From Chamaea fasciata (taxonomy: Eukaryota > Chordata > Aves > Passeriformes > Sylviidae), in NCBI GenBank assembly GCA_029207755.1, contig JARCOQ010000012.1, positions 21,687,740 through 21,751,739 of the forward strand: 64,000 nt of DNA, read 5' to 3'. Below, piece after piece: positions 1 through 64,000 of the stretch (positions within the stretch are counted from its first letter, which is position 1; the number at the start of each line of letters is the position of its first letter). A program made the translations under genes and the position numbers. The notes under the pieces are model-generated. The model made no database searches, had not been told where the DNA came from, and worked only from the letters and a program-made list of their open reading frames with translations.

Positions 1-588
1 TGCTCTGCCATAACCATTTAGAGGTGACTTTTCCAAAGCAGAAGGCCCTGGGGCACCTCTCTACAGCGGATGATCAGTGGGAAGTGAGGGCCTCGGTCCT
101 TTAGGGGACGTTGAAAAGCATTGATGGCCTCTTGGGAAAGGATAGTTTGGTGTTGGGGTTTTGCTCAACTGGTTTTGCGGAGATATTCTTCAGGCTCTCA
201 GCAGTGTCCTCCAGCTGTGTGGTTTCTGGAGTGGGATTTGAGCCGTCATGACTTCCTCTGGCCCTGAGCCTTTGTGAGAAGCCAGGAGAGAGAAAGCAGC
301 TTTCCTTGGCACACACTCCAGAGAAGGACTGGGGAAGGAACACTCTCCTGAGGATAAGCGTCCCTTGGGTTGGGCAAAACTGGGTTAATTAGGTGAGAGT
401 CTGTTAAAGGAGGGGAAAATACAGGTTGTGTAAGCTCTGCTGTTCCCCAATACTGCAGCTTAAATTTAGGGAAATTAGGCCTTTAGGATTTTTATCCTCC
501 CCTCTTTAGTCTTCTCCTTTTCTTACACCCCATAAGAGACCAGGGTGTATGGTTTCCATCCTAAATGCACATTATGCGTGTCTTACAG
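1..588. other. Right end of an e14-e15 intron
   Basis: Intronic sequence leading to e15 at 589. It is the same as 26750-27337. A minus-strand ORF of 80 codons lies here but has no recognisable similarity and no splice logic. Nothing else is seen. Confidence 0.7.
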
Positions 589-827
589 GCTTGTAAACCT
601 CACTGCTATGTTATTGAACCCAGGGAAGGAGTGATCCCCGCCAGGGGTGATGTTCCTGTGACTGTCACAGCAACCCTGGATGACACTGGGGTTTTTGCTG
701 ATGCTCTCCAGCTGTTCATTGGGAACAGACTTTGGACCACCTCCACCCTCCTGGCTTTTGGCACTGGCACCACAATTGTCACAGACAAACCATTTGCCCC
801 GGAGCTCAACTTGGGATACCAATTCAG
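589..827 (+). CDS. HYDIN: HYDIN exon e15 of the upstream cassette
   Basis: The acceptor is TCTTACAG before 589 and the donor is CAG|GTAGGA. It is 239 nt, starts in phase 0 and ends two bases into a serine codon. It encodes the second half of an ASH domain (IEPREGVIPARGD, the usual x-P-x-x-G-x-I-x-P turn) and then the HYDIN signature TTIVTDKPFAPELNLG, which matches human TIVSDKPFAPELNLG. In cassette numbering it is residues 711-789 plus the split residue 790. It is identical to e15 of cassette 1 at 27338. Reading past the donor meets TAG at once, so the exon border is well placed. Confidence 0.9.
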
Positions 828-2499
828 GTAGGAGATCTCCCACTCCCACCTCTCCTTCTGTCTCAACAAGGAGCAGTTTTGCTGTAGTCCTTCAGGCACG
901 ATCTTCTTCAGTGTTCAAAGACCCTGACTCCTTCCCTGAAGGCAGAGATACCTTTAGAGACATGTGATGGCCAGTTGAGCGTTGCTAGGTACCCTCAAAA
1001 ACCACTGAAAGAGAAACCAGTTGCTCAATTGCCACTGAATTGCCTTCAGTTCTAACACATCTATGTCCTCACTTGGTCAAGTAATGGTCTCGCAGGCTCC
1101 CCCAGAACAAAAGGTTCCCAAAATGGCGCCTGGATGAGGCGGGCCCTCCGTGTGGCTGCGGGACCAAGGGAAGATGGCATCGCACCCTTCCCTTCCAAAA
1201 TGGCACCTGCCAGGCAAGCAGGGGCCCTGGGAGCAAATGGACAGGAGGGTGACGACCCCCCTGGGAAGGCAGGAGCCCGCAGAGCAGTTCCAGAGGCAGA
1301 TGGAAACTTGCTGGTTTGTGTGGGGCCTGCAGTGCCGCTGCCAACGCTTCCTCACGCTGCTCGTGGGCTCTGCTGCTGCCCTGCCTGCCCAGGACTGATG
1401 CTTGTGCGGGAGGCCAGAATGTTAGGGTGCCCTCTCAGGTGCATCACCTCTGGGTTTGACCGGCAGCCTCAGGATGGCCTAAAATATTAGCGAGGCAGCA
1501 TGATCAGAGGTGTTTGAAAAGCAAAACTGTTTTAATTAAGGTGAAAATAAGAAGCCATGCAGAAAAAAGAGAAAAAGCTGTGCCGAGTGCAAGGAGGACC
1601 TTTGCACTTGCTACAACACCCCAAAAATGCCCTGAGGATCTTGGTCTATTCTCTTAAGCATGTAACAATCCAGGCCGGATTCTTGGCATCCTGCCCAATA
1701 GAAATAGGAACAGGGCTTGAGGCACAGTCTCAAAGATCCAAGGGCTGCGTCCGTCCTGGCACAAGGCCAAAAAAGGTATCAAAACCTCTGGTTTTTACCT
1801 CATGAGTGAAACAAAGAATGGGACCCAAATCCTTCCCTTAAATGGAAGCCTCCTTGCCACTGTGGGGCTGCAAACCCTACCAGGTGAGGTACACTTCTAC
1901 ACAGGACCTTGCTCATTTTTCCGTTGCCAGCAGAGTTTGCAAAGTTCACTTCAAAACAGTTTCTGATTGCGAAATGAAGTTTCTACAAATGACCACCAGT
2001 GCAAAACCAAAGCTTCTACGAACGAGAGAGCCCCTGCTCCCCTGGTTTCCTCTCCTAGAGCAGACAGATGATTTCTAGCAGCTTGCTGGGATTGTCCAGA
2101 AACTTCCTCCGCGCTGGCTTTTAAAAATGCCTGCAATCATACCCCCGCACACAAGGGCCTCAGGTGCAGGATCTCAAAGATTCAATAACAGTTTCGGGTG
2201 CAGATTAATGCAAAATACAGTAACAGTATGAATCACCCCAGAACACACATTTTGGCGGAAAACACCAGATCCTGTTAGCCTGGCCTGGAAAATGCTACAT
2301 TACCATTAGAAACATATTCCTCTTTGCAATAACGACATCAGAAGGGCAGCTTATCAGACACTGTTCCCAGTCCACATTAAGAGCTGCAAATGAAGACGGT
2401 CTCCAAGCTATTAACAGCTCAGAATCCTCATTGGGAGCAATCTGATGACCAGGACAATAGCTTCTCCCATACTATTTTCCATTCTGGTTTCTCTTCTAG
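828..2499. other. Intron e15-e16, 1.67 kb
   Basis: There is no exon-like reading frame with splice sites. The 1134-1490 + strand ORF has no recognised similarity and overlaps opposite-strand ORFs of similar length, so it is taken as chance in GC-rich sequence. The copy-3 equivalent (54,635-54,658) has an unusually dense cluster of substitutions. Confidence 0.6.
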
Positions 2500-2758
2500 C
2501 CTCCTTCCCTGTGCTCGTCAGTTCAGACTAACAGATGGGGGCCACCACTTCCATCAGCTCTTCTGGAAGGCGGAATGTAACAGGCCAGCTGGGAAGGAGG
2601 GCCAGAGCACCTCAGCCCACAGTAGCCCCAAGGCCAAACGTGATTCCCAGAGGCCCAAACGTACGGCCCCCGTGTTTGGGCTGGAGCCGCTGTCAATGGA
2701 CCTGAAGCCAGGAGAGTCTGTGGACTTGGTGCTGCCAGGCTTCTCCCGCAAGGCGCAG
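2500..2758 (+). CDS. HYDIN: HYDIN exon e16 of the upstream cassette
   Basis: The acceptor is CTCTTCTAG before 2500 and the donor is CGCAG|GTGAGG. It is 259 nt; its first base completes the serine begun in e15, and it ends in phase 0 on a glutamine. It opens the next ASH domain (LTDGGHHFHQLFW, matching human LINKGRRIQQLFW), passes a basic and serine-rich linker (residues 815-847) and ends in the strand pair around FGLEPLSMDLKPGES. In human HYDIN the following exon starts near IVKEKLVCHAI; nothing like that follows here. The next HYDIN exon is e1 at 4548. Confidence 0.9.
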
Positions 2759-4547
2759 GTGAGGTCCCCACCACGGGCTGAGCTGGGGAAGCATCAGATC
2801 CCCTCCCCTGGGCTCGTTCCACAGTCCCTTGACATTTGCCTGGGGAAATGAGCCTGTTTGGCTCCCTTTGTGCAGCTCACAGTCAAAGCTCAGGGGCTGA
2901 GTCGTCTACGCTTTCTGCTGGAATCACTATCATTAGTGGCACTGGCACGGCAGGAAATGTTCTGAAACAGCCCTGGAATCAGATTGATGTAGCAGAAGCA
3001 GTAGGAGGCCTTTAGGTGCCACTTCAGGCTCCTGCTAAGATTCATCCAGCTCTGCTCAGATTTTCCAAAAGCAGCATGGTGCTCTGCTTTCCCCTTGGAG
3101 AACCACAGAACATCCAAAGCCATGTGCTCCTGTTTTGCAGTTTCCCAAGAGAGCTGAGAGGGAAAAAGTTGAAAAACGTCAGCAGTCGTGTTGGACTCTA
3201 AAGGGGAAAACTGAGACCATTTGAATTTCAGTCAGGGAAACATTTTCTTAAATGAGGCTTGTGCCAAGAGTGGGCTGGTGGGAAGAGACAGGAAGGACTC
3301 AAAATCATCTGGTTTAGACTTTTTGAGAGCATTTTGGTGCTCAGGGGTTGATATCTATGTGTTGAAAATGCATGTTTGCTGTGTCTGTGTATCCCAGAGA
3401 GCAGAACTTGGCCTGCTGGCTGCAAGCGGGAATGCCCAGCAGCCCAGCTTGCCTGCACAGGCAGCAAGAACCCCTGGAGAGCCAAGGTTGGCTTTTAATA
3501 CTGAAACCACACTGTGAGTCAGTGCTGGTCATGTTTTGAAATATTCCCCCCGCAGGCCCGGCCCCCCTCCCCAGGGCTAGCTCTGGAGAGGCTTTGGAGG
3601 AATATCTCCGAAGGGACAGGACAAAAGATTTCAAAAGAGGCTCTTACCCCCAGATTATTCCAAGTCGTTTATTCCTCAAAGGGGTCCAGGGGCCGAAAGA
3701 GAGAGAACAAAGAAATCCAGGGGTCTTATCTAGTCTCCTATTTTGGGAGGGTCCTGGCATTCAGCCAATTAGGTGTGGACATGTAGGGAGGAAATTCCAG
3801 AAGGGTCAAAAGGTGAGAGACCATTCCCCTAAAGAATTGCAAGGTTTCTCCAGGAGGAAAATGCCTTTGAAGCCCACAGTCAACAGGCACAACCTGTCTG
3901 TGTTTCCATCACTTTCGGGGAGGTGATTGCTGTAATCAGTTGATGATTCTTCCTTGCTGCTTTACTGGCGCTTTAAATTCTCTTTGTCATCTCCCTTTTT
4001 TAGGGATTGCTGTGTTCCTTCTTTTGCTTTTCAGGTTTGCTTTTGTTCCCAGTAAGGCCACAGTGTTTGGTCTCCTCTCTTGCTGCTCTGCCTGCATGAC
4101 TGTATCCCCCAGAACTGCCCTATCCAAAGCTGACCTGCTAGAAAGGAATTTCTTCCTCCCCGCAGGAGAATGTGCTGTTATGCTTTCAGGTAGCCCATTC
4201 CCTCCGTGGAACACGACTGCATAGCTGTGTGCAGGCAGAAATCAGCAGGTTTTTGGCCCTGTTGAATATGCAGATGATTTGGTTCAGGTGCTCTTGTCTC
4301 CATCCTGCCGGTGCTGACCTGCTCGGCCCTTCCTTCCCACCAGGCACTGCCCTACTGCCCCTGGCCAAAATGCTGGAGCCAGACAGAAGGGATTCAAGTT
4401 CACCCTTGGGAATTCTGTGCCTGTACCTCCACAGCAGAAAGGGCTTTGGAAAAGGGGTCAAGGAAGGACGTCACCAGGGCATGGACAGGTCTCCTCTTGT
4501 CCTGTTTCCTCAAGTGGCAAAATCATGGTTCCATGTCTTTCCTGCAG
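2759..4547. other. Duplication-junction intron (e16 to next e1), 1.79 kb
   Basis: In an unduplicated HYDIN gene e16 would be followed by further exons and e1 would be preceded by N-terminal exons. Neither set is found here. The ancestral breakpoint that joined the intron after e16 to the intron before e1 must therefore lie in this interval, or the missing exons were deleted later. The right half contains an LTR-like remnant at 3601-3925. Two AG sites followed by short frames open to a stop (2876 and 3141) could act as alternative terminal exons but show no family similarity. The equivalents are 29508-31296 and 56162-57950. Confidence 0.75.
3601..3925 (-). mobile_element. LTR-like retroelement fragment in the junction intron, copy 1
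   Basis: The stretch CAAAGGGGTCCAGGGGCC, followed by a long GAGAGAGAACAAAG-type run, GGGTCTTATCTAG, a CCAATTAGG box and GAAGCCCACAGTC, resembles the reverse complement of passerine endogenous-retrovirus LTRs. On the minus strand an AATAAA lies at about 3668-3673, as expected near an LTR R region. Borders and target duplication were not resolved. The assignment comes from memory of such LTRs, without a library search. No retroviral coding sequence is seen next to it. Confidence 0.45.
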
Positions 4548-4682
4548 AATCTTCAGGGGGTGCAGGTCTCCATGGAGAGCTCACCTTACTTCCAGCTGGC
4601 GGGCCCCAGTGATGCATGCCGTGCCGTGCCAGGAGGCGCCATTACCGATGTGCACGTCCACTTCACTCCTGACGAGAACAAG
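4548..4682 (+). CDS. HYDIN: HYDIN exon e1, cassette 1
   Basis: The acceptor is TTTCCTGCAG and the donor is AAG|GTGAGA. It is 135 nt, 45 codons, phase 0 at both ends (residues 1-45). SMESSPYFQL matches human VQESSPYFKI near residue 135, and FTPDENK matches FTPEENK. It supplies the rear strands of the first ASH domain; the front strands would be in an upstream exon that is missing from the unit. A symmetric phase-0 exon at this place is what allows e16 of the previous unit to splice in without a frameshift. Confidence 0.9.
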
Positions 4683-7600
4683 GTGAGACTGGAGGAGCCA
4701 AAACACAGATTTATCTCCAAAGCCATTGTTGTCCCTGCACTCTGGGTACAGCCCATGCTGTGAGCTTGGCTCCAGGCCGTGGGCAGGCAGCCTGCAGCCA
4801 GTCCCAGCTTGGCATGTGCTGTCAGGCCCTGCACCCAGGCCTGACAGGCCCTGCTTCCCCTCGCTGCACATTCCTCTGAGCATTCCCAAGGGAAGAAAGA
4901 TGCCCAGGGAACAGTAGGCAAACGGTAGAGGGGTGTTGATAGATGTCTGGCCATCTCTAGGTATAGTGGAAGGGGTTTCATTATTCTGCAAAGTACTAGA
5001 GGAACAAAGAGGTCAGAGAGCTTTCCGCCTTCCTGACGGGCAACAGCTTCCCTGCCTCACCCGGGGCTGGAGCAAGGACGGTGCTTTTTCACACCCTCTG
5101 TTCTCCAGCCTTGCGGCTGTGCTGTCCCAGAGCACAGCTGACCATGATACGGCTGCAAGGCCAGGGCAGAGGATGTGCTGTGCCCGTGGGCCCAGCCTGG
5201 CACAGGCACACTGAGCTCTAGGTGCCCTTAGTCAGCAGGAGCTTGGTGAGCTGCAGGGGACTTGGACACCTGCCTGAAAGAGCTCGTGTAGGGCAGGTAC
5301 AGCCTGCAGGCAGGCAGACCTGTGGGCCCAGAGCCGGTGGCAGCGACACTGCTGCGGCTCTGTCTTCATGCCTGTCACTGTGGCTGCTCTGTCAGCTGGC
5401 GCCCATTCCATGCCAATTGTGCTTTTGCGTGCAAGTTTGAACACCAGTGCCGAGGCCCTGGCAAGTCTGCTCTCAGCGCTGTGATCTGGAGGCTCGTTCA
5501 TACAGAGGGGTTTAGGACATGGCATGGAAGGGAGGAGGCCTTGCAGGGAAACAAAGAGAGGCTCTTTGCAACAGCATCCTGCTACCTCTTAGCACTGTTC
5601 TTCTCGTGACTTGGTTGGAGAGGCAAAATTAGAGGGGAGTTCTGAGCAAACAGATATTTCTACACCAGGCCAGAGGTCCAGGATCTCTTTGGGTGCAGCT
5701 GTTCTCTCAGTTTCCTTTTGCTGCTTAGATTCAGTTTAACACTTTGTCCTATTCTCAATCCGTGGGAATATAGTAACCTAAGGAGGAATGTCCTGTGTTC
5801 CCTAGCTCCATGTTCCTTAGAAGGGACTTAGGAATTATTTAACATCATTAAAATTGAGAGTAAAAATTATGGTGGCCCTGGGCACTTGTCTGTATGACCC
5901 AAGTGACACAAGAGCTTAATGCCACTGAGATAGGTTTTGCAAAGTGCACTGCTGCCTTTAAAATGTGAGATATTAGTAGAACTTATTGTTCATTTGGGGG
6001 TGGAATAGGTAAATTGATACCCTTGAAGGGATATAGGAAATGGCTTTTCTTCTGCCATGGAGATGGCACCAAATGACCTGTGCTGAGACAGTTTCTTTTC
6101 CTGCAGGTTTATTCCCATGAGCTCGTCTGCGTCAGTGGAGAGGAAAGGATAGTTGTGCCAATTCGGGCCATCCCTGCCCGAGCTATCCTGGACTTCCCAG
6201 ACGAGCTGGACTTCTCAAAGTGTCCGGTCAAGGGCAGCACCCGCAAGAGTCTGCTGATTCAGAATTGTGGTAGTGTGGCAGCTCATTACCAGCTGGGCAC
6301 CGAGAGGTGAGGCAGCTCATCTGTCCTTGTGCAAAACACCTTTGGGGGATAACAGAGTTGGGAAAGAACAACAAAAGGAACCAGAGCATGGGAGCTGCTG
6401 CCCTGCGTCGCCGGCTGGAAATGGGCAGGATGGATGGCATCTGCTCTTGCTTTCAGTGTTCTTAGCAGGATGCAGCCTTTGAGCTTTCTCTGCCCCAGAT
6501 TTCCTGGGGGGTGCTGGAACATGTTAGTTGCTGGCTTGCGCCCTCCTGAGCACAAGCAGCTTCTGAAATGGGTACTCACCACTGTCAGCCAAACAGACCC
6601 ATTCTCTGGGAGGACACAGGCACATGGCTTTCCAGTGGTGCCTGCATCAGATGCCCAACATGAGCTGTGTTGCAGGCAGCCGGTGCAGTTCCTGTTACTT
6701 AAAGCTGATCTGATTTCCCTTGTCAGCTGAGGGCATCAGTCCCCTCTTCTGTTCCACGATGAACCTTTGAAAGCCGGTTTAAAATTTCAAACACGTGCTT
6801 TAAATCTCTGAATAAGGTCGTCCCCCCTTTCATTGAGATCTCATTTTACATATTCTGAAGTTCCTGTGTTTCTGCTGTTTTTTCATTTTGGTTTGTGTTA
6901 AATGTTTGCCAAAAGATCATGAATTCTTCATTGGGAACTTTCATAAATGTCAAGCTCCTCCAAGGCCTATCAATACACCACATGCCCATAGGCATAGGCA
7001 CAGGTGTATTAGAAACATGAGACATTTAGTGACTATGTGAAAAGCAATTGGGCTGATTTAGAAGATAAAAGTATAGAATAACTTTCTCTAGAGGGGACCT
7101 CTGGAAATTGTCCGAGCAAATACGCTGCTCAAAGCAAGACCAGTGTCCGGGGATTGCAAGGGGCCATTGGGAGATCTGGAGTTGTCTTTAGATGCCATAC
7201 AAGGAAACAAACATACAAATGGACTAGTTAAAAAGCCGAAGAAGACCTATTAAAACCCCTCCATGACCTTATCTTTTCTGCCTGTCGGGTGCAGTAGTGA
7301 TTCATTGAAAGGGTAGATCTAACAGGATGAGAACTATCTTAAGGAACAGCTGACAATTAACTCACTATATTGCTCTAATCAAGCCATAAAAGGCCAAAAT
7401 TTATCCTGCCAGCCCCATCTCTTGGCAGTGGTTTTCATTTGGTTATTATAGCGTCAGGGATGTCTCCTTCACAGTCCTTCTTATCTGTGGGCTCAGGGAA
7501 CAGCTTAGTGATGTTGACTGAAATTCAGAGGAGTTAAGTTTAACTGTAGAGCTTGTGTCCTTGGGTCTTGGGGAGCCAGGTCTATATGAGAGATGACTGC

Positions 7601-10600
7601 TCCAGCAGGAACAGGGGAGTCTGGTGGGTACAGCCTGGGGTGGGATGTAGGAGATGCAAGGGCTGATTTGCACTCAGTTTTTCAGCCCTGACAACTGAAA
7701 CTTGGCTGGATCCTCTTCTCCTGGTAATTTGAAAATAAGAAGATATCTTCTTTCTCACGCAACCCCTGAGGTCACTCCCAGGAGTGTTATTCGCATCCTG
7801 CCATCTGAGGGCAGGAGTATGTAACATGGGGCAGGAGTGGGAAGGGAAGGGAAGGGAAGGGAAGGGAAGGGAAGGGAAGGGAAGGGAAGGGAAGGGAAGG
7901 GAAGGGAAGGGAAGGGAAGGGAAGGGAAGGGAAGGGAAGGGAAGGGAAGGGAAGGGAAGGGAAGGGAAGGGAAGGGAAGGGAAGGGAAGGGAAGGGAAGG
8001 GAAGGGAAGGGAAGGGAAGGGAAGGGAAGGGAAGGGAAGGGAAGGGAAGGGAAGGGAAGGGAAGGGAAGGGAAGGGAAGGGAAGGGAAGGGAAGGGAAGG
8101 GAAGGGAAGGGAAGGGAAGGGAAGGGAAGGGAAGGGAAGGGAAGGGGAGTGCTGAAGTGTGGCCAGGGACTCCCTTAACTGGCAGCTTCTCTTTCTGGCA
8201 AAATTCCTGACAAAACAATAAGAAAAAAATCCTGTGCCTTGCCCACACCAGGCACCGATCCCCCAAGCCCCAGCAGAGACCTGCAGCAGTGCTGGCTCAC
8301 CCTCGGGGCAGATGTGGGAGCTCGTACAGTAATCGGGCTCCGGGGCTGCTGGGGCCTTGTCTTTCCTCCTCTCTCCCCAAAGTCTCACATCCAGCACATA
8401 AACATTGCTGGCCCAAGGCTTCTCCATCAGCCACTAGTGATGTTCTCACTAGTGGTAATGGAGCAGGTCAGGCCCATAACTGCAGCAATAGGTCCTTAGT
8501 GAGCAGAACCTGAAGCAAGTTCATCAGCTGTCACTACTGACATGAATGAAATTCAGCTTGCCAGATGTTCTCTATATTTTTGTGTGTGATAAGTTCATCA
8601 CCAAACTCCCCAGAACACCCTTTCTGTGCACAGATTGACCACCAGCAAAGCACTGAGGAACTTTTGTTTCCTCAGTGGGGCTGTGGAAGAGCACAAAGCC
8701 CAGCAACTTCTGGGCAGAAGCACATTTCACCTGAGCTGTCCCTGAGCATCAAAGCACGGAGTCTTGTGTTTGTCAGGCAAGAACTGTTCACCTGGTGACC
8801 AATCCTAATTGCTCCTGTTACATCCAAAGTGCACCAAGACATTTGCGTAATTATTTCCAACACATTGCGCAGAGTTTGTCTGGTGAGCCAAGCAAACAGT
8901 TGCCAGCCTGGATGACAACCCAGGGCCCCAGACTGCACTGCTGGTAAATACACAAAACCCTCCTGTTCTGCCTCCTCGATGTGCTCCTGCTAATGGTGCT
9001 TCATATGGCTGGGATTGGATCCTTCAGATTGTAAATGGCATCCTCCTTTTGGGTCTTGTTTCCATGTCACTGTATTGCTCTAATCTGCATTTGCACTCTT
9101 TCAGAGTTTTGATTGCTCCTTTTTGTAGAGCAGCTTTCATTGAAATGCTGACAAAATGTGCTAATTCAGGATCTTTTCAAGGTAAAATAAACCAAAGAGC
9201 CACGCTGCAAATTCAACAGTAGTTATTCCGTGGTCTTCAAGAGAAAGTTCCTTCTCCCTGTCTGATTCCTAGGCTGTAATCTCACAAGAGAGATAGTGCC
9301 CTAACATTTGCATCTCTTGAGAGGAAGTTTATAGGTAGCAGGAAATGAGAAATTCCTGAGGCAGTCAGCGTCAAGTTATGCATGCAGATAGCTCTTAACT
9401 CTCTCTGTGCTTTTCACAAACCATTCTCTGATGGGATTGCTGGCAGTCAGAAGGCTGGATGCAGAGTATGGGGGAGATTAGGTCGTTTTATCCCACAGGA
9501 TCTTCTGAGGGCTGGATCTCCTCAGAAGTGGGTCAGTAGCTGTTTCTGATCCTGGCTGTTCTGTCTGTCTTGGCCGTAGTTTGTTTGCTCCCTGCTTGCC
9601 CAAGTGAGCTGAAGTGACCTGCACTGCAGAAAGAATGTCATGGCCAGAATTCCCCCCAAGTCCTGATCCTCTCTTTGTGTTGCAGTCCTTTCTCCGTGGT
9701 TCCAGCCGAAGGAATTCTGGGCCCTGGTCACACCATGCAGGTGACAGTGGGATTTCACCCGCTGACGTGCGGTGACCATTTCGGGTCCCTGGTGGCGCGC
9801 TGCATAGGTGAGTGCTGGGCAACGCATGGGACACAGGACAGTTCTCCACCATCACTCCCTGTTCATCCCCCTCAATTCCCTCTAGATGTACCTCCTCTGT
9901 TCCAGCTCTGCCCCAAAGAAAACTGAAATAGCTGGTGTTTAAATGGTTGAAAAAGTGGATCCCCTCTAACAGGGCTGAGATTTTTGGAATTCTGTTTTGC
10001 TGGGTGTTGCAGAGTGGAGGAAGGAGGAACCCTGATTCTCCACTACTGTGTGGCTACGCCTGGGTGAAGTTTTATTTTACTCCTGGGCAGTGCTGTATGT
10101 GAGCTGCGAGGTCTCCATCAGACTCTCTCCAATGCAGTGTATTTCTTGCACACCTCTGTCCTGTATGCCGCTTCTCCACTGGCTTGTCACAGACCCTTTT
10201 ACTATGTTGCCCTCTACACATCCATGCAGTTTTTGCCTAATAACATCTTCAGGCCCTCAAGTTCCTGTATGGTGACAAATCAAGACAAATTTTTCCTCGT
10301 CCCCATTTCCCAGGCCGTTCATGCTGTTGCAAACCTCTCACATCTCCCATTTGATTTCTAGACTGAGGAATCCCATTCAGACTTCATATAGAAGCTGCTC
10401 TGTACTTATTAATCTTTCCTTGTCCTTTTGTATTTAACCTGAAGTGCTCCATCTTGGTTTTTGAGATCAGGACAATATGAAATATTTCAAGACTGATGGG
10501 GCTGTGGGTTTGGACAGGAAGATGACGATGATGATGATTTTTATGGTGTTCATTTTGTAGTGGTTTGTCATATTGCAAAGCCAGGCCGGTTGTGTTTCCT

Positions 10601-13356
10601 CTCCTGTGTCCCCTCCTGCTGTGGGCTGTCACTTCACCTGTTCCTCTGGGTCTCCTTTTTCTGCCCACATGCCCCCAGGCGTATTTGCTTGTCAGCAACA
10701 AGGGATCCAAGGGATCAGGAGGGGCAGGAGTCTCGTGGGATGCGCAGGGGAGACCTCGGCAAGCCAGGATTGACCAGGGCTCCTCAGTGTCACCTGAAGG
10801 ACTTTGATGCAGAAATCCCAGTGGTCTGAGTGGGTCACCTGAGCACATCTGACAAATCCCACTGTACATACTGTCACCTTGGGGCCAAATCTCTACAAAC
10901 ACCTTGGAAATAAGGTGGTTAAGGAGGTGCCCAGGACATCCTCACGCAGTACACACAGAGCTGTCAGGACGTGATAAATGTACTGATCCATGGAACTGCT
11001 AATACATTTAAAAGCTATGACACTTTCTTCCGTGACCTGTGGTTTGCTTTGTTCCTTGTGCTTCCATCAGCAACTGAGCTAGCTGAGCAAAGACTCTGCT
11101 TTGTTCCAGGTGAAGAAAGTTTCTTCACATTCCTTCGCGCAGAAGCTGCAGATGTCAACATTGGATTGAGCACATATTCCATGAAGGTTGAGAAGACTTT
11201 CATCACCACATCAAGCCACACAAGCATGTTCATCAGAAACAGGAGTAACATCACAGCCCACTTCCAGTGGAAGATGTTTCCTACTGAGGAAGCCGACAAT
11301 GAAGAGAAGAGGAGGTTGGTTTGAAAGATACGTTTGCGTGAGATACATGGCCCAAGACTGAAACTAATGCATGGCCTCAGGGGGGTGTTGGTGATTTTGA
11401 ATGGTTTAGGCCAAGTAAACCATCCCTGGCATTAGGGTGTGTGTCCCTGGGCTGCAGGAGCTCAGCACAGCATTCCAGTTCCATTTATACTCCAACCAAG
11501 GATGGCATTTTGGGAAGGAAAGGTTGATTGCAATGACTGGATTTCCTCAAGTTCTAATTGGGCTTTTGCCTCCCTAATCTTCTTCCTACATGACCTGGCA
11601 ACATCCTTAAACGTTTCCTGAGTTGCCAGCCCCTCTTTGCAAAGGCAATACGCCCTCTTTTTTCCCCTTAGTTCCTTCCAAATCTCCTTGCCCATCCAGG
11701 CTCGTTGTCTTCCCTGTCAGCTCATCTTTCAGCACACAGGGACAGTCTGTTCCTGTGCCTTCAAGACTTCTTTCTTGAAGTATGCCCATCCTTCCTGGAC
11801 CCCTTTGTTTGTAAAGGCTGCTCCCCAAGGTCCTCTCCAAAACAATCTCTTGAACAGGCCGAAGGCTGCCTTCCAGAAGACCAGAGTGGAAGTTTTGTTG
11901 ATGCCCCTCCTTGTTTCACTGAATGTTGAAAACTCTGTTATTTCACAGTCACTGTACCCCCAGACAGTGGTGAACAGATGAAGTTCTTTTAGTTCTTAGG
12001 GAATCTCCTGGTGATATCCAGTACCTGGATCCCAGGGAGGCAGCAGGCTTCCCTGTGGAACGGATCCGCTCGATATACAGGGCCCTCATTTCCCCTTAGA
12101 AGGGATTCACTTACTACCACTACCCTTCTTTTCTTCGTAATACTTTTTTCCAATTACATTTATTTTCATGCCAGTTTGTGTCCTAGCCTGTCACCAGGAC
12201 ATTTTGTTTTTCCTTACTTCCAGTCTTAGGGATGGTGTTAGCTCTAAGGCCTACTCTCCTGCTGTCAGAGATGCTTTTGAGATCTCAGAGCAGAGAGGAC
12301 TTTTTTTTATGAGAGGAGCTAGTGCAGGATCCTTTCCCTCTCTGGCCATTCTACTACCATGCACTGGGATGGGACCCAAAAAGCTCTGGATCCTGAAAAG
12401 ATGATCTCTCCAGGAGTTTGCTGTCTGTCTCCTGCACCAAGAAGTCCCTTCCCCTCTCACAGCCTCTGTTTTCATGCATATAAAACCTTGGATGTCACTG
12501 AAGGGATGCGGTGCCTGAATTCATCAATTTCCTTTGGAAGTGCTCTGGGATGCTCTTGTGAAAGGCAGAGTAGGGAACAGGGCAGGTCCAAAATGGAAGA
12601 AACAAAGAGCGATGCTGGTAACACGTAACCACAACCCAGCTTCGTCTCCCTTTCCCAGGGAAGTCCTGCAGTGGGTGCTCCGTGATCTTTATCTGCTTCC
12701 CCCGAGCAGCTCAGTGGTAGGAAAAGCCAGCTGAGGTGGCTGGTGGATTCTCCCTCAGTTTTGGCAGAGGCTTTGAGGCAGGAGATTCTCTTGAGGGATG
12801 CTGGCTTTCCAAAGCTCTCCTGAGCTTGCAAGTGTGGAGTAAAGCTACCTGCTGAGCTTGTGCACAACAAGTTATCTTCTGATCCGATTGGGACCCTCGT
12901 GGCTTGGGGTCAGCCCTTGCTGGGGAGCTGCCGCTCCTCCCCAAGTGCTTTGCTCTCCCGCACTTCCGCTTCTCTCTGCAAATATATTAAATGACCTGCT
13001 GGCTTTGTCTCTCCCTGCGGCTGCAGGCAGTGTGATTTGCTGGAGCCACCACCAAAGGTCTGGATGGAAGACTTCATGGAGGAGAAAAAAATAAAGAAGG
13101 TGAAGGGCTTTTGTGAAAATCGCACCTCCCTCCTGAGCCAAAAGGTCCAGGAGGAGAAGGCAAAGGTGCAAGAAGACCCCCTGCTGTTCTCCAATGACTT
13201 TTTTTTCATTGAGCCAATGGTAAGTGATAGCTGAGAACCTCATTTTCCTCCTCTTCCTTCTCTTCCTTCTCTTTCTCCTCGTCCTCCTCCTCTTCCTTCT
13301 CCTCCTTCTCTTTCTCCTCGTCCTCCTCCTCTTCCTTCTCCTCCTTCTCCTCCTTC

Positions 13357-13388
<32 letters not shown>

Positions 13389-16300
13389 CTCCTCTTCCTT
13401 CTCCTCCTCCTCCTCCTCTTCCTCCTCCCGCCCACCCTACCCCCGCCCCTTCCCCCGGGTGCGGTCACTCAGCAGGTCCTCAGCTGGCTCGTTGTGCTCA
13501 GAGGGAGGACATGGAGTTTCTGGTGCGGCTGCAGAGCTCACTGCTGAAAGTATTTCTGCCCTGCAGGCTCAAGGCAGGGCTGGGAGCCTGACAAAGCTGA
13601 GCTCTGCTGCCAGGGCTCGAGCTCAGGGCACTCCGTGTCCTTGAAGTGTCCACAGGGAGCAGTTTTTGTAGGTAGGGGCTCCCCCGACACGTGCTGCTGC
13701 GTGGGGTTCAGCGGAGGGTGTTGGAGCAGTGCCAGTTCACGGATTGACCTGAAGCATGCAAGGGTTCGCTGGGAAAAGGAGGCCAAATTCAGCCCAAGGT
13801 TAATCGTAGAAATGCCTGTCCCTTCCTCTAACCACGACTCGCACTGTTTGTGAGTCTCCCAGTGTCATCTGTGAGCCTGGACACAAGGGTGGGAGGTTAT
13901 AATGGGCATTTTGAGTTCTCTTGCACACGGGGACAGTAAACCTTTTCTTTTTCTGTTTATGCAAGCAAACGCCCATGTCCTCCCATCAGCCAGAGCCCTG
14001 ATTCTGAGTATTGGCATTGTGAGAGATGATGAATGCCTGGTGTCTGCACAGTGCAAAATCCCTTCTCATCCTGGAGTAAATCCTAGAATAATCCCAACCT
14101 CTGCTTTCTTTGAAAAAAGGTTAAACTAATATTTTTCTTTCCAAGGAAGGGGATCGTGTTCTTGGTTACTCCTATGGCCCATCTAAGGCCAAGAGCCACC
14201 AGTGCACAATGGCAGTTAGGTACCACTGTAGCTGACTGCAGCATGATGTGACCAGGAGCTTGTGTCAGAGCAGCAGGAACATTGTGGAGAGTGGGGGCTG
14301 ATCAGCTGAGCATTGAGAGCGCCCAGTGGTGTGTTGAGCTGGGTTTAGAGTGTTTCCTTGGGCTCCTTATGTTGTTCACTCATCACTGATGCTCTGAAGA
14401 AAGGCTTAGAGGAGTGGTTGAAAACAAGAAGTGTGAAGTTTGAAGATAAATCTTTTTCTGTCTCTTTCTGTTTCAGGAGGGAGAGATTGGGCCACGTTGT
14501 TCGGCTGAAATCAAGGTGACCTTTAAACCCCTGGAAGCACTGGAGTATCAGAGTGTGGCCTACTGTGACATCTCAGGTACAGCTCCTTTCCCCTGCTTCT
14601 CTCACCCACAGTGAACCCATGGAGCAAGCCTGAGCCCACTGGGCTCCCATGTAACTGCTGGGAAGAGTTCCTGGTCAGCAGGGCAGTGCTGGCACATCCC
14701 CAGTGTCCCTGCAGCTTCCAGGGAGTCTCCCATGCAAGGCCAGGGCTCGGAACACCTGTGTCTGGATTGCTGATCCCAGAACAACCCAGGCAGTGCAGGG
14801 AGATGTTTTCATGGCACGGCTTTGCCAGCATTTCCTCAAAGGCCAAGGAGCTGCAGAGCAGAACAGCTTTAGTGAACAAGCACTAAGCCCCTCTAGACCA
14901 CTGACCTCCAGGATGGGTCCATTTGACGTGGATCCATCATCAGGCAGTAGGAGCTGAGTTAGAAATGTGCTCCCTGAGCCTGGATCACCTCCAGACACCA
15001 CCAGGCCAGCGGAGGCGGAGCCCCGCTGAGCCCAGGGTGTTGGTAGAAGGACCACCCTTGGCCAGCACCTGCTTCTCTCCCTGTGTGGGAATTGTCACCT
15101 TGCAGCTCTCAGTCTGTGCAAACAGAACACAGTGCCGAGTGTCAGAAGTGGAGGACAGCAGTCCTGTGCTGCTGGGCCAGGTGGTTTGGCAGTTGTTGCC
15201 TGGCAGTTTGCCAGGTAGCAATTGCCAAAGTCTTTGTGAGCTTTGTGCCTTCAATGAATGGATTTCAAAGCTCCTCTAAGTGCATGGGGAGGAAACCCTA
15301 GAGTCATAGTATGTTAAGGATGGAACGGACCTCAAAGACTGTCTAGTGCCAAGGCCCCTGCCATGGGCAGGGACACCTCCCACTAGACCAGGTAGCTCCA
15401 AGCCCCATCCAGCCTGGCTTTGAACACTTTCAGGGCTGGAACCTCCACAACTCCCCTGGGGAACCTACTCCAGCGTCTCACCACCTCACAGTAAAAAAAT
15501 TCTTCTCAATATCTAACCTAAATTTCCTTTCTTTCAATTTATACCTGTCACTCCTTGGCCTGTCGCTACAGGACACCAGAGATGTTTTAAACTCAGCAAA
15601 CTGGTGGCTAAAATTGGAAACCAGCCCAAGGAATGGGTTAGAAATTGCAAGTCAGCCCCAGGGGATATCTCCTGAGGGAAGAGAAGGGTCCATATCTTCT
15701 GCTGCAGCATCAAGAGCTGGTTGCATGCAGCTCAGAATCAGGGTCTAGCATTGAGGCAGCCTGGAAAATCCAGTAGAACAGAGGGAATTATTGTACTGAA
15801 ATGGACATCTCTCCCCAGGCCGTGAGAGCAGGCTGGCCCTGCGCCTCAGAGGGGAAGGCCGCAGACCCTTGGTTGAACTCAGCTGTGATACCCTGAACCT
15901 TGGGGAAGTTTTTGTCAAAACCGCCCACACCCATGAGGTGAGCACCAGGGGTTGGGATGGATCCTGATGGCTCCTGAGGCAGCAGCAAGCCTGGTGGACC
16001 TGTGGAATTCCTGGCAACCTGGGCAGTTGTGAGCAGGGAATAGCTGATGTACTGGTCAAATCTGGGCGCGGGGGGGAAGGGGGTGTTCCAGAAAAATGTG
16101 TCTGTTGTTCATGAAGCCCCAGTCCCTTCTTTTGGGCAGCCTTCCATAGGGATCAGCTGGGAGGCTTCCTGCAAAACAACCCCTTTTGACCCAACGCTGG
16201 GTCAAAAAGCTGTTCAGAGGCTTTTGTGGCAGCACCAGACACAAGGCACCTTTGTACTGGGCTGTTCAGAAGCAGCTGGGACAAGCTGGCTACATTTGAG

Positions 16301-19300
16301 CTTCAGTCCACCGCAAACAACTTTTAGTCAAGTGTCTCCTGCTCATTCCTGGAAGTCACAGGAAAGCCATCCAGCCTCCTGGCTCAGTGCAGGCCCTTGC
16401 AAAGGGCTTGAGGATTCTTTCCCTTGCTGTCCAATCCCTCACCACACTTCAGGCTTGGTGCATCTCTGGCTCTACAAAGAGAAAAGTGTTCCTGGGAATA
16501 AAGCAAAAGATTTTTCTACCTATTTGCCTCCCCCCTGTTGGGGGTCAAGTTTGCAAAAAAAAAAGAGAGAGCAACTGAAAGAGGCAGAAAACGAGGCACT
16601 ACATCATGCCAGACACTTTCAGAAGTTTGGTTGTGGAAGGGAAAGACACGTTGAGTTTTCTTACCAAAAGATGGCGCTGTCTGTACATTTTGATGTTGAT
16701 GCCTCCTTCTCAGTGTATTGTTTTCACGGTATGGGAAAAGGTAAATGCGTAGATACGGTACTGCTGGAGCTGTGCTGACTGGGGCAGCAGCAGCTCTGTG
16801 GTGATTCACTACGCAGCTGCAATCACCCCACGTTGCTCTCAGGGCCAGGTCTGAATGAGCTTGGTGCTACTGACCAGAGGTGGACTGCTCTGTGTCCGTG
16901 GGATAACCCCAGGGTGACTCCAGTTATGTGGAGTTATGTGAGCTTCGCATGAAAACCCAAAGGCAGAACTTGTCCTGTTGTATTTTTTTGACTTCTGCCG
17001 TCCAGCAGCACAAAGCATCTTCTGCCTTTTCTGGGTGTTAATTGCGCCATTAGAAAATGACTCCCAAGAAGGGAAGATTTCACGTGTACTTGCATTTTGT
17101 TTTCTTGCTGCTGCAGGTGAAACTGATGAACAAAGGAGTTCTTGATGCTCCCTTCACCTATATCCCTTCAAACACGGAAGTGGGCTGCTGCTTCAAGTTT
17201 GTACCCGAGGAGGGCCTCATTGCACCAGGTGGGATCCAGACTATTCAGATCTCCTTGGATGCCGCCGTGTTGGGGCGGTTTGAGGAACCATTCCAGTTCC
17301 GTGTGGCTGGATCTCCTACGCCTGTGATCCTGACCATCGAGTAAGGACTCTGGGAGCTTACTCTGGGTGGGCACATCTGTAGCTGTCTCTGGGACATCCC
17401 CCACCTACCTCATTTTGGGGTCGGGCAGAGAAAAAAGATGTTTCCTGAGGTCTTAATCTCTGCTCTGATCCTGGCATTGCCTTAGTGTGGGGGTGCCTGC
17501 TGCCCTGTGTGGTACCCGGGAGCTGGAATGACTCCTCCCTGCAGGGATGTCCCTCTGCCTTGGGCCATGGCAGGCAGTGGCATGGATCAGCTTTGGGCAG
17601 TAGCTGCTCTGGGATGTCCCCCCTGAGCACCCAGCAAGGCCCCCAGGGCTTTGGAGATGGGCCAGCCTGGGTGATTCTCCACCAGCAGCAGTGTTTTGAA
17701 AAACTTCTGTTAATAATCCATCCCAAACGGGCAGCAGCAGCCTCAGCTCACCTCTCATGGCCATGCATGGAGGCAGGCTGTGCTCCGAGCTCCTGTGCAG
17801 AGTGCTCTGCTACCTCCTTTCCACAGCCAGGAAAAGGCTGATGTGGGAGACAGGGAACTGTGCAGCAGGAACCGTCCCAAGGACATGGGCTTCATCCCAT
17901 AATCCTGGCCCTGCAGAAGGGAGAAGGGGTGATGATGGGGGAGGCAGAGCTCAGTCCTCAGGACCACAGCAGCATGAGGGCTTGTCCCTGCTAGCCTGAG
18001 GCGTGTGCTGGTAGGATAACGTAGTGTAAGCAGGAAAGCTGATGCTGGCTGCTCTGGAGCTTTGGAGCTAGGCTGCTGCTGTTGGGAGGCACTGGATCAG
18101 GGCAATAAAGAAATGAAAGCAATCTGCAGTTGATTATACCAATAAGATAAGGGAGATGGATTAAAAAGAACATGAAACTTATTACTTAGCAGGAGAACAG
18201 TGTTGACTAGGTCTGCCCATAGTAGAGAAACAACTACACTGGCTTTGCTTTTGGAGAAAAAGTGCTGCTATTTTTATTTTGGAAATCAAGAGGGAACCTT
18301 TCACCATCAAATAATTGATTCTCCTCTGTCCCTCCCCCAAACTGGTCATGCGTGGGATGTTATTCCATAAGCAGCTTTCTCCTTGAGCAAGAGAAGGTGT
18401 CTCTTGTTGAGATGTGTAGAGCGGAGCCAGGGGCAGTCCTGTGAACACAGTAGAAGACACAGTTCACTGGTCCTTGACTTTTAACCAAAAGGCAGGGTGC
18501 GCATTGATTGGCGTCAACCATGAAATAAACTCGTGTTGGGCAGCTTCAAGTGCTGCCTTCAGTGGATGTTGGTGACTTTTAGTGCCTGTCTGCTGAGTTC
18601 AAGGCCAGGGGAGGAGGTGTGGTAGATTCAGGACACCCATGTTTGGTTGTTTAAGCTATTGCTCCTGGCTGTGCCAGCTGGTGCACTAGTGACAAGCTGG
18701 TCCTTTCCTCTAGGATTCATCTGTCTACTGTGTAGAACTGTTAATGCTCTTTTTGGAGGATGTTTGGGGCTCCCCTGGCTTCATGTCTCAAAACTCTGTC
18801 TGTAATGATTGTGTGGGTCAAAATCTCCTGAGAAAGCTCCTCCATGGGAAGACCAGTTACAGCCAAGTAGCAAAGCAGGGAACCTGTGGCTGGAAAGGCT
18901 GGTTACAGAAGTTTGTGGGGACACCTTTATGTCCATCCCATTACAGATGGGGAAACTGAGGCACGGAGACACATCTGGGTAGGTGTTCAGGGTCCCCCAT
19001 GGGACCACCGGCAACTTGGGGGCTTTTCCTGCCTGCCCTGCGTCCAAAGCCCCATCAGTGGCTGTGGGCTGCTGGCCTCTTGGCTTTAGCTGCCTCCTGT
19101 GCACATGGACACTGTGCTGAGCACATGGTGGTGTGTTGATTTGAAACCCACGATGCCCCTGACACCAGGTTTTGTGCCCCCAAGCCACGACAGCCGGAGG
19201 CTTTGCAATTCCCTTTAATGCAGCCATTTCCTCCTGTGTCCCTGTCATAGCAGGGGGTGTGTCGTCGGGCCGACTTTACACTTCGACACCGATGAGCTCG

Positions 19301-22300
19301 ACTTCGGTGACATCTCCTTTGGTGAGTGTTCCCTGCGCTGGGACACAGCGGGAGGGATCTGTGTGCTCCAAAATGGAGCACTTGAACGTAAAAGCATCCA
19401 GCACTGCTCATGTTCTGCCACAACAGCCTCTTCAGGGTGTGAACTGCAGGTGCCTCAGGTAGCATTTTGCCATTGTGGGATCAAATAGGAGCAAGTATTT
19501 TCTGGTGTCTCTGTCCTGGTTTAAAAGACAGATTCTGCCAAGGAAGGTGGCAATCTTCACGGAATGGAATGATGACCCTCCTCTCTCCAAATTACTGTAC
19601 CTTTGAAATTACAGGGCTTCCAGGCAAAAATATGGAAAAGGAATAGCAGTTCGTTACTAGAGTATATCCGGACAGCACAGACAACAACGCAATGCCAGAA
19701 GTTTCCAACCCACCGAGTCCTGTTTTCCCCTTTGGTGTGGTTATGATCACAGGCTGGAGGAGCGGTGGGCTCTGGCAGGGCAGTGATTTCCCTCCCAGCC
19801 GGCACGGGCAGGGAGGGAAGGAGGAAATCGCTGCTTTTGCAAACTACGGGCAGCAGGAGATGTGGGCACTGGCAATCGGGAGCAGGCAGAAGCGGGGACG
19901 GCGGGCAGGTTCGATCACGGTGCTGAGCCCGGCGTCAAGCGCACGACGTCCCGCAGCAGCACGCTGCCGACCTTCCCGAGCCCCGGCAGAAGGACGGAAA
20001 GGTCTGCCCCCTGCAAACCTCGGCTCCGACTTCACAACCGCCCGCGGCATCACGGCACAGCTCCCAAAGAGCCCCGGATGGAAAAGCCCACCCGCACAGC
20101 CGAGACCACCCCAAACCCCCTGTATTTCCCTTCCCAGACTGAGGCCAAAATTCACTACGAAACCTAAACTCATAACAATGAAGTTGTTGAACATTTTAAG
20201 AAAACTAATTGCCTCTCCTGATCTGCTTCTTCGCCACCCTGCATCACCACTGAGGCATTTGTTAAGTTGCCTTTTGAATAAATGAAACAAGAAAGGCAAC
20301 AGGTAGAAACGCATTCCTAAGGTCTCTTCAGCTGAAGGCAGCTGTTGTATCTTTGCTTCTTTTAAACTGTTGTTGACTGTTGTCTGCATGTGGTGACCTC
20401 AGTCTCATTTGAGGTTTTGACATCTGTGTTTGTCCCTTTTGTGCTTCTCTTGCCTCCCTGCTGGAGTCACTGCTGGAGCCGGCAGTGATTACTGTTGATG
20501 GGCACAGAGAAGCTCTGGGCTGCGCCTGCAGTTGTTTTTTTCCCCCACCTGTGTTCAAATGACTCTTGGTGAGCAGGCCTGGGGAGAAGTCTCCTCCCCA
20601 CAGAGCTGGCCAGCCAGTCCACTGCAGAGCGGGTTGTGGCTGGTGTCCGGGCTCTGCAGGACATCCCCACCATGCGTGGCACTATCTCTGGCTTTCCAAT
20701 ATGGAAAGCAAATCTCAGAGTTAAGGTGGGGTAAACCCTTGCAGGCAGCAATCACAGTGAGTAGTATGGGTGCGATGTCCCCGCTTGTTGGGTCAAGGCT
20801 CGGGTTTGCCTCCAGCTGAGTGGGCTCTGAGCTGTCACATGCCCAGTCTGTTTGGCCCAAACCAAAAGACGCCTTAAGAATTCTGCAGAGAGAAACTGCA
20901 TTAGGGTGCTTTGCATCACGTTCTAGTTCCTGATTTCATCCTCACTTTCTACTGCTGTAGCTTCTTCTCAATGGCGACTCACTCTTTATGTATCTTGAAA
21001 AGGGTAGGAGTGTTGGCAGACTTAACAGGGAATTTTACAGTTTGAATTTTCAGAGGAAATGCTTGGTCTGGGTGCACAGTCATCAGGGAGAAATAACTGG
21101 TGCTGGTTTGGGGCAGGTGAGGGAGCTTCTCCCCATCAGAAAGAGAGAAGCTTGCAGTGTTGAGCAGGGCTAAGAGCAGGCATTTTCAAGGCTACAGTCT
21201 GGAATCAGTGTTAAAGGGAACTAAGTGACGACTAATTCCTCTTGCAGCTTCTCAGTAATCTGTAGTTCAGATAATAAAGAGCTAAACTCCAATCACGCTT
21301 TCATGCTACCAGGGTATTCCCACCGGGAGTCACGACATAACTGGTGCCTAAATGGATATTTGTGTCCTTTTCCTAGGCTTTCCCTACACCAAGACCTGTC
21401 GCCTCACTAACACCTCGCGGGTGTCGGACGATGGCACTCAGCCTGCTGTTAGCAGCTTTGAGCAAATACTCAGCGACAGTGAGCCCTCCTGGAGGGAGGG
21501 AATTCATTTTTCTGTGAAGCCACGGGAGTTTACACTGAACCCCAGCGAAAGGACCCTCCAATCCCAGGAACACCAGGATATCGAGGTATGGGAAGAGTCC
21601 AGCCACACACACTTCAGCAGCGGGTCTGAAGCTTCACGGGAGTGTGGGAGGGCTTTAGCTCTGATGCCAGCTCTGATCATCGTGTGAGCGAGGATCTGCA
21701 CTGGCGTGGGGCCTCTGTGAGCTGGGTTACTCGGGACGTTCCTGAAGGAGTACTGATTTGTTTCCAAAATCACAAGCTGAAATCATGTCCCATAATGGTC
21801 AAGTACTGAAGGCATTTTGGTGTTTTTGAGAGCAATGTCTTTGATTGCAAGTGGGCAGAGGACGGACGAGGACCAAAGGTGGCTGTTAGAGAGATGTCAT
21901 TATATAAAGCAGTTTGCTTTTCTTCTTGGTCTCATTTCTCCTGTCCTGGGGAGTAGAATGATTTGTGTTCACTGCAGGGATCTCCAGTGAAGGCAAAAAA
22001 CTCTGCGGCCATGAACTGCCCAGCACCTGCTGGCCCACGCTTTGTCTTCAGCTTCCTGCTGTAAAGCTGAACTCATTCTGTTCAAGTCAGCAGATTTCCA
22101 CTGCATTTATGTCATTGTAGTCAGATGAAAATTTGCCCCTTAATTTGAACACAGTGCTGCACAGAGCTTTAGTCTAATGTTTTAATTTAGCTGACCTATG
22201 CCCTGATAGCAAGGTGTGCTTAACAAATCTGGTATTTGCCAGAAGGCTTTTGTCACTCTTAGAGACTGCTCTACACGTGGAGCGGCAGAAGAATTAAGGC

Positions 22301-25300
22301 AAAATCCTCCCTTTTCTTACCACAAAAACTGGAGGACATCACACGTGAGTCATGAGCTTTTGTAAAGAAGAATTTACTGCTCTTCTCTTCCACCAGGTGA
22401 CCCTGTGTTCCAACACTGTGACGGAATACAACCGGAAATTGCTGGTGGACCTGGAGTGGTTTGGCAAGGGAGTGGCATCACTGATCATCAAGGCCAGGTA
22501 CCAGCACTTCCCTGGCCTCCCCCAGCGCACTGCCTTGCACAGGACGTGCTGGCTGCAGCTCCCAAGGAGACGTGTTGTTTAATGACCTCATGTTCTGCCC
22601 AGCTGGACATGAGAACAGCAGTGCTTGAAAAGCAGCCTGTGGTGAAAAGCAGCCCTGCTGACAGCCCAGCGTGGTCCTGGGTCGTTTTCTAAAGGGACCA
22701 GGAATGATATCATTTATTGACCTGGTGCTTGAGGTGAAGCAAATTTCCCAAGGGCCTCCTCGCCTTCTTCCTGCAAGAGGTGGAGTTGTGCTGGGTTGCA
22801 ACCAGCCCGCGTTGGCTTGGGGCACACCAAGCAGTCTGCTGAGGGTCAGGGTCTGGTTCTGTTAACGAGGGCACGTGACAGTGGGGAAGTGGCTCACAGC
22901 AAGAGAGGTGAGGGCAGGATCTTCAGAGGGGAAATCAGTCCTTGATGTGGCAGGTCAGCTCTACTTTTTCCCCTTCTCTCTGCTTCCTGTTTTGAGCTTT
23001 GATGTTCTCAGGCTTAAAGCAAAAGTTGTTCTTGCTCCAGCAGAATTCCATCCTGCTGTGCTGCTCTAGGTGTCAGTTTAATGACAAGAGGGATGCAGTT
23101 CCCTGGTGCTGTTCCCACTCCCAGGCAGAGCCATCTCGTCAGTGCCTGGGCTGCCATGTTTGAAAAGCAAGTGCAATTGGGGACAGTCAGTATTTGGACC
23201 TGTGGAGTGAAGGACCAGGGGAGTTGTAGGAACTGGGAGGGAGTGATCTCCCACTCTGTGGGGCAGGTGATGTCTCATGCCCTCCAAGGCTGGGGCAAAC
23301 AGCTGAGTTCTCAGGCAGGGTAACAGCACCATGGGAGAGAAGGGAGTCCTTTTTACTGAGACACTAGAGTCGTGTGTTCCTGGAGCCTTACTGAGCACTG
23401 ATCCCTGTTGGGAAGGCTCCCCCAGAGCTCATGGATCACTGGGACTGTTCCAGGAGTTCTTGCAAACCTTCTTGGGCGAAGGAGGGGCTGAGGCAGCTGT
23501 GGGACCAAGTGCTCTGCCTGGGGCACTTGGCAGCCTCTGGGTGCTGCCTCTCAGGTTTTGCCCCTCCTCGACAAGACATGTTTGAGTGGGAGGACTTTAA
23601 AGGCAATTTTTCACCGTAGGCCTGTTAAATGTGTATTTGACAGTGACAAAGGTGTTGTGCTCCATTTCACAATCTTTGGGGGTAAACGTTCTCCATTCTC
23701 TCAGTATCTCTGATTCCCTTGGGGTCATCTCTTTGCCCAGATGTTTCGTTCCTGAGCTGCAAGTGTACCCCCAAAACCGGGGGATCCATGAGTGCGACCT
23801 GAAGGCCCCGTTCGTGAGGAAGTTCTTCATTTGGAATAACACCCACCTTCCTGGCTGCTACGGGCTTATTCCCCAGGTTTGGCATCGCATCCACCTCCTC
23901 CTCTGAAATATTACTGTGGAGATTATTAGGGGGGAAGAGGGTTTGGATAAGACCTTGCCGGTTCCTATTCAGTCTTAAAGATCTGCTGAGAACAGGATCC
24001 TACCTGAATGTTAGCTTTAGGATGCAGTTTAATCTCTTGAGGAAAGGGCTTACGTTCTAGTCTTCAGGGTGTTTTCTTGTGGGAGATCTTCGAGGGTTGT
24101 GAAAAGCTGCTGCATCCACAGACACCAGTGCTTGTGCTGGCAGCCTCCTTGCAGAACCCCCTGAGAATGCTAAGCCTACAATTCTTGGATCTTGTTTGTG
24201 CCTTTTACCTTTGTCCTGGGGATTTTTAAAAATGTGTGTAAGTTGCTGTTGGGATGGATGTTAAGGAGTTTGAAGTTTCTTCAGAGGTCCCTCTGAAGCT
24301 GGATTTGATTCTGTCCCTTCTAGGAACCCGAGGAGGACTCTCCTGTGCTCTACTCCAGCCCCAGACCCTGTGGGATTCTCCAGCCTCGGAGCGCTGCAGA
24401 GATTCCAGTTACAGTTGAAATCCAAAGATTGGGCAAGCGTTGCACCAGTGTTTGTACCGGCGTGTTTGGGGATGCAAGAAACCCACTGGTGAGTGCAAGG
24501 GGAGGTGTGTGCCTTCGTGCAACTGGTCCTGGCAGGGTGCACAGTGTGCGGGGATTCTTCCGGGGAAAAGAGGCACAGGCTGCTGTGGAGAAGGACAGCA
24601 GGGGCAGGTGGCATAAACAGCTCGTGCCTTATAGGTGGCAATGTCAGTGTCTGACCCAGAAGGTAGTTCATCTAAGCTGGAATTGAGGATCATTTTAATT
24701 ACTCTTTAAAATGCTCTTAACTTTGGAAACATCTTTTTTAAAATGTTACCTCTCAGCACAAAAGAGGATGTCAGAAGATTTCTGGGAACCTTGGGCTTTC
24801 TGTAAAAGAAAGGAAAGCTGGCATCTGAAGAGTAGTTGCAAGGATTTAAGCTTACATTAAAACATGGAAATGGTGATGCCAAATTCCCTGGATGGCACCA
24901 AACATCTGAACCTGGGCCATTGTGGCACTGCATGTAAACCAGTCAACAGGGAGGACAGGCAGTGCAGGCTGTGCCAGGGAGCCTGAAGTTTGACTGAGCA
25001 CTTGCTTTCAACTATCAGATTGCTTACCTAAAGAGAAGAGTTTCTCCCCACCCGAAGAACCAGTTGTTTAACTGTCAGCCTGATCTTAACTAGAGATTTC
25101 TTGCAAAGCTTCTACCTTTGGACCAATAATTTGTAGTTTGAAAGTTTCTCTTTACTTAATCCTTTTCAATTTGGAGGTGAATACATAAGCTTTATTTTTT
25201 TCCCCCCAAAATCCCAGGAATTCAGCTGGAGAATGGTAGCTGTCCCTAAAGAAATAACTTGAGCTGGGTTGAGCTGTTTAAGCTTTTTTAGGTTTCCCTG

Positions 25301-28300
25301 TTTGGGTTTGATTTTTTTTTTTTACTCTTTCTTGCCTGCTTTCTGTAACAGAGAACAGAACTACAGAGCCTTGGACGGCTGTCAGCAGTCTACATAAGTC
25401 CAAGGCTGATAGAGTTTGGCAGGATCCTAGTGCTAAGGCCTAATTCACAAGCTTTTGGCCTCTTCAACGAAGATCTCGTCGATTTAGACTTCAGGCTAGA
25501 GATTGTAAGTATCTGTGGGGCCGTTTTCCAGGGAAATTGACTGGTTGACATTACAAGCTGCCATGACGTGGTTTTTATATGCATCGGCCTGTGTGAGAGG
25601 AAGCGAGATACTCCAAGATTCCATCTGGGTGAGGCAAAAGGAACCTGGCTCTGGAGTGGTTTTAGCTGGGGCACTCCTCAGTGAAATCAGGTGCAGAGAT
25701 GTTGGAGCAGAAATTCGTCTGGATTGTGTTGACGAGTTCTCCCATAATTTTATGGAAGGTCTTTAGCTGTGTGTGTCACGGTTTTTGAGCTCTGAGATCA
25801 AGAGAAACCTGTGGTCCTTTGCTCCTCGGAGAGCATGGGTTTCCCTGTGCTTTCCCTGTGCCATCTACATTTGCTTTGTGCCAAACTGCTGTTCATGGTA
25901 GAGAAGAGGGTGTGAGGTCTGTCCTCAGACTGCTGGTGGGGAGGCAATTTTCACACCTGCTGTGGGTCAGGCCAGTTGGGCTGTCCACACAAAGACATGT
26001 GTGGGGGTTGTGCACCCCCCAGCCTGTGGTCTCTGTGCCTTTGAAGAGCATCTTTGGGGACCGGCTGCAGAGAATGGCTGTTTAATATGTGAAGGCTGCA
26101 TAGGGCAGAGGAGCTGGGGCTGCTCCCCTGGCAGGGAGAGCAGGGCTGCTGCAGCCAGGAAGGGCTTGTAGGCTGGGCCTGGGGCTGGGTGGGATGTCTG
26201 CTGGAGGGGGAGATCTCTGAGGGGCTTGAGGTCTGTTCTTCTCCATGCTGGGTGTGTTGAACTTGGAGCTGGTTAAAACCTGATCCTGTGGACTTGTTTG
26301 TGTCTGTGGATAAAGCATCAGGCCATGTGGGAAAGTCCAGCCACAGCCTCCTGAGCCAAGGAGGAGGGGCATGATTTTTCCTCTTGCTGCTTTTCCTGCA
26401 GTTTGGGGGATAAATGTAACCTTAAAGTGAGGGATTTTTCCAGGACAGCTTTCTCGAACTACACAATGAAATTCTGCCTTCCACCTCTTCAGGGGGCAAT
26501 GCACCTTGGCTGGGTGGGCCTGGTGTGTAAAGGATGGGCTTCACGTGCTCGTTCCAGGGCTGGACCTGCAGAGCTGTGTCTGTACAGCTGTGCTGGTGCG
26601 GGGCCTTTCCTCCCTCCTTTGGGCAGCTTCCAGCTCTCTTGGCCAATCTGTGAAGCCCATGAGAAACCAGAGGACACGAGTTCTTAGGAAGAGTGGGCCA
26701 TGCCCACTGAGCACATGTCATCCAGTTTTCCCTCTGCTTCCTTCTTTCCTGCTCTGCCATAACCATTTAGAGGTGACTTTTCCAAAGCAGAAGGCCCTGG
26801 GGCACCTCTCTACAGCGGATGATCAGTGGGAAGTGAGGGCCTCGGTCCTTTAGGGGACGTTGAAAAGCATTGATGGCCTCTTGGGAAAGGATAGTTTGGT
26901 GTTGGGGTTTTGCTCAACTGGTTTTGCGGAGATATTCTTCAGGCTCTCAGCAGTGTCCTCCAGCTGTGTGGTTTCTGGAGTGGGATTTGAGCCGTCATGA
27001 CTTCCTCTGGCCCTGAGCCTTTGTGAGAAGCCAGGAGAGAGAAAGCAGCTTTCCTTGGCACACACTCCAGAGAAGGACTGGGGAAGGAACACTCTCCTGA
27101 GGATAAGCGTCCCTTGGGTTGGGCAAAACTGGGTTAATTAGGTGAGAGTCTGTTAAAGGAGGGGAAAATACAGGTTGTGTAAGCTCTGCTGTTCCCCAAT
27201 ACTGCAGCTTAAATTTAGGGAAATTAGGCCTTTAGGATTTTTATCCTCCCCTCTTTAGTCTTCTCCTTTTCTTACACCCCATAAGAGACCAGGGTGTATG
27301 GTTTCCATCCTAAATGCACATTATGCGTGTCTTACAGGCTTGTAAACCTCACTGCTATGTTATTGAACCCAGGGAAGGAGTGATCCCCGCCAGGGGTGAT
27401 GTTCCTGTGACTGTCACAGCAACCCTGGATGACACTGGGGTTTTTGCTGATGCTCTCCAGCTGTTCATTGGGAACAGACTTTGGACCACCTCCACCCTCC
27501 TGGCTTTTGGCACTGGCACCACAATTGTCACAGACAAACCATTTGCCCCGGAGCTCAACTTGGGATACCAATTCAGGTAGGAGATCTCCCACTCCCACCT
27601 CTCCTTCTGTCTCAACAAGGAGCAGTTTTGCTGTAGTCCTTCAGGCACGATCTTCTTCAGTGTTCAAAGACCCTGACTCCTTCCCTGAAGGCAGAGATAC
27701 CTTTAGAGACATGTGATGGCCAGTTGAGCGTTGCTAGGTACCCTCAAAAACCACTGAAAGAGAAACCAGTTGCTCAATTGCCACTGAATTGCCTTCAGTT
27801 CTAACACATCTATGTCCTCACTTGGTCAAGTAATGGTCTCGCAGGCTCCCCCAGAACAAAAGGTTCCCAAAATGGCGCCTGGATGAGGCGGGCCCTCCGT
27901 GTGGCTGCGGGACCAAGGGAAGATGGCATCGCACCCTTCCCTTCCAAAATGGCACCTGCCAGGCAAGCAGGGGCCCTGGGAGCAAATGGACAGGAGGGTG
28001 ACGACCCCCCTGGGAAGGCAGGAGCCCGCAGAGCAGTTCCAGAGGCAGATGGAAACTTGCTGGTTTGTGTGGGGCCTGCAGTGCCGCTGCCAACGCTTCC
28101 TCACGCTGCTCGTGGGCTCTGCTGCTGCCCTGCCTGCCCAGGACTGATGCTTGTGCGGGAGGCCAGAATGTTAGGGTGCCCTCTCAGGTGCATCACCTCT
28201 GGGTTTGACCGGCAGCCTCAGGATGGCCTAAAATATTAGCGAGGCAGCATGATCAGAGGTGTTTGAAAAGCAAAACTGTTTTAATTAAGGTGAAAATAAG

Positions 28301-29507
28301 AAGCCATGCAGAAAAAAGAGAAAAAGCTGTGCCGAGTGCAAGGAGGACCTTTGCACTTGCTACAACACCCCAAAAATGCCCTGAGGATCTTGGTCTATTC
28401 TCTTAAGCATGTAACAATCCAGGCCGGATTCTTGGCATCCTGCCCAATAGAAATAGGAACAGGGCTTGAGGCACAGTCTCAAAGATCCAAGGGCTGCGTC
28501 CGTCCTGGCACAAGGCCAAAAAAGGTATCAAAACCTCTGGTTTTTACCTCATGAGTGAAACAAAGAATGGGACCCAAATCCTTCCCTTAAATGGAAGCCT
28601 CCTTGCCACTGTGGGGCTGCAAACCCTACCAGGTGAGGTACACTTCTACACAGGACCTTGCTCATTTTTCCGTTGCCAGCAGAGTTTGCAAAGTTCACTT
28701 CAAAACAGTTTCTGATTGCGAAATGAAGTTTCTACAAATGACCACCAGTGCAAAACCAAAGCTTCTACGAACGAGAGAGCCCCTGCTCCCCTGGTTTCCT
28801 CTCCTAGAGCAGACAGATGATTTCTAGCAGCTTGCTGGGATTGTCCAGAAACTTCCTCCGCGCTGGCTTTTAAAAATGCCTGCAATCATACCCCCGCACA
28901 CAAGGGCCTCAGGTGCAGGATCTCAAAGATTCAATAACAGTTTCGGGTGCAGATTAATGCAAAATACAGTAACAGTATGAATCACCCCAGAACACACATT
29001 TTGGCGGAAAACACCAGATCCTGTTAGCCTGGCCTGGAAAATGCTACATTACCATTAGAAACATATTCCTCTTTGCAATAACGACATCAGAAGGGCAGCT
29101 TATCAGACACTGTTCCCAGTCCACATTAAGAGCTGCAAATGAAGACGGTCTCCAAGCTATTAACAGCTCAGAATCCTCATTGGGAGCAATCTGATGACCA
29201 GGACAATAGCTTCTCCCATACTATTTTCCATTCTGGTTTCTCTTCTAGCCTCCTTCCCTGTGCTCGTCAGTTCAGACTAACAGATGGGGGCCACCACTTC
29301 CATCAGCTCTTCTGGAAGGCGGAATGTAACAGGCCAGCTGGGAAGGAGGGCCAGAGCACCTCAGCCCACAGTAGCCCCAAGGCCAAACGTGATTCCCAGA
29401 GGCCCAAACGTACGGCCCCCGTGTTTGGGCTGGAGCCGCTGTCAATGGACCTGAAGCCAGGAGAGTCTGTGGACTTGGTGCTGCCAGGCTTCTCCCGCAA
29501 GGCGCAG
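4548..29507 (+). CDS. HYDIN: HYDIN exon cassette 1 (16 exons, complete, internal part of a gene)
   Basis: Span of e1 to e16 joined at 4548-4682, 6107-6306, 9686-9807, 11110-11314, 13027-13219, 14477-14576, 15819-15937, 17117-17340, 19254-19321, 21377-21585, 22397-22497, 23741-23876, 24324-24488, 25352-25504, 27338-27576 and 29249-29507. Total 2,628 nt, 876 codons, no stop. HYDIN is a very large protein (about 5,100 residues in human) of the axonemal central pair, needed for ciliary and sperm motility. The cassette encodes the back half of one ASH domain, six whole ones and the front half of another. Landmarks in order: ESSPYF, ARAILDFPDEL, ADVNIGLST, HFQWKMF, GEIGPRCSAEI, GPTLHFDTDELDFGD, VTLCSNTV, SSPRPCGI and TTIVTDKPFAPELNLG. 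There is no start codon, 5' exon, last exon or 3' UTR, so this is an internal block. Whether it is translated is unknown. Confidence 0.88.
4683..6106. other. Intron e1-e2, 1.42 kb
   Basis: GC-rich left half with several chance ORFs on both strands, AT-richer right half. No exon, repeat or RNA gene is recognised. Confidence 0.55.
6107..6306 (+). CDS. HYDIN: HYDIN exon e2, cassette 1
   Basis: The acceptor is TTTTCCTGCAG and the donor is GAGAG|GTGAGG. It is 200 nt, phase 0 to phase 2 (residues 46-111 plus split S112). It ends the first ASH domain (YSHELVCVSGEE, human YVHELVCVTERE) and starts the second with ARAILDFPDELDFSKCPVK, nearly the same as human ARAILDFPDQLNFSTCPVK. This is one of the strongest single matches in the window. 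The encoded sequence is identical in all three copies. Confidence 0.92.
7839..8143. repeat. (GGGAA)61 microsatellite, copy 1
   Basis: An uninterrupted pentanucleotide tract, 305 bp, 61 repeats. It is purely purine on the + strand. It makes long false ORFs on both strands (GREGK and LPFPS repeats). The homologous tracts have 59 repeats in copy 2 and 61 in copy 3. Confidence 0.98.
8431..8455. repeat. Perfect inverted repeat, copy 1
   Basis: CCACTAGTGA, a 5-base loop, then TCACTAGTGG: a 10-bp perfect stem in the e2-e3 intron. It is present unchanged at 35170-35194 and 61833-61857. No function is suggested by its position. Confidence 0.8.
9686..9807 (+). CDS. HYDIN: HYDIN exon e3, cassette 1
   Basis: The acceptor is TTGTGTTGCAG and the donor is ATAG|GTGAGT. 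It is 122 nt, enters in phase 2 and leaves in phase 1 (residues 113-152 plus split G153). PFSVVPAEGILGPG matches human PFSIEPASGTLNVG, the ASH P-x-x-G turn, followed by MQVTVGFHPLTCGDH (human MQIEVEFEPQSVGDH). It is the middle of the second ASH domain. Identical in all three copies. Confidence 0.9.
9808..11109. other. Intron e3-e4, 1.30 kb
   Basis: Contains a short GATGAT run near 10521-10540. A 172-codon minus-strand ORF (10384-10902) has no recognisable family and is conserved only because the copies are young. No exon seen. Confidence 0.5.
11110..11314 (+). CDS. HYDIN: HYDIN exon e4, cassette 1
   Basis: The acceptor is TTGTTCCAG. It is 205 nt, phase 1 in and phase 2 out (residues 154-220 plus split R221). 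It closes the second ASH domain and opens the third: AADVNIGLSTYSMKVEKT matches human AAVDVNIRLDKNSLTIEKT, and NITAHFQWKMF matches DIIAHFQWKVF. The frame-keeping donor is AG|GTTGGT, which is weak at intron positions +3 to +6. The next GT (11319) would join e5 in a frame that stops after two codons, so the weak site is preferred on frame grounds. Confidence 0.88.
11315..13026. other. Intron e4-e5, 1.71 kb
   Basis: Contains a CR1 ORF2 remnant on the minus strand. Position 11336 is where the near-perfect match to copy 2 ends. No additional exon is recognised between 12,000 and 13,026. Confidence 0.6.
11546..11975 (-). mobile_element. CR1-type LINE ORF2 remnant, copy 1
   Basis: Read on the minus strand with frameshifts and stops ignored, this shows features typical of the region between endonuclease and reverse transcriptase in bird CR1 ORF2: a SDCEITEF segment (usually SDHEMVEF), GVQEGWAYFKKEVLKAQEQ, and ELRGKKRAYCLCKEGLATQ...CRKKIREAKAQLELE (usually LWKKGQATQEEY...CREKIRKAKAQLEL). 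It is decayed and non-coding. It may extend to about 12230. Based on remembered CR1 proteins. Confidence 0.65.
13027..13219 (+). CDS. HYDIN: HYDIN exon e5, cassette 1
   Basis: The acceptor is GGCTGCAG and the donor is ATG|GTAAGT, a strong site. It is 193 nt, phase 2 in and phase 0 out (residues 222-285). It is a charged, probably helical insert within the third ASH domain (EEKKIKKVKGF, then SQKVQEEKAKVQED), corresponding to the human segment that starts VCDDLIKEEKDEI. It ends LLFSNDFFFIEPM, matching human LFFNNIFTVEPL, which returns to the beta sandwich. Confidence 0.86.
13220..14476. other. Intron e5-e6, 1.26 kb
   Basis: Opens with a strong donor, then a 187-bp pyrimidine tract 22 bp further on. 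No other feature seen in 13440-14476. Confidence 0.6.
13242..13428. repeat. CTT/CTC pyrimidine tract, copy 1
   Basis: Imperfect TTCCTCCTC/TTC triplets, almost free of purines on the + strand. It creates an arginine/lysine-rich ORF on the minus strand that is an artefact. The homologous tract in copy 2 (39982-40168) has the same length by eye. Confidence 0.92.
14477..14576 (+). CDS. HYDIN: HYDIN exon e6, cassette 1
   Basis: The acceptor is TCTGTTTCAG and the donor is CTCAG|GTACAG. It is 100 nt, phase 0 in and phase 1 out (residues 286-318 plus split G319). EGEIGPRCSAEIKVTFKP matches human EGDVWPNSSAEITVYFNP, and YCDIS is identical. This is the F-G strand part of the third ASH domain. It is too short to stand out as an ORF and was found by splice logic and similarity. 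Confidence 0.9.
14577..15818. other. Intron e6-e7, 1.24 kb
   Basis: Contains the CR1 3' end at 15300-15580. A GC-rich left part has overlapping ORFs on both strands with no recognised similarity. Confidence 0.55.
15300..15580 (-). mobile_element. CR1 LINE 3' end, copy 1
   Basis: The sequence from GAGTCATAGTATG through GGAACGGACCTCAAAGA, TGCCATGGGCAGGGACACC and CCCCATCCAGCCTGGC to the CTTCTCAATATCTAACC stretch is the reverse complement of the bird CR1 3' region. Inserted on the minus strand, 5'-truncated, non-coding. It is the clearest lineage marker in the window. Confidence 0.9.
15819..15937 (+). CDS. HYDIN: HYDIN exon e7, cassette 1
   Basis: The acceptor is CTCCCCAG and the donor is GAG|GTGAGC. 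It is 119 nt, phase 1 in and phase 0 out (residues 320-358). GRESRLALRLRGEGRRP ends the third ASH domain (human GREIRLPLRIKGEGMGP) and LSCDTLNLGEVFVKTAH starts the fourth. Residue 334 is Arg here and Gly in cassette 2. Confidence 0.9.
15938..17116. other. Intron e7-e8, 1.18 kb
   Basis: Contains a poly-G stretch (about 16069-16081), a perfect inverted repeat (16184-16207) and a poly-A run near 16555, all differing in length or absent as ORF context between copies. The 243-codon ORF at 16047-16778 is broken in copy 2, so it is not a gene. Confidence 0.6.
16184..16207. repeat. Perfect inverted repeat, copy 1
   Basis: TTTTGACCC, loop AACGCT, GGGTCAAAA: a 9-bp stem in an intron. It is kept at 42922-42945. 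No run of T follows that would make it a terminator, and such terminators would not be expected here. Confidence 0.7.
17117..17340 (+). CDS. HYDIN: HYDIN exon e8, cassette 1
   Basis: The acceptor is TGCTGCAG and the donor is CGA|GTAAGG. It is 224 nt, phase 0 to phase 2 (residues 359-432 plus split E433). It holds most of the fourth ASH domain: KLMNKGVLDAPFTYIP, FVPEEGLIAPGGIQTIQIS (human FSPKEGIIEPSGVQAIQIS) and VAGSPTPVILTI (human VNGSPEPVKLTI). One silent difference from cassette 2. Confidence 0.92.
17341..19253. other. Intron e8-e9, 1.91 kb
   Basis: Contains the 85-bp stretch 17604-17688 that copy 2 lacks, a MIR-like SINE match at 18931-18990, and an AATAAA at 18104-18109 with no evidence of use. 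No exon seen. Confidence 0.6.
18931..18990 (-). mobile_element. MIR/CORE-SINE-like fragment, copy 1
   Basis: CCCATTACAGATGGGGAAAC followed by TGAGGCACGGAGAC closely matches the reverse complement of the MIR SINE end (usually CCATTTTACAGATGAGGAAA, then CTGAGGCACAGAG). It is only about 40 matching bases, so it is a short remnant at best. Confidence 0.45.
19254..19321 (+). CDS. HYDIN: HYDIN exon e9, cassette 1
   Basis: The acceptor is GTCATAGCAG and the donor is TTTG|GTGAGT. It is only 68 nt, phase 2 in and phase 1 out (residues 434-455 plus split G456). GCVVGPTLHFDTDELDFGD matches human GCVIGPTFHFNVPALHFGD: the linker between the fourth and fifth ASH domains and the first strand of the fifth. 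Too short for ORF detection, placed by similarity and phase. Confidence 0.9.
19322..21376. other. Intron e9-e10, 2.06 kb
   Basis: Contains an LTR-like element with a CpG-rich part at about 19860-20160. AATAAA occurs at 20277-20282. The right part (20300-21376) has no recognised feature. Confidence 0.55.
19512..20189 (-). mobile_element. LTR-like element with CpG-rich segment, copy 1
   Basis: It begins TGTCCTGGTTTAAAAGACAG, then TCTGCCAAGGAAGG, ACGGAATGGAATG, CTCTCTCCAAATTA, GAAATTACAGGGCTTCCAGG and AACAGTTCG-like sequence. This series is typical of passerine retroviral LTRs seen from the U5 end, so orientation is probably minus. The following 300 bp are CpG-rich, unlike the rest of the intron. 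The right border and target duplication are uncertain. It is probably a solo LTR; no gag, pol or env sequence is seen beside it. Confidence 0.5.
21377..21585 (+). CDS. HYDIN: HYDIN exon e10, cassette 1
   Basis: The acceptor is TTTTCCTAG and the donor is CGAG|GTATGG. It is 209 nt, phase 1 in and phase 0 out (residues 457-525). It starts GFPYTKTCRLTNTS (human GFPHTLICSLNNTS) and later has PSWREG and VKPREFTLNP (human PSWTKE and MKPKEFTISP). Compared with remembered human HYDIN, about eight residues (around LIPMTYKL) are missing after NTS, so this fifth ASH domain may lack a strand. Confidence 0.88.
21586..22396. other. Intron e10-e11, 0.81 kb
   Basis: No exon, repeat or mobile element recognised. 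Single-base indels between copies 1 and 2 (about 21798 and 22270). Confidence 0.5.
22397..22497 (+). CDS. HYDIN: HYDIN exon e11, cassette 1
   Basis: The acceptor is TCTTCCACCAG and the donor is CCAG|GTACCA, a moderate site. It is 101 nt, phase 0 to phase 2 (residues 526-558 plus split R559). VTLCSNTVTEYNRKLLVDLE matches human VTLCSNTVQKYELALVVDVE, the closing strands of the fifth ASH domain. Confidence 0.92.
22498..23740. other. Intron e11-e12, 1.24 kb
   Basis: No exon or repeat recognised. Several short ORFs on both strands without similarity. Confidence 0.5.
23741..23876 (+). CDS. HYDIN: HYDIN exon e12, cassette 1
   Basis: The acceptor is CTTTGCCCAG and the donor is CCAG|GTTTGG, which is weak after +2. 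It is 136 nt, phase 2 in and phase 0 out (residues 560-604). RCFVPELQV matches human RCVVPALHL, and NNTHLPGCYGLIPQ matches NQDDLPGFYEVQPQ. It opens the sixth ASH domain. One silent difference from cassette 2. Confidence 0.88.
23877..24323. other. Intron e12-e13, 0.45 kb
   Basis: Shortest intron of the cassette. Nothing recognised in it. Confidence 0.6.
24324..24488 (+). CDS. HYDIN: HYDIN exon e13, cassette 1
   Basis: The acceptor is CCCTTCTAG and the donor is CTG|GTGAGT. It is 165 nt, 55 codons, phase 0 at both ends (residues 605-659). SPVLYSSPRPCGILQPRS matches human PTVLFSSPTPSGVISPSS, the P-x-x-G turn of the sixth ASH domain, and IFGSQDPPL corresponds to VFGDARNPL. Identical in cassette 2. 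Confidence 0.9.
24489..25351. other. Intron e13-e14, 0.86 kb
   Basis: AT-rich right half with a long T run before the acceptor (about 25312-25323). No other feature. Confidence 0.55.
25352..25504 (+). CDS. HYDIN: HYDIN exon e14, cassette 1
   Basis: The acceptor is TTTCTGTAACAG and the donor is ATT|GTAAGT. It is 153 nt, 51 codons, phase 0 at both ends (residues 660-710). LSAVYISPRLIEFGRILVL matches human GPVIYVHPNQVDFGNIYVL, the linker and first strands of the seventh ASH domain. It is the least similar exon to human and carries two of the amino-acid differences between cassettes (685 Leu/Pro, 700 Asp/Gly). Confidence 0.82.
25505..27337. other. Intron e14-e15, 1.83 kb, crossing the copy 1/2 coordinate boundary
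   Basis: No exon or mobile element recognised. It includes the position (26750) where the window's first base recurs. Small ORFs on both strands have no similarity. Confidence 0.55.
27338..27576 (+). CDS. HYDIN: HYDIN exon e15, cassette 1
   Basis: Same borders and phase as the exon at 589-827 and identical to it by eye. It completes the seventh ASH domain of cassette 1 and starts the eighth. Confidence 0.9.
29249..29507 (+). CDS. HYDIN: HYDIN exon e16, cassette 1
   Basis: Identical to 2500-2758 by eye. Ends cassette 1 in phase 0; the next family exon downstream is e1 of cassette 2 at 31297, also phase 0. Confidence 0.9.
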
Positions 29508-31296
29508 GTGAGGTCCCCACCACGGGCTGAGCTGGGGAAGCATCAGATCCCCTCCCCTGGGCTCGTTCCACAGTCCCTTGACATTTGCCTGGGGAAATGA
29601 GCCTGTTTGGCTCCCTTTGTGCAGCTCACAGTCAAAGCTCAGGGGCTGAGTCGTCTACGCTTTCTGCTGGAATCACTATCATTAGTGGCACTGGCACGGC
29701 AGGAAATGTTCTGAAACAGCCCTGGAATCAGATTGATGTAGCAGAAGCAGTAGGAGGCCTTTAGGTGCCACTTCAGGCTCCTGCTAAGATTCATCCAGCT
29801 CTGCTCAGATTTTCCAAAAGCAGCATGGTGCTCTGCTTTCCCCTCGGAGAACCACAGAACATCCAAAGCCATGTGCTCCTGTTTTGCAGTTTCCCAAGAG
29901 AGCTGAGAGGGAAAAAGTTGAAAAACGTCAGCAGTCGTGTTGGACTCTAAAGGGGAAAACTGAGACCATTTGAATTTCAGTCAGGGAAACATTTTCTTAA
30001 ATGAGGCTTGTGCCAAGAGTGGGCTGGTGGGAAGAGACAGGAAGGACTCAAAATCATCTGGTTTAGACTTTTTGAGAGCATTTTGGTGCTCAGGGGTTGA
30101 TATCTATGTGTTGAAAATGCATGTTTGCTGTGTCTGTGTATCCCAGAGAGCAGAACTTGGCCTGCTGGCTGCAAGCGGGAATGCCCAGCAGCCCAGCTTG
30201 CCTGCACAGGCAGCAAGAACCCCTGGAGAGCCAAGGTTGGCTTTTAATACTGAAACCACACTGTGAGTCAGTGCTGGTCATGTTTTGAAATATTCCCCCC
30301 GCAGGCCCGGCCCCCCTCCCCAGGGCTAGCTCTGGAGAGGCTTTGGAGGAATATCTCCGAAGGGACAGGACAAAAGATTTCAAAAGAGGCTCTTACCCCC
30401 AGATTATTCCAAGTCGTTTATTCCTCAAAGGGGTCCAGGGGCCGAAAGAGAGAGAACAAAGAAATCCAGGGGTCTTATCTAGTCTCCTATTTTGGGAGGG
30501 TCCTGGCATTCAGCCAATTAGGTGTGGACATGTAGGGAGGAAATTCCAGAAGGGTCAAAAGGTGAGAGACCATTCCCCTAAAGAATTGCAAGGTTTCTCC
30601 AGGAGGAAAATGCCTTTGAAGCCCACAGTCAACAGGCACAACCTGTCTGTGTTTCCATCACTTTCGGGGAGGTGATTGCTGTAATCAGTTGATGATTCTT
30701 CCTTGCTGCTTTACTGGCGCTTTAAATTCTCTTTGTCATCTCCCTTTTTTAGGGATTGCTGTGTTCCTTCTTTTGCTTTTCAGGTTTGCTTTTGTTCCCA
30801 GTAAGGCCACAGTGTTTGGTCTCCTCTCTTGCTGCTCTGCCTGCATGACTGTATCCCCCAGAACTGCCCTATCCAAAGCTGACCTGCTAGAAAGGAATTT
30901 CTTCCTCCCCGCAGGAGAATGTGCTGTTATGCTTTCAGGTAGCCCATTCCCTCCGTGGAACACGACTGCATAGCTGTGTGCAGGCAGAAATCAGCAGGTT
31001 TTTGGCCCTGTTGAATATGCAGATGATTTGGTTCAGGTGCTCTTGTCTCCATCCTGCCGGTGCTGACCTGCTCGGCCCTTCCTTCCCACCAGGCACTGCC
31101 CTACTGCCCCTGGCCAAAATGCTGGAGCCAGACAGAAGGGATTCAAGTTCACCCTTGGGAATTCTGTGCCTGTACCTCCACAGCAGAAAGGGCTTTGGAA
31201 AAGGGGTCAAGGAAGGACGTCACCAGGGCATGGACAGGTCTCCTCTTGTCCTGTTTCCTCAAGTGGCAAAATCATGGTTCCATGTCTTTCCTGCAG
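29508..31296. other. Duplication-junction intron between cassettes 1 and 2
   Basis: Copy of 2759-4547 with one difference noted (the base at 29843 is C where 3094 is T). No start exon, promoter motif or last exon that would separate two genes is recognised between the cassettes. Confidence 0.75.
30350..30674 (-). mobile_element. LTR-like fragment in the junction intron, copy 2
   Basis: Same remnant as at 3601-3925, in the same place relative to e16 and e1, so its insertion predates the duplication of these units. Confidence 0.45.
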
Positions 31297-31431
31297 AATC
31301 TTCAGGGGGTGCAGGTCTCCATGGAGAGCTCACCTTACTTCCAGCTGGCGGGCCCCAGTGATGCATGCCGTGCCGTGCCAGGAGGCGCCATTACCGATGT
31401 GCACGTCCACTTCACTCCTGACGAGAACAAG
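31297..31431 (+). CDS. HYDIN: HYDIN exon e1, cassette 2
   Basis: 45 codons, phase 0 at both ends, identical to cassette 1. It is the predicted splice partner of e16 at 29249-29507. Confidence 0.9.
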
Positions 31432-34400
31432 GTGAGACTGGAGGAGCCAAAACACAGATTTATCTCCAAAGCCATTGTTGTCCCTGCACTCTGGGTACAG
31501 CCCATGCTGTGAGCTTGGCTCCAGGCCGTGGGCAGGCAGCCTGCAGCCAGTCCCAGCTTGGCATGTGCTGTCAGGCCCTGCACCCAGGCCTGACAGGCCC
31601 TGCTTCCCCTCGCTGCACATTCCTCTGAGCATTCCCAAGGGAAGAAAGATGCCCAGGGAACAGTAGGCAAACGGTAGAGGGGTGTTGATAGATGTCTGGC
31701 CATCTCTAGGTATAGTGGAAGGGGTTTCATTATTCTGCAAAGTACTAGAGGAACAAAGAGGTCAGAGAGCTTTCCGCCTTCCTGACGGGCAACAGCTTCC
31801 CTGCCTCACCCGGGGCTGGAGCAAGGACGGTGCTTTTTCACACCCTCTGTTCTCCAGCCTTGCGGCTGTGCTGTCCCAGAGCACAGCTGACCATGATACG
31901 GCTGCAAGGCCAGGGCAGAGGATGTGCTGTGCCCGTGGGCCCAGCCTGGCACAGGCACACTGAGCTCTAGGTGCCCTTAGTCAGCAGGAGCTTGGTGAGC
32001 TGCAGGGGACTTGGACACCTGCCTGAAAGAGCTCGTGTAGGGCAGGTACAGCCTGCAGGCAGGCAGACCTGTGGGCCCAGAGCCGGTGGCAGCGACACTG
32101 CTGCGGCTCTGTCTTCATGCCTGTCACTGTGGCTGCTCTGTCAGCTGGCGCCCATTCCATGCCAATTGTGCTTTTGCGTGCAAGTTTGAACACCAGTGCC
32201 GAGGCCCTGGCAAGTCTGCTCTCAGCGCTGTGATCTGGAGGCTCGTTCATACAGAGGGGTTTAGGACATGGCATGGAAGGGAGGAGGCCTTGCAGGGAAA
32301 CAAAGAGAGGCTCTTTGCAACAGCATCCTGCTACCTCTTAGCACTGTTCTTCTCGTGACTTGGTTGGAGAGGCAAAATTAGAGGGGAGTTCTGAGCAAAC
32401 AGATATTTCTACACCAGGCCAGAGGTCCAGGATCTCTTTGGGTGCAGCTGTTCTCTCAGTTTCCTTTTGCTGCTTAGATTCAGTTTAACACTTTGTCCTA
32501 TTCTCAATCCGTGGGAATATAGTAACCTAAGGAGGAATGTCCTGTGTTCCCTAGCTCCATGTTCCTTAGAAGGGACTTAGGAATTATTTAACATCATTAA
32601 AATTGAGAGTAAAAATTATGGTGGCCCTGGGCACTTGTCTGTATGACCCAAGTGACACAAGAGCTTAATGCCACTGAGATAGGTTTTGCAAAGTGCACTG
32701 CTGCCTTTAAAATGTGAGATATTAGTAGAACTTATTGTTCATTTGGGGGTGGAATAGGTAAATTGATACCCTTGAAGGGATATAGGAAATGGCTTTTCTT
32801 CTGCCATGGAGATGGCACCAAATGACCTGTGCTGAGACAGTTTCTTTTCCTGCAGGTTTATTCCCATGAGCTCGTCTGCGTCAGTGGAGAGGAAAGGATA
32901 GTTGTGCCAATTCGGGCCATCCCTGCCCGAGCTATCCTGGACTTCCCAGACGAGCTGGACTTCTCAAAGTGTCCGGTCAAGGGCAGCACCCGCAAGAGTC
33001 TGCTGATTCAGAATTGTGGTAGTGTGGCAGCTCATTACCAGCTGGGCACCGAGAGGTGAGGCAGCTCATCTGTCCTTGTGCAAAACACCTTTGGGGGATA
33101 ACAGAGTTGGGAAAGAACAACAAAAGGAACCAGAGCATGGGAGCTGCTGCCCTGCGTCGCCGGCTGGAAATGGGCAGGATGGATGGCATCTGCTCTTGCT
33201 TTCAGTGTTCTTAGCAGGATGCAGCCTTTGAGCTTTCTCTGCCCCAGATTTCCTGGGGGGTGCTGGAACATGTTAGTTGCTGGCTTGCGCCCTCCTGAGC
33301 ACAAGCAGCTTCTGAAATGGGTACTCACCACTGTCAGCCAAACAGACCCATTCTCTGGGAGGACACAGGCACATGGCTTTCCAGTGGTGCCTGCATCAGA
33401 TGCCCAACATGAGCTGTGTTGCAGGCAGCCGGTGCAGTTCCTGTTACTTAAAGCTGATCTGATTTCCCTTGTCAGCTGAGGGCATCAGTCCCCTCTTCTG
33501 TTCCACGATGAACCTTTGAAAGCCGGTTTAAAATTTCAAACACGTGCTTTAAATCTCTGAATAAGGTCGTCCCCCCTTTCATTGAGATCTCATTTTACAT
33601 ATTCTGAAGTTCCTGTGTTTCTGCTGTTTTTTCATTTTGGTTTGTGTTAAATGTTTGCCAAAAGATCATGAATTCTTCATTGGGAACTTTCATAAATGTC
33701 AAGCTCCTCCAAGGCCTATCAATACACCACATGCCCATAGGCATAGGCACAGGTGTATTAGAAACATGAGACATTTAGTGACTATGTGAAAAGCAATTGG
33801 GCTGATTTAGAAGATAAAAGTATAGAATAACTTTCTCTAGAGGGGACCTCTGGAAATTGTCCGAGCAAATACGCTGCTCAAAGCAAGACCAGTGTCCGGG
33901 GATTGCAAGGGGCCATTGGGAGATCTGGAGTTGTCTTTAGATGCCATACAAGGAAACAAACATACAAATGGACTAGTTAAAAAGCCGAAGAAGACCTATT
34001 AAAACCCCTCCATGACCTTATCTTTTCTGCCTGTCGGGTGCAGTAGTGATTCATTGAAAGGGTAGATCTAACAGGATGAGAACTATCTTAAGGAACAGCT
34101 GACAATTAACTCACTATATTGCTCTAATCAAGCCATAAAAGGCCAAAATTTATCCTGCCAGCCCCATCTCTTGGCAGTGGTTTTCATTTGGTTATTATAG
34201 CGTCAGGGATGTCTCCTTCACAGTCCTTCTTATCTGTGGGCTCAGGGAACAGCTTAGTGATGTTGACTGAAATTCAGAGGAGTTAAGTTTAACTGTAGAG
34301 CTTGTGTCCTTGGGTCTTGGGGAGCCAGGTCTATATGAGAGATGACTGCTCCAGCAGGAACAGGGGAGTCTGGTGGGTACAGCCTGGGGTGGGATGTAGG

Positions 34401-37400
34401 AGATGCAAGGGCTGATTTGCACTCAGTTTTTCAGCCCTGACAACTGAAACTTGGCTGGATCCTCTTCTCCTGGTAATTTGAAAATAAGAAGATATCTTCT
34501 TTCTCACGCAACCCCTGAGGTCACTCCCAGGAGTGTTATTCGCATCCTGCCATCTGAGGGCAGGAGTATGTAACATGGGGCAGGAGTGGGAAGGGAAGGG
34601 AAGGGAAGGGAAGGGAAGGGAAGGGAAGGGAAGGGAAGGGAAGGGAAGGGAAGGGAAGGGAAGGGAAGGGAAGGGAAGGGAAGGGAAGGGAAGGGAAGGG
34701 AAGGGAAGGGAAGGGAAGGGAAGGGAAGGGAAGGGAAGGGAAGGGAAGGGAAGGGAAGGGAAGGGAAGGGAAGGGAAGGGAAGGGAAGGGAAGGGAAGGG
34801 AAGGGAAGGGAAGGGAAGGGAAGGGAAGGGAAGGGAAGGGAAGGGAAGGGAAGGGAAGGGAAGGGAAGGGAAGGGAAGGGAAGGGGAGTGCTGAAGTGTG
34901 GCCAGGGACTCCCTTAACTGGCAGCTTCTCTTTCTGGCAAAATTCCTGACAAAACAATAAGAAAAAAATCCTGTGCCTTGCCCACACCAGGCACCGATCC
35001 CCCAAGCCCCAGCAGAGACCTGCAGCAGTGCTGGCTCACCCTCGGGGCAGATGTGGGAGCTCGTACAGTAATCGGGCTCCGGGGCTGCTGGGGCCTTGTC
35101 TTTCCTCCTCTCTCCCCAAAGTCTCACATCCAGCACATAAACATTGCTGGCCCAAGGCTTCTCCATCAGCCACTAGTGATGTTCTCACTAGTGGTAATGG
35201 AGCAGGTCAGGCCCATAACTGCAGCAATAGGTCCTTAGTGAGCAGAACCTGAAGCAAGTTCATCAGCTGTCACTACTGACATGAATGAAATTCAGCTTGC
35301 CAGATGTTCTCTATATTTTTGTGTGTGATAAGTTCATCACCAAACTCCCCAGAACACCCTTTCTGTGCACAGATTGACCACCAGCAAAGCACTGAGGAAC
35401 TTTTGTTTCCTCAGTGGGGCTGTGGAAGAGCACAAAGCCCAGCAACTTCTGGGCAGAAGCACATTTCACCTGAGCTGTCCCTGAGCATCAAAGCACGGAG
35501 TCTTGTGTTTGTCAGGCAAGAACTGTTCACCTGGTGACCAATCCTAATTGCTCCTGTTACATCCAAAGTGCACCAAGACATTTGCGTAATTATTTCCAAC
35601 ACATTGCGCAGAGTTTGTCTGGTGAGCCAAGCAAACAGTTGCCAGCCTGGATGACAACCCAGGGCCCCAGACTGCACTGCTGGTAAATACACAAAACCCT
35701 CCTGTTCTGCCTCCTCGATGTGCTCCTGCTAATGGTGCTTCATATGGCTGGGATTGGATCCTTCAGATTGTAAATGGCATCCTCCTTTTGGGTCTTGTTT
35801 CCATGTCACTGTATTGCTCTAATCTGCATTTGCACTCTTTCAGAGTTTTGATTGCTCCTTTTTGTAGAGCAGCTTTCATTGAAATGCTGACAAAATGTGC
35901 TAATTCAGGATCTTTTCAAGGTAAAATAAACCAAAGAGCCACGCTGCAAATTCAACAGTAGTTATTCCGTGGTCTTCAAGAGAAAGTTCCTTCTCCCTGT
36001 CTGATTCCTAGGCTGTAATCTCACAAGAGAGATAGTGCCCTAACATTTGCATCTCTTGAGAGGAAGTTTATAGGTAGCAGGAAATGAGAAATTCCTGAGG
36101 CAGTCAGCGTCAAGTTATGCATGCAGATAGCTCTTAACTCTCTCTGTGCTTTTCACAAACCATTCTCTGATGGGATTGCTGGCAGTCAGAAGGCTGGATG
36201 CAGAGTATGGGGGAGATTAGGTCGTTTTATCCCACAGGATCTTCTGAGGGCTGGATCTCCTCAGAAGTGGGTCAGTAGCTGTTTCTGATCCTGGCTGTTC
36301 TGTCTGTCTTGGCCGTAGTTTGTTTGCTCCCTGCTTGCCCAAGTGAGCTGAAGTGACCTGCACTGCAGAAAGAATGTCATGGCCAGAATTCCCCCCAAGT
36401 CCTGATCCTCTCTTTGTGTTGCAGTCCTTTCTCCGTGGTTCCAGCCGAAGGAATTCTGGGCCCTGGTCACACCATGCAGGTGACAGTGGGATTTCACCCG
36501 CTGACGTGCGGTGACCATTTCGGGTCCCTGGTGGCGCGCTGCATAGGTGAGTGCTGGGCAACGCATGGGACACAGGACAGTTCTCCACCATCACTCCCTG
36601 TTCATCCCCCTCAATTCCCTCTAGATGTACCTCCTCTGTTCCAGCTCTGCCCCAAAGAAAACTGAAATAGCTGGTGTTTAAATGGTTGAAAAAGTGGATC
36701 CCCTCTAACAGGGCTGAGATTTTTGGAATTCTGTTTTGCTGGGTGTTGCAGAGTGGAGGAAGGAGGAACCCTGATTCTCCACTACTGTGTGGCTACGCCT
36801 GGGTGAAGTTTTATTTTACTCCTGGGCAGTGCTGTATGTGAGCTGCGAGGTCTCCATCAGACTCTCTCCAATGCAGTGTATTTCTTGCACACCTCTGTCC
36901 TGTATGCCGCTTCTCCACTGGCTTGTCACAGACCCTTTTACTATGTTGCCCTCTACACATCCATGCAGTTTTTGCCTAATAACATCTTCAGGCCCTCAAG
37001 TTCCTGTATGGTGACAAATCAAGACAAATTTTTCCTCGTCCCCATTTCCCAGGCCGTTCATGCTGTTGCAAACCTCTCACATCTCCCATTTGATTTCTAG
37101 ACTGAGGAATCCCATTCAGACTTCATATAGAAGCTGCTCTGTACTTATTAATCTTTCCTTGTCCTTTTGTATTTAACCTGAAGTGCTCCATCTTGGTTTT
37201 TGAGATCAGGACAATATGAAATATTTCAAGACTGATGGGGCTGTGGGTTTGGACAGGAAGATGACGATGATGATGATTTTTATGGTGTTCATTTTGTAGT
37301 GGTTTGTCATATTGCAAAGCCAGGCCGGTTGTGTTTCCTCTCCTGTGTCCCCTCCTGCTGTGGGCTGTCACTTCACCTGTTCCTCTGGGTCTCCTTTTTC

Positions 37401-40096
37401 TGCCCACATGCCCCCAGGCGTATTTGCTTGTCAGCAACAAGGGATCCAAGGGATCAGGAGGGGCAGGAGTCTCGTGGGATGCGCAGGGGAGACCTCGGCA
37501 AGCCAGGATTGACCAGGGCTCCTCAGTGTCACCTGAAGGACTTTGATGCAGAAATCCCAGTGGTCTGAGTGGGTCACCTGAGCACATCTGACAAATCCCA
37601 CTGTACATACTGTCACCTTGGGGCCAAATCTCTACAAACACCTTGGAAATAAGGTGGTTAAGGAGGTGCCCAGGACATCCTCACGCAGTACACACAGAGC
37701 TGTCAGGACGTGATAAATGTACTGATCCATGGAACTGCTAATACATTTAAAAGCTATGACACTTTCTTCCGTGACCTGTGGTTTGCTTTGTTCCTTGTGC
37801 TTCCATCAGCAACTGAGCTAGCTGAGCAAAGACTCTGCTTTGTTCCAGGTGAAGAAAGTTTCTTCACATTCCTTCGCGCAGAAGCTGCAGATGTCAACAT
37901 TGGATTGAGCACATATTCCATGAAGGTTGAGAAGACTTTCATCACCACATCAAGCCACACAAGCATGTTCATCAGAAACAGGAGTAACATCACAGCCCAC
38001 TTCCAGTGGAAGATGTTTCCTACTGAGGAAGCCGACAATGAAGAGAAGAGGAGGTTGGTTTGAAAGATACGTTTCAGTGAGATACATGGCCCAAGACTGA
38101 AACTAATGCATGGCCTCAGGGGCGTGTTGGTGATTTTGAATGGTTTATGCCAAGTAAACCATCCCTGGCATTAGGGTGTGTGTCCCTGGGCTGCAGGAGC
38201 TCAGCACAGCATTCCAGTTCCATTTATACTCCAACCAAGGATGGCATTTTGGGAAGGAAAGGTTGATTGCAATGACTGGATTTCCTCAAGTTCTAATTGG
38301 GCTTTTGCCTCCCTAATCTTCTTCCTACATGACCTGGCAACATCCTTAAACGTTTCCTGAGTTGCCAGCCCCTCTTTGCAAAGGCAATACGCCCTCTTTT
38401 TTCCCCTTAGTTCCTTCCAAATCTCCTTGCCCATCCAGGCTCGTTGTCTTCCCTGTCAGCTCATCTTTCAGCACACAGGGACAGTCTGTTCCTGTGCCTT
38501 CAAGACTTCTTTCTTGAAGTATGTCCATCCTTCCTGGACCCCTTTGTTTGTAAAGGCTGCTTCCCAAGGTCCTCTCCAAAACAATCTCTTGAACAGGCCG
38601 AAGGCTGCCTTCCAGAAGACCAGAGTGGAAGTTTTGTTGATGCCCCTCCTTGTTTCACTGAATGTTGAAAACTCTGTTATTTCACAGTCACTGTACCCCC
38701 AGACAGTGGTGAACAGATGAAGTTCTTTTAGTTCTTAGGGAATCTCCTGGTGATATCCAGTACCTGGATCCCAGGGAGGCAGCAGGCTTCCCTGTGGAAC
38801 GGATCCGCTCGATATACAGGGCCCTCATTTCCCCTTAGAAGGGATTCACTTACTACCACTACCCTTCTTTTCTTCGTAATACTTTTTTCCAATTACATTT
38901 ATTTTCATGCCAGTTTGTGTCCTAGCCTGTCACCAGGACATTTTGTTTTTCCTTACTTCCAGTCTTAGGGATGGTGTTAGCTCTAAGGCCTACTCTCCTG
39001 CTGTCAGAGATGCTTTTGAGATCTCAGAGCAGAGAGGACTTTTTTTTATGAGAGGAGCTAGTGCAGGATCCTTTCCCTCTCTGGCCATTCTACTACCATG
39101 CACTGGGATGGGACCCAAAAAGCTCTGGATCCTGAAAAGATGATCTCTCCAGGAGTTTGCTGTCTGTCTCCTGCACCAAGAAGTCCCTTCCCCTCTCACA
39201 GCCTCTGTTTTCATGCATATAAAACCTTGGATGTCACTGAAGGGATGCGGTGCCTGAATTCATCAATTTCCTTTGGAAGTGCTCTGGGATGCTCTTGTGA
39301 AAGGCAGAGTAGGGAACAGGGCAGGTCCAAAATGGAAGAAACAAAGAGCGATGCTGGTAACACGTAACCACAACCCAGCTTCGTCTCCCTTTCCCAGGGA
39401 AGTCCTGCAGTGGGTGCTCCGTGATCTTTATCTGCTTCCCCCCGAGCAGCTCAGTGGTAGGAAAAGCCAGCTGAGGTGGCTGGTGGATTCTCCCTCAGTT
39501 TTGGCAGAGGCTTTGAGGCAGGAGATTCTCTTGAGGGATGCTGGCTTTCCAAAGCTCTCCTGAGCTTGCAAGTGTGGAGTAAAGCTACCTGCTGAGCTTG
39601 TGCACAACAGGTTATCTTCTGATCCGATTGGGACCCTCGTGGCTTGGGGTCAGCCCTTGCTGGGGAGCTGCCGCTCCTCCCCAAGTGCTTTGCTCTCCCG
39701 CACTTCCGCTTCTCTCTGCAAATATATTAAATGACCTGCTGGCTTTGTCTCTCCCTGCGGCTGCAGGCAGTGTGATTTGCTGGAGCCACCACCAAAGGTC
39801 TGGATGGAAGACTTCATGGAGGAGAAAAAAATAAAGAAGGTGAAGGGCTTTTGTGAAAATCGCACCTCCCTCCTGAGCCAAAAGGTCCAGGAGGAGAAGG
39901 CAAAGGTGCAAGAAGACCCCCTGCTGTTCTCCAATGACTTTTTTTTCATTGAGCCAATGGTAAGTGATAGCTGAGAACCTCATTTTCCTCCTCTTCCTTC
40001 TCTTCCTTCTCTTTCTCCTCGTCCTCCTCCTCTTCCTTCTCCTCCTTCTCTTTCTCCTCGTCCTCCTCCTCTTCCTTCTCCTCCTTCTCCTCCTTC

Positions 40097-40128
<32 letters not shown>

Positions 40129-43100
40129 CTCCTCTTCCTTCTCCTCCTCCTCCTCCTCTTCCTCCTCCCGCCCACCCTACCCCCGCCCCTTCCCCCGGGT
40201 GCGGTCACTCAGCAGGTCCTCAGCTGGCTCGGTGTGCTCAGAGGGAGGGCATGGAGTTTCTGGTGCGGCTGCAGAGCTCACTGCTGAAAGTATTTCTGCC
40301 CTGCAGGCTCAAGGCAGGGCTGGGAGCCTGACAAAGCTGAGCTCTGCTGCCAGGGCTCGAGCTCAGGGCACTCCGTGTCCTTGAAGTGTCCACAGGGAGC
40401 AGTTTTTGTAGGTAGGGGCTCCCCCGACACGTGCTGCTGCGTGGGGTTCAGCGGAGGGTGTTGGAGCAGTGCCAGTTCACGGATTGACCTGAAGCATGCA
40501 AGGGTTCGCTGGGAAAAGGAGGCCAAATTCAGCCCAAGGTTAATCGTAGAAATGCCTGTCCCTTCCTCTAACCACGACTCGCACTGTTTGTGAGTCTCCC
40601 AGTGTCATCTGTGAGCCTGGACACAAGGGTGGGAGGTTATAATGGGCATTTTGAGTTCTCTTGCACACGGGGACAGTAAACCTTTTCTTTTTCTGTTTAT
40701 GCAAGCAAACGCCCATGTCCTCCCATCAGCCAGAGCCCTGATTCTGAGTATTGGCATTGTGAGAGATGATGAATGCCTGGTGTCTGCACAGTGCAAAATC
40801 CCTTCTCATCCTGGAGTAAATCCTAGAATAATCCCAACCTCTGCTTTCTTTGAAAAAAGGTTAAACTAATATTTTTCTTTCCAAGGAAGGGGATCGTGTT
40901 CTTGGTTACTCCTATGGCCCATCTAAGGCCAAGAGCCACCAGTGCACAATGGCAGTTAGGTACCACTGTAGCTGACTGCAGCATGATGTGACCAGGAGCT
41001 TGTGTCAGAGCAGCAGGAACATTGTGGAGAGTGGGGGCTGATCAGCTGAGCATTGAGAGCGCCCAGTGGTGTGTTGAGCTGGGTTTAGAGTGTTTCCTTG
41101 GGCTCCTTATGTTGTTCACTCATCACTGATGCTCTGAAGAAAGGCTTAGAGGAGTGGTTGAAAACAAGAAGTGTGAAGTTTGAAGATAAATCTTTTTCTG
41201 TCTCTTTCTGTTTCAGGAGGGAGAGATTGGGCCACGTTGTTCGGCTGAAATCAAGGTGACCTTTAAACCCCTGGAAGCACTGGAGTATCAGAGTGTGGCC
41301 TACTGTGACATCTCAGGTACAGCTCCTTTCCCCTGCTTCTCTCACCCACAGTGAACCCATGGAGCAAGCCTGAGCCCACTGGGCTCCCATGTAACTGCTG
41401 GGAAGAGTTCCTGGTCAGCAGGGCAGTGCTGGCACATCCCCAGTGTCCCTGCAGCTTCCAGGGAGTCTCCCATGCAAGGCCAGGGCTCGGAACACCTGTG
41501 TCTGGATTGCTGATCCCAGAACAACCCAGGCAGTGCAGGGAGATGTTTTCATGGCACGGCTTTGCCAGCATTTCCTCAAAGGCCAAGGAGCTGCAGAGCA
41601 GAACAGCTTTAGTGAACAAGCACTAAGCCCCTCTAGACCACTGACCTCCAGGATGGGTCCATTTGACGTGGATCCATCATCAGGCAGTAGGAGCTGAGTT
41701 AGAAATGTGCTCCCTGAGCCTGGATCACCTCCAGACACCACCAGGCCAGCGGAGGCGGAGCCCCGCTGAGCCCAGGGTGTTGGTAGAAGGACCACCCTTG
41801 GCCAGCACCTGCTTCTCTCCCTGTGTGGGAATTGTCACCTTGCAGCTCTCAGTCTGTGCAAACAGAACACAGTGCCGAGTGTCAGAAGTGGAGGACAGCA
41901 GTCCTGTGCTGCTGGGCCAGGTGGTTTGGCAGTTGTTGCCTGGCAGTTTGCCAGGTAGCAATTGCCAAAGTCTTTGTGAGCTTTGTGCCTTCAATGAATG
42001 GATTTCAAAGCTCCTCTAAGTGCATGGGGAGGAAACCCTAGAGTCATAGTATGTTAAGGATGGAACGGACCTCAAAGACTGTCTAGTGCCAAGGCCCCTG
42101 CCATGGGCAGGGACACCTCCCACTAGACCAGGTAGCTCCAAGCCCCATCCAGCCTGGCTTTGAACACTTTCAGGGCTGGAACCTCCACAACTCCCCTGGG
42201 GAACCTACTCCAGCGTCTCACCACCTCACAGTAAAAAAATTCTTCTCAATATCTAACCTAAATTTCCTTTCTTTCAATTTATACCTGTCACTCCTTGGCC
42301 TGTCGCTACAGGACACCAGAGATGTTTTAAACTCAGCAAACTGGTGGCTAAAATTGGAAACCAGCCCAAGGAATGGGTTAGAAATTGCAAGTCAGCCCCA
42401 GGGGATATCTCCTGAGGGAAGAGAAGGGTCCATATCTTCTGCTGCAGCATCAAGAGCTGGTTGCATGCAGCTCAGAATCAGGGTCTAGCATTGAGGCAGC
42501 CTGGAAAATCCAGTAGAACAGAGGGAATTATTGTACTGAAATGGACATCTCTCCCCAGGCCGTGAGAGCAGGCTGGCCCTGCGCCTCAGAGGGGAAGGCC
42601 GCGGACCCTTGGTTGAACTCAGCTGTGATACCCTGAACCTTGGGGAAGTTTTTGTCAAAACCGCCCACACCCATGAGGTGAGCACCAGGGGTTGGGATGG
42701 ATCCTGATGGCTCCTGAGGCAGCAGCAAGCCTGGTGGACCTGTGGAATTCCTGGCAACCTGGGCAGTTGTGAGCAGGGAATAGCTGATGCACTGGTCAAA
42801 TCTGGGCGCGGGGGGGGGGGGTGTTCCAGAAAAATGTGTCTGTTGTTCATGAAGCCCCAGTCCCTTCTTTTGGGCAGCCTTCCATAGGGATCAGCTGGGA
42901 GGCTTCCTGCAAAACAACCCCTTTTGACCCAACGCTGGGTCAAAAAGCTGTTCAGAGGCTTTTGTGGCAGCACCAGACACAAGGCACCTTTGTACTGGGC
43001 TGTTCAGAAGCAGCTGGGACAAGCTGGCTACATTTGAGCTTCAGTCCACCGCAAACAACTTTTAGTCAAGTGTCTCCTGCTCATTCCTGGAAGTCACAGG

Positions 43101-46100
43101 AAAGCCATCCAGCCTCCTGGCTCAGTGCAGGCCCTTGCAAAGGGCTTGAGGATTCTTTCCCTTGCTGTCCAATCCCTCACCACACTTCAGGCTTGGTGCA
43201 TCTCTGGCTCTACAAAGAGAAAAGTGTTCCTGGGAATAAAGCAAAAGATTTTTCTACCTATTTGCCTCCCCCCTGTTGGGGGTCAAGTTTGCAAAAAAAA
43301 AGAGAGAGCAACTGAAAGAGGCAGAAAACGAGGCACTACATCATGCCAGACACTTTCAGAAGTTTGGTTGTGGAAGGGAAAGACACGTTGAGTTTTCTTA
43401 CCAAAAGATGGCGCTGTCTGTACATTTTGATGTTGATGCCTCCTTCTCAGTGTATTGTTTTCACGGTATGGGAAAAGGTAAATGCGTAGATACGGTACTG
43501 CTGGAGCTGCGCTGACTGGGGCAGCAGCAGCTCTGTGGTGATTCACTACGCAGCTGCAATCACCCCACGTTGCTCTCAGGGCCAGGTCTGAATGAGCTTG
43601 GTGCTACTGACCAGAGGTGGACTGCTCTGTGTCCGTGGGATAACCCCAGGGTGACTCCAGTTATGAGGAGTTATGTGAGCTTCGCATGAAAACCCAAAGG
43701 CAGAACTTGTCCTGTTGTATTTTTTTGACTTCTGCCGTCCAGCAGCACAAAGCATCTTCTGCCTTTTCTGGGTGTTAATTGCGCCATTAGAAAATGACTC
43801 CCAAGAAGGGAAGATTTCACGTGTACTTGCATTTTGTTTTCTTGCTGCTGCAGGTGAAACTGATGAACAAAGGAGTTCTTGATGCTCCCTTCACCTATAT
43901 CCCTTCAAACACGGAAGTGGGCTGCTGCTTCAAGTTTGTACCCGAGGAGGGCCTCATTGCACCAGGTGGGATCCAGACTATTCAGATCTCCTTGGATGCC
44001 GCCGTGTTGGGGCGGTTTGAGGAACCATTCCAGTTCCGTGTGGCTGGATCTCCTACACCTGTGATCCTGACCATCGAGTAAGGACTCTGGGAGCTTACTC
44101 TGGGTGGGCACATCTGTAGCTGTCTCTGGGACATCCCCCACCTACCTCATTTTGGGGTCGGGCAGAGAAAAAAGATGTTTCCTGAGGTCTTAATCTCTGC
44201 TCTGATCCTGGCATTGCCTTAGTGTGGGGGTGCCTGCTGCCCTGTGTGGTACCCGGGAGCTGGAATGACTCCTCCCTGCAGGGATGTCCCTCTGCCTTGG
44301 GCCATGGCAGGCAGTGGCATGGATCAGCTTTGGGCAGTAGCAGTGTTTTTAAAAACTTCTGTTAATAATCCATCCCAAACGGGCAGCAGCAGCCTCCCCT
44401 CACTTCTCATGGCCATGCATGGAGGCAGGCTGTGCTCCGAGCTCCTGTGCAGAGTGCTCTGCTACCTCCTTTCCACAGCCAGGAAAAGGCTGATGTGGGA
44501 GACAGGGAACTGTGCAGCAGGAACTGTCCCAAGGACATGGGCTTCATCCCATAATCCTGGCCCTGCAGAAGGGAGAAGGGGTGATGATGGGGGAGGCAGA
44601 GCTCAGTCCTCAGGACCACAGCAGCATGAGGGCTTGTCCCTGCTAGCCTGAGGCGTGTGCTGGTAGGATAACGTAGTGTAAGCAGGAAAGCTGATGCTGG
44701 CTGCTCTGGAGCTTTGGAGCTAGGCTGCTGCTGTTGGGAGGCACTGGATCAGGGCAATAAAGAAATGAAAGCAATCTGCAGTTGATTATACCAATAAGAT
44801 AAGGGAGATGGATTAAAAAGAACATGAAACTTATTACTTAGCAGGAGAACAGTGTTGACTAGGTCTGCCCATAGTAGAGAAACAACTACACTGGCTTTGC
44901 TTTTGGAGAAAAAGTGCTGCTATTTTTATTTTGGAAATCAAGAGGGAACCTTTCACCATCAAATAATTGATTCTCCTCTGTCCCTCCCCCAAACTGGTCA
45001 TGCGTGGGATGTTATTCCATAAGCAGCTTTCTCCTTGAGCAAGAGAAGGTGTCTCTTGTTGAGATGTGTAGAGCGGAGCCAGGGGCAGTCCTGTGAACAC
45101 AGTAGAAGACACAGTTCACTGGTCCTTGACTTTTAACCAAAAGGCAGGGTGCGCATTAATTGGCGTCAACCATGAAATAAACTCGTGTTGGGCAGCTTCA
45201 AGTGCTGCCTTCAGTGGATGTTGGTGACTTTTAGTGCCTGTCTGCTGAGTTCAAGGCCAGGGGAGGAGGTGTGGTAGATTCAGGACACCCATGTTTGGTT
45301 GTTTAAGCTATTGCTCCTGGCTGTGCCAGCTGGTGCACTAGTGACAAGCTGGTCCTTTCCTCTAGGATTCATCTGTCTACTGTGTAGAACTGTTAATGCT
45401 CTTTTTGGAGGATGTTTGGGGCTCCCCTGGCTTCATGTCTCAAAACTCTGTCTGTAATGATTGTGTGGGTCAAAATCTCCTGAGAAAGCTCCTCCATGGG
45501 AAGACCAGTTACAGCCAAGTAGCAAAGCAGGGAACCTGTGGCTGGAAAGGCTGGTTACAGAAGTTTGTGGGGACACCTTTATGTCCATCCCATTACAGAT
45601 GGGGAAACTGAGGCACGGAGACACATCTGGGTAGGTGTTCAGGGTCCCCCATGGGACCACCGGCAACTTGGGGGCTTTTCCTGCCTGCCCTGCGTCCAAA
45701 GCCCCATCAGTGGCTGTGGGCTGCTGGCCTCTTGGCTTTAGCTGCCTCCTGTGCACATGGACACTGTGCTGAGCACATGGTGGTGTGTTGATTTGAAACC
45801 CACGATGCCCCTGACACCAGGTTTTGTGCCCCCAAGCCACGACAGCCGGAGGCTTTGCAATTCCCTTTAATGCAGCCATTTCCTCCTGTGTCCCTGTCAT
45901 AGCAGGGGGTGTGTCGTCGGGCCGACTTTACACTTCGACACCGATGAGCTCGACTTCGGTGACATCTCCTTTGGTGAGTGTTCCCTGCGCTGGGACACAG
46001 CGGGAGGGATCTGTGTGCTCCAAAATGGAGCACTTGAACGTAAAAGCATCCAGCACTGCTCATGTTCTGCCACAACAGCCTCTTCAGGGTGTGAACTGCA

Positions 46101-49100
46101 GGTGCCTCAGGTAGCATTTTGCCATTGTGGGATCAAATAGGAGCAAGTATTTTCTGGTGTCTCTGTCCTGGTTTAAAAGACAGATTCTGCCAAGGAAGGT
46201 GGCAATCTTCACGGAATGGAATGATGACCCTCCTCTCTCCAAATTACTATACCTTTGAAATTACAGGGCTTCCAGGCAAAAATATGGAAAAGGAATAGCA
46301 GTTCGTTACTAGAGTATATCCGGACAGCACAGACAACAACGCAATGCCAGAAGTTTCCAACCCACCGAGTCCTGTTTTCCCCTTTGGTGTGGTTATGATC
46401 ACAGGCTGGAGGAGCGGTGGGCTCTGGCAGGGCAGTGATTTCCCTCCCAGCCGGCACGGGCAGGGAGGGAAGGAGGAAATCGCTGCTTTTGCAAACTACG
46501 GGCAGCAGGAGATGTGGGCACTGGCAATCGGGAGCAGGCAGAAGCGGGGACGGCGGGCAGGTTCGATCACGGTGCTGAGCCCGGCGTCAAGCGCACGACG
46601 TCCCGCAGCAGCACGCTGCCGACCTTCCCGAGCCCCGGCGGAAGGACGGAAAGGTCTGCCCCCTGCAAACCTCGGCTCCGACTTCACAACCGCCCGCGGC
46701 ATCACGGCACAGCTCCCAAAGAGCCCCGGATGGAAAAGCCCACCCGCACAGCCGAGACCACCCCAAACCCCCTGTATTTCCCTTCCCAGACTGAGGCCAA
46801 AATTCACTACGAAACCTAAACTCATAACAATGAAGTTGTTGAACGTTTTAAGAAAACTAATTGCCTCTCCTGATCTGATTCTTCGCCACCCTGCATCACC
46901 ACTGAGGCACTTGTTAAGTTGCCTTTTGAATAAATGAAACAAGAAAGGCAACAGGTAGAAACGCATTCCTAAGGTCTCTTCAGCTGAAGGCAGCTGTTGT
47001 ATCTTTGCTTCTTTTTAACTGTTGTTGACTGTTGTCTGCATGTGGTGACCTCAGTCTCATTTGAGGTTTTGACATCTGTGTTTGTCCCTTTTGTGCTTCT
47101 CTTGCCTCCCTGCTGGAGTCCCTGCTGGAGCCGGCAGTGATTACTGTTGATGGGCACAGAGAAGCTCTGGGCTGCGCCTGCAGTTGTTTTTTTCCCCCAC
47201 CTGTGTTCAAATGACTCTTGGTGAGCAGGCCTGGGGAGAAGTCTCCTCCCCACAGAGCTGGCCAGCCAGTCCACTGCAGAGCGGGTTGTGGCTGGTGTCC
47301 GGGCTCTGCAGGACATCCCCACCATGCGTGGCACTATCTCTGGCTTTCCAATATGGAAAGCAAATCTCAGAGTTAAGGTGGGGTAAACCCTTGCAGGCAG
47401 CAATCACAGTGAGTAGTATGGGTGCGATGTCCCCGCTTGTTGGGTCAAGGCTCGGGTTTGCCTCCAGCTGAGTGGGCTCTGAGCTGTCACATGCCCAGTC
47501 TGTTTGGCCCAAACCAAAAGACGCCTTAAGAATTCTGCAGAGAGAAACTGCATTAGGGTGCTTTGCATCACGTTCTAGTTCCTGATTTCATCCTCACTTT
47601 CTTCTGCTGTAGCTTCTTCTCAATGGCGACTCACTCTTTATGTATCTTGAAAAGGGTAGGAGTGTTGGCAGACTTAACAGGGAATTTTACAGTTTGAATT
47701 TTCAGAGGAAATGCTTGGTCTGGGTGCACAGTCATCAGGGAGAAATAACTGGTGCTGGTTTGGGGCAGGTGAGGGAGCTTCTCCCCATCAGAAAGAGAGA
47801 AGCTTGCAGTGTTGAGCAGGGCTAAGAGCAGGCATTTTCAAGGCTACAGTCTGGAATCAGTGTTAAAGGGAACTAAGTGACGACTAATTCCTCTTGCAGC
47901 TTCTCAGTAATCTGTAGTTCAGATAATAAAGAGCTAAACTCCAATCACGCTTTCATGCTACCAGGGTATTCCCACCAGGAGTCACGACATAACTGGTGCC
48001 TAAATGGATATTTGTGTCCTTTTCCTAGGCTTTCCCTACACCAAGACCTGTCGCCTCACTAACACCTCCCGGGTGTCGGACGATGGCACTCAGCCTGCTG
48101 TTAGCAGCTTTGAGCAAATACTCAGCGACAGTGAGCCCTCCTGGAGGGAGGGAATTCATTTTTCTGTGAAGCCAAGGGAGTTTACACTGAACCCCAGCGA
48201 AAGGACCCTCCAATCCCAGGAACACCAGGATATCGAGGTATGGGAAGAGTCCAGCCACACACACTTCAGCAGCGGGTCTGAAGCTTCACGGGAGTGTGGG
48301 AGGGCTTTAGCTCTGATGCCAGCTCTGATCATCGTGTGAGCGAGGATCTGCACTGGCGTGGGGCCTCTGTGAGCTGGGTTACTCGGGACGTTCCTGAAGG
48401 AGCACTGATTTGTTTCCAAAATCACAAGCTGAAATCATGTCCCATATGGTCAAGTACTGAAGGCATTTTGGTGTTTTTGAGAGCAATGTCTTTGATTGCA
48501 AGTGGGCAGAGGACGGACGAGGACCAAAGGTGGCTGTTAGAGAGATGTCATTATATAAAGCAGTTTGCTTTTCTTCTTGGTCTCATTTCTCCTGTCCTGG
48601 GGAGTAGAATGATTTGTGTTCACTGCAGGGATCTCCAGTGAAGGCAAACAACTCTGCGGCCATGAACTGCCCAGCACCTGCTGGCCCACGCTTTGTCTTC
48701 AGCTTCCTGCTGTAAAGCTGAACTCATTCTGTTCAAGTCAGCAGATTTCCACTGCATTTATGTCATTGTAGTCAGATGAAAATTTGCCCCTTGATTTGAA
48801 TACAGTGCTGCACAGAGCTTTAGTCTAATGTTTTAATTTAGCTGACCTATGCCCTGATAGCAAGGTGTGCTTAACAAATCTGGTATTTGCCAGAAGGCTT
48901 TTGTCACTCTTAGAGACTGTGCTCTACACGTGGAGCGGCAGAAGAATTAAGGCAAAATCCTCCCTTTTCTTACCACAAAAACTGGAGGACATCACACGTG
49001 AGTCATGAGCTTTTGTAAAGAAGAATTTACTGCTCTTCTCTTCCACCAGGTGACCCTGTGTTCCAACACTGTGACGGAATACAACCGGAAATTGCTGGTG

Positions 49101-52100
49101 GACCTGGAGTGGTTTGGCAAGGGAGTGGCATCACTGATCATCAAGGCCAGGTACCAGCACTTCCCTGGCCTCCCCCAGCGCACTGCCTTGCACAGGACGT
49201 GCTGGCTGCAGCTCCCAAGGAGACGTGTTGTTTAATGACCTCATGTTCTGCCCAGCTGGACATGAGAACAGCAGTGCTTGAAAAGCAGCCTGTGGTGAAA
49301 AGCAGCCCTGCTGACAGCCCAGCGTGGTCCTGGGTCGTTTTCTAAAGGGACCAGGAATGATATCATTTATTGACCTGGTGCTTGAGGTGAAGCAAATTTC
49401 CCAAGGGCCTCCTCGCCTTCTTCCTGCAAGAGGTGGAGTTGTGCTGGGTTGCAACCAGCCCGCGTTGGCTTGGGGCACACCAAGCAGTCTGCTGAGGGTC
49501 AGGGTCTGGTTCTGTTAACGAGGGCACGTGACAGTGGGGAAGTGGCTCACAGCAAGAGAAGTGAGGGCAGGATCTTCAGAGGGGAAATCAGTCCTTGATG
49601 TGGCAGGTCAGCTCTACTTTTTCCCCTTCTCTCTGCTTCCTGTTTTGAGCTTTGATGTTCTCAGGCTTAAAGCAAAAGTTGTTCTTGCTCCAGCAGAATT
49701 CCATCCTGCTGTGCTGCTCTAGGTGTCAGTTTAATGACAAGAGGGATGCAGTTCCCTGGTGCTGTTCCCACTCCCAGGCAGAGCCATCTCGTCAGTGCCT
49801 GGGCTGCCATGTTTGAAAAGCAAGTGCCATTGGGGACAGTCAGTGTTTGGACCTGTGGAGTGAAGGACCAGGGGAGTTGTAGGAACTGGGAGGGAGTGAT
49901 CTCCCACTCTGTGGGGCAGGTGATGTCTCATGCCCTCCAAGGCTGGGGCAAACAGCTGAGTTCTCAGGCAGGGTAACAGCACCATGGGAGAGAAGGGAGT
50001 CCTTTTTACTGAGACACTAGAGTCGTGTGTTCCTGGAGCCTTACTGAGCACTGATCCCTGTTGGGAAGGCTCCCCCAGAGCTCATGGATCACTGGGACTG
50101 TTCCAGGAGTTCTTGCAAACCTTCTTGGGTGAAGGAGGGGCTGAGGCAGCTGTGGGACCAAGTGCTCTGCCTGGGGCACTTGGCAGCCTCTGGGTGCTGC
50201 CTCTCAGGTTTTGCCCCTCCTCGACAAGACATGTTTGAGTGGGAAGACTTTGAAGGCAATTTTTCACCGTAGGGCTGTTAAATGTGTATTTGACAGTGAC
50301 AAAGGTGTTGTGCTCCATTTCACAATCTTTGGGGGTAAACGTTCTCCATTCTCTCAGTATCTCTGATTCCCTTGGGGTCATCTCTTTGCCCAGATGTTTC
50401 GTTCCTGAGCTGCAAGTGTACCCCCAAAACCGGGGGATCCATGAGTGCGACCTGAAGGCGCCGTTCGTGAGGAAGTTCTTCATTTGGAATAACACCCACC
50501 TTCCTGGCTGCTACGGGCTTATTCCCCAGGTTTGGCATCGCATCCACCTCCTCCTCTCAAATATTACTGTGGAGATTATTAGGGGGGAAGAGGGTTTGGA
50601 TAAGACCTTGCCGGTTTCTATTCAGTCTTAAAGATCTGCTGAGAACAGGATCCTACCTGAATGTTAGCTTTAGGATGCAGTTTAATCTCTTGAGGAAAGG
50701 GCTTACGTTCTAGTCTTCAGGGTGTTTTCTTGTGGGAGATCTTCGAGGGTTGTGAAAAGCTGCTGCATCCACAGACACCAGTGCTTGTGCTGGCAGCCTC
50801 CTTGCAGAACCCCCTGAGAATGCTAAGCCTACAATTCTTGGATCTTGTTTGTGCCTTTTACCTTTGTCCTGGGGATTTTTAAAAATGTGTGTAAGTTGCT
50901 GTTGGGATGGATGTTGAGGAGTTTAAAGTTTCTTCAGAGGTCCCTCTGAAGCTGGATTTGATTCTGTCCCTTCTAGGAACCCGAGGAGGACTCTCCTGTG
51001 CTCTACTCCAGCCCCAGACCCTGTGGGATTCTCCAGCCTCGGAGCGCTGCAGAGATTCCAGTTACAGTTGAAATCCAAAGATTGGGCAAGCGTTGCACCA
51101 GTGTTTGTACCGGCGTGTTTGGGGATGCAAGAAACCCACTGGTGAGTGCAAGGGGAGGTGTGTGCCTTCGTGCAACTGGTCCTGGCAGGGTGGACAGTGT
51201 GCGGGGATTCTTCCGGGGAAAAGAGGCACAGGCTGCTGTGGAGAAGGACAGCAGGGGCAGGTGGCATAAACAGCTCGTGCCTTATAGGTGGCAATGTCAG
51301 TGTCTGACCCAGAAGGTAGTTCATCTAAGCTGGAATTGAGGATCATTTTAATGAATCTTTAAAATGCTCTTAACTTTGGAAACATCTTTTTTAAAATGTT
51401 ACCTCACAGCACAAAAGAGGATGTCAGAAGATTTCTGGGAACCTTGGGCTCTCTGTAAAAGAAAGGAAAGCTGGCATTTGAAGAGTAGTTGCAAGGATTT
51501 AAGCTTACATTAAAACATGGAAATGATGATGCCAAATTCCCTGGATGGCACCAAACATCTGAACCTGGGCCATTGTGGCACTGCATGTAAACCAGTCAAC
51601 AGGGAGGACAGGCAGTGCAGGCTGTGCCAGGGAGCCTGAAGTTTGACTGAGCACTTGCTTTCAACTATCAGATTGCTTACCTAAAGAGAAGAGTTTCTCC
51701 CCACCCGAAGAACCAGTTGTTTAACTGTCAGCCTGATCTTAACTAGAGATTTCTTGCAAAGCTTCTACCTTTGGACCAATAATTTGTAGTTTGAAAGTTT
51801 CTCTTTACTTAATCCTTTTCAATTTGGAGGTGAATACATAAGCTTTATTTTTTTCCCCCCAAAATCCCAGGAATTCAGCTGGAGAATGGTAGCTGTCCCT
51901 AAAGAAATAACTTGAGCTGGGTTGAGCTGTTTAAGCTTTTTTAGGTTTCCCTGTTTGGGTTTGATTTTTTTTTTTTACTCTTTCTTGCCTGCTTTCTGTA
52001 ACAGAGAACAGAACTACAGAGCCTTGGACGGCTGTCAGCAGTCTACATAAGTCCAAGGCTGATAGAGTTCGGCAGGATCCCAGTGCTAAGGCCTAATTCA

Positions 52101-55100
52101 CAAGCTTTTGGCCTCTTCAACGAAGGTCTCGTCGATTTAGACTTCAGGCTAGAGATTGTAAGTATCTGTGGGGCCGTTTTCCAGGGAAATTGACTGGTTG
52201 ACATTACAAGCTGCCATGACGTGGTTTTTATATGCATCGGCCTGTGTGAGAGGAAGCAAGATATTCCAAGATTCCATCTGGGTGAGGCAAAAGGAACCTG
52301 GCTCTGGAGTGGTTTTAGCTGGGGCACTCCTCAGTGAAATCAGGTGCAGAGATGTTGGAGCAGAAATTCGTCTGGATTGTGTTGACGAGTTCTCCCATAA
52401 TTTTATGGAAGGTCTTTAGCTGTGTGTGTCACGGTTTTTGAGCTCTGAGATCAAGAGAAACCTGTGGTCCTTTGCTCCTCGGAGAGCATGGGTTTCCCTG
52501 TGCTTTCCCTGTGCCATCTACATTTGCTTTGTGCCAAACTGCTGTTCATGGTAGAGAAGAGGGTGTGAGGTCTGTCCTCAGACTGCTGGTGGGGAGACAA
52601 TTTTCACACCTGCTGTGGGTCAGGCCAGTTGGGCTGTCCACACAAAGACATGTGTGGGGGTTGTGCACCCCCCCAGCCTGTGGTCTCTGTGCCTTTGAAG
52701 AGCATCTTTGGGGACCGGCTGCAGAGAATGGCTGTTTAATATGTGAAGGCTGCATAGGGCAGAGGAGCTGGGGCTGCTCCCCTGGCAGGGAGAGCAGGGC
52801 TGCTGCAGCCAGGAAGGGCTTGTAGGCTGGGCCTGGGGCTGGGTGGGATGTCTGCTGGAGGGGGAGATCTCTGAGGGGCTTGAGGTCTGTTCTTCTCCAT
52901 GCTGGGTGTGTTGAACTTGGAGCTGGTTAAAACCTGATCCTGTGGACTTGTTTGTGTCTGTGGATAAAGCATCAGGCCATGTGGGAAAGTCCAGCCACAG
53001 CCTCCTGAGCCAAGGAGGAGGGGCATGATTTTTCCTCTTGCTGCTTTTCCTGCAGTTTGGGGGATAAATGTAACCTTAAAGTGAGGGATTTTTCCAGGAC
53101 AGCTTTCTCGAACTACACAATGAAATTCTGCCTTCCACCTCTTCAGGGAGCAATGCACCTTGGCTGGGTGGGCCTGGTGTGTAAAGGATGGGCTTCACGT
53201 GCTCATTCCAGGGCTGGACCTGCAGAGCTGTGTCTGTACAGCTGTGCTGGTGCGGGGCCTTTCCTCCCTCCTTTGGGCAGCTTCCAGCTCTCTTGGCCAA
53301 TCTGTGAAGCCCATGAGAAACCAGAGGACACGAGTTCTTAGGAAGAGTGGGCCATGCCCACTGAGCACATGTCATCCAGTTTTCCCTCTGCTTCCTTCTT
53401 TCCTGCTCTGCCATAACCATTTAGAGGTGACTTTTCCAAAGCAGAAGGCCCTGGGGCACCTCTCTACAGCGGATGATCAGTGGGAAGTGAGGGCCTCGGT
53501 CCTTTAGGGGACGTTGAAAAGCATTGAGGGCCTCTTGGGAAAGGATAGTTTGGTGTTGGGGTTTTGCTCAACTGGTTTTGCGGAGATATTCTTCAGGCTC
53601 TCAGCAGTGTCCTCCAGCTGTGTGGTTTCTGGAGTGGGATTTGAGCCGTCATGACTTCCTCTGGCCCTGAGCCTTTGTGAGAAGCCAGGAGAGAGAAAGC
53701 AGCTTTCCTTGGCACACACTCCAGAGAAGGACTGGGGAAGGAACACTCTCCTGAGGATAAGCGTCCCTTGGGTTGGGCAAAACTGGGTTAATTAGGTGAG
53801 AGTCTGTTAAAGGAGGGGAAAATACAGGTTGTGTAAGCTCTGCTGTTCCCCAATACTGCAGCTTAAATTTAGGGAAATTAGGCCTTTAGGATTTTTATCC
53901 TCCCCTCTTTAGTCTTCTCCTTTTCTTACACCCCATAAGAGACCAGGGTGTATGGTTTCCATCCTAAATGCACATTATGCGTGTCTTACAGGCTTGTAAA
54001 CCTCACTGCTATGTTATTGAACCCAGGGAAGGAGTGATCCCCGCCAGGGGTGATGTTCATGTGACTGTCACAGCAACCCTGGATGACACTGGGGTTTTTG
54101 CTGATGCTCTCCAGCTGTTCATTGGGAACAGACTTTGGACCACCTCCACCCTCCTGGCTTTTGGCACTGGCACCACAATTGTCACAGACAAACCACTTGC
54201 CCCGGAGCTCAACTTGGGATACCAATTCAGGTAGGAGATCTCCCACTCCCACCTCTCCTTCTGTCTCAACAAGGAGCAGTTTTGCTGTAGTCCTTCAGGC
54301 ACGATCTTCTTCAGTGTTCAAAGACCCTGACTCCTTCCCTGAAGGCAGAGATACCTTTAGAGACATGTGATGGCCAGTTGAGCGTTGCTAGGTACCCTCA
54401 AAAACCACTGAAAGAGAAACCAGTTGCTCAATTGCCACTGAATTGCCTTCAGTTCTAACACATCTATGTCCTCACTTGGTCAAGTAATGGTCTCGCAGGC
54501 TCCCCCAGAACAAAAGGTTCCCAAAATGGCGCCTGGATGAGGCGGGCCCTCCGTGTGGCTGCGGGACCAAGGGAAGATGGCATCGCACCCTTCCCTTCCA
54601 AAATGGCACCTGCCAGGCAAGCAGGGGCCCTGGGAACAAAGAGACGGGAGGGTGACAATCCCCCTGGGAAGGCAGGAGCCCGCAGAGCAGTTCCAGAGGC
54701 AGATGGAAACTTGCTGGTTTGTGTGGGGCCTGCAGTGCCGCTGCCAACGCTTCCTCACGCTGCTCGTGGGCTCTGCTGCTGCCCTGCCTGCCCAGGACTG
54801 ATGCTTGTGCGGGAGGCCAGAATGTTAGGGTGCCCTCTCAGGTGCATCACCTCTGGGTTTGACCGGCAGCCTCAGGATGGCCTAAAATATTAGCGAGGCA
54901 GCATGATCAGAGGTGTTTGAAAAGCAAAACTGTTTTAATTAAGGTGAAAATAAGAAGCCATGCAGAAAAAAGAGAAAAAGCTGTGCCGAGTGCAAGGAGG
55001 ACCTTTGCACTTGCTACAACACCCCAGAAATGCCCTGAGGATCTTCCTCTATTCTCTTAAGCATGTAACAATCCAGGCCGGATTCTTGGCATCCTGCCCA

Positions 55101-56161
55101 ATAGAAATAGGAATAGGGCTTGAGGCACAGTCTCAAAGATCCAAGGGCTGCGTCCGTCCTGGCACAAGGCCAAAAAAGGTATCAAAACCTCTGGTTTTTA
55201 CCTCATGAGTGAAACAAAGAATGGAACCCAAATCCTTCCCTTAAATGGAAGCCTCCTTGCCACTGTGGGGCTGCAAACCCTACCAGGTGAGGTACACTTC
55301 TACACAGGACCTTGCTCATTTTTCCGTTGCCAGCAGAGTTTGCAAAGTTCACTTCAAAACAGTTTCTGATTGCGAAATGAAGTTTCTACAAATGACCACC
55401 AGTGCAAAACCAAAGCTTCTATGAACGAGAGAGCCCCTGCTCCCCTGGTTTCCTCTCCTAGAGCAGACAGATGATTTCTAGCAGCTTGCTGGGATCGTCC
55501 AGAAACTTCCTCCGCGCTGGCTTTTAAAAATGCCTGCAATCATACCCCCTCACACAAGGGCCTCAGGTGCAGGATCTCAAAGATTCAATAACAGTTTCGG
55601 GTGCAGATTAATGCAAAATACAGTAACAGTATGAATCACCCCAGAACACACATTTTGGAGGAAAACACCAGATCCTGTTAGCCTGGCCTGGAAAATGCTA
55701 CATTACCATTAGAAACATATTCCTCCTTGCAATAACGACATCAGAAGGGCAGCTTATCAGACACTGTTCCCGGTCCACATTAAGAGCTGCAAATGAAGAC
55801 GGTCTCCAAGCTATTAACAGCTCAGAATCCTCATTGGGAGCAATCTGATGACCAGGACAATAGCTTCTCCCATACTATTTTCCATTCTGGTTTCTCTTCT
55901 AGCCTCCTTCCCTGTGCTCATCAGTTCAGACTAACAGATGGGGGCCACCACTTCCATCAGCTCTTCTGGAAGGTGGAATGTAACAGGCCAGCTGGGAAGG
56001 AGGGCCAGAGCACCTCAGCCCACAGTAGCCCCAAGGCCAAACGTGATTCCCAGAGGCGCAAACGTACGGCCCCCGTGTTTGGGCTGGAGCCGCTGTCAAT
56101 GGACCTGAAGCCAGGAGAGTCTGTGGACTTGGTGCTGCCAGGCTTCTCCCGCAAGGCGCAG
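31297..56161 (+). CDS. HYDIN: HYDIN exon cassette 2 (16 exons, complete, internal part of a gene)
   Basis: Span of e1 to e16 joined at 31297-31431, 32856-33055, 36425-36546, 37849-38053, 39767-39959, 41217-41316, 42559-42677, 43854-44077, 45906-45973, 48029-48237, 49050-49150, 50394-50529, 50977-51141, 52005-52157, 53992-54230 and 55903-56161. Every border keeps GT/AG and the same phase as cassette 1, and the total is again 876 codons without a stop. Amino-acid changes relative to cassette 1, in cassette numbering: R334G (e7), L685P and D700G (e14), P733H and F779L (e15), R796H, A814V and P842R (e16). Five silent changes lie in e8, e10 (two), e12 and e14. L685P and P733H introduce or remove proline near predicted beta strands. 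Confidence 0.88.
32856..33055 (+). CDS. HYDIN: HYDIN exon e2, cassette 2
   Basis: 200 nt, phase 0 to 2, identical to cassette 1, including the ARAILDFPDEL motif. Confidence 0.92.
34588..34882. repeat. (GGGAA)59 microsatellite, copy 2
   Basis: Uninterrupted, 295 bp, two repeats shorter than in copies 1 and 3. This length change is the main difference between the left 11 kb of copies 1 and 2. Confidence 0.98.
35170..35194. repeat. Perfect inverted repeat, copy 2
   Basis: Unchanged copy of the 10-bp stem and 5-base loop at 8431-8455. Confidence 0.8.
36425..36546 (+). CDS. HYDIN: HYDIN exon e3, cassette 2
   Basis: 122 nt, identical to cassette 1, with ATAG|GTGAGT donor. Confidence 0.9.
37849..38053 (+). 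CDS. HYDIN: HYDIN exon e4, cassette 2
   Basis: 205 nt, identical to cassette 1, with the same weak AG|GTTGGT donor. The first mismatches between copies 1 and 2 after a long identical stretch follow 22 bases beyond this exon. Confidence 0.88.
38285..38714 (-). mobile_element. CR1-type LINE ORF2 remnant, copy 2
   Basis: Counterpart of 11546-11975 with a few substitutions. Decayed in the same way, so its decay predates the duplication. Confidence 0.65.
39767..39959 (+). CDS. HYDIN: HYDIN exon e5, cassette 2
   Basis: 193 nt, identical to cassette 1; charged helical insert of the third ASH domain. Confidence 0.86.
39982..40168. repeat. CTT/CTC pyrimidine tract, copy 2
   Basis: Same position and apparently the same length as 13242-13428, in contrast to the length change in the GGGAA tract. 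Confidence 0.92.
41217..41316 (+). CDS. HYDIN: HYDIN exon e6, cassette 2
   Basis: 100 nt, identical to cassette 1. Confidence 0.9.
42040..42320 (-). mobile_element. CR1 LINE 3' end, copy 2
   Basis: Counterpart of 15300-15580, same orientation and truncation. Confidence 0.9.
42559..42677 (+). CDS. HYDIN: HYDIN exon e7, cassette 2
   Basis: 119 nt. AGA in cassette 1 is GGA here, changing residue 334 from Arg to Gly just after the GEG turn that ends the third ASH domain. Confidence 0.9.
42922..42945. repeat. Perfect inverted repeat, copy 2
   Basis: Counterpart of 16184-16207, stem intact. Confidence 0.7.
43854..44077 (+). CDS. HYDIN: HYDIN exon e8, cassette 2
   Basis: 224 nt; one silent change (ACG to ACA, Thr) relative to cassette 1. 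Confidence 0.92.
45583..45642 (-). mobile_element. MIR/CORE-SINE-like fragment, copy 2
   Basis: Counterpart of 18931-18990, unchanged. Confidence 0.45.
45906..45973 (+). CDS. HYDIN: HYDIN exon e9, cassette 2
   Basis: 68 nt, identical to cassette 1. Confidence 0.9.
46164..46841 (-). mobile_element. LTR-like element with CpG-rich segment, copy 2
   Basis: Counterpart of 19512-20189 with few substitutions; the CpG sites of the central part are largely kept. Confidence 0.5.
48029..48237 (+). CDS. HYDIN: HYDIN exon e10, cassette 2
   Basis: 209 nt, two silent changes (TCG to TCC Ser, CGG to AGG Arg). It shows the same apparent shortening after NTS as cassette 1, so that shortening is older than the duplication. 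Confidence 0.88.
49050..49150 (+). CDS. HYDIN: HYDIN exon e11, cassette 2
   Basis: 101 nt, identical to cassette 1. Confidence 0.92.
50394..50529 (+). CDS. HYDIN: HYDIN exon e12, cassette 2
   Basis: 136 nt, one silent change (GCC to GCG, Ala). Confidence 0.88.
50977..51141 (+). CDS. HYDIN: HYDIN exon e13, cassette 2
   Basis: 165 nt, identical to cassette 1. Confidence 0.9.
52005..52157 (+). CDS. HYDIN: HYDIN exon e14, cassette 2
   Basis: 153 nt. CTA to CCA changes residue 685 Leu to Pro and GAT to GGT changes residue 700 Asp to Gly; one further change is silent (TTT to TTC). The proline falls in the strand after EFG, which may weaken the fold. Confidence 0.82.
53992..54230 (+). CDS. HYDIN: HYDIN exon e15, cassette 2
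   Basis: 239 nt. CCT to CAT (residue 733 Pro to His) and TTT to CTT (779 Phe to Leu) relative to cassette 1. The second alters the otherwise highly conserved TDKPFAPELNLG motif. Confidence 0.9.
54635..54658. other. Dense substitution patch in copy 3
   Basis: Six differences from copies 1 and 2 within 24 bases of the e15-e16 intron, against a background of about one per few hundred bases. See findings. Confidence 0.85.
55903..56161 (+). CDS. HYDIN: HYDIN exon e16, cassette 2
   Basis: 259 nt with three amino-acid changes relative to cassette 1: residue 796 Arg to His, 814 Ala to Val, 842 Pro to Arg. Borders and phase are unchanged. Confidence 0.9.
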
Positions 56162-57950
56162 GTGAGGTCCCCACCACGGGCTGAGCTGGGGAAGCATCAG
56201 ATCCCCTCCCCTGGGCTCGTTCCACAGTCCCTTGACATTTGCCTGGGGAAATGAGCCTGTTTGGCTCCCTTTGTGCAGCTCACAGTCAAAGCTCAGGGGC
56301 TGAGTCGTCTACGCTTTCTGCTGGAATCACTATCATTAGTGGCACTGGCACGGCAGGAAATGTTCTGAAACAGCCCTGGAATCAGATTGATGTAGCAGAA
56401 GCAGTAGGAGGCCTTTAGGTGCCACTTCAGGCTCCTGCTAAGCTTCATCCAGCTCTGCTCAGGTTTTCCAAAAGCAGCATGGTGCTCTGCTTTCCCTTTG
56501 GAGAACCACAGCACATCCAAAGCCATGTGCTCCTGTTTTGCAGTTTCCCAAGAGAGCTGAGAGGGAAAAAGTTGAAAAACGTCAGCAGTCGTGTTGGACT
56601 CTAAAGGGGAAAACTGAGACCATTTGAATTTCAGTCAGGGAAACATTTTCTTAAATGAGGCTTGTGCCAAGAGTGGGCTGGTGGGAAGAGACAGGAAGGA
56701 CTCAAAATCATCTGGTTTAGACTTTTTGAGAGCATTTTGGTGCTCAGGGGTTGATATCTATGTGTTGAAAATGCATGTTTGCTGTGTCTGTGTATCCCAG
56801 AGAGCAGAACTTGGCCTGCTGGCTGCAAGCGGGAATGCCCAGCAGCCCAGCTTGCCTGCACAGGCAGCAAGAACCCCTGGAGAGCCAAGGTTGGCTTTTA
56901 ATACTGAAACCACACTGTGAGTCAGTGCTGGTCATGTTTTGAAATATTCCCCCCGCAGGCCCGGCCCCCCTCCCCAGGGCTAGCTCTGGAGAGGCTTTGG
57001 AGGAATATCTCCGAAGGGACAGGACAAAAGATTTCAAAAGAGGCTCTTACCCCCAGATTATTCCAAGTCGTTTATTCCTCAAAGGGGTCCAGGGGCCGAA
57101 AGAGAGAGAACAAAGAAATCCAGGGGTCTTATCTAGTCTCCTATTTTGGGAGGGTCCTGGCATTCAGCCAATTAGGTGTGGACATGTAGGGAGGAAATTC
57201 CAGAAGGGTCAAAAGGCGAGAGACCATTCCCCTAAAGAATTGCAAGGTTTCTCCAGGAGGAAAATGCCTTTGAAGCCCACAGTCAACAGGCACAACCTGT
57301 CTGTGTTTCCATCACTTTCGGGGAGGTGATTGCTGTAATCAGTTGATGATTCTTCCTTGCTGCTTTACTGGCGCTTTAAATTCTCTTTGTCATCTCCCTT
57401 TTTTAGGGATTGCTGTGTTCCTTCTTTTGCTTTTCAGGTTTGCTTTTGTTCCCAGTAAGGCCACAGTGTTTGGTCTCCTCTCTTGCTGCTCTGCCTGCAT
57501 GACTGTATCCCCCAGAACTGCCCTATCCAAAGCTGACCTGCTAGAAAGGAATTTCTTCTTCCCCACAGGAGAATGTGCTGTTATGCTTTCAGGTAGCCCA
57601 TTCCCTCCGTGGAACACGACTGCATAGCTGTGTGCAGGCAGAAATCAGCAGGTTTTTGGCCCTGTTGAATATGCAGATGATTTGGTTCAGGTGCTCTTGT
57701 CTCCATCCTGCCGGTGCTGACCTGCTCGGCCCTTCCTTCCCACCAGGCACTGCCCTACTGCCCCTGGCCAAAATACTGGAGCCAGACAGAAGGGATTCAA
57801 GTTCACCCTTGGGAATTCTGTGCCTGTACCTCCACAGCAGAAAGGGCTTTGGAAAAGGGGTCAAGGAAGGACGTCACCAGGGCATGGACAGGTCTCCTCT
57901 TGTCCTGTTTCCTCAAGTGGCAAAATCATGGTTCCATGTCTTTCCTGCAG
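56162..57950. other. Duplication-junction intron between cassettes 2 and 3
   Basis: Third example of the junction interval, same length (1,789 bp) and same content as 2759-4547. Confidence 0.75.
57004..57328 (-). mobile_element. LTR-like fragment in the junction intron, copy 3
   Basis: Counterpart of 3601-3925. Confidence 0.45.
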
Positions 57951-58085
57951 AATCTTCAGGGGGTGCAGGTCTCCATGGAGAGCTCACCTTACTTCCAGCT
58001 GGCGGGCCCCAGTGATGCATGCCGTGCCGTGCCAGGAGGCGCCATTACCGATGTGCACGTCCACTTCACTCCTGACGAGAACAAG
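57951..58085 (+). CDS. HYDIN: HYDIN exon e1, cassette 3
   Basis: 135 nt, identical to the other two copies. Confidence 0.9.
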
Positions 58086-61000
58086 GTGAGACTGGAGGAG
58101 CCAAAACACAGAATTATCTCCAAAGCCATTGTTGTCCCTGCACTCTGGGTACAGCCCATGCTGTGAGCTTGGCTCCAGGCCGTGGGCAGGCAGCCTGCAG
58201 CCAGTCCCAGCTTGGCATGTGCTGTCAGGCCCTGCACCCAGGCCTGACAGGCCCTGCTTCCCCTCGCTGCACATTCCTCTGAGCATTCCCAAGGGAAGAA
58301 AGATGCCCAGGGAACAGTAGGCAAACGGTAGAGGGGTGTTGATAGATGTCTGGCCATCTCTAGGTATAGTGGAAGGGGTTTCATTATTCTGCAAAGTACT
58401 AGAGGAACAAAGAGGTCAGAGAGCTTTCCGCCTTCCTGACGGGCAACAGCTTCCCTGCCTCACCCGGGGCTGGAGCAAGGACGGTGCTTTTTCACACCCT
58501 CTGTTCTCCAGCCTTGGGCTGTGCTGTCCCAGAGCACAGCTGACCATGATACGGCTGCAAGGCCAGGGCAGAGGATGTGCTGTGCCCGTGGGCCCAGCCT
58601 GGCACAGGCACACTGAGCTCTAGGTGCCCTTAGTCAGCAGGAGCTTGGTGAGCTGCAGGGGACTTGGACACCTGCCTGAAAGAGCTCGTGTAGGGCAGGT
58701 ACAGCCTGCAGGCAGGCAGACCTGTGGGCCCAGAGCCGGTGGCAGCGACACTGCTGCGGCTCTGTCTTCATGCCTGTCACTGTGGTTGCTCTGTCAGCTG
58801 GCGCCCATTCCATGCCAATTGTGCTTTTGCGTGCAAGTTTGAACACCAGTGCCGAGGCCCTGGCAAGTCTGCTCTCAGCGCTGTGATCTGGAGGCTCGTT
58901 CATACAGAGGGGTTTAGGACATGGCATGGAAGGGAGGAGGCCTTGCAGGGAAACAAAGAGAGGCTCTTTCCAACAGCATCCTGCTACCTCTTAGCACTGT
59001 TCTTCTCGTGACTTGGTTGGAGAGGCAAAATTAGAGGGGAGTTCTGAGCAAACAGATATTTCTACACCAGGCCAGAGGTCCAGGATCTCTTTGGGTGCAG
59101 CTGTTCTCTCAGTTTCCTTTTGCTGCTTAGATTCAGTTTAACACTTTGTCCTATTCTCAATCCGTGGGAATATAGTAACCTAAGGAGGAATGTCCTGTGT
59201 TCCCTAGCTCCATGTTCCTTAGAAGGGACTTAGGAATTATTTAACATCATTAAAATTGAGAGTAAAAATTATGGTGGCCCTGGGCACTTGTCTGTATGAC
59301 CCAAGTGACACAAGAGCTTAATGCCACTGAGATAGGTTTTGCAAAGTGCACTGCTGCCTTTAAAATGTGAGATATTAGTAGAACTTATTGTTCATTTGGG
59401 GGTGGAATAGGTAAATTGATACCCTTGAAGGGATATAGGAAATGGCTTTTCTTCTGCCATGGAGATGGCACCAAATGACCTGTGCTGAGACAGTTTCTTT
59501 TCCTGCAGGTTTATTCCCATGAGCTCGTCTGCGTCAGTGGAGAGGAAAGGATAGTTGTGCCAATTCGGGCCATCCCTGCCCGAGCTATCCTGGACTTCCC
59601 AGACGAGCTGGACTTCTCAAAGTGTCCGGTCAAGGGCAGCACCCGCAAGAGTCTGCTGATTCAGAATTGTGGTAGTGTGGCAGCTCATTACCAGCTGGGC
59701 ACCGAGAGGTGAGGCAGCTCATCTGTCCTTGTGCAAAACACCTTTGGGGGATAACAGAGTTGGGAAAGAACAACAAAAGGAACCAGAGCATGGGAGCTGC
59801 TGCCCTGCGTCGCCGGCTGGAAATGGGCAGGATGGATGGCATCTGCTCTTGCTTTCAGTGTTCTTAGCAGGATGCAGCCTTTGAGCTTTCTCTGCCCCAG
59901 ATTTCCTGGGGGGTGCTGGAACATGTTAGTTGCTGGCTTGCGCCCTCCTGAGCACAAGCAGCTTCTGAAATGGGTACTCACCACTGTCAGCCAAACAGAC
60001 CCATTCTCTGGGAGGACACAGGCACATGGCTTTCCAGTGGTGCCTGCATCAGATGCCCAACATGAGCTGTGTTGCAGGCAGCCGGTGCAGTTCCTGTTAC
60101 TTAAAGCTGATCTGATTTCCCTTGTCAGCTGAGGGCATCAGTCCCCTCTTCTGTTCCACGATGAACCTTTGAAAGCCGGTTTAAAATTTCAAACACGTGC
60201 TTTAAATCTCTGAATAAGGTCGTGCCCCCTTTCATTGAGATCTCATTTTACATATTCTGAAGTTCCTGTGTTTCTGCTGTTTTTTCATTTTGGTTTGTGT
60301 TAAATGTTTGCCAAAAGATCATGAATTCTTCATTGGGAACTTTCATAAATGTCAAGCTCCTCCAAGGCCTATCAATACACCACATGCCCATAGGCATAGG
60401 CACAGGTGTATTAGAAACATGAGACATTTAGTGACTATGTGAAAAGCAATTGGGCTGATTTAGAAGATAAAAGTATAGAATAACTTTCTCTAGAGGGGAC
60501 CTCTGGAAATTGTCCGAGCAAATACGCTGCTCAAAGCAAGACCAGTGTCCGGGGATTGCAAGGGGCCATTGGGAGATCTGGAGTTGTCTTTAGATGCCAT
60601 ACAAGGAAACAAACATACAAATGGACTAGTTAAAAAGCCGAAGAAGACCTATTAAAACCCCTCCATGACCTTATCTTTTCTGCCTGTCGGGTGCAGTAGT
60701 GATTCATTGAAAGGGTAGATCTAACAGGATGAGAACTATCTTAAGGAACAGCTGACAATTAACTCACTATATTGCTCTAATCAAGCCATAAAAGGCCAAA
60801 ATTTATCCTGCCAGCCCCATCTCTTGGCAGTGGTTTTCATTTGGTTATTATAGCGTCAGGGATGTCTCCTTCACAGTCCTTCTTATCTGTGGGCTCAGGG
60901 AACAGCTTAGTGATGTTGACTGAAATTCAGAGGAGTTAAGTTTAACTGTAGAGCTTGTGTCCTTGGGTCTTGGGGAGCCAGGTCTATATGAGAGATGACT

Positions 61001-63209
61001 GCTACAGCAGGAACAGGGGAGTCTGGTGGGTACAGCCTGGGGTGGGATGTAGGAGATGCAAGGGCTGATTTGCACTCAGTTTTTCAGCCCTGACAACTGA
61101 AACTTGGCTGGATCCTCTTCTCCTGGTAATTTGAAAATAAGAAGATATCTTCTTTCTCACGCAACCCCTGAGGTCACTCCCAGGAGTGTTATTCACATCC
61201 TGCCATCTGAGGGCAGGAGTATGTAACATGGGGCAGGAGTGGGAAGGGAAGGGAAGGGAAGGGAAGGGAAGGGAAGGGAAGGGAAGGGAAGGGAAGGGAA
61301 GGGAAGGGAAGGGAAGGGAAGGGAAGGGAAGGGAAGGGAAGGGAAGGGAAGGGAAGGGAAGGGAAGGGAAGGGAAGGGAAGGGAAGGGAAGGGAAGGGAA
61401 GGGAAGGGAAGGGAAGGGAAGGGAAGGGAAGGGAAGGGAAGGGAAGGGAAGGGAAGGGAAGGGAAGGGAAGGGAAGGGAAGGGAAGGGAAGGGAAGGGAA
61501 GGGAAGGGAAGGGAAGGGAAGGGAAGGGAAGGGAAGGGAAGGGAAGGGGAGTGCTGAAGTGTGGCCAGGGACTCCCTTAACTGGCAGCTTCTCTTTCTGG
61601 CAAAATTCCTGACAAAACAATAAGAAAAAAATCCTGTGCCTTGCCCACACCAGGCACTGATCCCCCAAGCCCCAGCAGAGACCTGCAGCAGTGCTGGCTC
61701 ACCCTCGGGGCAGATGTGGGAGCTCGTACAGTAATCGGGCTCCGGGGCTGCTGGGGCCTTGTCTTTCCTCCTCTCTCCCCAAAGTCTCACATCCAGCACA
61801 TAAACATTGCTGGCCCAAGGCTTCTCCATCAGCCACTAGTGATGTTCTCACTAGTGGTAATGGAGCAGGTCAGGCCCATAACTGCAGCAATAGGTCCTTA
61901 GTGAGCAGAACCTGAAGCAAGTTCATCAGCTGTCACTACTGACATGAATGAAATTCAGCTTGCCAGATGTTCTCTATATTTTTGTGTGTGATAAGTTCAT
62001 CACCAAACTCCCCAGAACACCCTTTCTGTGCACAGATTGACCACCAGCAAAGCACTGAGGAACTTTTGTTTCCTCAGTGGGGCTGTGGAAGAGCACAAAG
62101 CCCAGCAACTTCTGGGCAGAAGCACATTTCACCTGAGCTGTCCCTGAGCATCAAAGCACGGAGTCTTGTGTTTGTCAGGCAAGAACTGTTCACCTGGTGA
62201 CCAATCCTAATTGCTCCTGTTACATCCAAAGTGCACCAAGACATTTGCGTAATTATTTCCAACACATTGCGCAGAGTTTGTCTGGTGAGCCAAGCAAACA
62301 GTTGCCAGCCTGGATGACAACCCAGGGCCCCAGACTGCACTGCTGGTAAATACACAAAACCCTCCTGTTCTGCCTCCTCGATGTGCTCCTGCTAATGGTG
62401 CTTCATATGGCTGGGATTGGATCCTTCAGATTGTAAATGGCATCCTCCTTTTGGGTCTTGTTTCCATGTCACTGTATTGCTCTAATCTGCATTTGCACTC
62501 TTTCAGAGTTTTGATTGCTCCTTTTTGTAGAGCAGCTTTCATTGAAATGCTGACAAAATGTGCTAATTCAGGATCTTTTCAAGGTAAAAGAAACCAAAGA
62601 GCCACGCTGCAAATTCAACAGTAGTTATTCCGTGGTCTTCAAGAGAAAGTTCCTTCTCCCTGTCTGATTCCTAGGCTGTAATCTCACAAGAGAGATAGTG
62701 CCCTAACATTTGCATCTCTTGAGAGGAAGTTTATAGGTAGCAGGAAATGAGAAATTCCTGAGGCAGTCAGCGTCAAGTTATGCATGCAGATAGCTCTTAA
62801 CTCTCTCTGTGCTTTTCACAAACCATTCTCTGATGGGATTGCTGGCAGTCAGAAGGCTGGATGCAGAGTATGGGGGAGATTAGGTCGTTTTATCCCACAG
62901 GATCTTCTGAGGGCTGGATCTCCTCAGAAGTGGGTCAGTAGCTGTTTCTGATCCTGGCTGTTCTGTCTGTCTTGGCCGTAGTTTGTTTGCTCCCTGCTTG
63001 CCCAAGTGAGCTGAAGTGACCTGCACTGCAGAAAGAATGTCATGGCCAGAATTCCCCCCAAGTCCTGATCCTCTCTTTGTGTTGCAGTCCTTTCTCCGTG
63101 GTTCCAGCCGAAGGAATTCTGGGCCCTGGTCACACCATGCAGGTGACAGTGGGATTTCACCCGCTGACGTGCGGTGACCATTTCGGGTCCCTGGTGGCGC
63201 GCTGCATAG
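57951..63209 (+). CDS. HYDIN: HYDIN exon cassette 3, first three exons (cut by window end)
   Basis: e1 to e3 at 57951-58085, 59509-59708 and 63088-63209. The encoded residues are identical to those of cassettes 1 and 2 by eye. The cassette continues beyond the right edge; e4 would be expected roughly 1.3 kb after e3. Confidence 0.87.
59509..59708 (+). CDS. HYDIN: HYDIN exon e2, cassette 3
   Basis: 200 nt, identical to the other two copies. A 1-base deletion in the preceding intron (near 58516) shifts coordinates by one. Confidence 0.92.
61241..61545. repeat. (GGGAA)61 microsatellite, copy 3
   Basis: Uninterrupted, 305 bp, same repeat number as copy 1. Confidence 0.98.
61833..61857. repeat. 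Perfect inverted repeat, copy 3
   Basis: Unchanged copy of 8431-8455. Confidence 0.8.
63088..63209 (+). CDS. HYDIN: HYDIN exon e3, cassette 3
   Basis: 122 nt, identical to the other copies. It is the last exon visible before the window ends. Confidence 0.9.
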
Positions 63210-64000
63210 GTGAGTGCTGGGCAACGCATGGGACACAGGACAGTTCTCCACCATCACTCCCTGTTCATCCCCCTCAATTCCCTCTAGATGTACCTCCTCT
63301 GTTCCAGCTCTGCCCCAAAGAAAACTGAAATAGCTGGTGTTTAAATGGTTGAAAAAGTGGATCCCCTCTAACAGGGCTGAGATTTTTGGAATTCTGTTTT
63401 GCTGGGTGTTGCAGAGTGGAGGAAGGAGGAACCCTGATTCTCCACTACTGTGTGGCTACGCCTGGGTGAAGTTTTATTTTACTCCTGGGCAGTGCTGTAT
63501 GTGAGCTGCGAGGTCTCCATCAGACTCTCTCCAATGCAATGTATTTCTTGCACACCTCTGTCCTGTATGCCGCTTCTCCACTGGCTTGTCACAGACCCTT
63601 TTACTATGTTGCCCTCTACACATCCATGCAGTTTTTGCCTAATAACATCTTCAGGCCCTCAAGTTCCTGTATGGTGACAAATCAAGACAAATTTTTCCTC
63701 GTCCCCATTTCCCAGGCCGTTCATGCTGTTGCAAACCTCTCACATCTCCCATTTGATTTCTAGACTGAGGAATCCCATTCAGACTTCATATAGAAGCTGC
63801 TCTGTACTTATTAATCTTTCCTTGTCCTTTTGTATTTAACCTGAAATGCTCCATCTTGGTTTTTGAGATCAGGACAATATGAAATATTTCAAGACTGATG
63901 GGGCTGTGGGTTTGGACAGGAAGATGACGATGATGATGATTTTTATGGTGTTCATTTTGTAGTGGTTTGTCATATTGCAAAGCCAGGCTGGTTGTGTTTC

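What the first reader, a model, noticed from the sequence alone, without database searches (positions are those of the whole stretch)
589..63209. Tandem HYDIN exon cassettes that are closed in frame: a possible giant gene with an 876-residue repeat
Seen: each 26.7-kb unit has 16 exons totalling 2,628 nt (876 codons) with no stop. e16 ends in phase 0 and the next unit's e1 starts in phase 0, so splicing can run from unit to unit without frameshift across all 37 exons in the window. No start exon, terminal exon or gene boundary is recognised between units. Known: HYDIN is an ASH-domain protein of the axonemal central pair. Inference: the array may be an internal expansion of HYDIN, giving a protein with extra blocks of about seven ASH domains per unit, rather than separate genes. 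Each cassette alone lacks the N-terminus and the last four fifths of HYDIN.
Basis: partly seen in the sequence, partly recalled or inferred. Interest (0 to 1): 0.92.

Follow-up and report, generated by a model that had tools for sequence, protein, structure and literature searches.

The report
HYDIN-like gene with eighteen exon cassettes
This stretch of a songbird chromosome is the middle of one HYDIN-like gene copy in which the same block of 16 exons occurs 18 times in a row; of eight blocks read in full, all drift like their introns and three carry frame or splice-site damage, so the giant protein is probably not made intact.

Summary
In detail: 37 of 37 exons have AG/GT ends, each 16-exon cassette is 2,628 nt, and the chain is open for 2,070 codons. 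The window's own genome settles the context. The cassette belongs to an oscine HYDIN-like clade, not to HYDIN itself. The window lies inside copy 20 of 24 head-to-tail gene copies on contig C12. That copy has first exons at 21.474 Mb, 18 cassettes, then e17 and later exons from 21.961 Mb; its sisters have 1-7 cassettes. All nine seams sampled are the same join of the intron after e16 to the intron before e1, with 3 nt of shared sequence. The giant protein is doubtful: cassettes 1 and 3 carry a frameshifting insertion, acceptors of e8 or e12 are lost in 3 of 8 cassettes read, and exons diverge as much as introns (0.55% vs 0.50%) with replacement changes near neutral. Best reading: an intragenic 26.7-kb coding VNTR, likely spread by unequal exchange, open mainly because it is young. 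Expression is untested.

The parts
589..827 (+). e15 of cassette 8 (of 18)
2500..2758 (+). e16 of cassette 8
2759..4547 (+). seam intron between cassettes 8 and 9; first 95 nt match the intron after the gene's last e16 (100%), nt 93-1789 match the intron before the gene's first e1 (99.5%)
2851..2853 (+). duplication breakpoint, shared AGC
4548..4682 (+). e1 of cassette 9
6107..6306 (+). e2 of cassette 9
9686..9807 (+). e3 of cassette 9
11110..11314 (+). e4 of cassette 9
13027..13219 (+). e5 of cassette 9 (site of the +G frameshift in cassettes 1 and 3 of the same gene, outside the window)
14477..14576 (+). e6 of cassette 9
15819..15937 (+). e7 of cassette 9
17117..17340 (+). e8 of cassette 9; HYDIN Ig-like/ASH domain
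19254..19321 (+). e9 of cassette 9
21377..21585 (+). e10 of cassette 9; lacks 8 residues that the one-cassette protein P0123 has
22397..22497 (+). e11 of cassette 9
23741..23876 (+). e12 of cassette 9
24324..24488 (+). e13 of cassette 9
25352..25504 (+). e14 of cassette 9
27338..27576 (+). e15 of cassette 9
29249..29507 (+). e16 of cassette 9
29600..29602 (+). breakpoint in the seam intron 29508-31296
31297..31431 (+). e1 of cassette 10
32856..33055 (+). e2 of cassette 10
36425..36546 (+). e3 of cassette 10
37849..38053 (+). e4 of cassette 10
39767..39959 (+). e5 of cassette 10
41217..41316 (+). e6 of cassette 10
42559..42677 (+). e7 of cassette 10
43854..44077 (+). e8 of cassette 10
45906..45973 (+). 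e9 of cassette 10
48029..48237 (+). e10 of cassette 10
49050..49150 (+). e11 of cassette 10
50394..50529 (+). e12 of cassette 10
50977..51141 (+). e13 of cassette 10
52005..52157 (+). e14 of cassette 10
53992..54230 (+). e15 of cassette 10
55903..56161 (+). e16 of cassette 10
56254..56256 (+). breakpoint in the seam intron 56162-57950
57951..58085 (+). e1 of cassette 11
59509..59708 (+). e2 of cassette 11
63088..63209 (+). e3 of cassette 11

Best explanation
The window is the middle of one oscine HYDIN-like gene copy whose 26.7-kb, 16-exon block occurs 18 times head to tail, most likely by unequal exchange after one intronic duplication, and its giant protein is probably not made intact. Shown: the gene has single-copy 5' exons, then 18 e16 exons, then e17 and later exons. 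Shown: the seam intron joins the first 95 nt of the intron after e16 to the last 1,697 nt of the intron before e1, with 3 nt of shared sequence, and all nine seams sampled are the same. Both flanking introns are phase 0, so any number of undamaged cassettes stays in frame. Inferred: misaligned cassettes and gene copies then exchanged unequally, giving 1 to 18 cassettes in 24 neighbouring copies. Shown for the eight cassettes read in full: exons diverge as fast as introns, replacement changes are near the neutral ratio, and three cassettes are damaged. Inferred: the open frame in the window reflects youth and copying rather than selection for a repeat protein.
For: Own-genome census on C12: 24 5' exons (27 matches in the genome, 33 of 33 candidates scored), 23 copies of the large exon behind e17 (query residues 95-202; 114 of 144 candidates scored), 72 e16 exons (79 matches, 83 of 83 scored). 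Cassettes per copy: 1 in copies 1-9, then 2,3,2,3,6,3,4,7,4,6,18,2,1,1,1. Copy 20: first coding exon from 21,474,051 by match to P0122, next exon 21,474,779-901 ending in phase 0, six complete cassettes back to back in the fetched 200 kb, last e16 21,960,201-459 and e17 from 21,961,091. Seam and breakpoint. Lesions in 3 of 8 complete cassettes. Neutral drift: variable sites 38 of 2,628 exon and 298 of 21,833 intron (p = 0.72); 26 replacement and 12 silent against an expected 2.46 to 1 (p = 0.72). Tree placing it with oscine HYDIN-like proteins.
Against: The window's own two complete cassettes and five of the eight read are undamaged, and all 72 e16 matches of the cluster are free of stops. The e12 acceptor loss may be harmless, which would leave two clearly damaged cassettes. 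Eight cassettes that share alleles by exchange give little power to see weak selection. Two exons after e17 look constrained between copies: 1-4 of 437 exon changes against 18-24 of 937 intron changes, seven loci against copy 20, so the gene class is not simply dead; but over the whole protein, P0122 and P0123 differ about as much outside the cassette (67 of 1,195 and 43 of 833) as inside it (51 of 876). Ten of 18 cassettes were not read in full. No RNA was seen.
Confidence: 0.78

Rival explanations
1. Functional giant protein: the 18 cassettes would be spliced and translated through, giving about 18,000 residues with some 126 ASH-like domains (18 x 7, arithmetic).
For: Single transcription-unit layout, phase-0 seams, 5 of 8 cassettes read undamaged. 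One NCBI model, P0121, already joins e16 to e1 twice in what is likely this species.
Against: Frameshift in cassettes 1 and 3, lost acceptors in 1, 3 and 5; no constraint seen; seams cut ASH domains. P0121 is marked LOW QUALITY and starts e1 six codons late.
Confidence: 0.08
2. Cassette skipping: multi-cassette copies would make mRNAs of ordinary size that include one cassette only, since e16 of any cassette can join e17 in frame. This is compatible with the best explanation.
For: All seams are phase 0. NCBI proteins of this species fall in clusters of 12 and 9 member sequences whose representatives (P0122, P0123) have one cassette, against one single-member cluster with several (P0121).
Against: Only the cluster representatives were seen; the search took proteins of 2,158-6,865 residues; P0122 is itself marked LOW QUALITY; gene models are predictions. 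No RNA was seen. Nothing in the sequence favours skipping over joining the nearest cassette.
Confidence: 0.3
3. Separate small genes, one per cassette, each with its own start and end.
For: An in-frame ATG lies five codons before e1 and a stop follows e16 after 30 codons when the intron is read through; the swallow model P0003 starts in that intron.
Against: The seam intron is only two pieces of ordinary introns, holds no AATAAA or ATTAAA on the + strand, and the gene's 5' and 3' exons lie outside the array.
Confidence: 0.02
4. Assembly artefact: the cassette number would be inflated by misassembly.
For: Near-identical 26.7-kb units are hard to assemble; false duplications are a reported problem of genome assemblies, the zebra finch among them (PMC9516828, listing and abstract start).
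Against: The eight cassettes read differ from each other by 0.1-0.7% in exons and 0.2-0.7% in introns, some have private variants, and 24 copies show graded counts with consistent internal spacings.
Confidence: 0.08

Closest known systems
Songbird HYDIN-related duplicates HYDINL1-5 (PMC4377847; five HYDIN passages)
   Same: Partial HYDIN relatives on chromosome 11, listed as songbird-, passerine- or zebra-finch-specific, from the 5' part of the gene
   Different: The passages describe separate truncated copies, perhaps cut short by assembly gaps; none speaks of a multi-exon block repeated inside one gene
LPA kringle IV type 2 coding VNTR (PMC11462820; abstract and passages)
   Same: Multi-exon block repeated in frame inside one gene, 1 to about 40 units
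   Different: 5.6 kb with two exons per unit and a known protein; here 26.7 kb with 16 exons, and no protein shown
Nebulin triplicate region (PMC9109913; listing and abstract start)
   Same: Block of eight exons repeated inside a giant gene, prone to copy-number change
   Different: Three copies, expressed in muscle; here up to 18 copies and no constraint seen
Human HYDIN2 (PMC5345166; abstract and outline)
   Different: Moved to another chromosome with a new promoter; here tandem and inside one gene
HYDIN homologues on the songbird germline-restricted chromosome (PMC10387091; one passage)
   Same: HYDIN-type genes duplicated and variable in copy number in songbirds
   Different: Other chromosome; the passage speaks of gene copy number, not of internal cassettes

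Membership tests
HYDIN (orthologue) | Sequence match to HYDIN over the block | tested here: met
   9ijj chain 4G residues 178-1058, E = 2.4e-241
HYDIN (orthologue) | Groups with HYDIN orthologues in a tree | tested here: not met
   Falls in a separate 15-row clade, 100/100; P0043 of the likely same species falls with HYDIN (31 rows chosen by hand)
Oscine HYDIN-like family | Groups with oscine HYDIN-like proteins | tested here: met
   identity 63-72% to the ten such rows taken, 41-48% to the twelve bird rows that fall with HYDIN
Oscine HYDIN-like family | Exons before e1 and after e16 of the same family in the same gene | tested here: met
Intragenic coding VNTR | Multi-exon unit repeated between single-copy 5' and 3' exons of one gene | tested here: met
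Intragenic coding VNTR | Unit flanked by introns of the same phase | tested here: met
   e1 begins and e16 ends in phase 0
Intragenic coding VNTR | Unit number varies | tested here: met
   1 to 18 among 24 neighbouring gene copies; variation among individuals was not testable
Intragenic coding VNTR | Repeats are translated | not testable with these tools
   No RNA or protein data; the frameshift in cassettes 1 and 3 argues against it
Row of separate genes | Own start and end exons at each unit | tested here: not met
   No 5' exon (33 of 33 candidates scored) and no exon after e16 (114 of 144 scored) within the 18-cassette stretch; seam intron made of two known intron pieces

The most novel reading that the evidence does not exclude
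At least one multi-cassette HYDIN-like copy makes a protein with two or more cassettes, so that a sperm-tail-type protein changes length by whole 876-residue blocks between neighbouring genes of one bird, most likely a wrentit, whose sperm are unusually short and tadpole-like.
Probability: 0.18. Interest if true: 0.93.

Novelty: new variant of a known kind. Interest (0 to 1): 0.64.

Why it matters
It is an internal repeat of very large size: 26.7 kb and 16 exons per unit, up to 18 units in one gene, with its founding breakpoint readable to the base and a graded series of 1 to 18 units in neighbouring copies. It shows how phase-0 introns let a gene grow by whole exon blocks without breaking its frame, and how such growth may outrun selection. 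If any multi-cassette copy is translated, it would be an axonemal-type protein of variable length. The likely host, the wrentit, has unusual sperm (PMC12310291), which makes a link to flagellar function testable; that link is speculation here.

Tried and rejected
Considered and dropped. (1) Internal expansion of HYDIN itself: the tree puts the cassette in another clade. (2) Open frame as proof of function: about one stop is expected at this divergence. (3) Faster change of cassette exons than of the rest of the gene: suggested by e14-e16 (18 fixed changes of 651, 16 of them replacements, p = 0.07 for the replacement excess) against two exons after e17, but the whole-protein comparison showed no difference, so it is not claimed. 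(4) In one search the rows with L009 are invalid, since that locus seems to lie in the other orientation (54% mismatch); they were dropped and not redone. (5) In one search, intron columns with a gap and 5 columns on either side were left out, and the extra-G column of e5 is not in the exon count. (7) A count of the e5 frameshift allele over all 72 cassettes could not be done (search not answered).
Full report
What was claimed.

The window compares with itself as head-to-tail units at 99.46-99.84% identity. The exon model gives 16 exons, 2,628 nt, 876 codons, no stop, phase 0 at both ends. Across the window there are 37 exons, 37 of 37 with AG and GT at their ends, and an open chain of 2,070 codons. 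Three of ten exon-bearing stretches scanned pass the cut-off of the Pfam HYDIN/VesB/CFA65-like Ig domain, and the whole cassette matches residues 178-1058 of the 5,154-residue chain 9ijj_4G, 'hydrocephalus-inducing protein', at E = 2.4e-241.

Which gene. A protein search scored 7,992 candidates, gave 152 matches and listed the best 120. The best are oscine 'hydrocephalus-inducing protein-like' proteins. A maximum-likelihood tree of 31 hand-picked rows puts the cassette in a 15-row clade (100/100) of oscine HYDIN-like proteins, next to P0122 and P0123; P0043 falls with HYDIN orthologues instead. Identity to the cassette is 63-72% for the ten rows of that clade taken and 41-48% for the twelve bird rows that fall with HYDIN. 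The contig that holds the window, C12, is 24,058,687 bases long. The same length is given for the contig of P0043, P0121, P0122, P0123 and P0125, all named Chamaea fasciata, the wrentit. The species is therefore inferred, not stated by the genome tool. Songbird HYDIN duplicates on chromosome 11, all partial, were described in 2014 (PMC4377847, passages), and HYDIN homologues occur on the songbird germline-restricted chromosome (PMC10387091, one passage).

The surroundings. The window is C12:21,687,740-21,751,739 of a 1.19-Gb genome. Three protein searches map the family there: the exon before e1 (27 matches, 33 of 33 candidates scored), the exons after e16 (114 matches, 114 of 144 candidates scored) and e16 (79 matches, 83 of 83 scored). 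On C12 between 19.30 and 22.31 Mb they form 24 head-to-tail gene copies with 72 copies of e16. The cassettes per copy are 1 in each of copies 1-9, then 2, 3, 2, 3, 6, 3, 4, 7, 4, 6, 18, 2, 1, 1, 1. Copy 17 has seven cassettes and no exon after e16 that the search found; it runs into copy 18. The seven e16 matches outside this cluster are three on C232, one each at C12 17.80 and 2.69 Mb, and two distant ones at 16.12 and 9.48 Mb.

The window's gene. It is copy 20. By match to P0122 its first coding exon starts at 21,474,051, and the next, 21,474,779-901, ends in phase 0 before GTAAGT. In the 200 kb fetched (21,440,001-21,640,000) six complete cassettes follow back to back. The last of 18 e16 exons is at 21,960,201-459 and e17 follows from 21,961,091. 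No 5' exon and no exon after e16 was found between. The window is cassettes 8 (end), 9, 10 and 11 (start). If every cassette were joined, the product would have about 18,000 residues (arithmetic from P0122 and 18 x 876).

How it arose. The seam intron, 1,789 nt, is a join. Its first 95 nt equal the start of the intron after the last e16 (100%), and its nt 93-1789 match the intron before the first e1 (99.5%). The two pieces share three letters, AGC, at window 2851-2853. The same 33-letter join occurs at all nine seams sampled (three in the window, six in the 200 kb) and not after the last e16. This is the mark of one founding duplication with ends in two introns; both introns are phase 0, so the frame is kept at any copy number. 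The spread from 1 to 18 cassettes in neighbouring copies, with shared variants between distant cassettes, fits unequal exchange and conversion. That step is inferred.

Does it encode a working giant protein? Eight complete cassettes of the 18 were read (1-6, 9, 10). Five are undamaged. Cassettes 1 and 3 carry one extra G in e5 that shifts the frame to a stop after 282 codons. The acceptor AG of e8 is AA in cassettes 1 and 3, and that of e12 is AA in 3 and 5. The e12 change may be harmless: an AG 36 nt upstream keeps the frame, and NCBI's model P0121 shows the matching extra residues. Exons differ between cassettes by 0.550% on average and introns by 0.498%; variable sites are 38 of 2,628 and 298 of 21,833 (p = 0.72). 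There are 26 replacement and 12 silent changes against an opportunity of 2.46 to 1, at an assumed transition weight of 4 (p = 0.72). One exon gap interval was found against 33 in introns (23 outside simple or tangled contexts), not a clear deficit. In e14-e16, one single-cassette copy differs from all eight cassettes at 18 of 651 exon sites (16 replacements, 2 silent) and 77 of 3,505 intron sites (exon against intron p = 0.39). These results give no sign of constraint on the cassettes. Against this reading, two exons after e17 look conserved between seven other loci and copy 20, though the whole-protein comparison of P0122 and P0123 shows similar divergence inside and outside the cassette.

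Protein shape. AlphaFold2 on the relative P0002 (30 rows, mean pLDDT 73, pTM 0.37) places the start of e1 (residue 24) after the first two strands of one ASH domain, and the end of e16 (residue 904, mapped) before the last two strands of another. Joining e16 to e1 would therefore make a hybrid domain at each seam, with about six whole ASH domains between. This is read from strand order and is inference.

What annotation says. NCBI proteins of this species fall in three clusters that match the seam region: 12 member sequences represented by the one-cassette P0122 (marked LOW QUALITY), nine represented by the one-cassette P0123, and P0121 alone, with several cassettes and marked LOW QUALITY. Only the representatives were seen, and models longer than 6,865 residues were outside the search. 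P0122 ends by running into the first exons of the next copy, which begins 2.4 kb after the last exon matched in the previous copy.

Comparison with known kinds. It is built like an intragenic coding VNTR such as LPA KIV-2 (5.6 kb, two exons, 1 to about 40 units; PMC11462820, abstract and passages) or the nebulin triplicate block (eight exons, three copies; PMC9109913, listing), with a larger unit. Human HYDIN2 is an incomplete HYDIN duplication with relaxed selection but on another chromosome (PMC5345166, abstract). Searches for an earlier report were made; no title or abstract start listed speaks of an internal cassette repeat in a HYDIN-like gene. The library holds open-licence papers only.

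A lead. The wrentit has tadpole-like sperm, 37.94 um long against 82.75 um in Sylviidae (PMC12310291, passages); the word HYDIN does not occur in that paper's main text. HYDIN's role in the axonemal central pair is recalled. Whether relaxed demands on the flagellum allowed this array to spread is untested.

Noticed in passing
C12:19,970,676-21,997,302 (gene copies 9-20): Inner copies are about 19.5 kb shorter behind e17 than outer copies (about 34.1 against 53.5 kb from the large exon to the next 5' exon), and P0122 lacks several hundred residues that P0123 has. Of the 12 multi-cassette copies, 10 are of this inner class, copy 21 has the outer 3' end and copy 17 could not be classed.
   Followed up: partly
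window 21377-21585 (e10) and 48029-48237: The eight cassettes read lack 8 residues (24 nt) of an ASH strand that the one-cassette protein P0123 keeps (NTSRVS-DDG against NTSRVPVTFKLRVPDDG).
   Followed up: partly
last cassette of copies 11, 13, 14, 15, 16, 18, 20: The spacing to the last cassette is 28.9-29.4 kb instead of about 26.7 kb, so the 3'-most cassette there likely carries 2-3 kb of extra DNA; not so in copies 10, 12, 17, 19, 21.
   Followed up: no
C12:20,930,578-21,130,856 (copy 17): Seven cassettes with no e17 found and only 13.1 kb from the last e16 to the next 5' exon instead of 37 kb: likely a deletion that fuses copies 17 and 18.
   Followed up: no
C12:2,665,976-2,694,126 and C12:17,797,810-17,832,219 (-); C232: Further HYDIN-like copies outside the cluster: a diverged one at 2.69 Mb (79% in e16), one in reverse at 17.80 Mb (87%), and three e16 on contig C232.
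   Followed up: no
window 7839-8149, 34588-34888, 61241-61551; 13240-13460: Purine-rich repeat of short units (reads as GKGRE repeats, so near (GGGAA)n) in introns of each unit, and a pyrimidine-rich tract read in the first unit; possible fragile or recombination-prone sites.
   Followed up: no
literature: The likely host, the wrentit, is one of five songbirds named as having tadpole-like short sperm (PMC12310291, passages), which makes a HYDIN-like array there worth comparing with the other four.
   Followed up: partly
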